64,000 bases of DNA from contig JAAEAF010014745.1 in NCBI GenBank assembly GCA_011037195.1, positions 94,691-158,690 on the forward strand, written 5' to 3'. Every line of letters begins with the position of its first letter. Position 1 is the first letter of the stretch. The position numbers were made by a program, and so were the translations under genes. The notes under the pieces are model-generated. The model worked only from the letters and a program-made list of their open reading frames with translations. It searched no databases and was not told the DNA's origin. Shown piece after piece: positions 1-64,000 of the stretch. This DNA comes from Triatoma infestans (Eukaryota; Arthropoda; Insecta; Hemiptera; Reduviidae).

Positions 1-513
1 GAATAGGTTGATTTTTTCCACCTGATAGAGTAATAAAAAGTAAAAATTGGTGATCTTAAAGGGTGGTCTTAAAATACTCGAATATCGGTCAGCTGGTATT
101 GTTAGAAATGAGGAAGAATAAAAATTACCAGCCGGTGACATACTATAATAGTATGTTTGTGTATACGCAGTTGCCACGAATGACGCAACAAAAACGTACA
201 AAGTGTCTCCCAATAACAACAATTTCCTAGAGTGAGCTAGCTGATGAGAAAAAGGTTAGTCTTGAAAATAACAGTCAGTGAGAATCTTCCTGGCCCCCGC
301 CCCCGCCACACCCGTGACAAATCAGTAAATACTTAACAACTTTTATTTATATATATATACATCTCTCGCTCTCTCTCTCTTTCTCTACTAACTTACCCAC
401 TCACTCAGTCTCATTATTAAAGTCTATTTTCACTTGTAGAAGGTGGATTGTTGAGTGAGTGAATCCCGCCTTGTTATCCATCTTTCATAACCTACTTACC
501 TACATCATATTAT

Positions 514-607
514 TATAACAAGTGACCAATTTTGCTTGGCGGATGTCGCCATTATTATTAGTATAGGTATCCTAATAAAAACCTATAACAAGTGACCAAT
601 TTTGCTT
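514..607. repeat. Short direct duplication around a 46-bp spacer
   Basis: A 24-base segment beginning TATAACAAGTGACCAATTTT occurs at 514-537 and again, identical, at 584-607. The 46-base spacer contains GGATGTCGCCATTATTATTA, which recurs near 2,531. It may be a local duplication or the footprint of a small insertion. No gene is visible in 1-640. Confidence 0.6.
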
Positions 608-689
608 TGTGCTTTTTTTTAAAAAAAGAGTTGTTTGTTTATTGTGTATTGTTGTTTGTAAAGATTTTAAAACTATTGTTTTTTGTTTT

Positions 690-1460
690 ATTTTTGTTTT
701 ATTACTTTCTCTTACTGCCAGTAAGTAGTAAGTAATAAGTGAATACAGGTTTTGAAGTAATCTGAGTCTGAAAAAAGGTTTTCTTTTTTTTTATAAATTA
801 GTCTCTGTGTCTATCCGTCGACAAAATTCAAAAATCACCGACTAGATATTTCGTTGTAAATTCCAGCAGAGGACTAATAAGGTCCTGATCAAAACCGGTC
901 AACTGGGAAAGTGTCAATTTACCAAATGGATTTGTTAGTTTTTCCGGCTCCCATTGATTTTCTTTAAACTTAATATACCCAAATACACATTTACAACATT
1001 GATTTAAAACATTTTTCCGTTATAGATATTGATTTGCAATTATTGTTATTATTATTTGCCCAGCTGTTTAACTTATATATGTGATATATTTCAGGAAGTT
1101 TGAATTTATTAATATTCAATACATGTTTACTATCGTAATGGGGTCATGACAGAAAAAAAAAAAATTGGTTAAATCGGGCCAACCGGAAATAACACTTTAA
1201 AAAAAAGTATTCTCCAATTAATATTCATTTCTTTTATGACTTTCTTAAAATTTATTAAAAAAATTTTTTATTGTTTATTTTATTTTATTATTTTTTACTG
1301 TCTCTTACTGCTATTAGCATTCGTGACAAATTTTTCAAAATTGAGTATGTGACCGGTAATACGTGCTTACCTACCCTTGAGCGTGAAAAAAAAATGTGGT
1401 TTTCCAACACCAAAAAAACGGGAAATCCAAGAAAGTTCAAAATTGCTATTTTTAATTTAG
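690..1460 (+). repeat. Arm-family repeat fragments (centre and right-arm modules)
   Basis: The CTCTTACTGC centre motif is near 708 and again near 1,301, each followed by modules recognisable from other copies: a CACCGG-type motif, an 'aggtcc' segment and 'gattttctttaaactt'. These are degenerate pieces of the AT-rich arm family that dominates the window. The short open frame at 1271-1480 is incidental. Confidence 0.5.
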
Positions 1461-1560
1461 GGGGGCTACAAGTGTTGTAATTTTGATCAAAAAAGCTTTC
1501 GGTGGCATATGCTTTAATGATGCCTGTGCAAACGGTTAATGAACTGTTTTCTTTATTACG

Positions 1561-1790
1561 TCCTCACGCGTACTTTCCTTTCGTGTGAGAATTCAGCGTT
1601 CGATTCCCGTGAGGGCGAAGTCGGTGTTTACCAGCATCGTGAGAAGCTACAGTTAGTAGCGCCCTAGGTATCGAAAGCCGAAACTAAACGGCTTGGGAAC
1701 TGCGGCGTGCATACCACACGCTCCCCCCCCCATTAAAATCGCCAGCCTTGGCCCTTCATGGGCTGCTGCGACGTAGGGTTTTTTTTGCTT
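1561..1790 (+). repeat. SINE2 copy (tRNA-Glu-like head, partly deleted)
   Basis: Begins TCCTCACGCG and contains CGTTCGATTCCCGTGAGGGC, a T-arm/B-box pairing with the CCTCACG start as an acceptor stem. The D-arm and A-box seen in the copy at 53.5 kb are missing. The body (AGCTACAGTTAGTAGCGCCC, then ACTAAACGGC and a 'gggctgctgcgacgtaggg' tail before a T-run) matches the copies at 45.3 kb and 53.5 kb. Confidence 0.7.
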
Positions 1791-1984
1791 TTTTACTGTG
1801 TTACCTATTGTGAAATTCCAAGTAGTAAATGAAATTTTGGGGAAAGAGAAAGTGAAATAGAAACAGAAATAAACATTACACAAACAAAAAACTTGATTAC
1901 TAATCAAATTATTTTATTGACCAAAAATAGTCAGGTGTCTTAAGCCAGACGTAGATATGGTGTGAAAGAAAGAGAGAGAATATA

Positions 1985-2250
1985 AAGTCAAATCCGCCGT
2001 CATTTAAATCTATTGTTATAAGTATTTGTAGAGACGAAGTATATTTTAAACTTGCGAGTAAGCTATATCCAAAGTACCTGGTGCACATACAACTCTCTCT
2101 GCTTGTCTGTCAGTGCTAACAAGCCCTTTTATGAACTATCTCCTAGAATACAGGATCAGTGTATATGATAACAGGAATTGCTCCAATCTTTGAAAAAATG
2201 GCTTATATCCCATAGTTAAAATGTTATACATTACTTTTTTGTTAATTTAC
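1985..2250 (+). repeat. R250 interspersed repeat, copy 1
   Basis: About 265 bp shared in direct orientation with 3232-3480, including TCATTTAAATCTATT, CTGTCTGTCAGT-type sequence, AACAAGCCCTT and ACAGGATCAGTGTATATGAT. Identity looks roughly 80 percent by eye. No coding potential or tRNA head was seen. It may be a MITE or LTR piece. Confidence 0.6.
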
Positions 2251-2769
2251 TGTTACATTTGTTACTCTTTTGTTCTATCTGAAAAGATTGAAAAATGCTA
2301 AATTAGGTCGCAATTTTTCTAAAAACAAACTTTTACTTTCTAAAAAATATATTACTTATTTTTTTTTCAAATTACATTAAATAGGGGTATATAATAATGG
2401 TAAACATACCATTCAATATTAAGAACTAATTAAGTATTTATAAATCATTAATATAATTGATAACGTTCACTTTTTAATCTTTCAAAAAAATAATATTCCT
2501 TTCTCCATATTAAATAAATAAGTTTTACACGGATGTCGCCATTATTATTATTATTATTATAGAGGTATTATCCTTGAAAATGGACTCCTTTTTTTTTTAA
2601 ACGTTATTCTGCAATAACATTCTCTATTAATGAAAGTGAATACCCATTCACTAAATCTTTACTGTACAGTTTAAAAATAACGATTCATGTAAAAATTGAT
2701 CGACATTAATCGATAAAAACGGCAAATGGCGATGCAACCCAACTATAATGAAGGTACTATAATCTCCTT

Positions 2770-3943
2770 TTACAAACGATTTCTTTTTACTTTCTACTGT
2801 AAGAGGTAATATTGTGTTCGTGACAAATATTTCGATAACGATTGTTCACCGGAAATACATGTTTTGTGGTCCCCTTGACTCGTCTGTCAGTCCAAGCAAA
2901 CTGGTTTCTAGAAAATGGTGTGTGCGTGTGTTTGAAAACAGCAAAACTCAAAAACGGCATTTTCAAAAACGAAAAAAATGGCAAAAAAATTCAAAATTGA
3001 TATTCCGCGAAGGATCTATCAGCATGGAATCCGACAGAAACTTAGCTGTCAAAATTCCCTGAAACAAAATTACTACTTTACTGAACAGTTATTTCAATTA
3101 TCTAAGATTTTCTCGAAACCGACTCGAACAATTTTATTTCTTTAAACTTGGTATAGGATTGTCATTCTCCGGAAAAATTTATTCAAGAGGGGTTTTTTTG
3201 GGAGACAGGTGGAGTTATATTTTCAGTTTACTATATCAAATCCACTGTCATTTAAATCTATTATTATAAGTGTTGAACTATATTTTACATTTGCAAGTAA
3301 GCTATTTCCAAAGTAGCTAGGTCTACACGCAACTCTCTCTGTCTGTCTGTCAGTCCTAACAAGCCCTTCTATGTACTATCTCTGGAATACAGGATCAGTG
3401 TATGTTAACAGGAATTGCTGTAATACTCGAAAAAATGGCTTATATCCCGTAGTTAATATGTTACACATTATTTTTTTGTTATTTCAGGATTATTTTAGTT
3501 GACTAAAGTGTTATTTCAGTTTATTATAATACCATTCTATCATCTACATAATATTAATTACAATCAAATGTGATGTCGCCAAAAATTCCAAATTTGAAGC
3601 AAATTCGTTCACCGGAAGTACAACGTTACTCAGTTTTTTCGTGACTTTCTCCATAAAGACACCAACAAATTTCATTAAACTTATAATATTAACCATACAT
3701 GCAGAAACACTTTTGTTTCAATTGTAGTTTTCCCAGTAATTCATCTAAGGGGAGTTTGGGGGGGGGGAGTAAGGTTTTGCTTTTCTCAAATATAGTATTG
3801 ATCAAATTTAGATTCTCCTGTTCTTGAATGTTGAAGACAACTAAACAACTAGTGAGAAATATATACTGAAGGAGTATTAGCAGTCAACCATAACTATGTA
3901 AATCGTAGCAAGAGAAAGTCAGTGTGAGTGTTACATACCAGAT
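2770..3943 (+). repeat. Arm-family right arm with terminal hairpin
   Basis: The order of modules runs from a centre-type sequence (TACTGTAAGAGG near 2,800, then TTCACCGGAAATACATGTTT) through CAAAATTCC, GATTTTCTCGAAACC and TCTCCGGAAAAATT. It ends near 3,943 with an inverted copy of the terminal sequence (AGAGAAAGTCAGTGTGAGTG, then ACCAGATTTT). The R250 insertion at 3225-3514 interrupts it. No gene lies here. Confidence 0.6.
3225..3514 (+). repeat. R250 copy 2 inserted in an arm
   Basis: Direct copy of 1985-2250. The arm sequence TTTTCAGTTTA precedes it (around 3,215) and TTATTTCAGTTTA follows it (around 3,515). This could be a target-site duplication of about 10 bp, so R250 would be mobile. 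The boundaries are approximate. Confidence 0.5.
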
Positions 3944-4371
3944 TTTTTCTCTTACTTCTGTAATTTTTTCTTCCCAAAGCCCCTTTATAAAAGGACCTTT
4001 CGCCAAGAATCTAATTTTGGAAAATTGAAAGCAATGTTGAAAGTATTCGTCATGCAATCTGTAAGAGAATTGTGCAAGTAGAATTATTATTGTAGTAAGC
4101 TTTAGTAAGCTGTGTACAGGTTCATGCACTTCAGTGTTTGCATTTCTTCGAGTGCGTTTCATAAGTTTGCTCATTCTATACTACAATAGACCTTATCTCA
4201 TGAGATTAAGGGGGTTAAATCCGTGTGTACTGCCAAGAGGCATATATGCTCCGCCGAAGATGAAAGGTGTCCCGAATCTATTTGATTGAAAAAGTATCAC
4301 CAAATCTAGGTGTAAGTAAATTATGGGCTTGATAACATATATAAATCAAGTAAAGAGATTGGGAGAGATAA

Positions 4372-5450
4372 TCAGTGAGAAACACTCACACGACTTTTAT
4401 ATCTGCAGATACTACACCAAGTTTTTAAGTAAATCATTGGAACCATTTTGGAGATAATCGAGAAAAAGTAAAAAAAAAAAATCATTCAGTAAAGTCGTAC
4501 TTCCGGTTTAATGGATTTTTGACCATTCTGACATTATTGTCAGATGCGGTAGTGCTACTTAAACAGAATATCAAGTTTAAACTTTTTGCGATTTTTTTTG
4601 TTTTGTTTTTGAGATATTTTATTCACGCACAGACATTCGTAACAGGAAGTATTCTAATCGGGTCAAAATTTCGGTATCGAGTTTTCACCGGAAATATTCG
4701 TTTTGAGGTCCCCTGAGTCCAAAAAAGTGGTTTTTAGCAAATCGTCTGTGTATGTATATATATATATATATGTATGTGAACAGCATAGCTCAAAACGAAA
4801 AACCTTAGAAATTTGAAACTTGATATTACGTTTAGGTATCATCATAGGATTTGACGGTGCGTTATCTGTCAAAATTCCTCAACCAGAAGTACCACATTAC
4901 TAGTTGTTTCTTTTTACGTTTTTGCAATTTTCTCAAAAATGGCTCCGACGATTTTCTTTAAACTTCGTATATCAACTACACATACAAAGAGCTACAACTT
5001 TTATTTGAAACATTTCTCGGGGAAAATTCATTTACGGGCAGTTATGGTGGTGTGGTGGGGTTAAGTTTTCATCATAACTGCTATTTCAATTTATTAGACT
5101 GAAATCTAAATAATGTTAATTAGAATTAAATATGTTGTTGAAATTCCGAGTTTGAAAAAATCAGATTACCAGAAGTGCGTTTTTTTTACACTTTACCAAA
5201 TGACTTTTTTCAGTTTTTCGCGATTTTCTCAAAAATGGCTCCGACGATTTTCTTGAAACTTCGTATATAAATTAAAAATGCAAAGACCTACATCTTTTAT
5301 TTAAGATATTTCTCTGGAAAAATTCATTTAAGGGCACTTTTTTTCACCTATTTAGAGGAACTTAAAACATGAACTTCGGTGAAAACTCAATTTCGAAATT
5401 TGGTCACATCGCAATACTTCCCCTTACTGGAAATAAGAGAAATGTAAAAA
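4372..5450. repeat. Arm-family element with opposed arms (mosaic)
   Basis: Starts with the terminal motif GAGAAACACTCACACGACTT. A left arm follows in reverse orientation (TCAGTAAAGTCGTACTTCCGG), then from about 4,640 a right arm in forward orientation. Two forward copies of GATTTTCTCAAAAATGGCTC lie about 292 bp apart near 4,930 and 5,222, which defines the module period. Near 5,380-5,430 a centre motif appears in reverse, so the unit is rearranged. The stretch 5,450-5,985 shows nothing but AT-rich DNA. Confidence 0.6.
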
Positions 5451-5984
5451 AGATGTCAAAATAAGTTACAACATAACATAATTGCGCTTTCAAAATTCTT
5501 TACTTTATTATTATTATTAATAAAAGCAATATTTTTTTCTACTTTCTATAAACATTAAAACTACTACAACTAGGTGTACATAGACTTTCTATTCCACAGC
5601 CTTACTAATATTATCAACTAGTATTTTTACTGGAATCGTCAATTTTTACCGTCAATAAGGAAGAAGCTCTTTCTAAAAATTGTATATTACATGCTTATTA
5701 TTTAGAAATTTTATAAGCTCCTCTCTTTATTAATAATGATAGCCACTTATCCTTGGATAGAATTGATTTGCATGGTGAAAGTTTTTGGAAGTAATTTATT
5801 TATTTATTATTATTTTTTGTTTTGTTTCAACTAACCAAAGATCGTAAAATCAATTTTTTAAAGCGATAAACTTTATGTTATCTTTATGAATAATTTAAAC
5901 AACCACAAAGTTTTAATATGGTGGAAAAACTATTTTAAAAAAATAGAAATCTGTTTTCTTTTGAGGTTTTCAGTAATGATCATT

Positions 5985-6310
5985 TTTTACCTTCTCTTGC
6001 TGCTTCTCTGAGGAAGTATTGCGATCTTATCAAATTTTCCAGTTTTCTGCAGGAAGTACAGATTTTAAATTCCTCTGAAGAGGATAAAAAAAAAATTTTT
6101 AGCGAATGGAGTGGTATCGTAGCAAGCACAAACTTGACATTCCTTTTAGATACTACTTATTGCATCTGATAATGAGGTTTTTGGTCGAAATTCATTAACC
6201 GGAAATGCGGCTTTACTCAGTTTTTGTTGTTTTTATTTTTTTTCTGTTTTTCGCAATTTTTTCGAAAAAAACCTCCAACGATTTTCTTTAAAACTACGTA
6301 CACAAATACA
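5985..6310 (+). repeat. Arm-family fragment (centre plus first right-arm module)
   Basis: Begins with CTTCTCTTGCTGCTTCTCTG-like centre sequence and GAAGTATTGCGATC. It continues through an 'attcattaaccggaaatgcg' segment and CGATTTTCTTTAAAACTACG. The stretch 6,310-6,700 is AT-rich with no feature seen. Confidence 0.55.
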
Positions 6311-6707
6311 AATATATATTTGTTTTAGTCAGTATTTTCAAATATACATTACAAATGTGTACAGTGTTAGAACAGTTGTCTTTAACATAAATAATTACAA
6401 AATAACGTCACTATCTCATAATCGAAGAAAATGATCATTAAAAAAACCTGATAAAGGTGAAAACTATTAACTTAATCTCGTTCTGATTCTTTTATGTACA
6501 CAGATATTACTATTACGTATATCTCCCTATATTACAAATTAACTGTTTATCTGTTCTTCATTTTTTCAAAGTAATTCCTTGAAATTTCTAGTATAAATTC
6601 TGAAATCATTTTGTTATTCGTTATCTCATGAAGGAATGCAATTTGTGTGTAACATGGGGCATCGGTAGCTAGCCTTAAGAATTTATTTTAGATACGTGAA
6701 ATGTGAT

Positions 6708-7140
6708 TGATGTTGTGTGTTTGTGTGCTGGTAGCTTGTGTAGCACGAGCGGTTTAGTAAAAGGGCTTATAAGTATATATGTTTAAGAGAGAAGTATCAG
6801 AAATAAGCATAATAACTACAAATTTATTTGCAAAGAAATTATTAACTTATTAATATGCACTGATGCTAAGAGAGCGAAAAACAAGTGTTCTGCTTCGGTG
6901 TCTACAACCAACTATATTGAAGGAATCTTTTCTAATTGTTATTTCAAATCTTCCTCTGTGAGAAGAAGGAGTAGACAATGCTATCAAGTTCATGAACTCT
7001 AAAAGATAATAGTGGTCTTCTACCTGAAATGTCCTTTTGCAAGGGAATGTCACATATTCTTCATAATTTTGATTTTTTCAAATTAAATATATTTTTATAT
7101 TTCTTGCATCCATCACATACGCTGCAACTTTTGCACCTTC
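6708..7140. repeat. Unknown interspersed repeat, pair with 37.2-37.8 kb
   Basis: Shares with 37166-37750 the ordered landmarks TGTTGT.TGTTTGT, AGAAGTAT.AGAAAT, TAAGAGAGCGA, ACAAGTGTTCT, GTCTTCTACCTG, TCATAATTTT and GCATCCATCA. The pair is diverged. Its length and lack of coding potential would fit a solo LTR or a non-autonomous element. No termini could be fixed. Confidence 0.45.
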
Positions 7141-7219
7141 GTAACACTAGCAAAATACCAGGATGGGCTGCATAAGTTAACATTGGGCTAACCAAAACTG
7201 TATATAATAATATTTTGTT

Positions 7220-7463
7220 AAGGAAGGGAATAGCTAAGTGGTTAGCATTCGCGGAGGTCCTGGTTCGAGACCAGCTGTGCTGCCCTTAGATTTTTTTCTT
7301 CCTGGGAGCCTCTACAGCTAACCTACCATTGCTGTACGGTGGTAATGGACAGTGTGGACTGTAACGAGAGAACACTATCCGGAGTCCAGCAGTGCACTGG
7401 GAAGGCTCCGGACGCCAATGACCATAGATATGGACGCGCCATAAATTAAAAAAAAAAAAAATG
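7220..7463 (+). repeat. SINE1 full-length copy with 13-bp TSD
   Basis: The tRNA-like head has an A-box (TAGCTAAGTGGTTAGC) and a B-box (GGTTCGAGACC). The shared body follows (CTTCCTGGGAGCCTCTACAG; an inner palindrome around GGACAGTG; GGCTCCGGACGCCAATGACC), then GACGCGCC and an A-tail. ATAATATTTTGTT occurs at 7207-7219 and again at 7464-7476, a perfect 13-bp TSD. This indicates LINE-driven retroposition and a fairly recent insertion. Confidence 0.88.
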
Positions 7464-7574
7464 ATAATATTTTGTTTGCGACACTCAGTTTTGACCGTCT
7501 ATTCAACAGCGGAATTAGAGTTACAGTGTTTTACCTTCCTGATATTGATCGTACATATGCTGGGTAATCAACCG

Positions 7575-7850
7575 CTTATCTAAGATAACCTAAATAAGTT
7601 ACCGTGTTTCTCCATTCTATATACGAAAGTATCCATATAAAACTGCACTATCACATTTATTTGAACCATTTTTCTTGGAAAAATGATTTTTTGCGGAGAT
7701 TCCGGGAAAGCCTTAACATTAAGATTCTCTGTAAAATACCATTTCATTACAATACATGGTTCTACCACCTGTGTAATAATAGTGCATTGAACGTATTGCA
7801 AGAATTTCAATTTTGAAGAAATCGGTTAACCGGAAGAAAGAGTAACTATA
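7575..7850 (+). repeat. Arm-family right-arm module
   Basis: Contains TTATTTGAACCATTTTTCTTGG, the TACAATACATGGTTCTACCA segment and GAAATCGGTTAACCGGAAG in the usual order. It is interrupted downstream by a tRNA-like sequence and a solo LTR, and arm sequence resumes in reverse at 8,520. Confidence 0.55.
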
Positions 7851-7862
7851 TATAATTGAGGC

Positions 7863-7945
7863 GCCAAGATAGCTGAGTGGTTAGAGAAGCTGACCCGCAA
7901 AGCTGAGGTGTATTGTAGTACTGAATACGATTCCCGTGTCTTGGC
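7863..7945 (+). tRNA. tRNA-like sequence with long variable arm (probable pseudogene or SINE head)
   Basis: The ends GCCAAGA (7863-7869) and TCTTGGC (7939-7945) pair over 7 bp as an acceptor stem. An A-box-like TAGCTGAGTGGTTAGA follows the 5' end. GTATT (7910-7914) and AATAC (7924-7928) form a class-II variable arm, as in Ser or Leu tRNAs. The T-arm keeps CGATTCCCG, but its 5' strand (CTGAATA) no longer pairs well. It is probably degenerate or a SINE head. No anticodon is assigned. Confidence 0.45.
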
Positions 7946-8117
7946 CTTGTATTGTATTTGATGTAATATATTGTAGTAAAGTATGTTTTCAATGTTAATT
8001 TATGAACGACCAGTTAATGTCATCTTAGTTGTTATTAATTACTATATCTTCGTTTTATAAAAATTCTTCATTTTTACAGAACGTTTTCACCGCCTAATGA
8101 GCACTTTTTACATATAT

Positions 8118-8514
8118 TGCAACGTTTTTCCCTCTAGACTAGCTACTGCAACTAGTTTTGAGTGGGTGCGTATAGATAAAATACTCTAAACTTCAATAAA
8201 GAAAACACCAATTTATTGTTATACATAATAAATTACAAAATACAACACTTAATAATAATTACTTCACAGTTTAAATCACAAAAGTTCACTTTGTTCACTT
8301 TTTTACACTTTCCTCAAACGTACACTTCGTTTGTAACTGGAAAAACTCTCCCATCTCTCTGCGGTCCCACTATTTATACCGGTGGAGAATCTTCTAGAAT
8401 CTTCTCAATTCTTCCAGAAATAACTAGAGCGCGTCGCCAGCGCTTCCTAGCGGCCACTAAGAGAATTTGAGGTTCCTACTTCCTCTCCTAGACGGCACCA
8501 CTGGCTGCGTTACA
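8118..8514 (-). mobile_element. Solo LTR family A, copy 1 (minus orientation)
   Basis: Read on the minus strand this 397-bp unit starts TGTAACGCAGCC and ends CGTTGCA, near-inverted TG...CA termini. It has a TATA box (CCGGTATAAATAG) and a downstream AATAAA. ATAT precedes it (8114-8117) and follows it (8515-8518), a 4-bp TSD. Copies occur at 37958-38365 and 57325-57709. A 4-bp TSD and this promoter layout are typical of Ty3/Gypsy LTRs. No internal region is attached, so it is a solo LTR. Confidence 0.8.
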
Positions 8515-8519
8515 ATATG

Positions 8520-8800
8520 TTTAGTTAATCCAAGTTTGAGGAAAAATCTTTTGAGCCATTTTCAAGAAGTACCGCAAAATAATTGAAAAATCCACTCAGT
8601 AAAGTGGTATTTCTTCCACCACACGCTTCTCAGTAAAGTGGCAGTCCGGTTGACTGATTTGACCAAAACTTATTTTCAACTCCCATGAAACTTTAACGAA
8701 ATATCAGGCTTCAACTTTCTACGATTTTCAATTTTTTTGAGATGACACGATTGCAATATTTTCTCTTACATTAGTAAGAGAAAAATTGGAAAAAAAAATC
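8520..8800 (-). repeat. Arm-family left arm ending in the centre palindrome
   Basis: Two reverse modules (CACTCAGTAAAGTGGTATTT and CTCAGTAAAGTGGCAGTCCGG) lead to the centre TTTTCTCTTAC...GTAAGAGAAAA near 8,770. This is the clearest centre palindrome in the window. The stretch 8,800-9,700 is AT-rich with no feature seen. Confidence 0.6.
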
Positions 8801-9699
8801 GCAATTATTGTTCATGTTAAATTTCGACCATAAAAAAAATATTAGGTTATAAATTATAGTACAGAATTTGCGAAACAAGTTTTGTTTTTTCGTTATAATA
8901 GAAATAATAGCAAACACTAAAGATTCTTATCAACTGTGAAAATATTTGCTTTTAGCGATTTTTTGTTATTGTTTACATTCATATATTTATGTAGGGTATG
9001 TTTTGTTGTTAAGAGAGAAAAAGCAAACTGAAGTCTCTATAGGAGTTTATGACATTATCGGTACCTGTCAAAATGTAAAACAACACAACTAACCACCACA
9101 ATGCTTCCTTGCTACAGCTGTTGTGGTATATGGTTAAATGGCGGTATTTTATACAAATGCCTTCTATATAAACAGTGTGCCAACTTTTTATCTTTTCAAA
9201 AGAAATTCTCATTTCAATGTTGGCAGCATTGATTGAATTTCTTAGAATTTTATTGATATATAGTATATTAAAAAAAAAAAATCTTAATTGTTTAATTTAT
9301 ATTATGTATTATTATTAAAATAGTATTCATAGTAAACAAGTTTATTAATTAAGTTATTATAGTTAGCACAGAAAGAGCGAACAAATTAATTTCCATTTTG
9401 AAAAAAAACTTTACGTCATTAATATTTAAGTAATGACATTATAATTTTTGGAACATAGTAATAATGTCTATTTATTTTTTATGTTGTAATGTTATAAGAT
9501 TACAAAATATATAATATCTATATTATATCTTATAATACCATTTAAATGTCAAGATATAAAACTTTAGATATATAATGTATTTTTTTTTTTTAATTTCCAA
9601 CTAAATCTTTTCATCATTCATTATATAACAAGATTGCATGGTATTACATTTCATGATTTAATTTATTATTCATTAAATAAAAATTGTAAGCAATTTTTA

Positions 9700-9960
9700 C
9701 ATTCTCTAACTCCTAGTAAGAAGTATTGCAATCATGTCAATATCGACGAAATTAAGTTTTTCACCGGAAATACATGTTTTGAGGTCCTGTGCGTATGAAA
9801 AATCCGGTGTGACACACTCAAAAAGTCGTTTCCTTAATCTCTTTAAAACATTTATTTATAGAATGTCACATTTTCTTTAAATTTCAAGTGCCAACCTACC
9901 AAACAAGAGCAGGTAGAGAATGATTACATTGTAAGAGAGCCCTCAACAATATTGAAGCAA
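9700..9960 (+). repeat. Arm-family centre and right-arm start
   Basis: Contains CTCTAACTCCTAGTAAGAAG, TTTTTCACCGGAAATACATG and GAGGTCCTGTG, the standard centre-to-arm order. A later segment is arm-like but diverged. The stretch 9,960-10,200 holds nothing recognisable. Confidence 0.5.
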
Positions 9961-10199
9961 ATCCATTTGAATTATAATGTCACAGATTCCTCAGAACTAC
10001 CTAAAAATATTTTTTTTTTCAGAAACAAATGTTCTAAATAAAAGTGATAAGTGTTTACATGTATAGTCTCCAATTAGTATTCCAAGATTAATGGAAATCG
10101 AGAAAGTAAAAATTGTTTTTATAGAGACTGTGCCATCAATAGATGGGAGATTCGTGGCAAAGTTGAATCTCTTTCGCCAATATATTGTTTTGGACGTAA

Positions 10200-10373
10200 G
10201 GGTTAAAGTATATGTTGTATGATGCACTTGAGGCTCAGAGGTGGCGCCTCGATGCGGCTCTTAATGCACCTATTAATAGTAGGTTTTTTGTAGTGAATTT
10301 GATGGTGATTGGTTTGTACCAATTGGTTGGATGGTGAGTGTAATAGAACTATGGATCCGAGAGAGGGATCTAA

Positions 10374-10409
<36 letters not shown>

Positions 10410-10735
10410 CACACAACAAAAATTGAGAGTCTCACTCGCCACTTAAGCCAGACTAGAGTGGGAGACTCTGTGTATATGTATAGCTGCGCTAGTCTAAAAA
10501 GGGACAGTCTTTCAACAGTTCATACAGCAGTTACAACGCGTCAGCAACCAACTACTATCTTCTCTTCACTCACTTTAAATCTCTCGCTACCATTTTCTAT
10601 ATTCGTGTAAAGTCCTGGCAGTTTGTGTTACTTCTTGATTATACAGTGTTCAGCATTATTTCCATTTTATTCATCCTATAAACTCAATTGTCTCCTTCTC
10701 ATACCCATTATAACTGTTACACTATTCTTTAAAGT
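10200..10735. repeat. LTR-like sequence with a (GA)n tract
   Basis: Contains a GA microsatellite at 10378-10404. A segment (GACAGTCTTTCAACAGTTCA, then TGTAAAGTCCTGGCAGT) resembles 38,590-38,730, part of the LTR-like insertion at 38459-38830. At 10,736 the arm sequence resumes (CTTTAAAGTTGTACTTCTGG). Termini and duplication are not clear. Confidence 0.35.
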
Positions 10736-11933
10736 TGTACTTCTGGTTAACTGATTTTCTTCAAACTTGGAATTTTAGCATTTTTTTTTAATTGACTCTA
10801 TTATTGCATACACTAATAAATAATTATAAACCATACTGAAGTGGCATTTCGGAGGAAAGGTTAATGCAGCTTCCCCATAAATAGTCTCCCAATTGAAAAC
10901 ATTTTTCATCCAAAAGTAATTGACCTATGTACGAGTAAATAGTTATTTTATATTTTAGTCAGTATATATTATTTTTTTAAATTTGGCTTTTTAAAAAGGG
11001 ATAAGAAAAACTGCACATTTGGAAAACAGCATTTTATTGCAACACAACTAATTTAACATTATTATCAAGCAATGAAACATTTTTTTTAAGTATGTAATAA
11101 CTTTATAATAAATTTAACGCTTAGAAATGTTCACCAAAATAGTCTGCATCCACCACGGTAAATAAAAATGAATAATTTGTGAATTTAACAAACAATTATT
11201 TACCAACGATCAGTAGAACCACCTTTATTTATTATTTCCTACCTAAGGCGACTTATTTAAGTTTAAGTTTTTCAATGTTGACGGAAATAATAGATGGTGG
11301 GGGAAAGAAAAATGAGGCCATGAAAATGAAGACGCTGCGGCCCAGATTTAAGCATGATGGTGAAGGAATCATGGGCGGGGGTCTATGGCCGCGTCAGATG
11401 TAGGGAGACTGAAAATTATTGAAGAAATTATTGAACTTGCATTCTTAAGGAACACTTGCATGCCATTGCTCAAAAACTAGGTAACGATAAATATCGTTTT
11501 CCAAATGTACAGTATATCTTATCCCTTTTTAAAAAGCCAAATTGAAAAAAATTAACTAGTCTAGACTGTCATTTACCAACGTGCATATATTATGTAGATA
11601 GTAAATTTTAAAGAAAAAAATTGAAGCTGTTTTCGAGGAAATTCCAAAGAAAATGTTTTTCTAACGATGCACTTACCATGATTTATTTAAATCAAATCTT
11701 TCATGTCGAATACCCTGGTTATATTAAACGGAATATAAAGTTCCGGTGGAGCTTCTGTGATTTTTCACATACACTGAGACTTAAATAGAAGAGTTTAATG
11801 TTAAATGTTTTTCAGAAATCAGTAGCTAAATTTGTTATTTAAATCTCTAGAGATTAAAAAAAAATCAGTGCTGCCACATTTCAGTTAAATTTTAAATGAA
11901 ATTGCTAAAAATATATTAATGATATTAAAAAAA
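10736..11933 (-). repeat. Arm-family fragment followed by AT-rich DNA without genes
   Basis: The first about 230 bp carry a reverse arm module (AAAGTTGTACTTCTGGTTAA, then AGTGGCATTTCGGAGGAAAGG). From about 10,960 to 11,933 I see only AT-rich sequence. An inverted pair of about 30 bp (AATTTGGCTTTTTAAAAAGG near 10,980; CCTTTTTAAAAAGCCAAATT near 11,525) could mark a small TIR element. Confidence 0.4.
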
Positions 11934-14530
11934 ATCTGATGTGAAACACTCACACAACTTTCTCTTACTGTAGTTTTCAAAATTTTAATTTTGACAAATT
12001 TTATAGTTAATATACCAAATTTAATGAAATTCGTCGGGGTCTTTATGGAAAACATCGCGAAAACTGAAAAAACTATTCAGTAAAAACTCTCTTCCGGTTT
12101 ACTAATTTTCTGGAAACGAAATTTTAGCAATCAATTCCTTTCTAATTAATTTTGTGTAGTTGGTAGAATTGTATAATCAACTAAGATAGCATTTAGAGGA
12201 AACATAATCCTACCCCTCCTCCAAAAGACCGCTTAAATGAGTTTATCCGGAGAAATTTTTCAAATAAAAGTTGTAGCTCTTTATATTATGTACTTCACAT
12301 AGTTAGTTTAAAGAAAATCGTTGCAGCCATTTTTGGGAAAATTGCAAAAAAGTTAAAAAACCTTTCAGTAAAGTGGTACTTCCGGTTGAGGAATTTTGAC
12401 AGATAACGTATTGTCGGATCCCAAATGGAATATATCAAGTTTGTACTTTCGGCGATTTTTCGTTTTTGAGTTATGCTGTTCACATACAAACACACACACA
12501 CATCTAAACTCATCTAATATTTATTTACTGATATTTAATTTATTGTTATATCGATTTTAAAACTATTAAAACAAATAAGTATTCATTTAAACTTATAAAT
12601 AATGATATTTTATATACTTTAGTAATTGTTATTTATGCATCAGAGATATTTTCCATGATAGAAAAACAACAAGAAGCAGGCTATCCCGGAAAATATCTCT
12701 GATATTTTAACAATTTTATTCAAACTTTAAAATTAATTAAAGATGGTAACACTGTGTGTGTACTTTTAATCAAACTCTAAAGTCAATTTTAATCTCTAGT
12801 GAGTAAAAAAATAGTTTTTTTTTTTTTTATATATATTCACAAATTAAAAGTAAACTTTATCCATTGAGTTTAATGGAAATTATATTTACAATTAATCAAC
12901 CGATGTAAAACAAAAAGGTAACCTAATTCGTACAGTAGAATTACTTTTAAAGTAATGATATTAGATTTTTGAAGTGTAACAAAGGACATCTAATATTTTG
13001 TTTAGCAGTTATTACCATTTTAATGGATTTTAGGGTTCACAATGAGGAGTATAAATAATTCAATGTGAAAAATAATAAAAATGTTTGAAGTTTAATGAGC
13101 AGAATGTCATTTATTGATTTTCTTCATTCAAGAGAAGTTAATGAAATATTTTGTGAAATGAAGTACAAAACTGAGATAAAACTCAGATATCGCTTTCAAG
13201 GTCATCATCCCATTGTTCTATATACTTGGAAATATGATTATATAATTTGAATTAATTAGATCAAACATTCTAAATTATTTCTATATTAACGTGAATTTTG
13301 TAAGAAAATAATGATAAAGATTGTTAATAACTTCCAGAATCTTCTGGAATATATTTTTGCAGAATATTTCTAATGAAAGTGATAGTTTTATATAGAGTTA
13401 CAGGGAAAATGGCTGTAAAGGTCAAATCCACTGCTGCCTAAAAGTACAATTACGTGAGGTTTTTTTGTTCATCGTAGTAGTCATAAGTGTGATATTGCTA
13501 ATCCACTTTCCACTAATGAGTTCTAGGCTGCATCTTTGGAGCGTTTTCGAGAAGATCTGGAAAATTTATAGGAAAACTATTTTTCGGAAATTTCTTCAGA
13601 CAAGGAACACTAGCAAAGTATTGAATACAGACGGCTCCAGATGGAAGAAGTCGGTACACACGGTGCCAATCCGAGTGTGACATCTCGGTAGGCTTAAGTC
13701 TCGGTAAGTTAGCCACAGTCTCTCACGCGATTTGTGGTCCATAGATTACGAAAAAAAATATTTTTAGCAAATGGAATATCTCAGAATCGAAAAATCACTG
13801 GAAGCTTAAACTTGATATTCCGTTCAGGTACGAACACCGTATTTAACTGGAAGGTTCTGGCATTTTTTTTTTTCCAGTTTTTCATGATTTTCTCAAAAAC
13901 GGTTACAACGATTTTCTTCAAACTTCACTACTAACACACACACATACATAAGTACCTATCATTTTTATTTGAAACATTTTTCCGGAAAAATTGATTTAGG
14001 GGGGGAGTTCTAAGGCAAGAGTACCATTATGCAATCCTTTAAAGTAATTGAGTATAATGTATGGTTTTACAACCTCCATATAATATTAATATACATTAGA
14101 AATATTGATAGAATTTCCAATTTGAAGGAAATCGGTTAACCGGAAGTGCAACTTTACACAAGAGGTTTTTTGAACTTTTCTCAATAACGGCTACAACGAT
14201 TTTTTTAAAACTTGGTATGCCAGTTGCTCCGATATAAACCTATCGCTTTTATTTGAAACATTCGCCCCCCCCCCAAATTGATTTTTAGACAGTTTTTGCG
14301 GAATTCGTGGCATTAAATTTCAAATATAAAGGGTTTGGTTTTAGTTATTTGGCCCGTCCTACATCTTTTTGGGTTAGTAGGTTGGTATTTGTCCCGCCCC
14401 CCTGCAACCACCTCTATGTTTATGTTACGATAAATGAGTGAAATTTGAGGTTTAAAGAGAATTTGTCATTTTATATATTATTGTATTACCAGCAGTGAGA
14501 GAAAGTTATGGAAGTGTTTCACACCAGATT
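11934..14530. mobile_element. Foldback-like element: opposed arms with terminal hairpins
   Basis: The left end TCTGATGTGAAACACTCACA and the right end (complement TCTGGTGTGAAACACTTCCA) are inverted. The left arm (to about 12,510) holds two reverse modules, at about 12,040-12,110 and 12,310-12,400. The right arm (about 13,740-14,280) holds the same modules forward, about 290 bp apart. The middle is AT-rich and non-coding. Long modular inverted arms resemble foldback (FB) transposons. There is no transposase, so it would be non-autonomous. Flanking A/T runs hide any TSD. Confidence 0.55.
12638..12704. repeat. Miniature hairpin made of the two ends of the hammerhead element
   Basis: ATCAGAGATATTTTCCATGA at the left and its near complement (CCCGGAAAATATCTCTGAT) at the right bracket a short core with AAGAAGCAGGCTAT. 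These are the outer ends of the arms seen at 45.8-46.1 kb. The hammerhead core is lost. It is an internally deleted palindromic copy. Confidence 0.6.
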
Positions 14531-15500
14531 TTTTTTTTTTTTAGGAGAATTGAGTAAATACTCTTTCCTAAATTAGTTTGAGTAAAAAACTCACAATGTA
14601 ATTAGTCTAAATTATTAAGCATTTTGTATATTTATTATTCTTTTTATTGATATCACTTAAGGTTTTAAATGGATATATTTTGTATAATTACTCTAATCGT
14701 TTAATTAGACAATTAATCGGATTTTACTAGGTCACGAAATTATTTGTTTAAGAAGCCATATACTGCGCAAAAAAAAAAAAATCGAGAGAAACATAGTGCA
14801 CTGTTTGTTTCCTACAATCAAGATCAAAAACTTTATTTTTCTTTTCCATAGAGATGGTTAATAATTAACAATCAATATTTCATCACATGTTCACCAATGG
14901 AATGTCTCCGTTAGTTAAATGATTGCGTAACTTAACATAATGTATTCTGCGGCGCAAAGTCCATTGCACTCATCATATATTAGTTATACTTCCTTATTAT
15001 ATACATATATATATATTTGATACATTAATCTCTTGCTGTCGAAACAGTTTGGCTTCATTAAAAACATAAAAGTTGACGCTTTTGACAACATGATCCTCAT
15101 CAATATAATTATTATCGGCATCCATTGGTTCTTCTCTCTCTCATATCACTCTGTGTTTTTATTTCTGTTGTAAGATAATTTTTCTTAAAACATCAATATA
15201 GTATTGATAGATTCTAAGAAGGAGAAGAAGCAGTTCTCCAATTCGAAGAAAACATACCACCATACCACCATCTGGTAGAATGATGAATATTGACAGATGT
15301 TACAATGACTTGGCTATGTAGAAAAAAAACAACAAAACAAAACCTAATCAAAACAAAGCAATCACACTCAAGAACTTTTTTGTTTACGTTTTGAAAACAT
15401 TTTTTGTCTATTGTCGCAGCAATAATGCGATGTGTCAAAGTTTCAAAATCGTGTTTTCTCCGGCAATATATGTTTTAAGGCTCTCTGAATATGAAATCAA
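14531..15500. other. AT-rich stretch without a recognisable gene
   Basis: I see A/T runs, a (TATA)n tract near 15,003 and no ORF with recognisable motifs. The minus-strand frame at 15214-15438 has no domain signature. Confidence 0.5.
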
Positions 15501-16035
15501 TCTGGTGTGTGAAACACTCACACAAATTTCTCTTACTGCAGTTTACATACATTGAATCGACAAATTCTTTTCACTTATAATTTTTACTAAACATTTCCTT
15601 CGCTTCAATTTTATATCAATTGGAGAATCTTAACTTAATAAAATGTCTCATACAAAGAGTTAAAAACTTTTATTTGAAACATTTCTCTGGAAAAATTCTT
15701 TTAAGGTGATTTTTTTTTGGAAGAGGGGCGGAGTTATGTTTTCCTATGAAGTGTAATTCAATTTATATTATAATTATAACATCTAAATAAAATTAATTGG
15801 AATTATATATATTGTCAAAATTCTGGGTTCGAAGAAAATCGGTTAACCGGAAGTGCCTTTTTACAGAAGTTATTTTAGTTTTCTACGATTTTATCCATAA
15901 AAAAAAAACACCAACTGATTTTTTGGCAAATTTGTTACACTAACTATGAATACAGAGACCTGTCACTTTTATTGGGAATTTTTTCGAGAGATTTCAGATT
16001 TGAGGGGAGGGGGAGTGTGTGGTTTAATAAAAATT
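15501..16035. repeat. Arm-family terminal hairpin joined to a forward arm (mosaic)
   Basis: Starts with TCTGGTGTGTGAAACACTCA at 15,501 and then runs as a forward arm (TTTTATTTGAAACATTTCTC, TCGGTTAACCGGAAGTGCC). In the well-formed element at 11.9 kb the left end is followed by a reverse arm, so this one is rearranged. It is cut by the hammerhead element at about 16,036. Confidence 0.5.
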
Positions 16036-16079
16036 TTCATCAGAGATATTTTCCGTGATAGCTCGCTTCTTTTTGTGCT

Positions 16080-16119
16080 CATCGACCGGTTTCAGGCGTA
16101 CGCCCATCATCAGGATATG
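16080..16119 (-). ncRNA. Hammerhead-ribozyme-like core, box 1 intact
   Basis: On the minus strand: stem I (TATC side), CTGATGA (16107-16113), stem II (GGGCGTACGCCT), GAAA (16090-16093), self-complementary ACCGGT, then C at the expected cleavage position and GATG closing stem I. Every invariant base is present. Helix III has no loop, so activity would need dimers or be weak. This is inferred from the consensus; no cleavage is shown. Confidence 0.6.
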
Positions 16120-16360
16120 ATAACATTGATTTGCTCTGTGCAAGTCTATATTATCACAATGTTTTGACAAAAACATCTTGATGATGAGAAAATTGCGAAA
16201 AGCTGGGGAAAAAAATACTGTTTATTACAGTGGACGTTGACGGTTGGTTGATGGATTGTGTCCTAAATCATGGCAAAGAAACATTTTAGTGTTTAGATGA
16301 GTGTGTAGGCTCATTTCGCTCTATTCAAGTTCAACTTTTTTGCTCTGTTCACACTGTTTA

Positions 16361-16400
16361 ATCCCGATGATAGGCAAACGGCCTACGGAAACCGTCGATG
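16361..16400 (+). ncRNA. Hammerhead-like core, box 1 mutated
   Basis: Plus strand: ATC, CCGATGA (16364-16370), stem II TAGGC...GCCTA, GAAA (16388-16391), CCGTC and GATG. The box 1 T-to-C change at an invariant position and a lost base in helix III (ACCGT instead of ACCGGT) should abolish activity. It is the partner of the core at 16,080. Confidence 0.5.
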
Positions 16401-16734
16401 TCCTCAAAATGACGCAGGCTTACATGGAGAAAATCTTTGACGGAGGAAACATTTAACACTTTAAATGCAATTTATATACGTAGAAGTAAATTAGGCTCAC
16501 TTAGGACAATTAAGTTATCTGTAATTAAATACGCGTACTGTCTGTCTAATCAGAAAACAGATAATTATTTGGGTCATTTATAGATAGAGCTTAAAACTCA
16601 ATATTTACCTAGAAAGATAAGTTTTCTTATTGTTTATCAATTTGAAATAAAAATTTTTGTCTAACGATATTTAATACCTTTAATAAATAATAACAATTGA
16701 GCATACCACTACTAATAGATTATATGCATTTTTA

Positions 16735-18740
16735 CTTTCAGTTACTCTCAGGTAAGAGGTTCAAATTTTCGAAAATAAATTTTCACCAGAAATACATGTT
16801 TTGAGGTCTCCTGAGTTCGAAAAAAAATAATTTCAGCGATTTGTACGTGTGTGTGAACAAAATATTTCAAAAACGAAAAATTGCTGGAAGCTGAAACATG
16901 CTATCCTGTATAGGTAGGTACTACCCGATTAGGTACTACAGACATGAAGATTTCGGGCAAAATCCACGAACCGAAAGTACAACTTTACTGAATGCTTTTT
17001 TGTTTTCGCGATTTTCTTGATAAAGGCTTCAACTTTTTAAACATTTTCCCAGGAAAATTGATTTATGGGGCATGTTTAAGTAGTAGTACCAACATTAGCA
17101 TTAAATTTTCCTCTAAACTACCGCATCAATACAATGTATGGTTCCACTACCATCATAATATTATAGTAGTATTGGTATATTTGAAGAATATCGAAAAACC
17201 AGGAGTGCGACTTATAGAATAGGTTTTCTAATTTTTTGGAATTTTCTCGGAAAACGGCTGCAACGATTTCCTTAAAACTTGGATATTTTTTCCAAAAAAG
17301 TAGTTGTGCGAATTTGTGAATTTCAAATGTTTTATTTGTTTTTATGAATGTTGGCGCAGCCTTGTGGAATATAATGTAACTTTATTATTATTATTATTAT
17401 TGTTATTATTATTATTATTGTTATTATTATTATTATTAATCGGGTGCCTAATGGCGTGGACCTAAGCCTATGTGGCCTTTATCCCCCCGATACCCCCCAT
17501 GTTCCCTTAATTAATCTCCCCCGGTAGCTTACCGGTTAATCTGCAATATCCCAAGATATCCCTAAACTCCAACTCGCCCAAGCAATCCTGCGAGAGTGGT
17601 GCCCTCCCAAATACGCGAAACCTAGTTCCAGCGAAACGGGGACACTGACATAAGTAGTGGTACACCGTTTACCTAACTCCGTCATCGCAGTTCTGACAAA
17701 TGGGACTAGACGTCCTCCCTATGTTAAACAAGTGACTGGACACGCAAGTGTGTCCAGTCACTATCCCTACTAAGGTCCTCAGACCCGTCCTACTAAGGGG
17801 GACAGGAGATACTCCGAAGTTCCCTGCTTACTTGCCTTTATAAATCTTTTGGCTTGGAGGCACGCACCCCAGCGTTTCTCCAAAACTCTCATCTCCCAAA
17901 GTCTAATCTGTTTGTCGCGAAACGTCTTTGTGACGGCCAGGGCTGGTTCAGGACCACAAAATGGTTGTGATGATCCCTCCCTGGCCAACTGATCTGCCCT
18001 CTCATTGCCCTCTATTCCTGCATGTCCGGGTATCCAATAGAGGCGCACCTTACCCCTCCGAGCTAAAGCATTAAGACTTCTCCTGCATTTTTCCACTAAT
18101 TTCGAACTCCACCAAGGCTTACTCAAAGCCCTTAGTGCGGCCTGGCTATCCGAGAAAATCCGCACTTCCTTGAACTCTCCCTGCCACTCCCCCACAAGGC
18201 GGCAGCATTTAATAGGTATAGGGCTCCTGTATTTAGACCTACCATCAAGGGTGTTTCCCTTATGACCTCAGCCATCTCCGCCACGACTTCCCTGCTCCTG
18301 TGTGTGTTATATTGATACTCACTGAATATGAGGAGGCTACTTTCCTCCACTCTCCTCCTTGCCAGGCTGGCCTCGTTGTTTCTCCTACTTTCTTTTAAAG
18401 GTGATCCGGGTTAACTCGTAATAAGGTCTCCACTCCTTCTCCTCCAGAATCCGGAGTGAATGGGGATCTATAAAGAACCACATCCACATACCTTTGTCCT
18501 TCTCGAAGGAGCTGAGTACTCTCCAAAGATCTGTACGCAGACCAGGATTTTGCCCCGCCAAGCGTTCCAGAAATCTCTCCAAAGGACACCTCTAATGTAA
18601 CTTTACTTCTTCTGCTTGTTTTGTTAGGTTACTTGTGCCCCACTACAAATTTAATGTAAGAACAAATCAGTAATGTCTGAAATTTGTTATTTGTTACATA
18701 AAGCAGTGAGAAGAAGTCGTGTGAATGATTCACACCAGAT
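16735..18740 (+). repeat. Arm-family right half, centre to terminal hairpin
   Basis: Runs from a centre (TTACTCTCAGGTAAGAGG, then TTTTCACCAGAAATACATGT) through forward modules to the inverted terminal sequence at 18,700-18,740 (AAGCAGTGAGAAGAAGTCGT, then TTCACACCAGAT). A LINE at 17385-18592 interrupts it. Removing the LINE rejoins the arm across TAATGTAACTTTA. Confidence 0.6.
17385..18592 (-). pseudogene. 5'-truncated LINE with RNase H and zinc-finger C-terminus
   Basis: On the minus strand the frame ending at 17,779 reads an RNase H domain: FSDSQAALRAL (active-site Asp) and YWIPGHAGIEGNERADQLA (the His/Asp-containing motif). A stop follows, then a second segment with CQNCDD...YHYLCQCPRF, a CCHC finger usual after RNase H in R1/I/LOA-group LINEs. 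The 3' end is an (ATT)n tract at 17,384-17,437 as read on the plus strand. TAATGTAACTTTA at 17372-17384 and 18593-18605 is a 13-bp TSD. It is a dead copy. Confidence 0.85.
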
Positions 18741-19664
18741 TTTTGTTTGAAGAATATAAATAACTGTAAATATTCCAACAACGCCTACATATTAAAGTTC
18801 TATATGAATTTTATATAGTAACACTTGTTTGTATACATTACCATGTATAGGTTATCCGAGAGCATTGACATTGTTAGGTTATAATAACCTACACATAGTT
18901 AAAAAGAGAACCTACCTACACTTTCATTATTTATCTATACAGTGATTCTGCCCTTACTATAGTTGTTTAATACGTTACAATAACAAGTCACTTGTCTGTT
19001 CTAGTATCTACTTACTATATACATGTTAAAACTTGACTAATATGTTTCTGTTGACGTGGTGTGGAGTTCATTTAATTGTTGCTCCTTCAAATAACTTCAA
19101 AGTATCTTATGTAATAGTTACTAGGTTGGTATATAACCACACTTGCATTCTTTTTATTTTATATATTGGGCGTGTTACTAATCTTATATAAGGATATTTA
19201 AGTATTCTTTGTAGATAACTAAATGCTAATTATTACTGATTGTAGATCTTATTTTCAGATTATATAACTTGTCTTCACTTTAATGAAACGAGTTTGTTTA
19301 AAAAAATATATTTTTTTTATTTATTTTTGATAGGACTGGTAAATATTTAAACTATAATGCAATTTTAAGACATGTATTACAGGAATTTATGCAAAAATTC
19401 AGAATAAGATTTTTATTTCATGTTGCAATTTTGTGGATTTTTGGTATTGTAGTTATTTAAGAGGAGTTTGACCACTCTAAGAGAAAGTGAGACAGGAACA
19501 CTTTATTGTAAATAATAAATACAAAGAATGGGGCTGGTCAAGTAATTTGAGTTGCCAATTTGAGCACACAGCATACTGATCAATCCCTTAGATCATTTTT
19601 AGACAAATCAATTGTATAGTATAAAATAAAAATTTAAATCAAATCTAAAAGTAAAAAGAAAAGA
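18741..19664. other. AT-rich stretch without a recognisable gene
   Basis: No ORF with motifs, no SINE head and no clear inverted repeat was seen. CTCTAAGAGAAAGTGAGACAGG near 19,478 weakly resembles an arm terminus. Confidence 0.5.
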
Positions 19665-20676
19665 AAAGGAAGAACGGTAAGTCACCACGTCCTGGAGGAA
19701 TATGTCTGGAGCTCCTAAAATATGGCGGGGAAGGAGTCGTCGATATGCTTGTCAACTTTTTAATGAAATCCTGAAGGGAGATAATATACCCAACGAAATG
19801 TCATTGGGATATATCATTCTATTACATAAAAAAGGAGATAGACAAGTTTGTGAGAATTATAGGGGTATATGTGTAATTAACACTTTGATGAAAGCATTCG
19901 GAAGTGCCATCAAAACACTTGTAGAAAAAGAATATAAGACACAACAGTAACAATACGGGTTTACGGCAGGCCGTTCCTATATTCTCCCTGAAACAAATCC
20001 TAGAGAAATGTGATGCCAAAGATAAAGACATTGGCCTTGTCTTCATTGACTTGGAAAAGGCTTACGACAGTGTGCCCCGCACAAAGCTTTGGGAAGCACT
20101 GGAGTTTGCCTCCATTACTAAGCCAATAATAAATATCTCCAAAGAATTATCCAGAGATATAGAATATCCAGGTGAAAGTGGGAAATGCTTTATCGGAAGT
20201 ATTTTCAACAACAAAAGGCCTTCTTCAGGGTTGCTGCCTCTTCCCTACTTTATTTAAAATCTTTGTGGACGTGGTACTTAGGAAATGGTCTCGCAGGTTA
20301 ACCCGATGGGATTATAATTAAGTAATAATAACTATATTACAATCTGTTTTTAACAGATGACCAGGTTATTATCCCTGAAGACATCGAGAACACATTTATG
20401 TGTTCAAGGTTAGCCCGCGAATACAAAAATTGGAACTTGAAGATAATTACAAGAAAAGCGAGTACATGACCAAGAATACAGAGGTACCACTAGAAATCTA
20501 GGGCACTTTAATTAGATCTATTCGGGAATTTAAGTACTTGGGTTCTATCCTACAAATAGATGGAGGATCAGATAAGGAAGTGGCAAAGAGGATAGTAGAA
20601 GGGCGCAGGGCCACTGGGTTACTAAATCCGTTATTATGGAGTAGTAACATACTACCGAACGTTAAAAAATTAATTT
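19665..20676 (+). pseudogene. LINE-A reverse transcriptase, 5' part, split by a Jockey element
   Basis: Broken frames encode RT motifs: NEILKGDNIPNEMSLGYII, LLHKKGDRQVCENYRGI, IDLEKAYDSVPRTKLWEALE (the first catalytic Asp is in this motif) and, after frameshifts near 20,360, TDDQVI in place of ADDQ. It ends in FKYLGS- and LLWSSN-type sequence at 20,676. The missing C-terminal part resumes at 25,122. The copy lacks the endonuclease region and is 5'-truncated. Confidence 0.8.
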
Positions 20677-21329
20677 ACTATTCTGTAGTAGGAGTCTCGC
20701 ACGGACACTCGAGCAGTTCACATCGCTCTGTGTTTGAAAGAGAATAGTAGTTTTATATGTGGTTGAATCTTATAAAATTTGTGTACTGTGTTTAAGTTAT
20801 GTTAATTCCTAGTGCTATATGAAGATTTTTTTAACCATTTACTTATTTTCCTGGCTAATAGAAAACTATAAGAGCAACAGTTGGGTAAATAGTGCACTCT
20901 AGTGTTGAAAAACAGAAACATTAATCCCCACCCTTTACAAACCTCACATACCCACGAGTACTCACTGTTTATATTTTTAAGTTCTTTAGTTTTGTTATAT
21001 ATAGTTCTATTGTTCAACTAAATGCAAATTATAAGAAAATTCTTTCTTTGTTTTATTTTTATTTTATTGTTATTATTATTATTTAGTTTTTTGTTTTGTG
21101 TTGAGAGAGAGAGAAATACTTTGGAAATTGATTTTTTTTTTTTTGTATTATTGGCTTATTTCTTATTTTTTATTCTTTTTTCTGGTTTTAAATACAACTT
21201 TCTTTTTCTCCAATATCAATTTGTAATATATATTCAATTTTTTACTTTTATTTTAGTAAAGATAGTTACTATTAATTTTAGAGGATATTTATTAAAACAA
21301 CTTATATTACCCCTCGGCTAGCTTAAGCC

Positions 21330-22677
21330 ATGGGTTTAAGCGAAATCGATATTGGGGGAGCTTCTTCCTCAGGGGACGAATCGACTACGTCCTCAGTAAA
21401 TGAAACAAAAAGATCTTCGGAGATGGCCAACCTATCTCCTAAAAAAAATAAATTAAAAAAGCGAGGCAAGAAAAGTGTTCTTGTGTCTTCTCCACCATTA
21501 ACTCGCCAGAGAAGTATAAACCTGTCTCAGGCTCAACTTCTCATCAACAACCAATAATTGAATTTCAGCAACAACAACAGGCACAAAAACAACATCATCA
21601 ACAACAATCACAAAAACAACACCAACAACAGCCACAAAATGTACAGTAAGTATGTGTCGGATTTCGGATCCCACAATAAATTTAGCGTATTACCTGAGGT
21701 TAGCGATTCAACTACTGATCATAAGCCACCCCCTATATATATCTATAAAATCAACAATTTCATGGGTTTTAATAACGACGTTAGCAATTTAATTGGAAAT
21801 AACAATTATTCGTGTAAATCACGGTTAGAAAACACATTGTTATCAACTATACAATAGACGCATATAGGACTGTTGTCCATTACATAAATGATAAAAAAAT
21901 TGAATATCGTACTTATCAGCTAAAAAAAGATAAGGCATTCAGAGTGGTTCTTCGTCACCTACATCATACGGTACCTCCAGAAGAGATAAAAGAAGAATTG
22001 CAACGAAAAGGTTTCAACGTAAGAAACGTTATGAATATTCATCATCCCGTCGAAAAAATCCATTACCTCTATTTTACGTTGAATTGGAGCCAGATAATAA
22101 CAATAAAGCTACATTCAATCTCACTAAACTTCTAAACACTGTAGTAAGGATAGAAGAACCCTATAGAACTAAAGAAATAACTCAGTGCAAGAGATGCCAA
22201 CTATATGGGCACACGCGGGCGTACTGCCTCCTTGCGCCGAGATGCGTTAAATGTGCAGGGCCTCATATCTGGGAACAGTGCACCAAACCATCTGACACAC
22301 TTCCCACATGCGCTCTCTGCTCTGGCCCTCACTCATCTAGCTTCCGTGGCTGCGAAGTTCACAAAAATTTACAAAGGTTTCGTCGTGAAAGAGAGGAGGC
22401 CCGAGGTCAGTTATTAGCCTCAAACGCTCGTTCTCAGCCCCCTCAGCTAACTGCACAAAGAGATTTTCCTGCACTCCCGCTGCCAGCTCGCCAGCATCCT
22501 CAACAACAGATACAGCCACAACCAAAACAACAAACACAACCACAGCAGCGACCACATCACTGCAGGATCGTCCCAACCAGCAAGCCGCTAGGAGGATCCC
22601 ATATTCGGAGATCACGAGGTCTTATCCTTCTAATCCAGGGCTATTCCTACAGAATCTTCAGTAATACAACCTGATAT
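21330..22677 (+). pseudogene. Jockey ORF1, gag-like with zinc knuckles (broken)
   Basis: Starts MGLSEIDIGGASSSGDESTT and continues through a Ser/Lys-rich and Gln/Asn-rich N-terminus in several frames. VVLRHLHHTVPPEEIKEELQ near 21,940 matches the PRE_C2HC-type domain. CKRCQLYGHTRAYC, CVKCAGPHIWEQC and CALCSGPHSSSFRGC are three CCHC-type knuckles typical of Jockey-clade ORF1 RNA-binding proteins. A Pro/Gln-rich tail ends at 22,677. At least three frameshifts or stops occur. Confidence 0.85.
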
Positions 22678-22782
22678 AACAGCTATTATAAACTCATACT
22701 TTCAAAGATTTGAATCCCTCCTTCCTCCTCTTGTCAATCTATTAAACATGTTAATAAGCCAACTACTTCCTCGCTTCACGCC

Positions 22783-24990
22783 ATGATTTCTCTTACTCAA
22801 CATTCTTTAACCATCCTTCTTTGGAATGCCAATGGGTTGAACCCATAAAGACGAACTTGACTCTTTACTACGTGACAGACAAATTGACATAGCTTTACTC
22901 ACTGAGACACATTTCACAAGCAAGTCACACTTTTACATTACTGATTACAAAACTTACAGAGTCCTGATGAAACACCCACGGTGCGCGGCAATCTTGATTC
23001 GCAATACCTTATCACACCATAGTCTTCCTTCAACATCTACTGACTACCTCCAAATCCTCTATAGTTTCCTTAACTGCCCATCCGTATAATTTTAGTCTAG
23101 CAGCTGTATACTGCCCTCCCAACAAATCTATAACCCATGATCAATTTATATCCTTTTTTAATACCCTCGGTCTAGGTTCCTCTCTGGTTGTGACTACAAC
23201 GCAAAACATCAACAATGGGGGTGTCGAACAACAAATCCACGAGGTAGACACTCTTAAACGTTATCCTCTCCAAATATTACACCAACATTTCACCTGATCA
23301 ACCAACCTATTGGCCTACATCCCTATCCAAACTTCCAGATATTCTCGATTTCTTCGTTATCACCCGCACTTCCCATTATTTCTAAATCTTCACATTAACC
23401 GAACTCTCCTCAGACACAGTCCCGTCCTAATTACTCTTGATATGAATCCCTTTCTCAGCACTCCTAACCCGTCTCTCACTTGCGGTCCAGTCAACTGGAA
23501 AGAATTTCAATCGAAATTAGACCACTGCTTTCACTCCTTAGTCAGATATGGTTAACTCCCAGTTCCAAGAATCTCTCCTAGAAGACCTCCTGGACTCCCC
23601 CTTCCTCTCTACCTCCCACCTAAGCCATTTTCTCCGTCAGATGTTCAATATGCTATAAAACGTCTCTCCACGAGAAAACTCCTGGATTTGATCTCATAAC
23701 CCCAACCATTCTTCGAAATCTTCCAAAAAAAGCCGTGGTCTTCCTCACTTCCCTATACAGTGCGATTCTCCGAACCACCTACTTCCCTATTCTTTGGAAG
23801 TTCTTTATTATTCGTCCCATTCTAAAGCCCAAAATACCTCAACACATCCCCTCATCTACCGTCCCATTAGCTTATTCTCTGCCCTGGCCAAAATACTTGA
23901 TAAACTCATCCTTAAACATATCCTACCAATCCTTGAAGATTCCAATGTTATCCCAGACCATCAGTTTGGATTTAGACGTCACCATTCTACTATACAACAA
24001 ACTCACCGCGTTGTAGACACCATTGCATCCTCCCTTGAGAAGAAGGAGTGCTGTTCGGCGGCTTTCCACGATGTGAAGCAGGCCTTCGATCAAGTATGGC
24101 ACCCCGGGCTGCTCTGGAAACTTAAGGGCATCCTTCTAGCCACCTATTATCTTATCCTAAAGTCCTACTTATCCGATAGGTATTTTCAAGGACAAATCGG
24201 ATCATCTTTCTCTCCTTTCAATCATACCGGAGGTCTTATCTTTTACTGCACACATCCCAACACATCCTGATACCAACCTTCTCACCTATGCAGATGATAC
24301 TGCTATTCTGTCTTCCAATAATGATCCCGTAACAGCCCATAGGAATCTACAAACCCACCTCTTCTTCCTAGAAAATTGTTTTAAAAATGGGTCATTAAAC
24401 TTAATGAAAATAAGTCCCAAAACATTACCTTCACTCTACGTCGCATTACTCTTCCCCCAGTCTACTACAACTTAATTCCCTTACCAGTAGTCAACGTTGC
24501 TCGCTATCTTGGGCTTTACTTAGACCGAAGACTTACATGGAATCCTCATACACGACTTAAAAGAATAGAACTAAATAGACGCTTTCGACAACTTAAAAGA
24601 TTACTGGACAACACATCTAAACTCTCCCTAGACAACAAAAGACTAATTTATACATCTATTTTAAAGCCTATCTGGGAATACGGAATAGATCTATGGCGTT
24701 CAACCAAACGCTCGAATCTCCAAAGAGTCCAATCCCTACAATCTAGAATCCTCCGTAACATTGTAAACGCTCCTTTTTACGTCTCCAACCGAACCATACA
24801 TACTGATCTTCATATATCGTTCATTGCTCAAGTCGCCCAAACTCGTTACAGGAAATTCCATATTAACCTACAGACTCACACAAACCCTTTAATTCAACAC
24901 CTGTCTTCCCGAACACTTCCTAATAACCCTCCTAGACGTCTTAAAAGACAATGGCCTCGTGATCTCCTCTCAAGTGAAGAGAGTGAATAG
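22783..24990 (+). pseudogene. Jockey ORF2, endonuclease and reverse transcriptase (broken)
   Basis: The start chosen is the ATG before ISLTQHSLTILLWNANGLNP, the usual beginning of the APE-type endonuclease. LLTETHF and CDYNAKHQQWG are further endonuclease motifs. RT motifs follow: PLIYRPISLFSALAKILDKL, HQFGFRRHHST, DVKQAFDQVWH and YADD at 24287-24298. The C-terminus (LIYTSILKPIWEYGIDLW) ends at the TAG at 24988-24990. Frameshifts lie near 22,845, 23,400, 23,900, 24,230 and 24,385. Confidence 0.85.
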
Positions 24991-25134
24991 TGATTCTTTA
25001 TAGTTTTGGAGTGTTACCATTGGGTAGCTTCTCCACTCATTTTGTAATGTATGTTCTTTGTATGATTGTTACTTATAGCGCTATCGCGCTGATTGTAGCA
25101 TGAATAAAGATTAAAAAAAAAACTATTCTATAGT

Positions 25135-25604
25135 TGAAAGTGTAATGCTCTACGGTAGTGAAATATGGACTCCTGGATGCCAAGAGAAAAAAAAACTGCT
25201 CGCCACAGAAATGGATTTCTGGAGGAGATCTGCCCGAAAATCAAGATTAGAGAGGGTCATGAATAGAGGCTATGGATGTAAAGAAGGACAACCCCTTGGA
25301 AAAAAACGGAAAGGAGGCTGGAATGGTTCGGCCATACCCTCAGAATGGATGAGCCAAGGATCCCCAAACAGGTGATGGAATGGTCCCCGGGAAAAAAGAG
25401 AAAAAGTGGCAGACCAAAATTAAGATGGAGAAAGATAGTAGAAGAGGACATGATAGGATATGGTCTAGTACCTGAAGAAGCCCTGCAGAGAGAAGTATGG
25501 AAGGAAAAAATAAAAAATTGGTTGATATCACGATGTACTTGGGGGGATATAAGGATGGTTAGTTTGGTGAGGAAATCCTCATTATGGGGAAAACAAAAAT
25601 AAAA
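25135..25604 (+). pseudogene. LINE-A C-terminal part, downstream of the Jockey insertion
   Basis: Continues the RT C-terminal domain: MLYGSEIWTPGCQEKKKLLA, EMDFWRRSARKSRLERV, then after a frameshift WFGHTLRMDEPRIPKQVMEW and KRKSGRPKLRWRKIVEEDM, ending in a stop near 25,602. The GRPKLRW motif close to the 3' end is usual for several insect LINE clades. Together with 19665-20676 it forms one element. Confidence 0.8.
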
Positions 25605-26320
25605 TCTAATGTGAAACACTCACACACCTTTCTCTTACTGCTAATTACTCAGATGACAAACTTTCTTCAAACTTCTAATTCCCTCACAAGATGTTTGGTT
25701 TATCTTCAATGTTACGGTCAATGAGAGAATCTAAACTTAATAAAAACCTATTTTGAGGAAAGCATAACTATCCCCCCCCCCCCTTAAAAATCCTGAACAG
25801 TGAACTTTCACGGAAAAGGTTTCCAACAAAAGTGATAGGTCTCTGTATTATTATAGTTAGTACACAAAATCGAAGAAAACTGACCGACCAAAGAGATCAG
25901 ACACGAAGAATTCGGGGAAAATCCATCAACCGGAAGTGCCACTAGCGTGTGAATGGTTTCTTTTTCTTCTTTCATGTTTACTAAAACGGCTCCAACGATT
26001 TTCTTTAGATTTAGAATGTTGGCTACTTAGATAGAAACTTTTAAACATTTTTCAAACAAAAAAAAATTTATTATTTTAGAGGTATATTGGGAGTTTATCA
26101 GCTAGATTTAAATTTAAACTCAGATAAGTACGTGGTTGTTGAGCAGATGGCGCCCACAATGTACACTCAGATTCAAATTTGAGCTCCCTGCGATTTTTCA
26201 TTTCAAGGCACAGACTATTCTCTCATAAACATTTTTTTTTTTTTGTAATCACTGGACTTTAAAACAAGTATTTCCGGTGACAACTCAATTTTGAAAATTT
26301 GACAAGCAATAGAAAGTTTA
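25605..26320. repeat. Arm-family mosaic with terminal hairpin
   Basis: Starts TCTAATGTGAAACACTCACA. A reverse module runs to about 25,890, then a forward module (CATCAACCGGAAGTGCCAC, GGCTCCAACGATTTTCTTTA), then a reverse centre (TATTTCCGGTGACAACTC) near 26,275. Segments in both orientations indicate rearrangement. Confidence 0.5.
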
Positions 26321-28540
26321 AATTTATAAAAAATGAAGCTGTTATCACCTACATACAAACATTTGTATATATGTATGTACAAATTTAATAAATGGAAAAG
26401 TTCTTCATTATGTTACATATCATTACTGTTACTTTCAAACACTGAACATATATTGTCAATTTATTTGTTGTATAGAGGTGAACGGGGTTGTATACAAGAA
26501 GTGTGTTGGTCTGATAAGAGAGCGAGAGAATGACTGCCTCCCCCACCCCCAAGTGAAGAGAGAAATATGATTGCTGTTAGGAACAAGAACCAGAGGTGTG
26601 GGTGGTGTTGCCAGCCAGCCAGCCAGGAAGGATGGTTTTTACATGGGGGAGGGGAGGAAGTGTGATAGAACGAACATGATGTGCCAGCCAACTATGGCTA
26701 TATGACATACCTAGCTAGGCTATCAGTGATGGTGGTTGTATGACGTCAGCAAGGGTGCTACTATTACTGTTGTTGTTGTTGTTGTTGTTGTGGTGATGGT
26801 GGTGGTGTATATTGTATCATTTTAGAGACATGTAACCTAACTAAAACCCTACCCTCTTGTTTCTGTTTTCTCTCTATCTCCCAATATATGCACATTTGTG
26901 TAAAATCCTATGTTTTGCAAAAGGCTTTTCATGGAAAATAAACTAAAACGCACACACACACACACTTACTCACATACAAACGATGTACAATGTAGATAAC
27001 ACTTTATTTGTTTACTTTTTTATCTAATAAAAAACATTGATGGCTCTTGAAAAAAAAAAAGAGGTCAAGCTCAGTTTATATATTTGTACAGGGATCCAGC
27101 AGTAATGATTATATATATATATATATACAGAGAGAGAGAGAGCAAAATTTTCCTTTTTAAAATTATCTGCAATTGACGGTCAACAGTAAGGGGAAATTTC
27201 AATTTCAGAAAAACTCCCCAGAATCCTTTCCTTCTACTAAATTTTTCAATGCACCTATTTTTTCCTGCTATGTAAAACACTAAGATCCCAACTTTCGTGA
27301 CATTCCATTTATTCAGATAAACAACTTTTCTCCTTGAATCATCCTTTACAGGACATAAGCCTTTCCAGCCTGGAATAGGAAGAAGCGGCCAATGTCTGGG
27401 TGGATTCTGTCTGGAATAACAACGGCTCCAGAACTAAGGAGGCTGTTGGCCGGAGTTCCTGAGTCTAGTGAAGAATGCTACGGTTTTCTCAAACAGAAAT
27501 CCATCTGTAATGGATTCCCAGCGGCAGCTAAATAAATCACATGGCAAACCAACAGACTCCGCCCATGCTAAGTCATTCAACGTGAGGCGAAACGCATTTC
27601 AGGATATGCCTACCTCAACCCCTAAGTAACTGGAAGGAGAAATAAGAGGAGTTGTTCACAAATCATAAAAATATGGGCTAGTCACATTCAAACAGGGACT
27701 CTGTAGTTGAATTTTGTTTCTTTGTCTTCGTTGTTTAGATCAGTCTGTCATTTCTTTTCACGCTACCAGTTTCTGTTTCAGTTCTGTATAATCCTTGAAG
27801 AACTCTGTTTCTTTGTTAACATGTTAGTGTCAAGTCCGTCATAACTTGTATCTTCTACAATTTTCTCTTTCCAACCACAAAGAAACTCCACTACACTCCA
27901 AAAAGCGTTTGTGCTAGTTTCAGATATTGTACATAAGTCCATAATCTCTAAAGACTAATTTTTTTCTCTGATCATCATTTAGCTTATTCTTTAAATGAAT
28001 TATTGAACAGTGGAAGATGGTCCCTTTCATTTAATTAGGTCTTGAATTTATTTCTATGCTGTGCTTGTTAATTGTTTAGGTTATATTTGCTATTTATATG
28101 AGCTATATAACCTGTACTGTTTCCATAGAAACACTCTACCTACATTTACTGGTTGTTTAACATGCATATATAATTGTACATTTTCCCAACAGCCTTTTAA
28201 CCTAAAAAGATAACATCAGTTATCTTGCTGTAACTTTTTTTTTCTTTTTTTTGAACGTGACATCTTCTCCGGCCATTCTTTTATCGGATATTAGTGTTAT
28301 TATTATTTCTTTTTTTTATTTGTCGCTCAGGAATGTACTCAATTTCCGCCCTTCCGGTTTGTTCCAGTATAATGCTTTTCTTGTTGGGAGAGATTGTTTC
28401 ATTTTAAAAGGACCCTAAATCTGTTGAGTGTGACAAAGAAAGAAGAAGAAAAAAAATAGAAATGTCCAGCACTTAGTGTCAATTGTTTATTTGATGCAGG
28501 TATTTTTTTTTTTTTATGCATGAAAGGACAAGCTATCTAT
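26321..28540. other. Stretch without a recognisable gene; microsatellites
   Basis: Contains a TTG-repeat near 26,768-26,800, GGT-rich sequence, a CA tract near 26,951 and TA and GA tracts near 27,110-27,142. A moderately GC-richer island (27,350-27,640) has no frame with recognisable motifs. Confidence 0.5.
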
Positions 28541-28554
28541 ATAGAGGATGTTCA

Positions 28555-28760
28555 TATCTCGAAACAAAAGTAAAGACTTTTATAACTGTGAAGTTAGCAT
28601 TCCAAATTTTAATAAAACAAATTCGTTAAAGCTATTTTTGAGTAAAATTCAATTTGAGTGTGTCTGTATGTGGGTGTTTATGAGCAGACTATCTCAAAAA
28701 CGAAAAGTTGCAAGAAGCTCAAACTTTGTATTCCATTTAGGTACTACCACTGCATCAGGC
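28555..28760 (+). repeat. Arm-family fragment before a LINE
   Basis: Contains CTATCTCAAAAACGAAAAGT and CAAACTTTGTATTCCATTTAGG, the module just after the centre in other copies. It stops at the (AAT)n tract where a LINE begins. Confidence 0.5.
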
Positions 28761-28761
28761 A

Positions 28762-30209
28762 TAATAATAATAATAATAATAATAATACTTTATTAGGAAA
28801 AAATACAAAAAATAAAGAAATGACAAAGTATTAAAAGCATGGCATAAGCCGTCTGCTTGAGTTTACTCAAGTAAAATTTAAAGTAAATAAAAGCAAATAA
28901 AATTTAAAGTTATTAGTGCGTAATATAACAGAGCTTAAGAAAAGTAAATAATATATGTAATGTATGTATGTATAATGTAGTACATTAATAAAATAATAAA
29001 TATAATACAATAAGCAAAAAGTATATACAGTACGTTAAAAAAAGAAAAACCATTAGTAGGCATTTTCAAAGAAAAACTAAAATAAATACCTATAAAAAAT
29101 ACCAAATCTCTTGATGAAAACAAAATAATAATAAAAACAAACTAAATATAAACTAAAAAAACGTAATAAAGATAAAATACAATGTATAAAATACTTAGGA
29201 AAAATTTACATATTACAATAATAAAAAGAAAAATATAGCCAAGGTAACCGGCATAGATATTACTAAGTCGAATCCGCTAACCATCAAGTCTGATTTGACA
29301 GGCATGGCGAGAGTAACGAATAGTGGTAAACAAGATATTTGACCAGTTAAAAATTGAATTATCTCCAGCCTGGAGAGAAAGGATTTGCCGAAATGGAGTA
29401 GCCGAAGCTCCACCAGGATAGGACATTCCCCAAGGAAATGGTATAAATCCTCGTGAACATCATACGAGCAAAGGTAACATTTTTCAGTTATTACCTCTCT
29501 ATCCACCCATGGCCTAAAATTTAGAAAAAGAAGTTCCCCTCTAATTTTGAAAAACCAGCGGAGATCTTTAAGCTTTAGGATATCAAATAGACTCTCCGTT
29601 ATAAAATTGGGATATTCTGCTATTAGCACTCTGTAAAGAAGAAAACGATCAGTAGAAGTAGCCGTCTTACAGCCTCTTCACGAATGTCCGACTCAATCTG
29701 GGATGGAAGCTCTAGGAGTAAAGTACGCCAAGAAGGAAGGCTATCTAATGATGGTGTGACCGTGCAGGAGTGAAGGCGGACTAGCGAAACTAAATGTTTA
29801 AACCAGAAGATTTTTTTTTTGTACTATTTGAGTAGCAAGTATTTTAGGTAACCGGTGGTCTTCCTGAGATAGAATTTTAATACAATATTTTAGATGAAGC
29901 TTAAGGGAAAAACACTGCATAGATTCAAGTGGAATTTCCAAGGCGAGCATATAATTAGGGGTGCAAGCGGGAAGGGCAAATAATTTCTTCAGAAAGAATC
30001 TTTGAAACTTTTCTAAGGCATCATAACTATGAAACCCCCAAACCTGAGCACTGAAGCAAGCTACCGATTGACAAACTGTTTTAAAAAACTGAAACTTAGC
30101 TTTTATAGGTATGCAATTACTTAGTATGAAGTTTGACCAAGTCATATTAATCCCTAGTTTAGCAGAAGAGATTCTATTGCTAATATGTGAAGTGAAAGAG
30201 AGGCGAGGG
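28762..30209 (-). pseudogene. LINE-C, RT C-terminal region and 3' tail
   Basis: The minus-strand frame at 29798-30145 reads FFKTVCQSVACFSAQVWGFH and SYDALEKFQRFFLKKLFALP, the post-catalytic RT region. The frame at 29213-29629 carries CYLCSYDVHEDLYHFLGECP, a C-C-H-C finger. The two are separated by a frame break at 29,630-29,797. The 3' end (low coordinates) is an (ATT)n tract at 28762-28788 on the plus strand. A second copy lies at 62.6-64 kb. The catalytic RT core is absent, so the copy is 5'-truncated. Confidence 0.75.
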
Positions 30210-30257
30210 GTGACGATAGATTTTGACGTGCCTTAAATTAAAAAACATAATAATAAT
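30210..30257 (+). repeat. SINE1 3'-end fragment
   Basis: CGATAGATTTTGACGTGCC then TTAAATTAAAAAA matches the SINE1 tail (CATAGATGTTGACGCGCC) and is followed by (AAT)n. It abuts the 5' end of LINE-C, so one has inserted at or into the other. Confidence 0.5.
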
Positions 30258-31397
30258 AATTATCAATTTAAAATAAAAAAACTGCATAGAAACAAAAGAA
30301 AGTTGAATAACATAATTTTGTGATAGTTTAAATGCTAAATTGGAAACAATGTCAAGTTTAATTCCTTTTCTTGACCTTATGATTCGCATGAGTTACTTGT
30401 AAAATTATTTTGCACAATGTGAGAGGTACCTTCACTAATGTTATTTTTGCCTGCAGCCAACAAGGTTTCAATTACCTCTATCTTTTAAAGAACCTTTCAC
30501 TTTATATATATATAAAACATCACCCCATGGCACTTACATTAGAAAATATTTATAAAGTTTATAATGTACATAAAGATAATGATCATTGATTATAGTTTAA
30601 TCAGTATTATATTAAACGTCTTGTTTTGTGCAAAATATAATTTGGTTTACATTATCTAATGCGGGCGCCTTGTTATAAAAGTGATGCATTAATGCAAATT
30701 ACAAATGTACTATTTATCATCTGAAGTAGCAAAATAGCCTAGTAGATTTCTACTTCAGCACATTTTTAGCCGACTGATAATAACAGAATGTTATGCATAA
30801 ATGACTTTAATATGCAAGAGTCGTCTTCATTAAATAAAAGTCGTCTTCAGTTGAAAATAACTTTCATTGTTTTTTTTTTTAATTAAAACTTCAAGAAACA
30901 TGATGTCCTCAGAGAGAAGTAGACTAACCATTTCTACTGAAATAAGGTCCCGGGGGATATCCTAATATAACAACCCTGACATATTTCACAACCACAAATT
31001 ACATATTAATTGTGGAGGGAGTTGAGTTGCTCAACAACTGAACGATCCCAAAGGATCTAATTCCTTGAGAGAGAGAGAAAGAGACTTCTTCTACACGTCT
31101 CCAGAATTGGTCTTGCGGATTTTTACACAAAAATCGCTTCCATGGTTTTCTCTGAAGTTAGACAGATTATCATTTTCATTTTTATTAAATAAATCTCCTT
31201 TTATTAAAGGACAAAAAGGCATGTTTTCTCCAAATAGAAAATCTCAATAGGAACTACATCTTCTTCCAGAAGGATCTAAAAGAACTGGTTGATCAGATCT
31301 CACCGAGATGGCCAATCTGCGTTGCAAGCAAAATATGGAAGCTCATCGTTTTAAGGAATGCAAACAAAAAAAATGTGCAAAATGAATACATAGTTAT
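30258..31397. other. AT-rich stretch without a recognisable gene
   Basis: No motif-bearing ORF was found. A short direct repeat (AGTCGTCTTCA near 30,819 and 30,839) and a GAGAGA tract near 31,066 were noted. Confidence 0.5.
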
Positions 31398-31410
31398 TAA
31401 CTTGCAGAAG

Positions 31411-32117
31411 AGGTGGTAGGTCTGGAGCTGCGGTCTATTTTAAGACCGGAGATCATTTGGCAGTATCTCTTGGTGAATGGTCCACGGTCTTCCAGACTGA
31501 GTTTTATGCTATTCTTTGTTGTGTCTTGAATGAGAGGGTACTTAACACTAACTTAAATGGTGTTTGGATCTGCTCGGACAGCCAGGCTGCGCTGAAGGCG
31601 CTGAGTTCATGCGTCTTCACTTCCAGATTGGTGTTTGAATGTTCTAAAAGACTGGAAGAGCTTTCTTCTCTGAAGGGTGCCAGATAACATGTGGATTTTT
31701 GGGAATGAGGCAGGTGGATAGGATTGCCAAATTAGTCGCCTCTCTTCCTGGACATTATGGTTTAAGAAGACATCTCTACGTAATGGGGCTCATGCCGGAT
31801 CCGTTTTGTAGAGTCTGTGAGACAGAGGAGGAAACACCTATCCATCTTATGACTGATTGCCTGGGTTGTGAGGAAATTAGGTTCTTGAGGACCTTTGGTC
31901 GGAATAGGATGTCTGTGGAAGAGCTTAGGCTGTTTCCGCTTAAGGTTATTGTCTGATTTATTCGGACTGCGGTGAATCTTAGATGGATTAGATCTGGGTT
32001 TGGATTTTTGTTGTAGACCAGGTTTGTTGTTGTTTTTCTTTAGGTAGCTAATATGGGGTCCAGTGAGGCTTTGGATAGCGTATGGTTTTTCTCCCCCCAG
32101 ACAAATAATAATAATAA
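31411..32117 (+). pseudogene. 5'-truncated RNase H LINE (LINE-B), plus strand
   Basis: The frame at 31457-31687 holds part of RNase H: VFQTEFYAILCCVLNERV (catalytic Glu) and WICSDSQAALKALSS (Asp). After a deletion and frameshift near 31,687, GLRRHLYVMGLMPDPFCRVC and HLMTDCLGCEEIR give the C-C-H-C finger. The 3' tail is (AAT)n at about 32,104-32,119. TAACTTGCAGAAG (31398-31410) and TAACTTGTAGAAG (32118-32130) are a TSD with one mismatch. Confidence 0.85.
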
Positions 32118-32153
32118 TAACTTGTAGAAGTCCATATTGAATCTGACTGGCAT

Positions 32154-32372
32154 GGGGGAGGAATTAGCTAAGTGATTAGCGTATTGGACTCCCACGCGGT
32201 TCGAGTCTAGTGGCTACTCTTAGATATTTTCTTTCTAGGAGCCTTTAGAGCCCACTGTTCAGTGATGGAAGTGTTGTCTGTAGCGACAATCTCCGGAGGC
32301 TGGCAAAGCACCGAGATGGCTCCGGGCGCTAATGACCATAGATGTTGACGCGCCTTAAATTAAACAAAAAAA
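32154..32372 (+). repeat. SINE1 copy with 14-bp TSD
   Basis: Head TTAGCTAAGTGATTAGCG and CGGTTCGAGTCTAG, body CTAGGAGCCTTTAGAGCCCA, tail GTTGACGCGCCTTAAATTAA. AATCTGACTGGCAT (32140-32153) and AATCTGAATGGCAT (32373-32386) are the TSD. It landed 10 bp beyond the LINE-B duplication. Confidence 0.85.
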
Positions 32373-32384
32373 AATCTGAATGGC

Positions 32385-32690
32385 ATTTTTCGTAATAACC
32401 TTCTATTACTTTCTCTTACTCCTAGTAAGAGAAAATATTGCGACTATATCAATTTTTTTTTAAATTGAGTTATTGCAAGAGAAACACCCTGAGTTCGAAA
32501 TAGATATTTTTGGCGAATGGTCTGTGTGTGTAAATATCTCAAATTTAAATTTGTTATATTGTTTTTTTTTTTTTTTAAGTTTTTCATGATTTTTTTGATA
32601 AATGCTCCAACGATTTTCTTAAAATTCGTGTACTCTCTACATCATAATAACATAAAATTTTTATTTTAAAAATTTTCTCGGTGTGGTAAT
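32385..32690 (+). repeat. Arm-family centre and right-arm start
   Basis: The centre reads TTACTTTCTCTTACTCCTAG then TAAGAGAAAATATTGCGAC, the most complete inverted centre after 8,770. Forward modules follow up to the tandem array. Confidence 0.55.
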
Positions 32691-33030
32691 ATTTGGGGAA
32701 TTTATCAAGGGGTTAACTATTCTTGCATCGACTGTATATCGATTATGGTTGGAGGTAGATCGATTGAGAACGAACTGTTAATTGGTATTGAAAAGGGCAC
32801 TAACATTTGGGGAATTTATCAAGGGGTTAACTATTCTTGCATCGACTGTATATCGATTATGGTTGGAGGTAGATCGATTGAGAACGAACTGTTAATTGGT
32901 ATTGAAAAGGGCACTAACATTAGGGGAATATATCAAGGGGTTACTTTTCTTGCATCGACTGTATATCGATTATGGTTGGAGGTAGATCGATTGAGAACGA
33001 ACTGTTAATTGGTAGTGAAAAGGGCAGCCA
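32691..33030 (+). repeat. Tandem repeat, 3 units of 114 bp
   Basis: Units start at 32,691, 32,805 and 32,919 with ATTTGGGGAATTTATCAAGG (ATTAGG in the third). The first two are identical apart from the start; the third has a few changes. 114 is a multiple of three, so one frame stays open through the array (units read IWGIYQGVNYSCIDCIS). It lies in an insertion of about 490 bp in an arm-family copy. A coding function is not supported. Confidence 0.9.
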
Positions 33031-33170
33031 TTAGTTTTTGAGCAGTTGTGTTGGAGTCGGCCTAACTAGATATATTATTGTGTTATCGAGTTTTTAGAAA
33101 TAAAAGATATAGTATTTATTTTTCAGTGTTTCTACTTATTACCCGTTTCAACAGATAAAAAATTTACTAT

Positions 33171-33427
33171 ATCGATAAAATTGCTTTTTTGGGGGTTTTC
33201 TGGGTTAACAGTAATTTTACTTTCCTCTAAAGTACCACTTCAAGACAATATATGGTTTTACCACTTACATAATATTTAATACACATTACACATTACATAG
33301 TTTAAATAAAATTACATATGTGAAGAAAATCGGTAAATCATAATTGTTTAAAGCAGAATAGGTTTCTGAGTTTTTTTTAGAATTTTCTCGAAAACAACCA
33401 AAACGATTTCCTTTAAAACTTGAAATA
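33171..33427 (+). repeat. Arm-family right-arm modules (continue at 34777-34880)
   Basis: Contains TTTTACTTTCCTCTAAAGTACC, TATGGTTTTACCACTTACAT and CAAAACGATTTCCTTTAAAA. The arm is interrupted by a Tc1/mariner-type element and resumes at 34,777 with the CTATCACTTTTTTATTTGTAAC-type module. Confidence 0.55.
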
Positions 33428-34774
33428 TCAGGTGTTTCAAAAAGGACTTTACAACTTTGAACATTTATATAAATTTATTCAAAAAAGGTACAGTGCTGGT
33501 TTTAGTGTTGTTTTAAAGGGAAACACATCAAGTTTTTTTACCTTAAACTAAAGATGTTCTATGTGGCTTCCGTTGGTTATCTTGCAGACATTCGATTTCT
33601 TCCCAAACTCGCACTAGCATTGCAGGTTCAACTTGCTCAGCGGCGGCGTAGATTCTTGCTCTAAGTTCCGGTAGAGTGGCCGGCACCTTACGTACACCTT
33701 ATCCTTGATGAAGCCCCAGAGGAAGAAGTCCAGCGGTGTTAGGTCTGGGGAACGTGGGGGCCATGCAATTGGTGCAGCACGGCCAATCCATTGACCTGGA
33801 AAGTGGTTATTGAGAAAATCTCAGACGTCAGTCAGATAGTGTGGTGGTGCGCCATCTTGCATGAAGTACACATTTCGTTCTCGGTCAGCGTCATCAATCT
33901 GTGGTATCAAAAATTATTGTAACATATCCAGATACACTAACCCGTTGATGGTTGTCTCTTGGAAAAAAAAGGGGCCGTACATTTTCGTCTTGCTCAACGC
34001 AACAAACACGTTCACTTTAGGGCTATCACGAACATGTTCCAATGTTTGGTGTGGATGTTCACTGCCCCAAATCCTACAGTTATGTGTGGATGTTCACTGC
34101 CCCAACCTTGCCACTTATGTGAAAAGTTGACTCGTCAGAAAAGATTACCTTGTCCAAGAAATGTTCATCATCAGCCACTCGATTTAAGATATCCGCACAG
34201 AAGTTCCTCCGGGCAATTTTTATCAGTGTCTTTAATTGCTTGTAAAATCGACAATCTGTACGGTTTCAAATGCAAACGTTTTCTCAACACACGCCAAACC
34301 GTTGTATGTGCGACTTGAAGTTCACGAGATGCCCTCCGAGCCGATTTTCCTGGGCTACGTTCAAAACGTTGTCTCACTTGCTCAACGACTTCGTCAGATG
34401 TGCGTGGACGACCGGATGATTTCTTATGTTGTACTGAGCACCCCGTTTCTACAAAACATTTATGCCACTGATAAATTGTAGGCCTACTAGGAGGATTTTT
34501 AGCTACTTGGTACGACAATTATGCTGAACTGTTGTCGCCGACTTTGATTCTTCGAACCAAAACACACAGCTAGCACGCTCGGGTCCAGTGAAGGCAGCCA
34601 TCTTTAACGTAACTGCCGCTAGCGCTTGTTGCGGCGCGATTCTGCACTAGCGAACTACATGAGTCAAAACTTGATCTGTTTCCCTTTAAAACAACACTAA
34701 AACCAGCACTGCACCTTCTTTGAATAAATTTATATAAATGTTCAAAGTTGTAAAGTCCTTTTTGAAACACCCTA
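33428..34774 (-). mobile_element. Tc1/mariner-superfamily transposon with TIRs over 100 bp
   Basis: TIRs of about 110 bp: the left end starts TCAGGTGTTTCAAAAAGGAC and the right end is its complement. They match through AAAACAACACTAAAACCAGC. A TA precedes (33426-33427) and follows (34775-34776), as for this superfamily. Length is 1,347 bp. The transposase on the minus strand is broken. Confidence 0.85.
33660..34600 (-). pseudogene. Transposase of the Tc1/mariner element (broken)
   Basis: The probable start is the ATG at about 34,600 (MAAFTGPERASCVFWFEESK). After a frameshift near 34,505 come the helix-turn-helix regions: PTIYQWHKCFVETGCSV, then SARRASRELQVAHTTVWRVL. DEHFLDKVIFSDESTFHISG carries the first catalytic Asp. 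WPPRSPDLTPLDFFLWGFIK near 33,730 is the last catalytic region. Several frameshifts lie between. The element cannot encode a working enzyme. Confidence 0.85.
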
Positions 34775-34776
34775 TA

Positions 34777-35012
34777 TTAATCGCACAGCTATAACAACCT
34801 ATCACTTTTTTATTTGTAACAATTTTCTGGAAACATTGTCTTTAAAGATCTGGGAAATTTTCGATCTTAAATTTCAAATGTTATGTTTGTTCAAGAGTAA
34901 TGACGCTTGCTTTAGGACTAATGTAATAAATTCTACTATCTGCCTGGATAGAATCACTTTATGTTATAATTGTATTAAGGGACGTAACAAAATCTCATAA
35001 CAGAATCTTTAT
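34777..35012 (+). repeat. Arm-family end region up to LINE-B copy 3
   Basis: Continues the arm after the transposon; TTAAATTTCAAATGTTATGT matches the outer arm sequence at 14.3 kb and 17.3 kb. The last 17 bases are the duplication of the next LINE. Confidence 0.45.
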
Positions 35013-36220
35013 TATTATTTGTCTGTGGGGACGGAAACCCTAGCCAAAGCCTCACTGGGCCTATACAGCTACCCCAAGAAAAACAACAACACCCCGGATC
35101 TAGAAAAAAATCCAGACCCGGATCTAATCCCTCTAAGATTCACCGCAGTCCGAATAAATCGGACAATAAACTTAAGCGGAAATAGCCTAAGCTCTTCCAC
35201 AGACATCCTATTCCGACCAAAGGTCCTGAACCTAATTTCCTCATAACCCAGGCAATTAGTCATAAGATGGATGGGTGTTTCCTCCTCTGTCTCACAGACT
35301 CTACAAAATGGATCCGGCATGAACCCCATTATGGTAGCGATGTCTCCTTAAACCACAATGTCCAGTAAGAGATCCAACCAGATGCCTGAGAGCGCTCCGT
35401 GGAAAACACAGCAACGTCTCATTAATGGCCTTGTCCGGAACCCCGATGAGCATTTTGGACTGCCGAAAACCAACTCTTGCTCACCCATAAGGATGAATGC
35501 TGTGAAGCCGTCCATGTCTGGTAGCCTGACAGACATGGGCCAGAAGACACGTCAACAGCAGGCTCGGGACCAATGAAAGGAAGAGAAGCGCCCAATTTGG
35601 CAAACCTATCACCTCCTCATTCCCAAAAATCCACATGTGACCTGGCACCCAGACTAGAAGCACATCCTTCAGAGAAGAAAGCTCTTCCAGTCTTTTAGAA
35701 CATACTAACATCAACCTGGAAGTGAAGACACATGAACTCAGCGCCTTCAGCGCAGCCTGGCTGTCCGAGCAGGTATAAACACATTTTAAGTTAGTCTTAC
35801 GTACTCTCTCATCCAAGACACAACAAAGAAAAGCAGAAACCTCAGTCTGGAAGACCGTGGTCCATTCACCAAGAAATACTGCCAAATGATCTCCAGTCTC
35901 AAAATAGACCGCAGCTCCAGACCTACCATCCATTCTGAAACCGTCCGTGTAATACCGGAATTAATTATCAGGTATCAAGTCAGACGGACCCAATCTTGAC
36001 CAATCTTTTCTATTCCAGAAAATAATTGTCTCCAACATTCTATCAGAAGGAAAACCTGTAACAGGAACCTTCAAAAGCGTCTCGCGATGAATGATAGTGT
36101 GGACCATATCGCTTACCCTGCCAAAAACCTGCCTGTTTAATTCTATACATAACAGAATTTTATACATTCTATATATAATAATGTAATGAACGTATAATTC
36201 TATACATTGTTAATCTAATA
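35013..36220 (-). pseudogene. 5'-truncated RNase H LINE (LINE-B), minus strand, 17-bp TSD
   Basis: The frame at 35481-35933 is RNase H: MDGRSGAAVYFETGDHLAVF (first Asp), TTVFQTEVSAFLCCVL (Glu), YTCSDSQAALKALSS (Asp) and VWVPGHMWIFGNEE. The last part is changed (VIGLPN instead of a typical D-x-x-A), so the fourth acid looks lost. PDPFCRVC...HLMTNCLGYEEIR at 35069-35329 is the finger with its last Cys kept. (AAT)n tail at 35,010-35,019. CATAACAGAATCTTTAT at 34996-35012 and 36221-36237 is a perfect 17-bp TSD. Confidence 0.88.
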
Positions 36221-36237
36221 CATAACAGAATCTTTAT

Positions 36238-36929
36238 GTATTAGATTAAGAAATTATTATAGACTTTTTTATTTTTAATTTTTTGTATCTTGGGACAATG
36301 TGGTCCCAAGTAATGTATGTCTTAATTTATGATTCTGTTTTTTGAGAAATTAAAAAAAAATATATATAACCTTGCTTGCAGCGCATCTTAAACAATTTTT
36401 TTATTTTTGTAAATGAATTTATTTTATAATATGAACTATAATACTCGTAAATTTTCAATTGCGCAGTTTTAACACTTGCATAGTCTAAAAATATTTTTTT
36501 TTTCTATTACCCCTCTTTTAATAACTTTCTTTTTTACTTGTCGGCAATATCGATGGGTTTTGCCCAAGGTTGTTTTTTTTTTTTTTTTATTTTTAAACAA
36601 AAAAACTATCTGTTAGTCATTATTAATACAAATAAATGAGCAACAAAGATAGTTAATTTATTATAAATTATATTGTTGTTTACAATTCCCATACTGGTTT
36701 TGATTAATACTACTGTTTTTTGTTTTGTTTTTGTTTTCTTTTATTGACTCTCTATCCTTCACCTTGTTTCTTATCTTTGTTTAACGGTATATTTTAAAAT
36801 TTATTAGTTTACGATAATGACTTCTTTTTAATATTTTTTTGAAAAAAAGATAAAAAGATTGTAAAGTCATTTTATTATTATTTTTTTCTTTTACTTTTTA
36901 TTTTTTCTTTTCTGCTGAAAAATAAATAA
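36238..36929. other. Very AT-rich stretch without genes
   Basis: Long T and A runs only. No repeat family could be recognised. Confidence 0.5.
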
Positions 36930-37120
36930 CGCGATTATGTCTAAATTTTTTTGAAATAGTCATTTTCACCAAGAATGACGTTTTGAAGTCCCTGGCATGC
37001 CATAAAAAAATGTTGTTAGCGAATGGTTGATCCTTTTGTGTGTGTGAGTGTGCGATATGAGCAAAATATCTCAAAAACGAAAAATCGCAGGCAAATTTAT
37101 TTTGAGGGGTTCTGCAACGT
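36930..37120 (+). repeat. Arm-family fragment
   Basis: CATTTTCACCAAGAATGACG, TTTTGAAGTCCCTGG and ATCTCAAAAACGAAAAATCG follow the centre-to-arm order. Confidence 0.5.
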
Positions 37121-37165
37121 TATTACTTATTAGAGGCAGGAATTATAAGGTAGGGACTCTATACT

Positions 37166-37750
37166 AGTGATACGTGTTGTTGTATGTTTGTAGGTTTTGT
37201 AGGGGGCTTGTGAGTGTCAAGATACAGATAGAAGTATTAGAAATTGTGAATAAGAACCACTTTTTAAATAAATAATTTAACTATATATTAATATAGTAAT
37301 TTTACAAGGTAAATTATTAATTGTGAATCTTGAATTAACTTATAAATGCATAGAATTAAATAACCAATAGAGCTAGATTGATTGAAACTCAAAAAGGTTA
37401 ACACTTAAACTGGCACTGAATTTAAGAGAGCGATTCTTGAGACAAGTGTTCTAATTATTGAATTTGTAATTTCAGAACTGTTTTGTTTGAAAGCAGAATT
37501 TAGATTCTCTCTTAAAAGAATGCCTTCTCTTGGTAGTTCAAATCCCTCCCCATTTGTATGATTGCAAGTAGGGGCAAATGACAAAGCTACCACAGTTCTA
37601 TGACCTCTTCTGTAACGGTGTCTTCTACCTGGGTTTTACCCTTTTTTGCCAACCAACTTGCATTTTTTTTTCAAATCATAATTTTCTTCAAATTATATTT
37701 ATAGATATAATTTCTGGCATCCATCAGACTAGCCAAAGCCCCTCTAGTAT
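37166..37750. repeat. Unknown interspersed repeat, pair with 6.7-7.1 kb
   Basis: Counterpart of 6708-7140, longer by insertions. Shares TAAGAGAGCGATTCTTGAGA (with a gap in the other copy), GTCTTCTACCTGG and GGCATCCATCA. Function unknown. Confidence 0.45.
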
Positions 37751-37957
37751 CATATTTCTAACCCAACAAATAACAATGCTATAAATGGATTTAATTTATC
37801 TATAGTTGTAGAACATAAATGTTGTAGTGAAGTAGTACTTTAGAAGACGAAAACGTAACGTTATTGTTACCCCTCCACAATTCTCCCAGAAAATCAGTTT
37901 TCTCGGAAAAATGTTATAGTTAAAAGTGACAGCCATTTATTTGTATAGATAAAATAG

Positions 37958-38365
37958 TGAAACGCAGCGACTGGTGCCATCTAGGGAAAAAGCAGGTACC
38001 TCAAGTTCTCCTAGTGGTTCTCCTAGGAAGCGCTGGCGGCGCTCTCTAGCTCTTTGTAGAAGAATCGAGAAAGTTCCAAACCATTCTCCACCGGTATAAA
38101 TAGTGGGATCATAGAGAGTTGAGAGAGTTTTCTTGTTATAAACTAAGTGTACGTTTGTGAAAAGTGTATAAAAGTGAACAAAGTGAACATTTGTGGTTTA
38201 AACTGTGAATTAATTATTACTAAGTGGTGTACGAGTAATTTATAATTTATGTATTTGTGTAAAACAATAAATTGGTGTTTTTCTTATTGAAGTTTAGAGT
38301 ATTTTATCTATACGAACACACTTAAAACTGGTTGCAGTAGCTAGTTTAGAGGGAAAAACGTTACA
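37958..38365 (+). mobile_element. Solo LTR family A, copy 2
   Basis: 408 bp, starting TGAAACGCAGCGACTGG and ending AAAAACGTTACA. TATA box CCGGTATAAATAG near 38,092 and AATAAA near 38,267, in the order expected for U3, R and U5. ATAG at 37954-37957 and 38366-38369 is a 4-bp TSD. No primer-binding site or gag-pol is attached. Confidence 0.82.
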
Positions 38366-38458
38366 ATAGGTTTTTATTGCTTGATAGTGTAGTTTGTTAA
38401 ATAAAATCAATCGTTGGAGCCGTTTTCGAGAATATCGCAAGAAAAAAAAGCCATTCAC

Positions 38459-38555
38459 TGTAGGGGTTTTAGTGAACCGGTGAACCCCCACCACTAATCC
38501 ACTCTAGCGGAGAGAAACAGCACCTCTCGCACAGAGAGGAGAGGCTCGGCCAGTG

Positions 38556-38588
<33 letters not shown>

Positions 38589-38830
38589 CAGTCAGGGATC
38601 ATTCTGTTGAATTCAGTCTTACATATCAGACATCATTCTGTTGATTCACACTCCGTACATACCATCTTAGCCACGTCAGTCTGTCAGTTCAGTTCACTAC
38701 TAAACTCTAAAGTATAAAGTCCCTGGCAGTCAGTTATATATATATACACATATCAATTATATATCTTAAACCAATCTTAAGGTGTTTATCTATCATCATC
38801 AACAACCAACATCTCCTCACAACACCCTTA
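38459..38830. mobile_element. LTR-like insertion with 6-bp TSD
   Basis: Starts TGTAGGGGTTTTAGTGAACC and ends CAACACCCTTA. ATTCAC precedes (38453-38458) and follows (38831-38836). It contains an (AT)n tract near 38,555 and GAGAGAGACAGTCAGGG. The sequence AAAGTCCCTGGCAGTCAG resembles 10.6 kb. The termini are not a clean TG...CA, so the class is uncertain. Confidence 0.5.
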
Positions 38831-39060
38831 ATTCACTATAGTTAGTTATATTTCTGGTTGATGGATTTTGACCGACATTTATATGTTAGATAAGAGTTGC
38901 TTAAACAGAATATACCAACTTCCAGTTTCCCACAATTTTACCTTTTTTTTACGAGATTTTTATTCATAAACACACAGACCATTCTTTAAAAACATAATTT
39001 TCGTTTCAAAAATTAATACGATCACAATATTTTTCCTCATCACAGTCAGAAGCAGTGTAT

Positions 39061-39589
39061 GAAGCAGACTTTGGACGGACAGTGGAGTTCACTTTTCTGT
39101 AAGTACTTAAAAGCTACATACAGTTGGTTGGGTGAAAATCAAAAGCAACATTTTTGTCTTCTTCTTTATGCTACGTCATCGTTTTTTTTTACAGCCATTA
39201 AGCTTCTGGCAGTCCAATACATAAAATACTGTGATCTTCTTATTGAACCTGCAGCGATATTGTTGAAAGTTTAGTTACCAATTAGATGACCTATGCAGAA
39301 TCCAGGGGGGCACCACATGGAGCCAATCAACTTCACCACCCCCCCAAACTTGGAAGCAATTATGGCCAACACAATCTTTTATTGAGAACCCAGCATTCTA
39401 GGGACTGAACTATATATTCAACATTATTTATTTATATTATTTACTGGAAGAGTTTATGTTGTGAATGGTTGTGGCCTTAGATCTATGTTACTGTAGGACT
39501 AAGGCTCACTAGTATGAGTAAAGAAAAACAAAGCTTTCATTGTCTTAATAAAAACTTAAAAAGCTTTTGTGAAAAGTTATTAGGAAGCA
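39061..39589. other. Stretch without a recognisable gene
   Basis: A 71-residue frame at 39059-39274 has no recognisable motif. Nothing else was seen. Confidence 0.4.
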
Positions 39590-39892
39590 CATAGAGAGTC
39601 CATCACAGGCATAATGACAGGGAAGCACAATGGAGAGTCCATCGTAGACATAATTACAGGGAAGCAGAATGGAGAGTCCATCAAAGGCATAATGACAAGG
39701 AAGCATAATGGAGAGTTCATCATAGGCATAATGACAGGCAGGGAAGCACAATGGAGAGTCCATCACAGTCATAATGACAGGGAAGCTCAGTGGAGTGTCC
39801 ATCGCAGGCATTATGACAGGGAAGCTCAATGGAGAGCCCATCACAGTCATAATGACAGGGAAGCACAATGGGGAGCCCACCAAAGGCATAAT
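39590..39892. repeat. Minisatellite, about 7.5 units of 39 bp
   Basis: Units read ATAATGACAGGGAAGCACAA then TGGAGAGTCCATCACAGGC, with scattered changes and one 4-bp expansion near 39,735. 39 is a multiple of three, so frames on both strands stay open for long stretches. These frames are products of the repeat and not evidence of a gene. Confidence 0.9.
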
Positions 39893-40119
39893 GGCATAAT
39901 TTCCGGAAATTAGTTGAAACATTTTTAACAGACCATGTGTTGAGACCATTGGAAATGGAAAAGTTGTTGATATAAAAGCCAACAACTTCCATTTAGACCT
40001 TCTTTTTTTCTTGATTCTGACTATATATCGATCAACATTAATCGAAACATTATCGAGGAAAACAGACTGAGATACTAGGGCCACGACATGATAATGGCAG
40101 ATAATAGGATACAAAAGAC

Positions 40120-40163
40120 TCCTTCCTAGGAGCCTCTGCAGCTCACTGTCCGGTGATGGATAG
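40120..40163 (+). repeat. SINE1 internal fragment
   Basis: TTCCTAGGAGCCTCTGCAGC then TCACTGTCCGGTGATGGA is the SINE1 body. The head and 3' end are missing. It directly precedes a LINE 3' end. Confidence 0.65.
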
Positions 40164-40179
40164 GAAAGACTACTTATGA

Positions 40180-40375
40180 GACAATCGTAAAAGGAAAGAA
40201 GGCCGAGAGGAAGATCAAGGAAAACTTGGAATAAAAATCTTTTTGAAGCACGAAGGGGTCAGGATTGGCTGAAACGTAAGCAACTGGCTTCGGACAGGGA
40301 AAAATGGGAGCAGCTCTAAAAAGCACCTCACTCTGCTTAGGCGGTAGTAGAGGTATTGAGTAAGAAGAAGAAGAT
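40180..40375 (+). pseudogene. LINE 3' end, last RT codons and (AAG)n tail
   Basis: One frame reads RPRGRSRKTWNKNLFEARRG and DWLKRKQLASDREKWEQL followed by a stop at about 40,320. This is the typical last segment of RTE-like and related LINE proteins. The tail is GAGTAAGAAGAAGAAG at 40,357-40,373. Only the last about 200 bp are present. Confidence 0.7.
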
Positions 40376-41247
40376 TAATCGAAACATATATCATCTTTAA
40401 AATATCTGATTGCTATTTGCCCCAATATATTATATTCTTTATTGAATCAAAATATACATACAAACTATACCAGACCATTGTATACCTAGCATTCATTGCT
40501 AGGGAACTCAGATATTTATTAATTCTCATAAATACCTGCATATGTGTGCAAATTGTTGAAATGAAATAATTAATATGTTAATGATTTCCCTTCATTATTA
40601 AATTTTTATATTTTAATAATTGTATATAAAATACCAACCAACCAAAATATAAAAAAACTAAAATAACAAACTTTCATCTCAAAAAATGTAAAATTAATTT
40701 GGTAATATTGAAAATATATGTTATTCAAATAACTTGCCTGTATCATTTGTTTGCAATTAAAATAATTAAATTTTTATTATCACTTAAATTAATAATGTGT
40801 GAGCTAGTTTATTTCTTTTCACTTGTACGGCTTTGCTGATTAAGCATTTGCTACTTCCATTTATAAACAATATTTTTATAATCCTTTTATGAAATTTAAT
40901 AACTCTAATTGTTTTATACTTTAATTCAATAATGATATTTGTAATTATTGATAGTGTAACTTTTATTAGCTAAGTGATCAAGTGAATTTGTTGATGAATA
41001 TGTTTTGAAAAATAAATATAGTTTTGATATCCATAGTATGTGCATAAATAGATTTAATACTTCTTTTTTTTTGGATTTTTAAAGACAAATCAAACATTAA
41101 TTCTAACATTATTACAATATAAACATTGTTTACCACTTTAAAAGCATTACAGCAAAAATTATTTTTCTCTCTCTCGTTAGAGTTGTCTTGGAACAACAAC
41201 ATTCACTTATTATTTGTATTTATGTTACCAGTTATTATACGTACAAA
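40376..41247. other. AT-rich stretch without genes
   Basis: No motif-bearing frame or repeat end was seen. Confidence 0.5.
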
Positions 41248-41680
41248 TCTGGTGTGAAACAATCACACACCTGTTGTTGACATAATTTTATATAAAAATG
41301 ACAAATTTTTTTTTTGGAAAAATCAAATTTTACTCATTCTATTCAAATATAAAAAATATAGAGAAATATATACTGGGACGGGATAGTATCTAACTAGATA
41401 GTAGAAATATGATTACAGTATTGTTGCAGCGCCAACAACATTACATAAATCTAATAATTACATTGGAAATTTAACACCTCAAATTATGCATAGTTTCCTA
41501 AAATAACTTTTTTGGGAAAAATTTTTCAAATAGCTAAAAGTGATGCGATTTTATCTGTAAAGTTAGCAGTGTACCACCAAGTTTAGAGAAAATCGCTATT
41601 GTCTTTTCGAAAAAATTACAAAAATTCAAAAACTTATCCGGTAAGTTGCACTTCCGGTTAAACAGTTTTATACTCTAGCA
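41248..41680 (-). repeat. Arm-family left end and arm
   Basis: Starts TCTGGTGTGAAACAATCACA. The outer arm sequence (GCGCCAACAACATTACATAA) is the complement of that at 17,350. Then CCAAGTTTAGAGAAAATCGC and GTAAGTTGCACTTCCGGTTA give the reverse module. Confidence 0.6.
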
Positions 41681-41734
41681 ATGCTTGCGATGTATGTTTT
41701 TATTACTACTTTTTTCTCTTTTATTTACAACATC

Positions 41735-41912
41735 TAGCGCCTGAAACCTTCTCAGTGCACTGCCGGCCTTTGGACAGTCTTCTCTTGCTACAGACGATAT
41801 TGTCCATCACCGAACAGTGAGCTGTAGAGGCTTCTAAAAAAAAAATCTAAGAGGTAAGCACTGGACTCAGCGTGGGAGTCCGACGAGTTAACACTGAGCT
41901 AATCCCTTCCCT
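41735..41912 (-). repeat. SINE1 copy, minus strand
   Basis: The complement has the body (AGGCCGGCAGTGCACTG-type) and head (TTAGCTCAGTG-like, degenerate). TTTTTATTACTACT before it and TTTTTATTAATACT after it may be the TSD. Confidence 0.75.
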
Positions 41913-42004
41913 TTTTATTAATACTAAATTTATTTACAGTATGCTCCACTAAAATATTACATAATTATAACTCTTTACTTTTAACAAATAAAAGAATTTT
42001 TTTT

Positions 42005-42122
42005 TCCTATGCCATGACTTCGTCTATTCAGCCATTATTCTACGTGGCATGGCCCAGTATAAAAAGGCTACGCTGGCAACTGAGGTTGTTCGTTTAGTTC
42101 ATTACGTGAGAACAAACTCGGA

Positions 42123-42157
<35 letters not shown>

Positions 42158-42180
42158 TATATATATATTATTGATATAAC
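42005..42180 (+). repeat. LTR-promoter-like fragment and (AT)n tract
   Basis: GTGGCATGGCCCAGTATAAA then AAGGCTACGCTGGC resembles 58,990-59,110, including GTTGTTCGTTTAGTT and GTGAGAACAA. A TATA box just before a conserved TTCGTTTAGTT suggests an LTR promoter. The microsatellite at 42123-42175 follows. Confidence 0.4.
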
Positions 42181-42249
42181 AGAAACCAATAAATATTATT
42201 TTATGTATTTATAACGAAATACGAGAATTGATCTCAAGTTTAATAAACC

Positions 42250-42420
42250 GAATGAGTTCGCACAGCTGGAAAGCCTCAGAAATATTTTCTACGATAGGCT
42301 GCTTAATTTTGTGATTGTTAAAACAGTGCAATAAACAGTAGATTTCTTGCACACAGTAAAATCAGTTTCTAACCCGTACATATACACTGATTTTGCTCTG
42401 TGCAAGTTAAGAAATAGTGA
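42250..42420 (+). repeat. Degenerate arm of the hammerhead element, core lost
   Basis: GCACAGCTGGAAAGCCTCAG then AAATATTTTCTACGATAGGC matches the 5' flank and arm of 45,782-45,835. The ribozyme core is deleted. TGATTTTGCTCTGTGCAAG near 42,391 resembles the element interior. Confidence 0.5.
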
Positions 42421-43292
42421 GTGTTAATGGAAAAATTATAAACAAAACACAGATTTCATTAATTATTTTAATTTTAATAAAACTGTTAGAATAAATAATA
42501 CTGCAAGGCTAATTTAGAAAAAAATTATTGAAAGAATTATCACCATTTGATGCCAAATTGAATGAACAAGTAGGATCATTAAGTAGTAAATAAAAGTCGG
42601 AATAAGATGATGGCCAAACTCACCTAACATGATCAAAGCACTTAACAGCAGAATATTAGAAATGCTTGATCAAAATCTGGAATTGGCAAACATCGTTAAG
42701 CACGGAAAATTACGATAATCCAGGTGCTTTTAATGAGAAATTTAGTGTGCTCCATTTCTATTTCAAGATGGACTTCATGTAATGTTCCAGGTGATGGTCC
42801 TGATCGTGAAGTATATCCGGGGATTGTCGTAAAACAAAAAAAAACTTCATAGTGTTAAAATAGAGCCGTTTGTAGTTTTATGGGAATAGGTTATAATTGT
42901 CAATTGATATTAAAAGTGAATTATATTCGTCAGTTGAACTAAATTTTATTATAATAATATTCCGTGCCACAGTGCGATGGTGGGAAATGGAATGTCTGTA
43001 ACAGAATAATATATTTCTCTCGGGGTTAAATTCATACGAACAATGTGAAATACTGTTGTTAATATGAAATGTTACATTTCCCAAGTATATTATATTATCA
43101 TATAATTTGATATATTTGCGGTTTAATGAACATTATTACGATTTAATTAAATTCAGTTTTAACATAGGTAATTAAAAGCATTTTATTTTCATCCACTAAT
43201 TTTATAGGTGGTTGTTTAAATATCTGGAATAAAATTCTAAGTATTACATCGTTTTGAAGAAATATTTTATATTTCATTATCATTTGGTTTTT
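42421..43292. other. AT-rich stretch without a recognisable gene
   Basis: No motif-bearing frame was seen. A slightly GC-richer part at 42,600-42,840 has no recognisable similarity. Confidence 0.45.
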
Positions 43293-43303
43293 GAAATATT
43301 TTA

Positions 43304-44917
43304 CCTACCTACCTACCTACCCCTTGGCGCTACGGCCCTACAAGAGCCTGGGCCTCCTCCACAATCCTACTCCACTCTTCTCTTTCCTGGGCGTGTCTTC
43401 TCCATCTTCTCATTCCCATTCTTTTCAATAACTCTTCCACATCTCCCAGCCATCTCAATCGGGGACGTCCTTTTCTAGGGCATCCTCCCGGTTTCCCTTC
43501 CAACAGCTTTTTTGGAACCCTGGCCTTCGGACATTCGTTCTACATGCCCCAGCCATCTCAGCTGGTTTTTCCTCACAAAGGCTACCAAGTCTGGTTCATT
43601 ATATATTTGACGGAGCTCAGCGTTCTTTCTTATCCTCCAGCTGCCATTTTCTCAGACAGATCCGTATATTCTTCTGAGTATCTTCCTTTCCCATACATTT
43701 AGCATTCTTTCTGTTTCCTTCGTAAGGTTCCAGGTTTCACAACCATATGTGACCACAGGTATTATGATTATTTTATAAATAAGGACCTTCGCTCTGTTTG
43801 TCAGACCTCTAAACTTCAGCGGTTTCTGAAGTGCGAAATAGCACTTGTTCCTGGAAGCCAATCTGGCCTTAATCGCTTTAGAGGTTTCACTCTTTTCTGT
43901 TACTAGAGCTCGTAAATATTTGATCTGACTGACTGTCTTGAATTCGTGGATTCCAAAACACACACTTTCTTCTATTCTTTCGGAATTTCTTGTTACCCTC
44001 ATGTACACAGTCTTTTCATCATTTATTCGTAACCCTAATTTAGTTGCAGCCTTTCAAATTCCTCGAAAGCCCCTGCTAGCGCTGCTCTTGAGCGAGCTGA
44101 TACCAGCACATCATCTGCGTACGCGAGTTGTTGCGGCATCCTATTATAAATAGTACCATTTGCATTTGTACGAATTGCTCTAATTGCGTATTCGAGCGCT
44201 AGATTAAAAAGTGTGGGGGACAGAGGATCACCTTGTCTTAGACCGTCTGTGACTGCAAACTTCTCCGACAGCCTTCCCTGAACCTTCACCTTACAGCTAC
44301 TCCCTGTAAGTGCCATTCTCGTTAGCCTTACTAACTTACAAGGGATTCCTAGATTCAGCATAATATTAATCAGTTCTTCTCTGTTGATGCTGTCGTATGC
44401 TTGCTTAAAATCGACGAAAAGATGGTGCATATCCACATTAAATTCATAACATTTTTCCATCATTTCTCTTTCGGAGAAAATATGGTCGGTGGTTGATCTG
44501 CTCGGCCTAAAGCCACACTGGTACTCACTCACCTAGAATGTGTTCGGACCAGTATTGTATTTTCCTTTTAAGAAGGATGGCAAATGCCTTATACGCTGTC
44601 CCTAGCAAGGATATGCCTCTATAATTTCCACAATTCAATTTATCCCCTTTCTTATAAATCGGACATATAATAGCTACTGTCCATTCTTCCGGCATCTTTT
44701 CCTTGATCCATACTTCCAACAACAAATTGTATAATTCTTTCAACAGGTCTTCTCCTGCGTATTTCAACATTTCTGCGTCTACACCGTCGCAACCAGGGCT
44801 TTTGTTGTTTTTTAGCGTTCCTATAACTTCCATAAAATCTTCGAAATCAGGGGGTTCGACGTCCTCTGCATTACCTGTTTCATCTTCCATCCCTCCTATT
44901 CTAAATTCATCAACCTC
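43304..44917 (-). pseudogene. LINE-D, 5'-truncated reverse transcriptase with (TAGG)n tail
   Basis: Minus-strand frames read RT motifs in order: NNKSPGCDGVDAEMLKYAGE, YKKGDKLNCGNYRGISLLG, MSEYQCGFRPSRSTTDHIF, VDFKQAYDSINREELINIM (catalytic Asp), DGLRQGDPLSPTLFNLALE and LAYADDVLVSA (YADD codons at 44110-44121). The C-terminal part has RAKVLIYKIIIIPVVTYGCE. Frame breaks occur near 44,530, 44,020 and 43,650. GAAATATTTTA at 43293-43303 and 44918-44928 is an 11-bp TSD. It resembles RTE-type LINEs. Confidence 0.85.
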
Positions 44918-44928
44918 GAAATATTTTA

Positions 44929-45335
44929 TACCTTATATTTTGTATGTAAAGTTTGATTTTTTTTAAATTGCCTAATAAACAAAGTGTAATTCTTCTCCAC
45001 CAAATTACGTTTCATTTCCTAAAAAAAAGAAAATCTTAATTATCTTCATTATTTTGAATTTTTTTTGAATACATTATCCTCAAGAAACATTCGTTTGGAG
45101 CTAATTTTATTAGAATTAATTACAATGCATATTATTAGACAATTGAGACTATAAAATTAAGAAAATAGAAACGTTAAAAAAAAAACAATAAAAATTTGCT
45201 CAAACTCCTTCTATACTTCTCGAACTAACACTTTACATATAGACTTGAAATATGATGTCTCCTGACGGAAAAGGATTGCATTTTTGATGCAGCCTTTTTT
45301 TTTCATGTTTTTAATGTTTTCGTTAATAATTTTCA
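44929..45335. other. AT-rich stretch without genes
   Basis: Nothing recognisable in this interval. Confidence 0.5.
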
Positions 45336-45492
45336 GAGAATTCAGGGTTCGATTCCCTTGAGGGCAAAGTCGGTGTTGACCCAGCATCGTGATAAAAAGT
45401 GGGAAGCTACAGTTAGTAGCGCACTAGGTAGCGAAGGCCGGAACTAAACGGCGTGGGAACTGCGCGTGGGCTGTTGCGCCATAGGGTTTTTA
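45336..45492 (+). repeat. SINE2 copy, 5'-truncated
   Basis: Starts inside the tRNA-like head at GAGAATTCAGGGTTCGATTC (B-box). The shared body and the GCGCCATAGGGTTTTTATT tail follow. The A-box half is missing. Confidence 0.75.
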
Positions 45493-45839
45493 TTAATAAT
45501 TTTTCTTGGGCATTATTAATTAGGAAAAAGTTATTTACTTATGTGATCTGCCAGTTGATGTTTAGTTGTACACTACAGAACAATATTTTTCTTAACCTCT
45601 CATATCGTTCTTTTAAATCTCTCAAAGCTTCCTGCTTCTTTTTCTTGTTTATGCGTGACTCATTCTTTGTCAAAGATATTCAGCAAGCTGCAGAAGATAC
45701 TAACATGGAGAAACTTGAGCAATCTCATGCGATAGTTAATTGAGTCTGGGGACTCAGGCTTTTGTTGTGGTGGTTGGTTCCGCAGAGCTGGAAAGCATCA
45801 GAGACATTTTCCGTGGTAGCCTGCTTCATTTTGTGGTCA

Positions 45840-45876
45840 TCGACCGGTTTCGGGCGTTCGCCATCTTCAGGATGCG
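45840..45876 (-). ncRNA. Hammerhead-like core in the left arm
   Basis: Minus strand: CATC, CTGAAGA (45864-45870), stem II with GGCG...CGCCC, GAAA, ACCGGT, C, GATG. It differs from its partner by one missing C in stem II, which weakens that helix. Box 1 position 7 is A instead of U, a position known to vary. Confidence 0.6.
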
Positions 45877-45980
45877 TTTTTCAGACAGTGTGCCAACACA
45901 GACTCGTACAGAGACTTAGTTTCACTGTTATGTGAAACAAGTCTCTGTACGAGTCTGTGCTGGCACACTGTCTGAAAAAC

Positions 45981-46020
45981 GCATCCTGAAGATGGGCGAA
46001 CGCCCGAAACCGGTCGATGA
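45981..46020 (+). ncRNA. Hammerhead-like core in the right arm
   Basis: Plus strand: GCATC, CTGAAGA (45986-45992), stem II GGGC-GAAC-GCCC (perfect), GAAA (46006-46009), self-complementary ACCGGT, C at 46,015, then GATG pairing with CATC for stem I. All invariant core positions are kept. Confidence 0.65.
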
Positions 46021-46072
46021 CCACAAAATGAAGCAGGCTACCACGGAAAATGTCTCTGATACTCAGGCTTTT

Positions 46073-47434
46073 ATTTGATATGTTAGCAAAATCTATTACA
46101 GAAAGTCTTTGCATGACATCTGATCTTTTAAGTCTAGCCCTGAATAAAGTAGGTCTCACTTTAAATTTTCCTTTTCAAACTTCATGAAATTTCTGCCAGA
46201 TTAACATATCCATAATTATCTTTTGTAAGTTTCTAACAAGATAATATCTATAAACATATCATTAGAATAAAGAATCTTGCAAATAATTTTAAGAATCTAT
46301 GAAAAACTATATTATTTACTGATGAAATAATTTTAATAGTAAGAACCACAATTTAAACAAAAAAAAAAAAATTAAATTATAAACAGTTAATTAACTATAA
46401 TAATAATTATATGTAGTCCTTATTACTATTGGATTAAATATAACTAGAAGGCATGTCTAATAAAGTATTGTTGTAGTCGTGACCGCTAGATGATCGTGGT
46501 ACATTTTAGCCGTCTGTCTGTTCACAGACGTATGTATTTTAATTCTATTTATATCATATGTATACGGCTTTTTTTTTCTTTTTTTTTTTAATAATTAAAT
46601 TATAGATATTTTTATACATTTTTATTATTTCTTATTATGCTTTAAAGTTAGGCAAAATATGTTTAGAAGAAATAAATCAAGAAGTTTCTAACCAAAAATA
46701 AAAAGAAAATAATTGGAGCATACTGCGTAGTAAACCAAATCTCATAGGAGTTCATTATTCATTGAGGAGGGGTCCTTGATGCGATCTGAAGGTCATTGCA
46801 ATAATGCGCGTTGTGTGAGAAGTTCTGTTCTTATTATCTATTCATTCGCTTACGTATAGGTTAGTTAATGATTTAATACTTGTGTCATTTTATTACATTC
46901 GCTATTCACTAACTTTTAAATAGTTTTTGTCGTAAAAAAAAAAAAATAACATTACTGTACAGAACCTACAGTGGCTTTAAAACTTATTAATAATTTATTT
47001 ACATATTGTGGTTTGTTTAATCAACATTTGTTTATTATTTTAAATTAGTTTATTGTGTTTTAGGTATTGTAAATGTTGTTTTAGGAATGAAAGAAACATG
47101 ATGAATTCATTTCCAGCTTTTAATCAAATTACTCTTAATTGGAAACTATAATGGAAAATTACCTATATCTTTTGATTGTCCATAATTATTTTATCAGTTT
47201 TTTAACAATTAAATCTCGTTGTTCAAATCTCCAACACTATCAGTGAGACTTTTTTCTAAGACAATGATACCTTTGTGTGTGCACCTGAACAAATATCTTT
47301 TGTCATTTTTTTTGGCATTGATATTATTAAAGATATCATACTTCCTTCTGATTCATCTCTCAATGTAGGTGGTCCTATTGTTATATATCATGCTTTTATT
47401 GTCTTCTTCAGGGCCCATTCTTCTTGATTTTTTT
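46073..47434. other. AT-rich stretch without genes
   Basis: No motif-bearing frame or known repeat was seen. Confidence 0.5.
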
Positions 47435-47444
47435 TATCTCATTT

Positions 47445-47689
47445 GTTAGATTTTTTTTCTTTTAGGCGCATCAACATCTATGGTCATTTTGCGGCCGGAG
47501 CCTTCTCAGTGCACTGCCGGCCTCCGGATAGTATTCTCTCGTTACCGACAATACTGTCCATCACCGGACATCGAGCTGTAGAGGCTCCTAGGAAGAAAAA
47601 ATCTAAGGGTAGCACATCTGGGCTCAAACCCGGGTTCTCCGCGTGGGAGTCCAGTACGCTAACCATTTAGCTCCCTTTTGGGAAATTCG
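47445..47689 (-). repeat. SINE1 full-length copy, minus strand, 10-bp TSD
   Basis: The complement runs from the head (AGCTAAATGGTTAGCGTACT; GGTTTGAGCC B-box) to the GATGCGCC tail. TATCTCATTT at 47435-47444 and 47690-47699 is the duplication. Confidence 0.85.
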
Positions 47690-47975
47690 TATCTCATTTT
47701 ATCTTATTTTATCTCTCTAAACATATTCTTACTATAACTTAAACAAAAATTAATATCATTTAAAAACAAGCATGATAAATAAAAACGAATACATTTGATT
47801 TCCTGTAATATTTATTTTAACGTCTTCTCCAATTTACCGCTAACCTTCTTACATATCAATTTACTTACATATTTTCTTATATTAACCCTGCTTGTAATTT
47901 GTATCTATTTATTACTTGTACATATTTTTGACTGTCCATAAACTTTGCATCGCCTTTCTTCAAGCCTTATCTATT

Positions 47976-48167
47976 TTTTTTTTTTTTTATTTAAGGCGTC
48001 TCAACATCTGTGGTCATTTGCGCCCGGAGCCTTCTCAGTGCACTGCCGGCCTCCGGACAGTGTTCTCCCGTTACAGACAACACTGTCCATCACCGGACAG
48101 TGAGCTGTAGGGGCTCCTAGGAAGAGAAAATCTAAGGGTAGCACGGCTGGATTGGAACCCGTGATCA
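47976..48167 (-). repeat. SINE1 copy, head truncated, minus strand
   Basis: Body and tail are intact but the A-box half of the head is missing. GCCTTATCTATT (47964-47975) and GCTTTATCTATT (48168-48179) are the TSD, so the copy was truncated at insertion. Confidence 0.85.
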
Positions 48168-48179
48168 GCTTTATCTATT

Positions 48180-48494
48180 CTTATTAATACAGTATACTCC
48201 TGAAATAACTTATCCCTCCCCCCACATAAAATAACTTGATAAAACACTGAGCGTACTTTACACTATTAAAATTTAGTCATGGAGTATTCTGAAAATTTAG
48301 AAACAAATTTATTATACACTATTTTTTTAATGTCTAATCAAAACTTATAATAATTCCATTTTGTCATTAATCACTCACATACACATAGTAACATAACCTT
48401 ATAACCTCCCCACATAATTATATACAACCAACAAGTGTGAGTAAAACAAGTAACAGAAACATCACGTTGAAGTGAACTCTCTCTATACGAACTT
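48180..48494. other. Stretch without a recognisable gene
   Basis: AT-rich sequence only. Confidence 0.45.
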
Positions 48495-48499
48495 GGTGA

Positions 48500-48545
48500 A
48501 TTTTGCTCTGACGATGGATGAAAGTCCCGAAACCGGTCAGGAAGA
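48500..48545 (+). ncRNA. Isolated hammerhead-like core, third sequence type
   Basis: Plus strand: CTGACGA (48508-48514), stem II TGG...CCC with a longer loop, GAAA (48529-48532), ACCGGT, C, AGG. Box 1 again differs only at position 7. Stem I is weak. No mirror arm was found nearby, so this belongs to a solo terminal repeat or another family. Confidence 0.5.
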
Positions 48546-48899
48546 AAATAAATATGCATATTACGATGGATAAAATACTAGATGTTATCCAGCATAGCGG
48601 ATCCATCCACATATTCAAGAATAATATATATATATTTGAGAATAATAAATTCCACAAATGTTTAAGCAACATTTGATTTTATTTATTTCAACAGTATTTT
48701 TCAAGAGTTACTCTTTGAGAAATGAAAAATTGATTCTACTATTTTTAGACCTTTTATTGTTGCAATCTGAAATTTAAAAATGATCTGATAATTTAACATA
48801 AAATTAAAAAAAAAAAACTAAAAATGAACTCTGTTATTTAAAAAAATACTCCTACTTCATTACGTCACCTAATATTAGTACTTGTCACTTAATATTACT

Positions 48900-49260
48900 C
48901 GTCTGAACAGAACACGGTTGCCTCTACTGTTGGCAGAAGTGGAAGACTTAAACTGGAAGGACAGATTTGGAGACCTCCTCACCCACCAGCCAATCGTACG
49001 CATGGAAAGGACAATTAGCCCCATCCAATAGCTACAGCCACTAGCAACAAGGAGGGTGAATTAGTCCCTGCCTATTTCCTGTTATTTTTTTTAACCATCC
49101 TGTGTTTTTTATCATTGTTGAGCTAGCTTACAGACACTTACCGGAAGAAACCTATTGCAATATGGGCGAAACGTCGGTTTTATGAAACCACCGATGAGGT
49201 CACCGATCTGAAAAACTAAGTGCTTGCCAACTTTACTACTAGAACTGAAGAAACCATAAA
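48900..49260 (+). repeat. Possible 3' end of a hammerhead-bearing retroelement
   Basis: An open frame (TRLPLLLAEVEDLNWKDRF, then GDLLTHQPIVRMERT) stops at about 49,028. About 110 bases later is a decayed hammerhead core: CGGAAGA, stem II CCTATT...ATGGG, GAAA (49168-49171), ACGT, C. An ORF end followed by this core fits the layout of Penelope-like elements. The frame has no motif I can name. Confidence 0.35.
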
Positions 49261-49952
49261 AAATTACTAAAATTTTTAGCCATTTATTAAACAAAAATAA
49301 TTTAATTTACCAAGAATTTACATAATTTTCATTCCATGTAGAAACACTTTACCAAATAGTTTTAATAATTTCAACTTTATAATAAGGAATATACCTTAAT
49401 AAAAAATAGTTGGAATATAAATTCTCAGAAACAGGTGCCAAATATTAAAAATAGAATTGTATATTTTATTTAGTTTAGTGAGCCAAGTTTAACAACATCT
49501 TATATCTAATATAAAAAATGGAACCAAAATTAATTTTTTTTTTATTTGAAATAAATTTTATAAGAAACTAAATGGTCCAGTATTTCATAATTCAAGGAGG
49601 CTGCCATATATTATTGTTCAAATCTCAGTTTGTTTATAATAATCTTATATTTCTACAGCACTTTAGTTCAAGACGATTGGAGTAAGCACGTTCAGGCAAT
49701 CGCCAATAGTTAAAAAGAAGTTGGAAAAGAAACATTCAAACGGTTATTTGCTTACCACACATTTCCCAACTTCCATTAACATTTTCTGCACTTTTGAGAT
49801 TTGTACAAAGCAATTATTTAGTCTTTATACTTCATGAACGGTGGAAACATACCTACAGAAAAAGCAATTAAGAGATATGTTTTACGTTATGACAGCCCCC
49901 AAGAAAAATGTGTAAAGAAAAAATTATAGATCTGTATATGTTTGCTCAAGAT
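49261..49952. other. AT-rich stretch without genes
   Basis: No motif-bearing frame or repeat end was seen. Confidence 0.45.
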
Positions 49953-51399
49953 CATAGGTTCCCAAATAGTCATAGTGGTTGCTATGGATCCTTAGGTGAC
50001 CGCTGAGGAGGGTATGTGGCAAATTGAAATTAATTAGCGGGTGGTGCGTGGGCAACATCGGGAGTCCGCTAGGGTTTAATATAAAGTAAAATAATTGTGA
50101 CCTAGTTTCATTATTATGGAAGCTAAAATACTTACTTTTTACTTTTATGGTGTTTCCCCTCATTGAGTTCGCCTCAAGTCAGCCGTTCTCTCCACAGCGT
50201 TCTATCCCACCAATCTCCATCTTTCAGTCCTCTCCCCATCATCTCCTCCTCTATCTCTTCGTCCCATCGACGTGCTGGTCTTCCTCTTTTCCTCCTTCCA
50301 GAAGGGGCCCAATTCCGCACCTTTTCCGGCCACCTGTCTGGGGCCATTCGTCGCACGTGCCCATACCACCTCATCTTTCTCTTCACTACTTTTTGATTCA
50401 TCCTTTTCTCTATGCCCATTTCCTCCAGTATATCCTCATTCCTTATCCGGTCCGCCCTTGTTCTCCTTAGACATCTCCGCCAATACTCCATCTCCACAGC
50501 ATTCACTTTTTTCATTAAATTGGCTTGTCCAAGTCTCAGATCCGTACAGTAAAATTCCCTCTTTAATGGAACAGAAGATCCTTCTTTTATTCTCCCTGGA
50601 TATACTGGTGTTCCAGAGGATGGATTGAAGCATTCTTACAGCTTTCTTGGCCTGCCCGCTTCTTGCCCTCACTTCCGCACTACATCTTCCCTCTTCATCT
50701 AGAATCGAGCCCAAATATTTGAAAGCTTTCACTTTTTTGATCCTGTACCTATCCACTTCCAAATCACCATGTACTCCGTTTTTAGAAAATTTATAGCTAA
50801 AATAAATAACAATAAATTGATTGATAGCGATTTTTACTTCGTGAGTAAAATATAAAGAATAGATAGGTACATAAAATACAAGTAATGACAAGCATCCGTA
50901 CAGTGGTAGTCGGGCCGACCGCGGCCATCTGTGTCTACATATCTATGCAGGTTTAAACAAGAACGGAATCTCGCCGCTATTTACAAAATAACTTGTCTAA
51001 AATATGGCAATATAAAAGAGTCGTGTATCTATTCATAAGAATCCATACTAATACAGGAGCAATTGATTGAATTATCCACAAATGAGGAGCTGAAACCAAT
51101 GTTTGAACTTTGAACAAGTACAATACAAATTCTGGTTATAAAAACGAGATACCACTTTTATATCCTGAAAAAAATATTGTTTTTTGTATTTTAAACTGAA
51201 AGTTATAATTTCAATAAATACTACTTTAAATATCAAAATGTTTTATTTATATTTTATTTTTACGCCATTCAAGACATCAATGTTAAGTTGGTAATGTTTC
51301 TATTATGCAGTTATGTAGAGTTATTTCACTTGGGGGTTTATGGTCAGTGGTTTTCGCTACAAGAAGGGGCCCATGGGCATAGAAGTTTGGGAACCATTG
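49953..51399. mobile_element. Probable non-autonomous hAT element
   Basis: The left end CATAGGTTCCCAAATAG and the complement of the right end CAATGGTTCCCAAACTTC are inverted and close to the CAGTGGTTCCCAAA type of hAT terminus. Flanking octamers CTCAAGAT and TTCTAGAG agree at 5 of 8 positions, weak support for a decayed 8-bp TSD. The interior has no transposase but holds a LINE fragment. Confidence 0.55.
50155..50790 (-). pseudogene. LINE-E C-terminal fragment, one frameshift
   Basis: Minus strand: KVKAFKYLGSILDEEGRCSA, KKAVRMLQSILWNTSISREN, ILLYGSETW, then after a one-step frame change near 50,510 KVNAVEMEYWRRCLRRTRAD, MRWYGHVRRMAPDRWPEKV and GRRKRGRPARRWDEEIEEEM, with a stop at 50,174. This is the same kind of RT C-terminus as LINE-A. 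The frames are well preserved apart from one break, so the copy is fairly young. Confidence 0.8.
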
Positions 51400-52647
51400 T
51401 TCTAGAGTCTAGACTATACTAGTACAAACATATTGTGAATTTCCAGTTTTAAGTTGTACCAGCCATAATTATAGATACACCAGCCACATACATAAAAAAC
51501 ACCGCAGCAATTTCAAAAAGAAAAAATACTTTTTTAATGCTCAGAGAACTGAGTAAAACATTTCTATTTCTGTGAAAAACTTCAATAATCTGACACGTAC
51601 TTGCGGTACTTCTTTAAGAGTTCCCCGCTGTAGCTATGTACTTAGAGGTTGGAGACTACCATGTGAGGATTTGCGCAGAAATTGGATAGATTCATATAAT
51701 AGCTTTAGGTTTTATATGGTGTGGTAATATGAGTAATATACAATATAGTATAAAAGCTTTCCGCCTCTGTCCATGCCACCTGATCCCTACTTGGGGGAGG
51801 TAGAGTCCGCTGTAAAAATGGATAATACTATTTCCTTTTATAGCAGTAAAAGAAAGTATTTAATAATTTTTGTTTGTATTGGAAAGGGAAGGGCATGAAT
51901 ATTCATTAAATTCCCAGAAAGATTGTCTCGCAACGTCGATCCTGGTCCTAAGTTTCCTGCACTTTTTTAACAAGTTTACCTTATTAAAACTATATATAGG
52001 ACTTGGTGCGATTCTAAAAGTAACTACAACATTCTAAATGACTGGCCTGCCTCCAGCCGACAAAGGGCTTCCAGCAGCAGCAAACGATACCATAAGATTA
52101 TGCTTTTTTGTGTTTGTAATATATGTATATACAGGGTGACAATTTTAACTTGCACTACCCTCATGTCTTGAATAGTACGCTAAGTAGAAAAAAATATTAC
52201 AAATAATAAATTGTTTCAAGGACTTCAAATATATTATCAATTAAATTTGTTTTAGCTGAAGAGAGAAATAAGAGATATCGAAACCAACTTTCTTGTTTCA
52301 AATTGGATTACATTTTTTTTTTTTTTTGTTAACGAATGCTTAAATAAATTTTTATTTTTTTTTCAAGAAAAAAGGTAATTACCTAAACGAGAAAAAGTCG
52401 TTGAATATTCGCCAATATTCAATAAGTTTATATATTCTTCAATCAATTTATACTTTGTCCTTATTGGCAACAAAGAAACTTCGTCTTTTAATAAATACAA
52501 TAACATTCCCTGATCTGCAGAAGAAAATAAAATAATCTATTGATTACATTAATATTATAATGCAGTTTACAATTGCAACACAGGTTTAAAATTAAACCAA
52601 TAATAGAATGTAATACCAATAATAATTTTTTTTTTATTAATTTTTTT
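51400..52647. other. Stretch without genes; possible single transposon terminus
   Basis: AT-rich. ATACAGGGTGACAATTTTAA near 52,130 looks like a transposon end, but no inverted partner was found. Confidence 0.4.
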
Positions 52648-53452
52648 ATTTTTGGGCGCGTCAACATCTATGGTGTCTAGAGCCTGCTGTTGGTGTGTCT
52701 TTTGGCATATGTTTGTCGGGCTTTCAGACGTAGATGACCTCACAGCCCTCATCCTTATGTATGAGTGCAGTGGGTTGTCGGCAGTCTAAAATGCTCATTG
52801 GGGGCCCGGATGGAGCTTTGAGTAGCGGGGTCCGATGTCTTTCACGGACCTCCCTCAGACATCTGGTTGGATTCCTCACTGGGCATTGTGGTTTAAGGAG
52901 ACATCTCTATATAATGGGACTCGTGCCTGACCCCTTTTGTAGAGTTTGTGAGACTGAGGAGGAAACACCCATGCATCTGATGACGAATTGTTTGGGTTGT
53001 GAGGAGATTAGGTTTAGGACCTTCGGCCGGAATAGGATATCGGTAGAGGATCTTAAGCTGTGTCCTTTAAGGTTTTGGTCCGATTTGTTCGGTCTGTGGT
53101 GAAACTTAGATGGTTAAAACCTGGGCCTGGATTTTCGTTCTAGACCCAGTGGTTGTTATTCTTTAGGGGTAGCTATATGGGCCTTGGGAGGCTTTGGATA
53201 GCGTAGGGTTTGCCCTCCCCTTTTGTGAATAATAATAATAACATCTATGGTCATCGGCACCCGGAGCCTTCTCAGTGGGCTGCCGGCCTCCGGCCAGTGT
53301 TTACGCGTTACAGACAACACTGTCCATCACCGGACAGTGAGCTGTAGAGGCTCTTAGGAAGAAAAAAATCTAAGGGTAGCCCAGGTGGACACGAACCCGG
53401 GTCCTCCGCGAGGGAGTACAGTATGCTAACCACTTAGCTATTCGCTTCCCTA
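52648..53452 (-). repeat. SINE1 copy split by a LINE insertion
   Basis: The 3' tail lies at 52648-52674 and the body plus head at 53240-53452 (head GCTAAGTGGTTAGC-like, B-box GGTTCGTGTCC). The duplicated AACATCTATGGT belongs to the SINE. The LINE therefore arrived after the SINE. Confidence 0.85.
52675..53239 (+). pseudogene. LINE-B 3' fragment inserted in SINE1
   Basis: Frame 52734-53102 includes GLRRHLYIMGLVPDPFCRVC and HLMTNCLGCEEIRFRTFGRN, the C-C-H-C finger of LINE-B, followed by the 3' UTR and an (AAT)n tail at 53,229-53,240. AACATCTATGGT at 52663-52674 and 53240-53251 is a perfect 12-bp TSD. The RNase H is absent. Confidence 0.88.
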
Positions 53453-53529
53453 ATAATACCAGTCATGAAAATAATAATAAGTGCTTTGTACAAACTTAAC
53501 AATTTCCTCTCAACTTTACAAATAAAAAA

Positions 53530-53774
53530 TGGGAAGCCCAAGAAGGGCCAAAGGCTTGCCAGGCGGCGATTTGATGAATAGGAGGGCGTGTGGTAAGCAC
53601 GCCGCCGTTCCCACGCCGTTTAGTATCGGCTTTCGCTACCTAGGGCGCTACCAACTGTAGCTTTCCATTTTTTATCACGATGCTGTGTGAGCACCAACTT
53701 TGCCCTCACGGGAATCAAACCCTGAATTCTCGCACGAAAGGCAAGTACACTAGCCACTAGACCAACGCGTGAGG
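53530..53774 (-). repeat. SINE2 full-length copy with tRNA-Glu-like head
   Basis: On the minus strand: CCTCACG acceptor strand, TTGGTCTAGTGGCTAG A-box, an anticodon-loop-like CTTTCGT, GGGTTTGATTCCC B-box and CGTGAGG. The A-box and TTC triplet match tRNA-Glu. The body and a GGCAAGCCTTTGGCCC tail follow. It is the best reference copy of SINE2 here. Confidence 0.82.
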
Positions 53775-54375
53775 ATTTTCCAAATAAATAATTATAAAAA
53801 TAAAATTTAAACTTAAAAAAGTGTTTTATTGCTTATCTTGGCCTAGCTAAGTTGTTCCATAGTCTATTAGCAGTGATGATAAAAGAATTATGGGTAAATA
53901 GCAGCCCTATTAGGGTTATATGTAAAATCTAGAATCAACAGTTCTTTATAGCTCGTAAGCCTAGAGCAGCTTTTACTATAAACATATCCACCAAATTTTT
54001 TGGTGTTTAAAATTTAAACAACTATATAGATAAAATGGCCAGTAAAATACCTTCTACGGTACTCAACATTAAGCCAGTTTAAACTGGGGTAATGTGTAAT
54101 TTTATGTGGTCATCTTTTCTAATATTTAACATGAGCCGGATGCAAGAATTAAGTGACCTGTGTAATTTTTTAAATTCAGTTCAGAAGTGAGATCACCATA
54201 ATATACTTGGCAGTTTTTATCAAAATAAGGAAATATTAGTGTACTAATTGAGTGTTTACCGAGGGGGTGTATAGTTGAAGCTCAATATTTTAATGGTGTT
54301 TCAACTGACATTAGGATTTATGAACACTATTGCAGACATTGTTAATATGACTATTTCAAGACAAAGGTATTAGAG
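53775..54375. other. Stretch without a recognisable gene
   Basis: AT-rich. No motif-bearing frame. Confidence 0.45.
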
Positions 54376-54500
54376 ATTCACCAGAGACATTTTCCTTGAT
54401 AGCCTGCTTCTTTTTAACCGGGTTCGAGCGTTCACCATCATCAGGATATTTTTTTGTCAAACAGTGTAATAACAGACTTGCACAGAGAAAGTACAGTTGA
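54376..54500 (-). ncRNA. Single hammerhead-element arm, box 2 mutated
   Basis: CAGAGACATTTTCCTTGATA and GCCTGCTTCTTTTTAACCGG match the arm at 45.8 kb. On the minus strand box 1 is CTGATGA (54438-54444, intact) but GAAA has become GAAC and helix III reads CCCGGTT. It is likely inactive. No mirror arm is nearby. Confidence 0.55.
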
Positions 54501-54981
54501 TACACTCTATGGGACTCAATAGTGATACAATAATCCATATGACTCGAACAGGGATTCTCCCAAATTCAAGCTACCCTCAAAACTACTCCACCAATCCCGC
54601 CCATAATACATAAATATATAAAACCTTAGTTCTCTAATCATTATTGCATATATGTATTAGGCAATTAAATAATTTGTTTAATTGTTTCTGTCAGATTTCT
54701 TGTAGAAACTATATACTAAATGGGACTATATAACTGTATAACTGAAAGGAATTTTACCCTCGATATCGAATGGGATCTTCAATATAGAGGTCGTAATTGC
54801 TGTTGGCCTAAATGTGCCCGAATGCCAAATGTTGTTAAAAGTATGAGGTGTTAAACAATTTGCTTATACATTAACTTATATAATTTTTTCTAACAATCAA
54901 TTAACTAAACCCAAAGAAAGTTGCTAAGAATTAATTTTATACCTTTTTTTTTTGTTTCGGATTTCTTTCTTTTACTCTTTT

Positions 54982-55560
54982 TAGGGCAAGTGCGCATTAG
55001 GCGGCCTGACTGCCGCGACCAGTGGATGGTAGTGTGGCTGGTATGGCGGCCAAAATAGTCAGTTCATATCTGTTTTTGTAAAATTTGTTCAACGAGCTCT
55101 AGATTATAGAAATAGAGCCAATCAATTATGCCTACAGTTTCATAATTAATAATTATAACCAAAAAAAAATAGTCATTTTCTTTGTTATCTGTAATTTTGC
55201 TTTTCTTTTTGTATATACATTAATAACCAAACTCTGGCAAACGGCTTTATGCCATGTTATATGTTAATACTAATCTACTTTTTTTTGTATATAATATTTT
55301 CTTTTAAATAAAATGCATTATTATTAGCCAAATCATTTCAAAAATGCTAGCAAAACGTACTAGACGCCACGGCTAATGCGCTCGCAATGATGGATTTCTA
55401 ACAAATAGAGTGATTCTCGACGGCCACGCCGGTGGAGGACCTCGCCGGCCGGCCGTGGCGGCGTAGACTTGGCCGTTGGCCGCTTATCGCTAAGTGCGCG
55501 CATATTCTCAAATACCAGTAGACCTCAATGGCCGTCGCGGCCTGGTCGCACTTGCCCTTA
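54982..55560. mobile_element. MITE with GC-rich inverted ends
   Basis: The left end TTAGGGCAAGTGCGCATTAG and the complement of the right end TAAGGGCAAGTGCGACCAGG share AGGGCAAGTGCG. GCCGCGACCA-like and GGCGGCC segments recur in both ends. The interior is AT-rich and non-coding. The GC-rich ends stand out against the surroundings. Flanks are TTT and ATAA; I could not fix the TSD or superfamily. Confidence 0.65.
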
Positions 55561-56627
55561 TAATTTCCAATTGGATTGCATAAAAATCCTCATTTGCCCT
55601 ACTATATCACACGGCCACCCCCAAATTGGACTATATAATTGCAGTAGTTCATCGTAGGAACAAATTTATCCATTAAAATTCACATAATTTTATAAAAAGT
55701 AATATTTACAGTGCTCTGTAATAGAAACATACACTTTGATTTCATTTTCTCCTCATTTATAATGTTTGTAACAAAAAAAAAACTAAACGTCCTTGTAGGC
55801 ATTTTAAAGTTAGTAATTATTTCAATAAAAATGATAGTTAAACACCCACGCTCCTTTTTTACACTTAACAATCGTGTTATATTTAAATATGATATAGTTA
55901 AAATAAAAAACAAACAACAAAAATTAATTCCAGTTGATTAATAGAGTTTGAAGTGTAACAAATAGTATGCATTTAAAACTGGATCTGTCATCTCACCTTC
56001 TTGTGTGTAGAGTTAATCGCTTCATTTTGAATACAAATTAGAACAGTTAAGCGCCTAAACATGTTTATAAAGAAGCCAAGTATGATTTGACAATATAATT
56101 AGTAAAACTAGTGTTAAGATATTCAATAATTATGCGTTAGATAATTTAGAGGATGGTGAATTTTCTATCTAATGAAACTAATTTGTACTAGACATAATGT
56201 AATTAATTTTGGTTTTGGTAATTTGAAAAGTTACATTAAAATTGTTGTCTCTAAGATTAATTTAATAATAATAACCACTAATATTTTAAGATTAATTGCC
56301 ACTATTATTCCACAATTTGAATAGATTGGAATAAAAATGTCATTATATTCTGTTTACTTTTTTTGGAGAGCTAATCATTGGAAAAAAAGTTCGCACTTTT
56401 TTTTCTTTCTTTTTTTATGGCTGCAAGAAGAAATATGGTATTTATGTCAAGGGTTTCTAATTTGTGTTTTCATCATGCTCTTTTGATCCTCTGAACACGA
56501 AATAGTTGATCAGTGAGTGAAAAAGTAATCCTCTTTTTTATACACTCGAGTTAAGGCATTGATCACACCAACTGAACGAGAGAGTAAAAGCTCTTTATCG
56601 CGTGATTGTTTTTTTTTTTTTTTTTTT
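55561..56627. other. AT-rich stretch without genes
   Basis: Overlapping frames on both strands at 55680-55941 have no recognisable motif. Confidence 0.45.
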
Positions 56628-56957
56628 AATTTAACGCGTATCAAATCTAGGTAGATGTAGATTCTGTGACGGGTTGGCTACCAAGCCCACGCCACTGCGA
56701 CCCTCATGGGTCTATTGTGGCACCCACGACTTAGGGCACCCTTCCAGTCATGTCCCTAGATGGTTATTGGCGTCTGGAGCCTTCTTAGTATACTTGTCGA
56801 CCTCTCTCGTTACAAACAACACTGCCCATCATCGGACAGTGAGCTGTAGAGGCTCGTAGGAAGAAAAAAATTTAAGGGCAGCACTGGGGGAACTCGAATC
56901 CAGAACCTCCGCGTGAAAGTCCAACGCGCTATCACTGATCTAATCCCTTCCCTACTC
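56628..56957 (-). repeat. SINE1 copy with a 100-bp internal insertion
   Basis: The SINE body (GAGCCTTCTTAGTATACTTG) and head are present, but about 100 bp at 56,655-56,755 (including GACGGGTTGGCTACCAAGCC) interrupts the 3' region. The insertion is GC-richer and unlike any other repeat here. Confidence 0.75.
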
Positions 56958-57076
56958 GCATGATGAATATTCATTTGTTTCTGCAATCGCAATAAATTGC
57001 TTCTTAACTAATATGAATGTAAAAAAAAAAAAAAAAAAAAAAAATATGGAAATTTGCAAATTATAATAATTTATTC

Positions 57077-57262
57077 CACGCGGAGGACCCGGGTTCGAGT
57101 CCAGCGGTGCTACCCTAGATTTTTTTTCTTCCTAGGAGCCTCTACGCTACTGGCCGGTGATGGACAGTGTTGTCTGTACCGAGAAACACTGTCCGGAGGC
57201 CAGCAGTGCACTGAGAAGGCTCCGGGCGCCAATAACCATAGGTATGTTGACGCGCCTTAATA
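57077..57262 (+). repeat. SINE1 copy, head truncated
   Basis: Starts at CACGCGGAGGACCCGGGTTC (B-box) and continues to GTTGACGCGCCTTAATAATA. It is opposite in orientation to the copy at 56.6 kb, with a 25-base A-run between. Confidence 0.8.
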
Positions 57263-57324
57263 ATAATAAAAAAAAAATAATATATCATTATTATTTTATT
57301 TCCAATTAAAAATTAAAATAATAA

Positions 57325-57709
57325 TTTAACGCAGCCAGTGGTGCCATCTAGGAGAGGGAGTAGGAACCTCAAGTTCTCTAGTGGCCGCTAGGAAGCGCTG
57401 GCGACGCGCTCTAGTTCTCTCTGGAAGGATTGAGAAGATTCTCCACCGGTATAAATAGTGGGGCCGCAGAGAGTTGGGAGAATTTTCCAGTTACAAACGA
57501 AGTGTACGTTTGTGGAAAGTGTATAAAAAGTGAACAAAGTGAGTTTTGTGGGTTAAGCTGTGAAGTAATTATTATTGTGTTGTTTTTTTTGTAATTTATT
57601 GTGTATAACAATAAATTGGTGTTTTCTTTATTGAAGTTTAGAGTATCCTATCTATACGAACCCACTTAAAACTAGTTGCAGTAGCTAGTTTACAAGGAGA
57701 AACGTTACA
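57325..57709 (+). mobile_element. Solo LTR family A, copy 3
   Basis: 385 bp with the same CCGGTATAAATAG TATA box (about 57,447) and AACAATAAATTGG polyadenylation signal. It starts TTTAACGCAGCC (G-to-T at the TG) and ends AAACGTTACA. Flanking ATAA and AAAA differ at one base, a possibly decayed 4-bp TSD. Confidence 0.78.
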
Positions 57710-58638
57710 AAAATAATAATAATTTATAACAATAAATAACAAATAATACTTAATAATTTTTTTTCCTATAAGTATAATTTTAAATAAAAAAGGACTATTT
57801 TGTAATAAATATTTAACTATTTAATCAATAAATAAATACCTTTATATATTCGAAAATTGGCTTCAGTTTATATAAATAACATGAATTCTTAGTAGACGTC
57901 AAAAAATTTTTTAGTTCAAGACAAATACTCTCTTCTCCCTATCTCTTTCTATCTGTTCTCTTTGATATAATCTCAATTGCGTTGTTGGTCGTGATGGGAT
58001 TTGTTTTGTAATAAGTTTTTGTTTTCGCGCATTGCTGATAGATGCCGGGCTAGTAGAGTTGAAAAATATTACTTTAGGTCACTTCTGAGAAAAAGTAATG
58101 GCAGTTTTCACTATTTCTCAATTGTGATTAAAAGTATAATTTTTCTCACTATTTTTAATTTTCATAATTATCACATTATTACACGATTGCTGAAAAAAGT
58201 AGTTTTTTAAAAAGTAGTCTGTGTGTTTGTAGGTATCTGTGTATTCAAACTTGACATACGAGAGATTCACAATAATTTTTTTTTTTTTTGTAATTTTTCT
58301 CAAAATGTTTACAATACTGCATTTTTTTTTATCCATGTCCTCCATCCAATGAGCTGTTTTATTTTATAATATTAAATAAAGATTTTTGTCAATATTCTAC
58401 AATTACTAACCGCACACAATTTGTTGGCATATACCCATAAGAAACAGAATTAATTTGACAAAATATCCTATTTGTAAAGCTAGAGCATTTATAATAGCTT
58501 AATATGTACTGTGTTATCTAAATATCAACTTCCTACATAAAACTGCACACTTTTCTGCTCGTCAATAAATATTATAACATAGTAATGTAATTTTTACAAA
58601 TAATGTGCTAATTTGTTTAATTATGATATATCAATAAC
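57710..58638. other. AT-rich stretch without genes
   Basis: A short segment near 58,200-58,330 (AAAGTAGTCTGTGTGTTTGT; TTTTTCTCAAAATG) may be a very decayed arm-family piece. Confidence 0.4.
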
Positions 58639-58802
58639 TGAAGTCATTGGCAGCCAGAGCCACTCTCAATACACTTCCGGCCTCCGGGCAGTTTTCATTC
58701 TTTACAAGCTGCAGAGGCTCCCAGAGCAGAAAGTATAAGGGTAGCACAGAACTTCAGTGCTCCAAGTCCAGTATCTAGTTAATATACCACTGGAGCTAAT
58801 CT
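58639..58802 (-). repeat. SINE1 degenerate copy
   Basis: GGCAGCCAGAGCCACTCTCA, TTCCGGCCTCCGGGCAG and GAGGCTCCCAGAGCAGAAAG match the complement of the SINE1 body with many changes. The B-box is not recognisable. Confidence 0.6.
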
Positions 58803-58984
58803 ATAGAAATTTACTAATCCAAAAGAAAAAAATGTGGTGTAGATTGATACAAGATATTTAGATATTTAGTTATATATCACGCAAAAAAAGAAAAATCGTA
58901 GAAGTGGTTACAGGTAAAGACTAAATAGAAAAGTTGATAGATGTTGATCTTAATCTTTAAGTCGGCATCACACATTTTCCTTTT

Positions 58985-59115
58985 TCGTGTTATTTTTTTT
59001 TTTTTTTACGTCGCGCGGCCAAGAATTAAATAGGCTTTGCTGGCGTCTGATGTTGTTCGTTTAGTTGGATATCTAGGGAGCATGTGAGAACAATCACAGA
59101 GGCGAACAACTGCAC
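58985..59115 (+). repeat. LTR-promoter-like fragment, pair with 42.0 kb
   Basis: CGTCGCGCGGCCAAGAATTA and GGCTTTGCTGGCGTCTGATG, then TTGTTCGTTTAGTT and GTGAGAACAA. It matches 42,040-42,115. The TATA position is AAATAG here. Confidence 0.4.
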
Positions 59116-60378
59116 ACCTCTCCCCTTTTTTGTGCAATTGAATGAACTTATTCACCTGATTTTTGAAAATACGTCATCAAAATATTTCAGAAAATATACA
59201 AATTTTGCAATCACCACAAATATTCGACGCAAATCAGTATTTTTTTTTTTTTAACCTCTATTAAAAAGAAAACTTCATTAACATTTAGATTATATATTGC
59301 GGTTTCAGTAAACCTTGAAAAGGTAATTAATACCTATAATTCTTTCGCAATATCTAGTGTAGGCGTTATATTTAAAAAAAAAAAACAAATTAAATTACTT
59401 GATATGAAATTATTTGCAAAAATAAAGATAATTTTCATAATATATATTTTCTAGAGCACCGTATCAGATTTCTTTGAAAAATATTATTTTTATATTATTA
59501 AATTACCTTTAAGTTTTAATCTCTGCTATAATTTCATTTTACAAAACAATTATATAATAAAATAAAAATTAAAAAATAATAATCATCAGTATAAGGTTGT
59601 GAAATATATTCTGGTTTACAAGCAATTAATTTCTAAATACATATGAATCAATTTTTTTTTTTATTCATCAAACTTTTATGAAAAAAATAAATTTTATAAC
59701 TGTTGTAATGGAATCAGTCAACAACAAATTCGTCACACAAAAGCAGGAATCAATAGTTTCATTAGCAACTGTATCACGGCGCTACCATAGAGCCACTAAG
59801 TGTACGTTAACTACGCATTATACTCTCTGCCACGCCCACAAAATGTACTGGCGAAAAGGTGTCAACTTCAACAGCCTAGTCTCTCATCTAAAAGCCATCT
59901 TTATCGGCACGAGGAATTAAATAAAAGTTGACCATTTGAGGAGGGGTTTAACAGTGGAATTACCAGATTCAATAAATCATTAAAGAGTAAACATCATTGC
60001 TACACCAACTTCAGTCTGGAAGGATTCACCAAACTTGCCCCCTAGTTCACTACCGTTAGAACAAGAGCTCCACCCTCACGACTATTCTACATTCATCACG
60101 CTATCATCAACAAATTACTTAGTTATTGTTCGGTCCCAGTATCCTCTTCTCTCCTTTAAAGTGTCGCTAGATATATAATTGTGTTTAGGTGCAAAGAATC
60201 AGTTCGTGTATTCTCAATTACATCACCACGTTCCTGCCACCATTTCACAGTAAAATATGTACAGAGTTCGAAATAGTTTTGTAAATTAAGTCCTAAAATA
60301 TAATTCGTAAATAGAAATTGGGTTGAATCAAAGGCAGGTAGCCCTTGAAAGCATGACATGCAATTCAGTATTAAGAGA
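59116..60378. other. Stretch without a recognisable gene
   Basis: The 80-residue frame at 59678-59920 has no motif I recognise. The region is AT-rich up to 59,700 and more mixed afterwards. Confidence 0.4.
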
Positions 60379-60837
60379 TAGATTGTTTTTCTCTATGTGT
60401 AAAGTTTCTATATAAATTCGGAGCAAAGTCGATGAATCCGAGAAATCAATTGTTCTTCTGCTCGCTGCTCTTTCACAACTTTATCTTTATATAAAGTATT
60501 ACAAAAAAAAAATTGTTTAATCTCTAAATAAATTGGAACATGAATTCATTCCAGGGCTCAGGCATTAATGACATAAACAGGCTTGGTAGACTTCGCTGGG
60601 CGGGCCATATGACCGCGAGAATGTCAAATAACTAAGTGCCCAGAAAGATATTGGAAGAAATTTATATCTTATAATTAAAGTTGGATAAACCAAGCTGCGA
60701 AGGGTGGATGGTGAGAATGAGTAATGCTCCTTAGGAGCATAATGAATATCCAAAACTGGAAGACTGTCGCATTAAATAGGGAAATCTGACGGAAGCGGAT
60801 CTTAGAGGCTTGGGTTCGCAGAAGAAAAACTGTAACA
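60379..60837 (+). pseudogene. LINE RT C-terminal fragment, partner of 63.1-63.6 kb
   Basis: A frame reads RLGRLRWAGHMTARMSNN, stop, VPRKILEEIYIL, typical of the C-terminal part of RTE-like LINE proteins, with stops. The whole 460-bp segment matches the complement of 63127-63571. The upstream non-coding part (TCTATATAAATTCGGAGCAA) is included in the match. Confidence 0.7.
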
Positions 60838-61068
60838 TAGGAAGGAATTAGCTCAATGATAGTGCGCATGAATTCCCATGGGGAAGTCCCATGTCCGAGT
60901 CCAGGCTACCCTTATGTTTTTTTTTTTTTAATTTTCGGAGTCTTTAAAGTTAACTTGTACGTTATTAGACAGTGCTGTCTTTAACGAGAGAATACTACAT
61001 GGAAGCCATCTTTGCACTGAGTATGCTCCGGATAGCAATGTCCGGCCATACATGTTGACGTGCCAAAA
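60838..61068 (+). repeat. SINE1 copy joined to the LINE fragment
   Basis: Head GAATTAGCTCAATGATAGTG and GTCCGAGTCCAGG, tail ATGTTGACGTGCC. The junction with the LINE fragment is the same as at 63,126, so LINE piece and SINE1 were duplicated together. Confidence 0.75.
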
Positions 61069-61899
61069 AAAAATAAAATATATATATATATTCAACGCCT
61101 AATTGTATCAGTTAAGTAATGTAATTACTCTTGTAGTATCATATAACCCTTTACATGGAGAGCTAATAACTTTACTTAAAAAATGAACAAATTATATCGA
61201 ATTTACCAATACCGCCCACCCAAGTGTTTGTTGTACTTATGTTGACGTTTCTTTTTGGAAGAAATTAAATTAAAAAAGGTCACCGACATTAGTAAATATT
61301 TTTGTTTAACTTCTGTCCAGCAGAATGTTTGTTTAGTCTGTTCAGATTTATAGTTGTAAAAAACGTTCCATTATAACAGACAAGATCCTGGAATAGTTCC
61401 AGGTTTCCTTAACGATATCTATACTATATCTACGAGTATGTTCAACCACATGCTCTCTCTCACTACAGTTCTTTGGCCACATTATAACATTTGTATTTTC
61501 CTTACTTATCTGCGTTTTTCTTCATCAAGATTAAATAATAATAATAGTAATATATGGTAATGTAAATATTATGTAAACAATAATGTATAATAATCATGAA
61601 TAGTAATATACATGTATAGTAATAGTATATAAGCATAATATATGTATATATATGTAATAATAGTAGTAAATATGTAATAGAGTAATAATAATTAATTCAA
61701 ACACATATGATAAACACAATAATATTAAAATAATAGAATGTATTTAACTGGTTCGACTGTCTCCGTAAATGTTCGGCACTCTTTCGGGATTGAAATGTCT
61801 ATAAAATAAAAGTGGCCGTTACATTACATTCAGCTTACTACCCTCCCTAAAACATATTCAATGTTAAACTGTTTAGAAGTGTTAGGCAAATAAATGATT
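61069..61899. other. AT-rich stretch without genes
   Basis: TA-rich simple sequence at 61,540-61,720. No motif-bearing frame. Confidence 0.5.
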
Positions 61900-62240
61900 A
61901 GTTGTTGCCAATGCTTAAAGAAAATCATCACTGCCATATTCGAAAAAATCGGGGAAAACCTGAAAATCCATTCAGTAAAATGATAATATCGGTTAAGAGA
62001 ATTTCATAGTAACCTTCTTGACGGGTCAATTGGATTATCAAGTTTGAACTTCCGCTAATTTTTTTTCGTTTTTCTTTTTTATTTCTGTGTTATGACTGTT
62101 TATCAACATAGAGAGAAACCATTTTCAAAGACCATTTTTTTGGAACTCAGAGATCCTTAAAACATATCCTTATGATAACCCTATTTCAAAAATTCATACG
62201 ATTTAATTTTGAAAAAACATCAAGAAAATGCAGAAAATAT
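61900..62240 (-). repeat. Arm-family left arm to centre
   Basis: AAAGAAAATCATCACTGCCA, CATTCAGTAAAATGATAATA and TTCGTTTTTCTTTT are in reverse-arm order. TTTCAAAAATTCATACGA near 62,195 approaches the centre. Confidence 0.5.
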
Positions 62241-62629
62241 GAGAGAAATAAGTTCCGATCTTTTTATTTTAGAAATATATGACTGAATTAAAGTGTTTTT
62301 TGAAGGCAATTTCATTAATTAAAGTAGTACATATATAGGTAGGTATAATGGTAATTCTGTTATGTCATATTTCTCTCAAAATGAACCATCATAAAATGTT
62401 CAGGAATAAAAAAAAGCAGCAACATAAGACGGACAGAGCATCTTAGTTGTGTCCAACACTACTAGTTAAACCCTGCCAACTATGAAAACTATAACGCATA
62501 ATATACCCACTCCATCTGCTAGGTAACTTTAAGAACTTTTGACATTCTAAAGTTAAGTTTGGTTAAGACGAGACACGGTTAAGTTTGGCATTTACTTCTT
62601 AAAATATCCTATCTTTCTTAAAGATTATA
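62241..62629. other. Stretch without a recognisable gene
   Basis: AT-rich sequence only. Confidence 0.4.
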
Positions 62630-62898
62630 CAATTTCCTCGGAGAATGTTCTATCCTGATGGAGCTTCGGCTACACCATTTAGGCAAATCTTTTCTCTCTA
62701 GGCTAGAAATAATTCAATTTTTAACTGGTCAAATATCCTGTTTACCACTTGATTCATTACCCTCGCCATCCCTGTCAAATCAGACTTGAATAGTACCGGA
62801 TTTGCCTAAATGTTTTGGTGTTCGTTACGACCGTTGTATTCAACATTGAAAATAGATGTTGAGGTTCGGTCATAAAAAAAAACTCTTTTTAAACTTTT

Positions 62899-62941
62899 AC
62901 CGACGTTTCGGCAAATTTATTTATTGCCTTCTTCAGGATAA
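62899..62941 (-). ncRNA. Hammerhead-like core, left arm of composite element
   Basis: Minus strand: TTTTTATC side, CTGAAGA (62930-62936), stem II GGCAA...TTGCC, GAAA (62906-62909), ACGT palindrome, C, GG. All invariant positions are kept, with A at the variable position 7. Confidence 0.6.
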
Positions 62942-63028
62942 AAATTGCTTGTTAGAATTTCTTAAAAACTATAGTTTAACTTGTGACATACCATCACCAT
63001 GTGTTGACTTGGTAACATCAACAAAACT

Positions 63029-63126
63029 GCTAAGAATAAAAAAAAATCTATGGTTAGCACTGGACTCGAACATAGTACCTCTGCATGGGAGTTCAAGCGC
63101 TCTATAATTGAGCTAATTCCTTCCTT
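63029..63126 (-). repeat. SINE1 fragment inside the composite element
   Basis: Complement of the head and first body part (GAGCTAATTCCTTCC; ACTGGACTCGAACATAG). The 3' half is missing. Confidence 0.75.
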
Positions 63127-63571
63127 TGTTTTAATGGGTCGTGGCCTCCAAGACCCACTTCCGTCAGTTTTCCCCATTTAATGCGACAGTCTTCCAGTTT
63201 TGGACATTCATTATGCTCCTAAGGATCCTCATTCTCGCCATCCACCCTTCGCGGGCTTGGTTTGTCCAATTCTAATTATAAGGTATAAATTCTTCCAATA
63301 TCTTTCTGGACATGGGAGTTATTTGACTTTCTCGCGGCCACAGGGGCCGCCCATCGAAGTCTATCAAGCCTGTTTATGTCAACAATGCCTGGGGTCCTAG
63401 AATAAATTTATGTTCGAATTTATCTAGAGATTAAACAATTTTTTTTGGCAATACTTTATAAAAAGATAAAGTTGTGAAAGAGCAGCGAGCAGAAGAACAA
63501 TTGATTTCTCGAATTCATCGACTTTGCTCCGAATTTATATAGAAACTTTAGACATAGAGAAAAACAATCTA
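63127..63571 (-). pseudogene. LINE RT C-terminal fragment inside the composite element
   Basis: Complement of the segment at 60379-60837: GGCGGCCCCTGTGGCCGC-type changes break the RWAGHMTARM frame. It is carried as passenger sequence between the hammerhead arms. Confidence 0.7.
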
Positions 63572-63597
63572 TCTTTTTAAAAAATTCTAACAAGAAA

Positions 63598-63650
63598 TTT
63601 TTACCCTGAAGAAGGCAATAAATAAATTTGCCGAAACGTCGGAAAAAGTT
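63598..63650 (+). ncRNA. Hammerhead-like core, right arm of composite element
   Basis: Plus strand: TTTTTACC, CTGAAGA (63606-63612), stem II AGGCAA...TTTGCC, GAAA (63633-63636), ACGT palindrome, C at 63,640, GGAAAAA. Stem I can pair CC/GG and TTTTT/AAAAA around one bulged A. Confidence 0.65.
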
Positions 63651-64000
63651 TAAAAAGAGTTTTTTTTATGACCGTACCTCAACATCTATTTTCAACATTT
63701 GCCTTAATAATATCCCTCTTCTATGCTGGTTGCCTTAGTTATATTTCTATTTTTATATTATTGTATGTATATTTTTCTTAAGTATTTTATATCACTGTAT
63801 TTTATTATTATTACCTACTTCTCTGTTTTTTTTACTATTCGTTTGATTATATCCAGTTTGTTTTTATTATTTTTTTTATCCGGAGATTTTGTATTTTTTA
63901 TTTGTATTTAGTTTAATTATCTTTGAAATGCTTACTACTTTTTTTCTTTTTTTTTAATCGCTTAATGTTCTATATATATTTTTTTTCTTAATGTACTATA

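Follow-up and report, generated by a model that had tools for sequence, protein, structure and literature searches.

Probable minimal type I hammerheads in the pseudo-LTRs of Penelope-like elements of Triatoma infestans

Of nine hammerhead-like cores listed for a 64,000-nt stretch of the Triatoma infestans genome (hereafter the window), six are minimal type I hammerhead motifs in intact form. Very probably, those with an ACCGGT helix III are minimal type I hammerheads in the pseudo-LTRs of a Penelope-like element (PLE) with a GIY-YIG domain, and those with an ACGT helix III occupy the same position in a second PLE. The original prediction had seen the cores as a possibly new palindromic variant spread over several mobile contexts. 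The situation is ordinary instead: the ACCGGT copies are ends of one Penelope-like family and the ACGT copies look like those of another, while a palindromic stem III in PLE hammerheads is already described in PMC6466107, and minimal, possibly dimeric forms in PMC7761336. One known element type explains the real motifs among the nine.

In the descriptor scan of the window, all six intact cores contained a CTGANGA box, helix II, GAA(A), a palindromic helix III and the following C (Table 1). Box 1 has the predicted form, as has helix III, a loopless ACGT or ACCGGT palindrome that could pair two RNAs. The remaining three listed cores (16361, 49141, and 54409) are broken, each at conserved positions. 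Homology to the ACCGGT family is retained by 16361 and 54409; 49141 did not match any other copy. The base of helix II shows an extra nucleotide or a mismatch in each intact core: the extra nucleotide between A9 and helix II, present in both families, is U in ACCGGT and A in ACGT copies, and copies 45842 and 48508 have a mismatch in its place. A first descriptor, with helix II flush against A9, found no match in the window. Dinucleotide shuffles (n = 200) yielded 0 strict matches and, allowing any palindromic helix III, a mean of 0.005 (maximum 1); this control is partly post hoc, because the second descriptor, on which it is based, was fitted after the copies had been seen.

Table 1. Features of the two hammerhead-bearing families in the window (strand "." where none applies)
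Coordinates	Strand	Feature	Details
12637..12703	.	Small foldback of two ACCGGT-family 3′ ends	Minus-strand part 12637-12661, plus-strand part 12666-12703; without hammerhead
16038..16116	-	PLE end, ACCGGT family	88.6% to L066 pseudo-LTR; holds intact core 16084-16113
16084-16113	-	Intact core	ACCGGT type; descriptor and R1
16130..16186	+	Partial head-to-head partner	Core broken; alignment to family and L066
16361..16440	+	Diverged PLE end (75%)	Core broken: box CCGATGA plus GGAAACCGTC
42259..42313	-	ACCGGT-family end and part of tail	Hammerhead missing
45752..45763	.	Target-site duplication, left, ACTCAGGCTTTT	12 bp; adjoins tail end
45764..45925	-	Left arm of head-to-head PLE insertion	Pseudo-LTR piece, hammerhead, PLE frame start, tail
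45842-45870	-	Intact core	ACCGGT type, C3 to C17; helix II 1 nt shorter; R1 62.4 bits
45919..45938	.	Junction palindrome GTTTCAC-tgttat-GTGAAAC	Head-to-head junction; sequence
45926..46060	+	Right arm of head-to-head insertion	Without tail; ends ...TCTCTGAT, 69 nt from ATG
45986-46015	+	Intact core	ACCGGT type, best copy; R1 74.9 bits
46061..46072	.	Target-site duplication, right, ACTCAGGCTTTT	12 bp; sequence
48508-48538	+	Intact core	Second ACCGGT subtype; genome form CTGACGATGGATGAAAATCCGAAACCGGTC; descriptor, genome pattern, R1
49141..49182	+	Degenerate ACGT-like core, doubtful member	Core broken: box CGGAAGA; R2 E 0.34
54379..54490	-	Solo ACCGGT-family end (74%)	Core (54409) broken: GAAC instead of GAAA, T at position 17
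62846..62968	-	ACGT-family unit	Core 62902-62936; 95% to 63574..63695 unit
62902-62936	-	Intact core	ACGT type; descriptor and R2
63574..63695	+	ACGT-family unit	Core 63606-63640
63606-63640	+	Intact core	ACGT type; descriptor and R2

A better control than the shuffles is given by two covariance models trained only on copies from outside the window: R1 on 30 copies, chosen with an exact pattern that itself came from the window and representing the first places listed (contigs C1–C4) rather than a random sample, and R2 on two copies. R1 recovered the four ACCGGT cores (45978+, E 4.5e-19; 45834-, E 1.9e-15; 16076-, E 1.3e-11; 48500+, E 1.2e-9) and the broken copy at 54408- (E 2e-5); the remaining 19 of its 24 rows had E values of at least 1.3, including both ACGT cores (1.5 and 2.9), and no row fell at 16361 or 49141. 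R2 recovered the two ACGT cores (62895-, E 5.6e-8; 63599+, E 1e-7) and scored 49138+ marginally, the low end of its scores being noisy because a coreless site, 40349, reaches E 0.0083. Together the models recovered the six intact cores. The proposed division into two families holds. The Rfam check proposed with the prediction was silent, with 0 matches at the gathering cut-off and no hammerhead at E ≤ 10 in the window, and 0 hammerheads in the whole assembly, although this last search was also silent in all 14 of its control genomes. This cut-off is a database criterion and does not define hammerheads, and Rfam models can miss PLE-end hammerheads of this make. The best Rfam matches were sub-threshold miRNA models (mir-3129, E 0.0014) triggered by the foldback stem at 45889-45967, and were discarded.

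A full Penelope-like element, consisting of a pseudo-LTR, a frame with reverse transcriptase (RT) and GIY-YIG, and a second pseudo-LTR, occurs elsewhere in the assembly (L066). The predicted association of hammerhead-type cores with mobile elements is correct. The exact cores of L066, at 461 and 3666, one in each pseudo-LTR, lie on one strand 3,205 nt apart; the direct pseudo-LTRs align over 475 bp with 96.2% identity, and there is also an inverted pseudo-LTR piece of 90 bp (84.4%). The open frame spans 413-2935 (841 aa whole), with 823 codons from an ATG at 467 that sits within the first hammerhead core, and YVDD is seen in it. In Pfam, RVT_1 matched the piece 1490-2332 (33.4 bits, cut-off 29.6) and GIY-YIG the piece 2480-2935, C-terminal to RT (23.6 bits, cut-off 22.6); GIY-YIG also matched locus L046 above cut-off (25.3 bits). 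These domain matches, from L046 and L066 pieces, are a few bits over cut-off; neither domain was found at E ≤ 0.1 with the whole 841-aa frame, nor with the L045 and L039 pieces. In three further loci, namely L039, L045, and L046 with its continuation L036 on the same contig, the endonuclease end leads into a related 3′ UTR, after which comes the core; the 3′ UTR of L039 is 93% like that of L045, and that of L036 74–77%. All of the 150 scored candidates (of 4,854) matched the endonuclease piece. On the evidence of the RT and GIY-YIG matches, the pseudo-LTRs and the optional tail, the ACCGGT family is best classed, from its sequence, as a PLE. Sequence searches of the PDB gave as best matches a protein that is neither RT nor GIY-YIG (E 0.007) and the Drt3a reverse transcriptase (E 0.02), both too weak to be used, and in NCBIfam nothing came near cut-off. 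The PLE endonuclease had no match in a phage collection; four IMG/VR pattern scans retrieved 0, 0, 3, and 0 stretches, the three (L001–L003) viewed as letters only.

The window copies of the ACCGGT family are short pieces that, except for 48508, align to the L066 pseudo-LTR; 48508, without a match there, is a second subtype of the same Penelope-like family. In the head-to-head insertion, the left arm matches the L066 pseudo-LTR at 97% identity as far as the tail end (L066 403-568 vs. 45925-45764), and one nucleotide is deleted from its helix II. The right arm carries the ATG of the PLE frame at 45992-45994, within its core.

It is hardly credible that a short descriptor picked up the cores by chance because the window is rich in repeats, even with Rfam silent and three of nine cores broken: the shuffles gave none, the 941-Mb source assembly contains the ACCGGT core pattern 22,479 times in exact form and the reversed pattern 0 times, and models built from outside copies recovered cores. 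Chance is refuted for six of the nine cores, and may apply to 49141. One pattern of a stepwise genome count had 12,794 matches.

The near-perfect foldback at 45764-46060, with its 12-bp target duplication, is also what MITE-like DNA transposons would leave, their terminal repeats holding hammerhead-like sequence by accident. Nevertheless, single-arm copies exist (e.g., 54379-54490), the 5′ ends are variable, the 3′ ends fall at two places, and the same sequence flanks the RT/GIY-YIG frame in L066, which contradicts this reading and makes it barely conceivable. Somewhat less remote, albeit still quite improbable, is a reading of the short units as animal retrozymes, which are non-autonomous repeats of ~170–400 nt that make circular RNA with a borrowed enzyme. 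Their unit size (~80–300 bp here) and type I layout would fit, and such repeats with type I hammerheads are described in PMC7229834, insects included; however, metazoan retrozymes appear there as short direct tandem repeats, whereas the ACCGGT window copies are solo or head-to-head, their 3′ ends fall within the PLE frame, and the genome contains a PLE that has an ORF and these same ends. The ACGT units may conceivably be retrozymes.

The ACGT family resembles the ACCGGT family in structure, and its cores most likely play the equivalent part in a second PLE. The unit at 62846..62968 continues past ...CTATTTTC into a candidate tail. No GIY-YIG was found in the 225 window ORFs of at least 60 aa, nor an ORF for the ACGT family, and the PLE pieces had no match in the window. 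Frameless end pieces are the rule, an observation that bears on the missing ACGT ORF.

The insertion ends of the ACCGGT family bear on its mode of copying. Among the 30 outside loci, the distance of the 3′ end from the ATG is ~69 nt in the 12 loci without a tail and ~102 nt in the 11 with one (7 of 30 left unclassed). Target repeats of at least 10 bp flank 14 of 23 copies, vs. 6 of 504 swapped pairs, a count that omits the 7 of 30 copies without a recognised 3′ end. Reverse transcription would start within the first codons at these two places, a start at 69 nt giving a copy without tail and one at ~102 nt a copy with tail, and would run back a variable distance, leaving many short solo or head-to-head pieces as in the window; this order of copying events is the one that we infer. 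The frame is open through codon 23 in 25 of 30 loci. In a by-eye comparison of a few copies, changes in the first codons fall at all codon positions, and we therefore make no claim of selection.

Pairing statistics from the 30 outside copies (23 distinct) support helices I and II with an open stem I, as in type I hammerheads: 90.2% of the cells are paired, a value reached by 0 of 500 shuffles and far from the maximum of slid alignments (39.7%), and both sides changed in 23 cells (shuffle mean 7.0; 0 of 500 reach 23). Pairs changed on both sides number 5 of 8, no more than shuffling can give (mean 4.2, with 5 or more in 199 of 500 shuffles), and there are 8 further pair types where shuffles average 10.3. 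The paired changes represent few events, because they mostly separate the two subtypes. The start codon is built into the hammerhead core, formed by A9, the extra U and the first G of helix II, and the predicted cut, after the C following ACCGGT, lies 24 nt into the frame. Since helix III is a loopless 3+3 palindrome, formable only between two copies, an active fold should require a pair of adjacent hammerheads, the partner being perhaps the other end of the same element, 3.2 kb away, or a second RNA. Energy folds of single cores contained stem I together with helix II only in 62902; helix II also formed in 45986, 48508, and 63606, and was absent in 45842 and 16084. Energy folding did not show helix III and no predicted dimer was the hammerhead dimer, the folds giving weak support overall.

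Cleavage has no genomic footprint among 131 aligned family pieces: of the 11 that start beyond position 695, not one starts at 718, where the cut is predicted. The commonest 5′ start, at 645-649 (37 of 131 pieces), may equally be a subfamily difference. Tentatively, and with the balance against it, the extra nucleotide and loopless helix III could define a distinct hammerhead subclass, inactive as a monomer and activated by pairing between the two ends of one PLE RNA or by the PLE protein. The predicted cut would remove the start codon from the frame and so act as a switch, a given RNA serving either as messenger or as processed template but not as both. Pointing faintly to such use, 5 of the 11 late 5′ ends start 3–7 nt past the predicted cut, and 0 of 11 at it. 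Under the favoured explanation, of known PLE-end hammerheads, more than 22,000 exact cores on truncated insertions are a natural set for asking what PLE hammerheads do in vivo, a question that can be addressed from insertion ends alone.

Small PLE-associated hammerheads acting as dimers were reportedly found by Lünse, Weinberg, and Breaker in 2017. The motifs analyzed here share with that set, compared by its description in citing papers only, the minimal core, the very short palindromic stem III, the PLE location and the proposed dimer action. Double hammerheads in PLEs are described as needing a stem III loop that is palindromic, together with tandem arrangement (PMC6466107), and PLE hammerheads are called minimal and possibly dimeric (PMC7761336); Lünse et al. 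2017 and Cervera and De la Peña 2014 are given there as sources. As PLE hammerheads acting as dimers are already in print, these are of a known kind, with this family a further member. Metazoan retrozymes likewise have type I hammerheads in short repeats, but as described they are tandem repeats without a PLE frame, most with canonical type I hammerheads (PMC7229834).

The closest parallels are in PAc, a Poseidon PLE of Anolis carolinensis (PMC11167929), with RT and then GIY-YIG in one frame, a hammerhead at the pseudo-LTR/ORF junction, the ATG at stem II, a cut 26 bp into the ORF (24 nt predicted here), and a tail between two RT start sites with an AC-rich start region. According to the same source, the anole ribozyme cleaved only with protein, and mutants still inserted. 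PAc differs in sequence and in its preferred RT start, 111–118 bp into the ORF, whereas copies here end at 69 and ~102 nt and form two subtypes whose helix III is ACCGGT. For Adineta vaga, Penelope elements such as Pen2a_Av are described in PMC3846280, whose main text does not contain the word hammerhead. They share with the present family an optional tail of ~31 bp (31 bp in Pen2a_Av), the head-to-head inverted pseudo-LTR and junction palindromes, as well as a frame of similar length (~840 aa vs. 823). The pseudo-LTR takes in the first 12 codons, or 22 with tail, in A. vaga, and 23 and 34 here; the target-site duplication is 9 bp in Pen2a_Av and 12 bp at 45752; and copy number is low in A. 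vaga, in contrast to T. infestans, where more than 22,000 end pieces carry an exact core.

Six of the nine hammerhead-like cores of the original prediction are intact according to a descriptor in which the base of helix II may hold a mismatch or a single additional nucleotide, and which gave no matches in 200 dinucleotide shuffles; the other three (copies 16361, 49141 and 54409) are broken. A stricter first descriptor retrieved no core from the window, because every copy has the extra nucleotide (after A9, as in copy 45986) or the mismatch (as in copies 45842 and 48508), and the Rfam scan proposed as a check yielded no hammerhead match in the window. A covariance model built from 30 out-of-window copies with an ACCGGT helix III recognized the four intact ACCGGT copies in the window (E from 4.5e-19 to 1.2e-9), as well as the broken copy 54409 (E 2e-5), and a model built from two out-of-window ACGT-type copies recognized the two ACGT copies in the window (E 5.6e-8 and 1e-7).

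The ACCGGT core pattern has 22,479 exact matches in the source assembly (G000; 941 Mb, 13,959 contigs, with the window at C13753:94691–158690), and the reversed pattern none. Among the matches listed, helix II occurs in two recurring forms, GGGC-GAAC-GCCC and GGAT-GAAA-ATCC, and stem I changes in step with them. For covariation, we took the first 30 places listed (contigs C1–C4; 23 distinct copies), in which the choice of copies by exact pattern left most core columns invariant from the outset. In this sample, 90.2% of the cells were paired, vs. 21.7 to 39.7% with partners slid, and 23 cells showed changes on both sides, vs. 7.0 in shuffles, with none of 500 shuffles as high in either case; the number of pairs with both-side changes (five of eight) was not beyond chance (199 of 500 shuffles attained it), and additional types of pair were rarer than in shuffles. 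This signal is chiefly a contrast between two subtypes and, therefore, reflects few independent events.

The original prediction placed the cores in several mobile contexts; instead, in the ACCGGT family they are ribozymes belonging to Penelope-like retroelements (PLEs), and this is likely also the case in the ACGT family. We picked 12 regions for cores close to one another. Among them, loci L045 and L039 contain a GIY-YIG-like frame followed by a common 3′ UTR and a core; L039:9010–9678 and L045:7701–8364 are 93% identical and both stop where the tail, an optional extension past the shorter 3′ end, finishes. A Pfam search did not recognize the broken endonuclease pieces of these two loci. In locus L046, which continues into L036 in one contig, an endonuclease end with an open frame of 145 aa exceeds the GIY-YIG cut-off and is followed by a UTR (74–77% like that of L045) and then a core. 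A genome search with this endonuclease piece retrieved 4,854 candidates; all of the 150 scored were matches, with open frames of up to 841 aa. The longest frame among these 150 is that of L066, a full PLE copy with a frame (413–2935) between two direct pseudo-LTRs (96.2% identity across 475 bp), with cores at 461 and 3666. Counted from its ATG (467), this frame is 823 codons long and starts with MGERPKPVDDHKMKQATTENVSDAFQLCGTNHHN; pieces of it matched RVT_1 and GIY-YIG, both above their cut-offs, and the whole frame retrieved neither from Pfam at E ≤ 0.1. A 90-bp piece of the pseudo-LTR is also present inverted.

Matches in the window to the pseudo-LTR of L066, a full PLE copy elsewhere in the genome
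Feature	Position	Strand	Basis
L066 pseudo-LTR match	45925–45764	−	alignment to L066 pseudo-LTR
L066 pseudo-LTR match	45927–46063	+	alignment to L066 pseudo-LTR
L066 pseudo-LTR match	16116–16038	−	alignment to L066 pseudo-LTR
L066 pseudo-LTR match	16130–16186	+	alignment to L066 pseudo-LTR
L066 pseudo-LTR match	54490–54379	−	alignment to L066 pseudo-LTR
L066 pseudo-LTR match	42313–42259	−	alignment to L066 pseudo-LTR
L066 pseudo-LTR match	16361–16440	+	alignment to L066 pseudo-LTR
L066 pseudo-LTR match	12666–12703	+	alignment to L066 pseudo-LTR
L066 pseudo-LTR match	12661–12637	−	alignment to L066 pseudo-LTR

A weak extra match at 1265–1296 was disregarded, and copy 48508, of the second ACCGGT subtype, did not align to the pseudo-LTR. 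The region 45764–46060 is a small complete insertion, with ACTCAGGCTTTT on both flanks and two arms joined head-to-head by a palindrome, the left one with a tail and the right one without. Its foldback stem (45889–45967) sets off sub-threshold miRNA models (mir-3129, E 0.0014; mir-499, E 0.035) and is a likely source of false miRNA annotation. Among the 30 genome loci, 11 have a tail, 12 lack it and seven were not classed; a single element accounts for both L015 and L016, one arm each. Target duplications, as repeats of at least 10 bp at the expected place, appeared in 14 of the 23 classed loci, vs. six of 504 swapped pairs. The 3′ ends of insertions cluster at two places and the 5′ ends are variable, the commonest start (645–649) occurring in 37 of 131 aligned pieces; none of the 11 late-starting pieces has its 5′ end at the predicted cut site, where a CpG lies. 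Certain hammerhead-less pieces start 3–7 nt beyond this site (42259–42313, 12666–12703, L005:1598–1631, L052:1684–1761 and L035:795–873, the last one sitting after the tail of another copy), and are too few to call a footprint of cleavage.

For the ACGT family, the segments 62846–62968 and 63574–63695 are 95% identical, and the same plan is found in loci L007 and L026, with degenerate copies in L040 and L045. As in the ACCGGT family, L045 contains a head-to-head pair, with degenerate cores at 310–354(−) and 809–853(+); the latter extends into a tail-like ACGGTCG, also present in window copy 62846–62968. Searching for a frame of this family, we found no GIY-YIG in the 225 window ORFs of at least 60 aa and no match of PLE pieces to the window; these ORFs gave three RT matches in all (1/80 plus 2/145). 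The ACGT unit is adjoined by inverted pieces (60373–60809 and 63144–63577; 88–96%), part of which resembles a LINE 3′ end by eye.

Other repeats in the window include a 278-nt inverted repeat (31402–31679 and 35663–35940, 91%), enclosing 4 kb with a frame (34171–34518) that by eye resembles a transposase N-terminus, and tandem arrays at 39552–39935 (unit of ~39 bp) and 32687–33027 (unit of ~114 bp). Helix-turn-helix matches also occurred among the window ORFs.

The extra A of the CChMVd plus-strand hammerhead is located after A9. The literature passages covered, which do not extend to Cervera and De la Peña (2014) or Lünse et al. (2017), contain no mention of an extra nucleotide after A9 for PLE hammerheads, and we claim no novelty for it; the extra A of CChMVd appears in a figure legend. 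The palindromic helix III, suspected to be a new variant, belongs to a previously described kind of PLE hammerhead. In the passages covered, these are minimal, in tandem and possibly cleave as dimers (PMC7761336), lack helix III and tertiary contacts (PMC6155905) or, as double hammerheads, depend both on tandem placement and on a stem III loop that is palindromic (PMC6466107); the three papers cite one or both of the above works.

Along with the observed anatomy, frame and domain matches, two 3′ ends, target duplications and paired changes between subtypes, we propose that the RNA would cleave itself at the hammerhead, behind the C next to ACCGGT or ACGT on the 3′ side, that two hammerheads would have to pair via ACCGGT or ACGT, and that copies would be made by reverse transcription initiating within the first codons, a start that was measured in PAc, the Poseidon PLE of Anolis carolinensis (PMC11167929). 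Insertions end 45 and ~78 nt beyond the predicted cut and, therefore, the template must have been uncut at that site. An uncut template agrees with PAc, whose ribozyme mutants, according to that paper, insert nonetheless.
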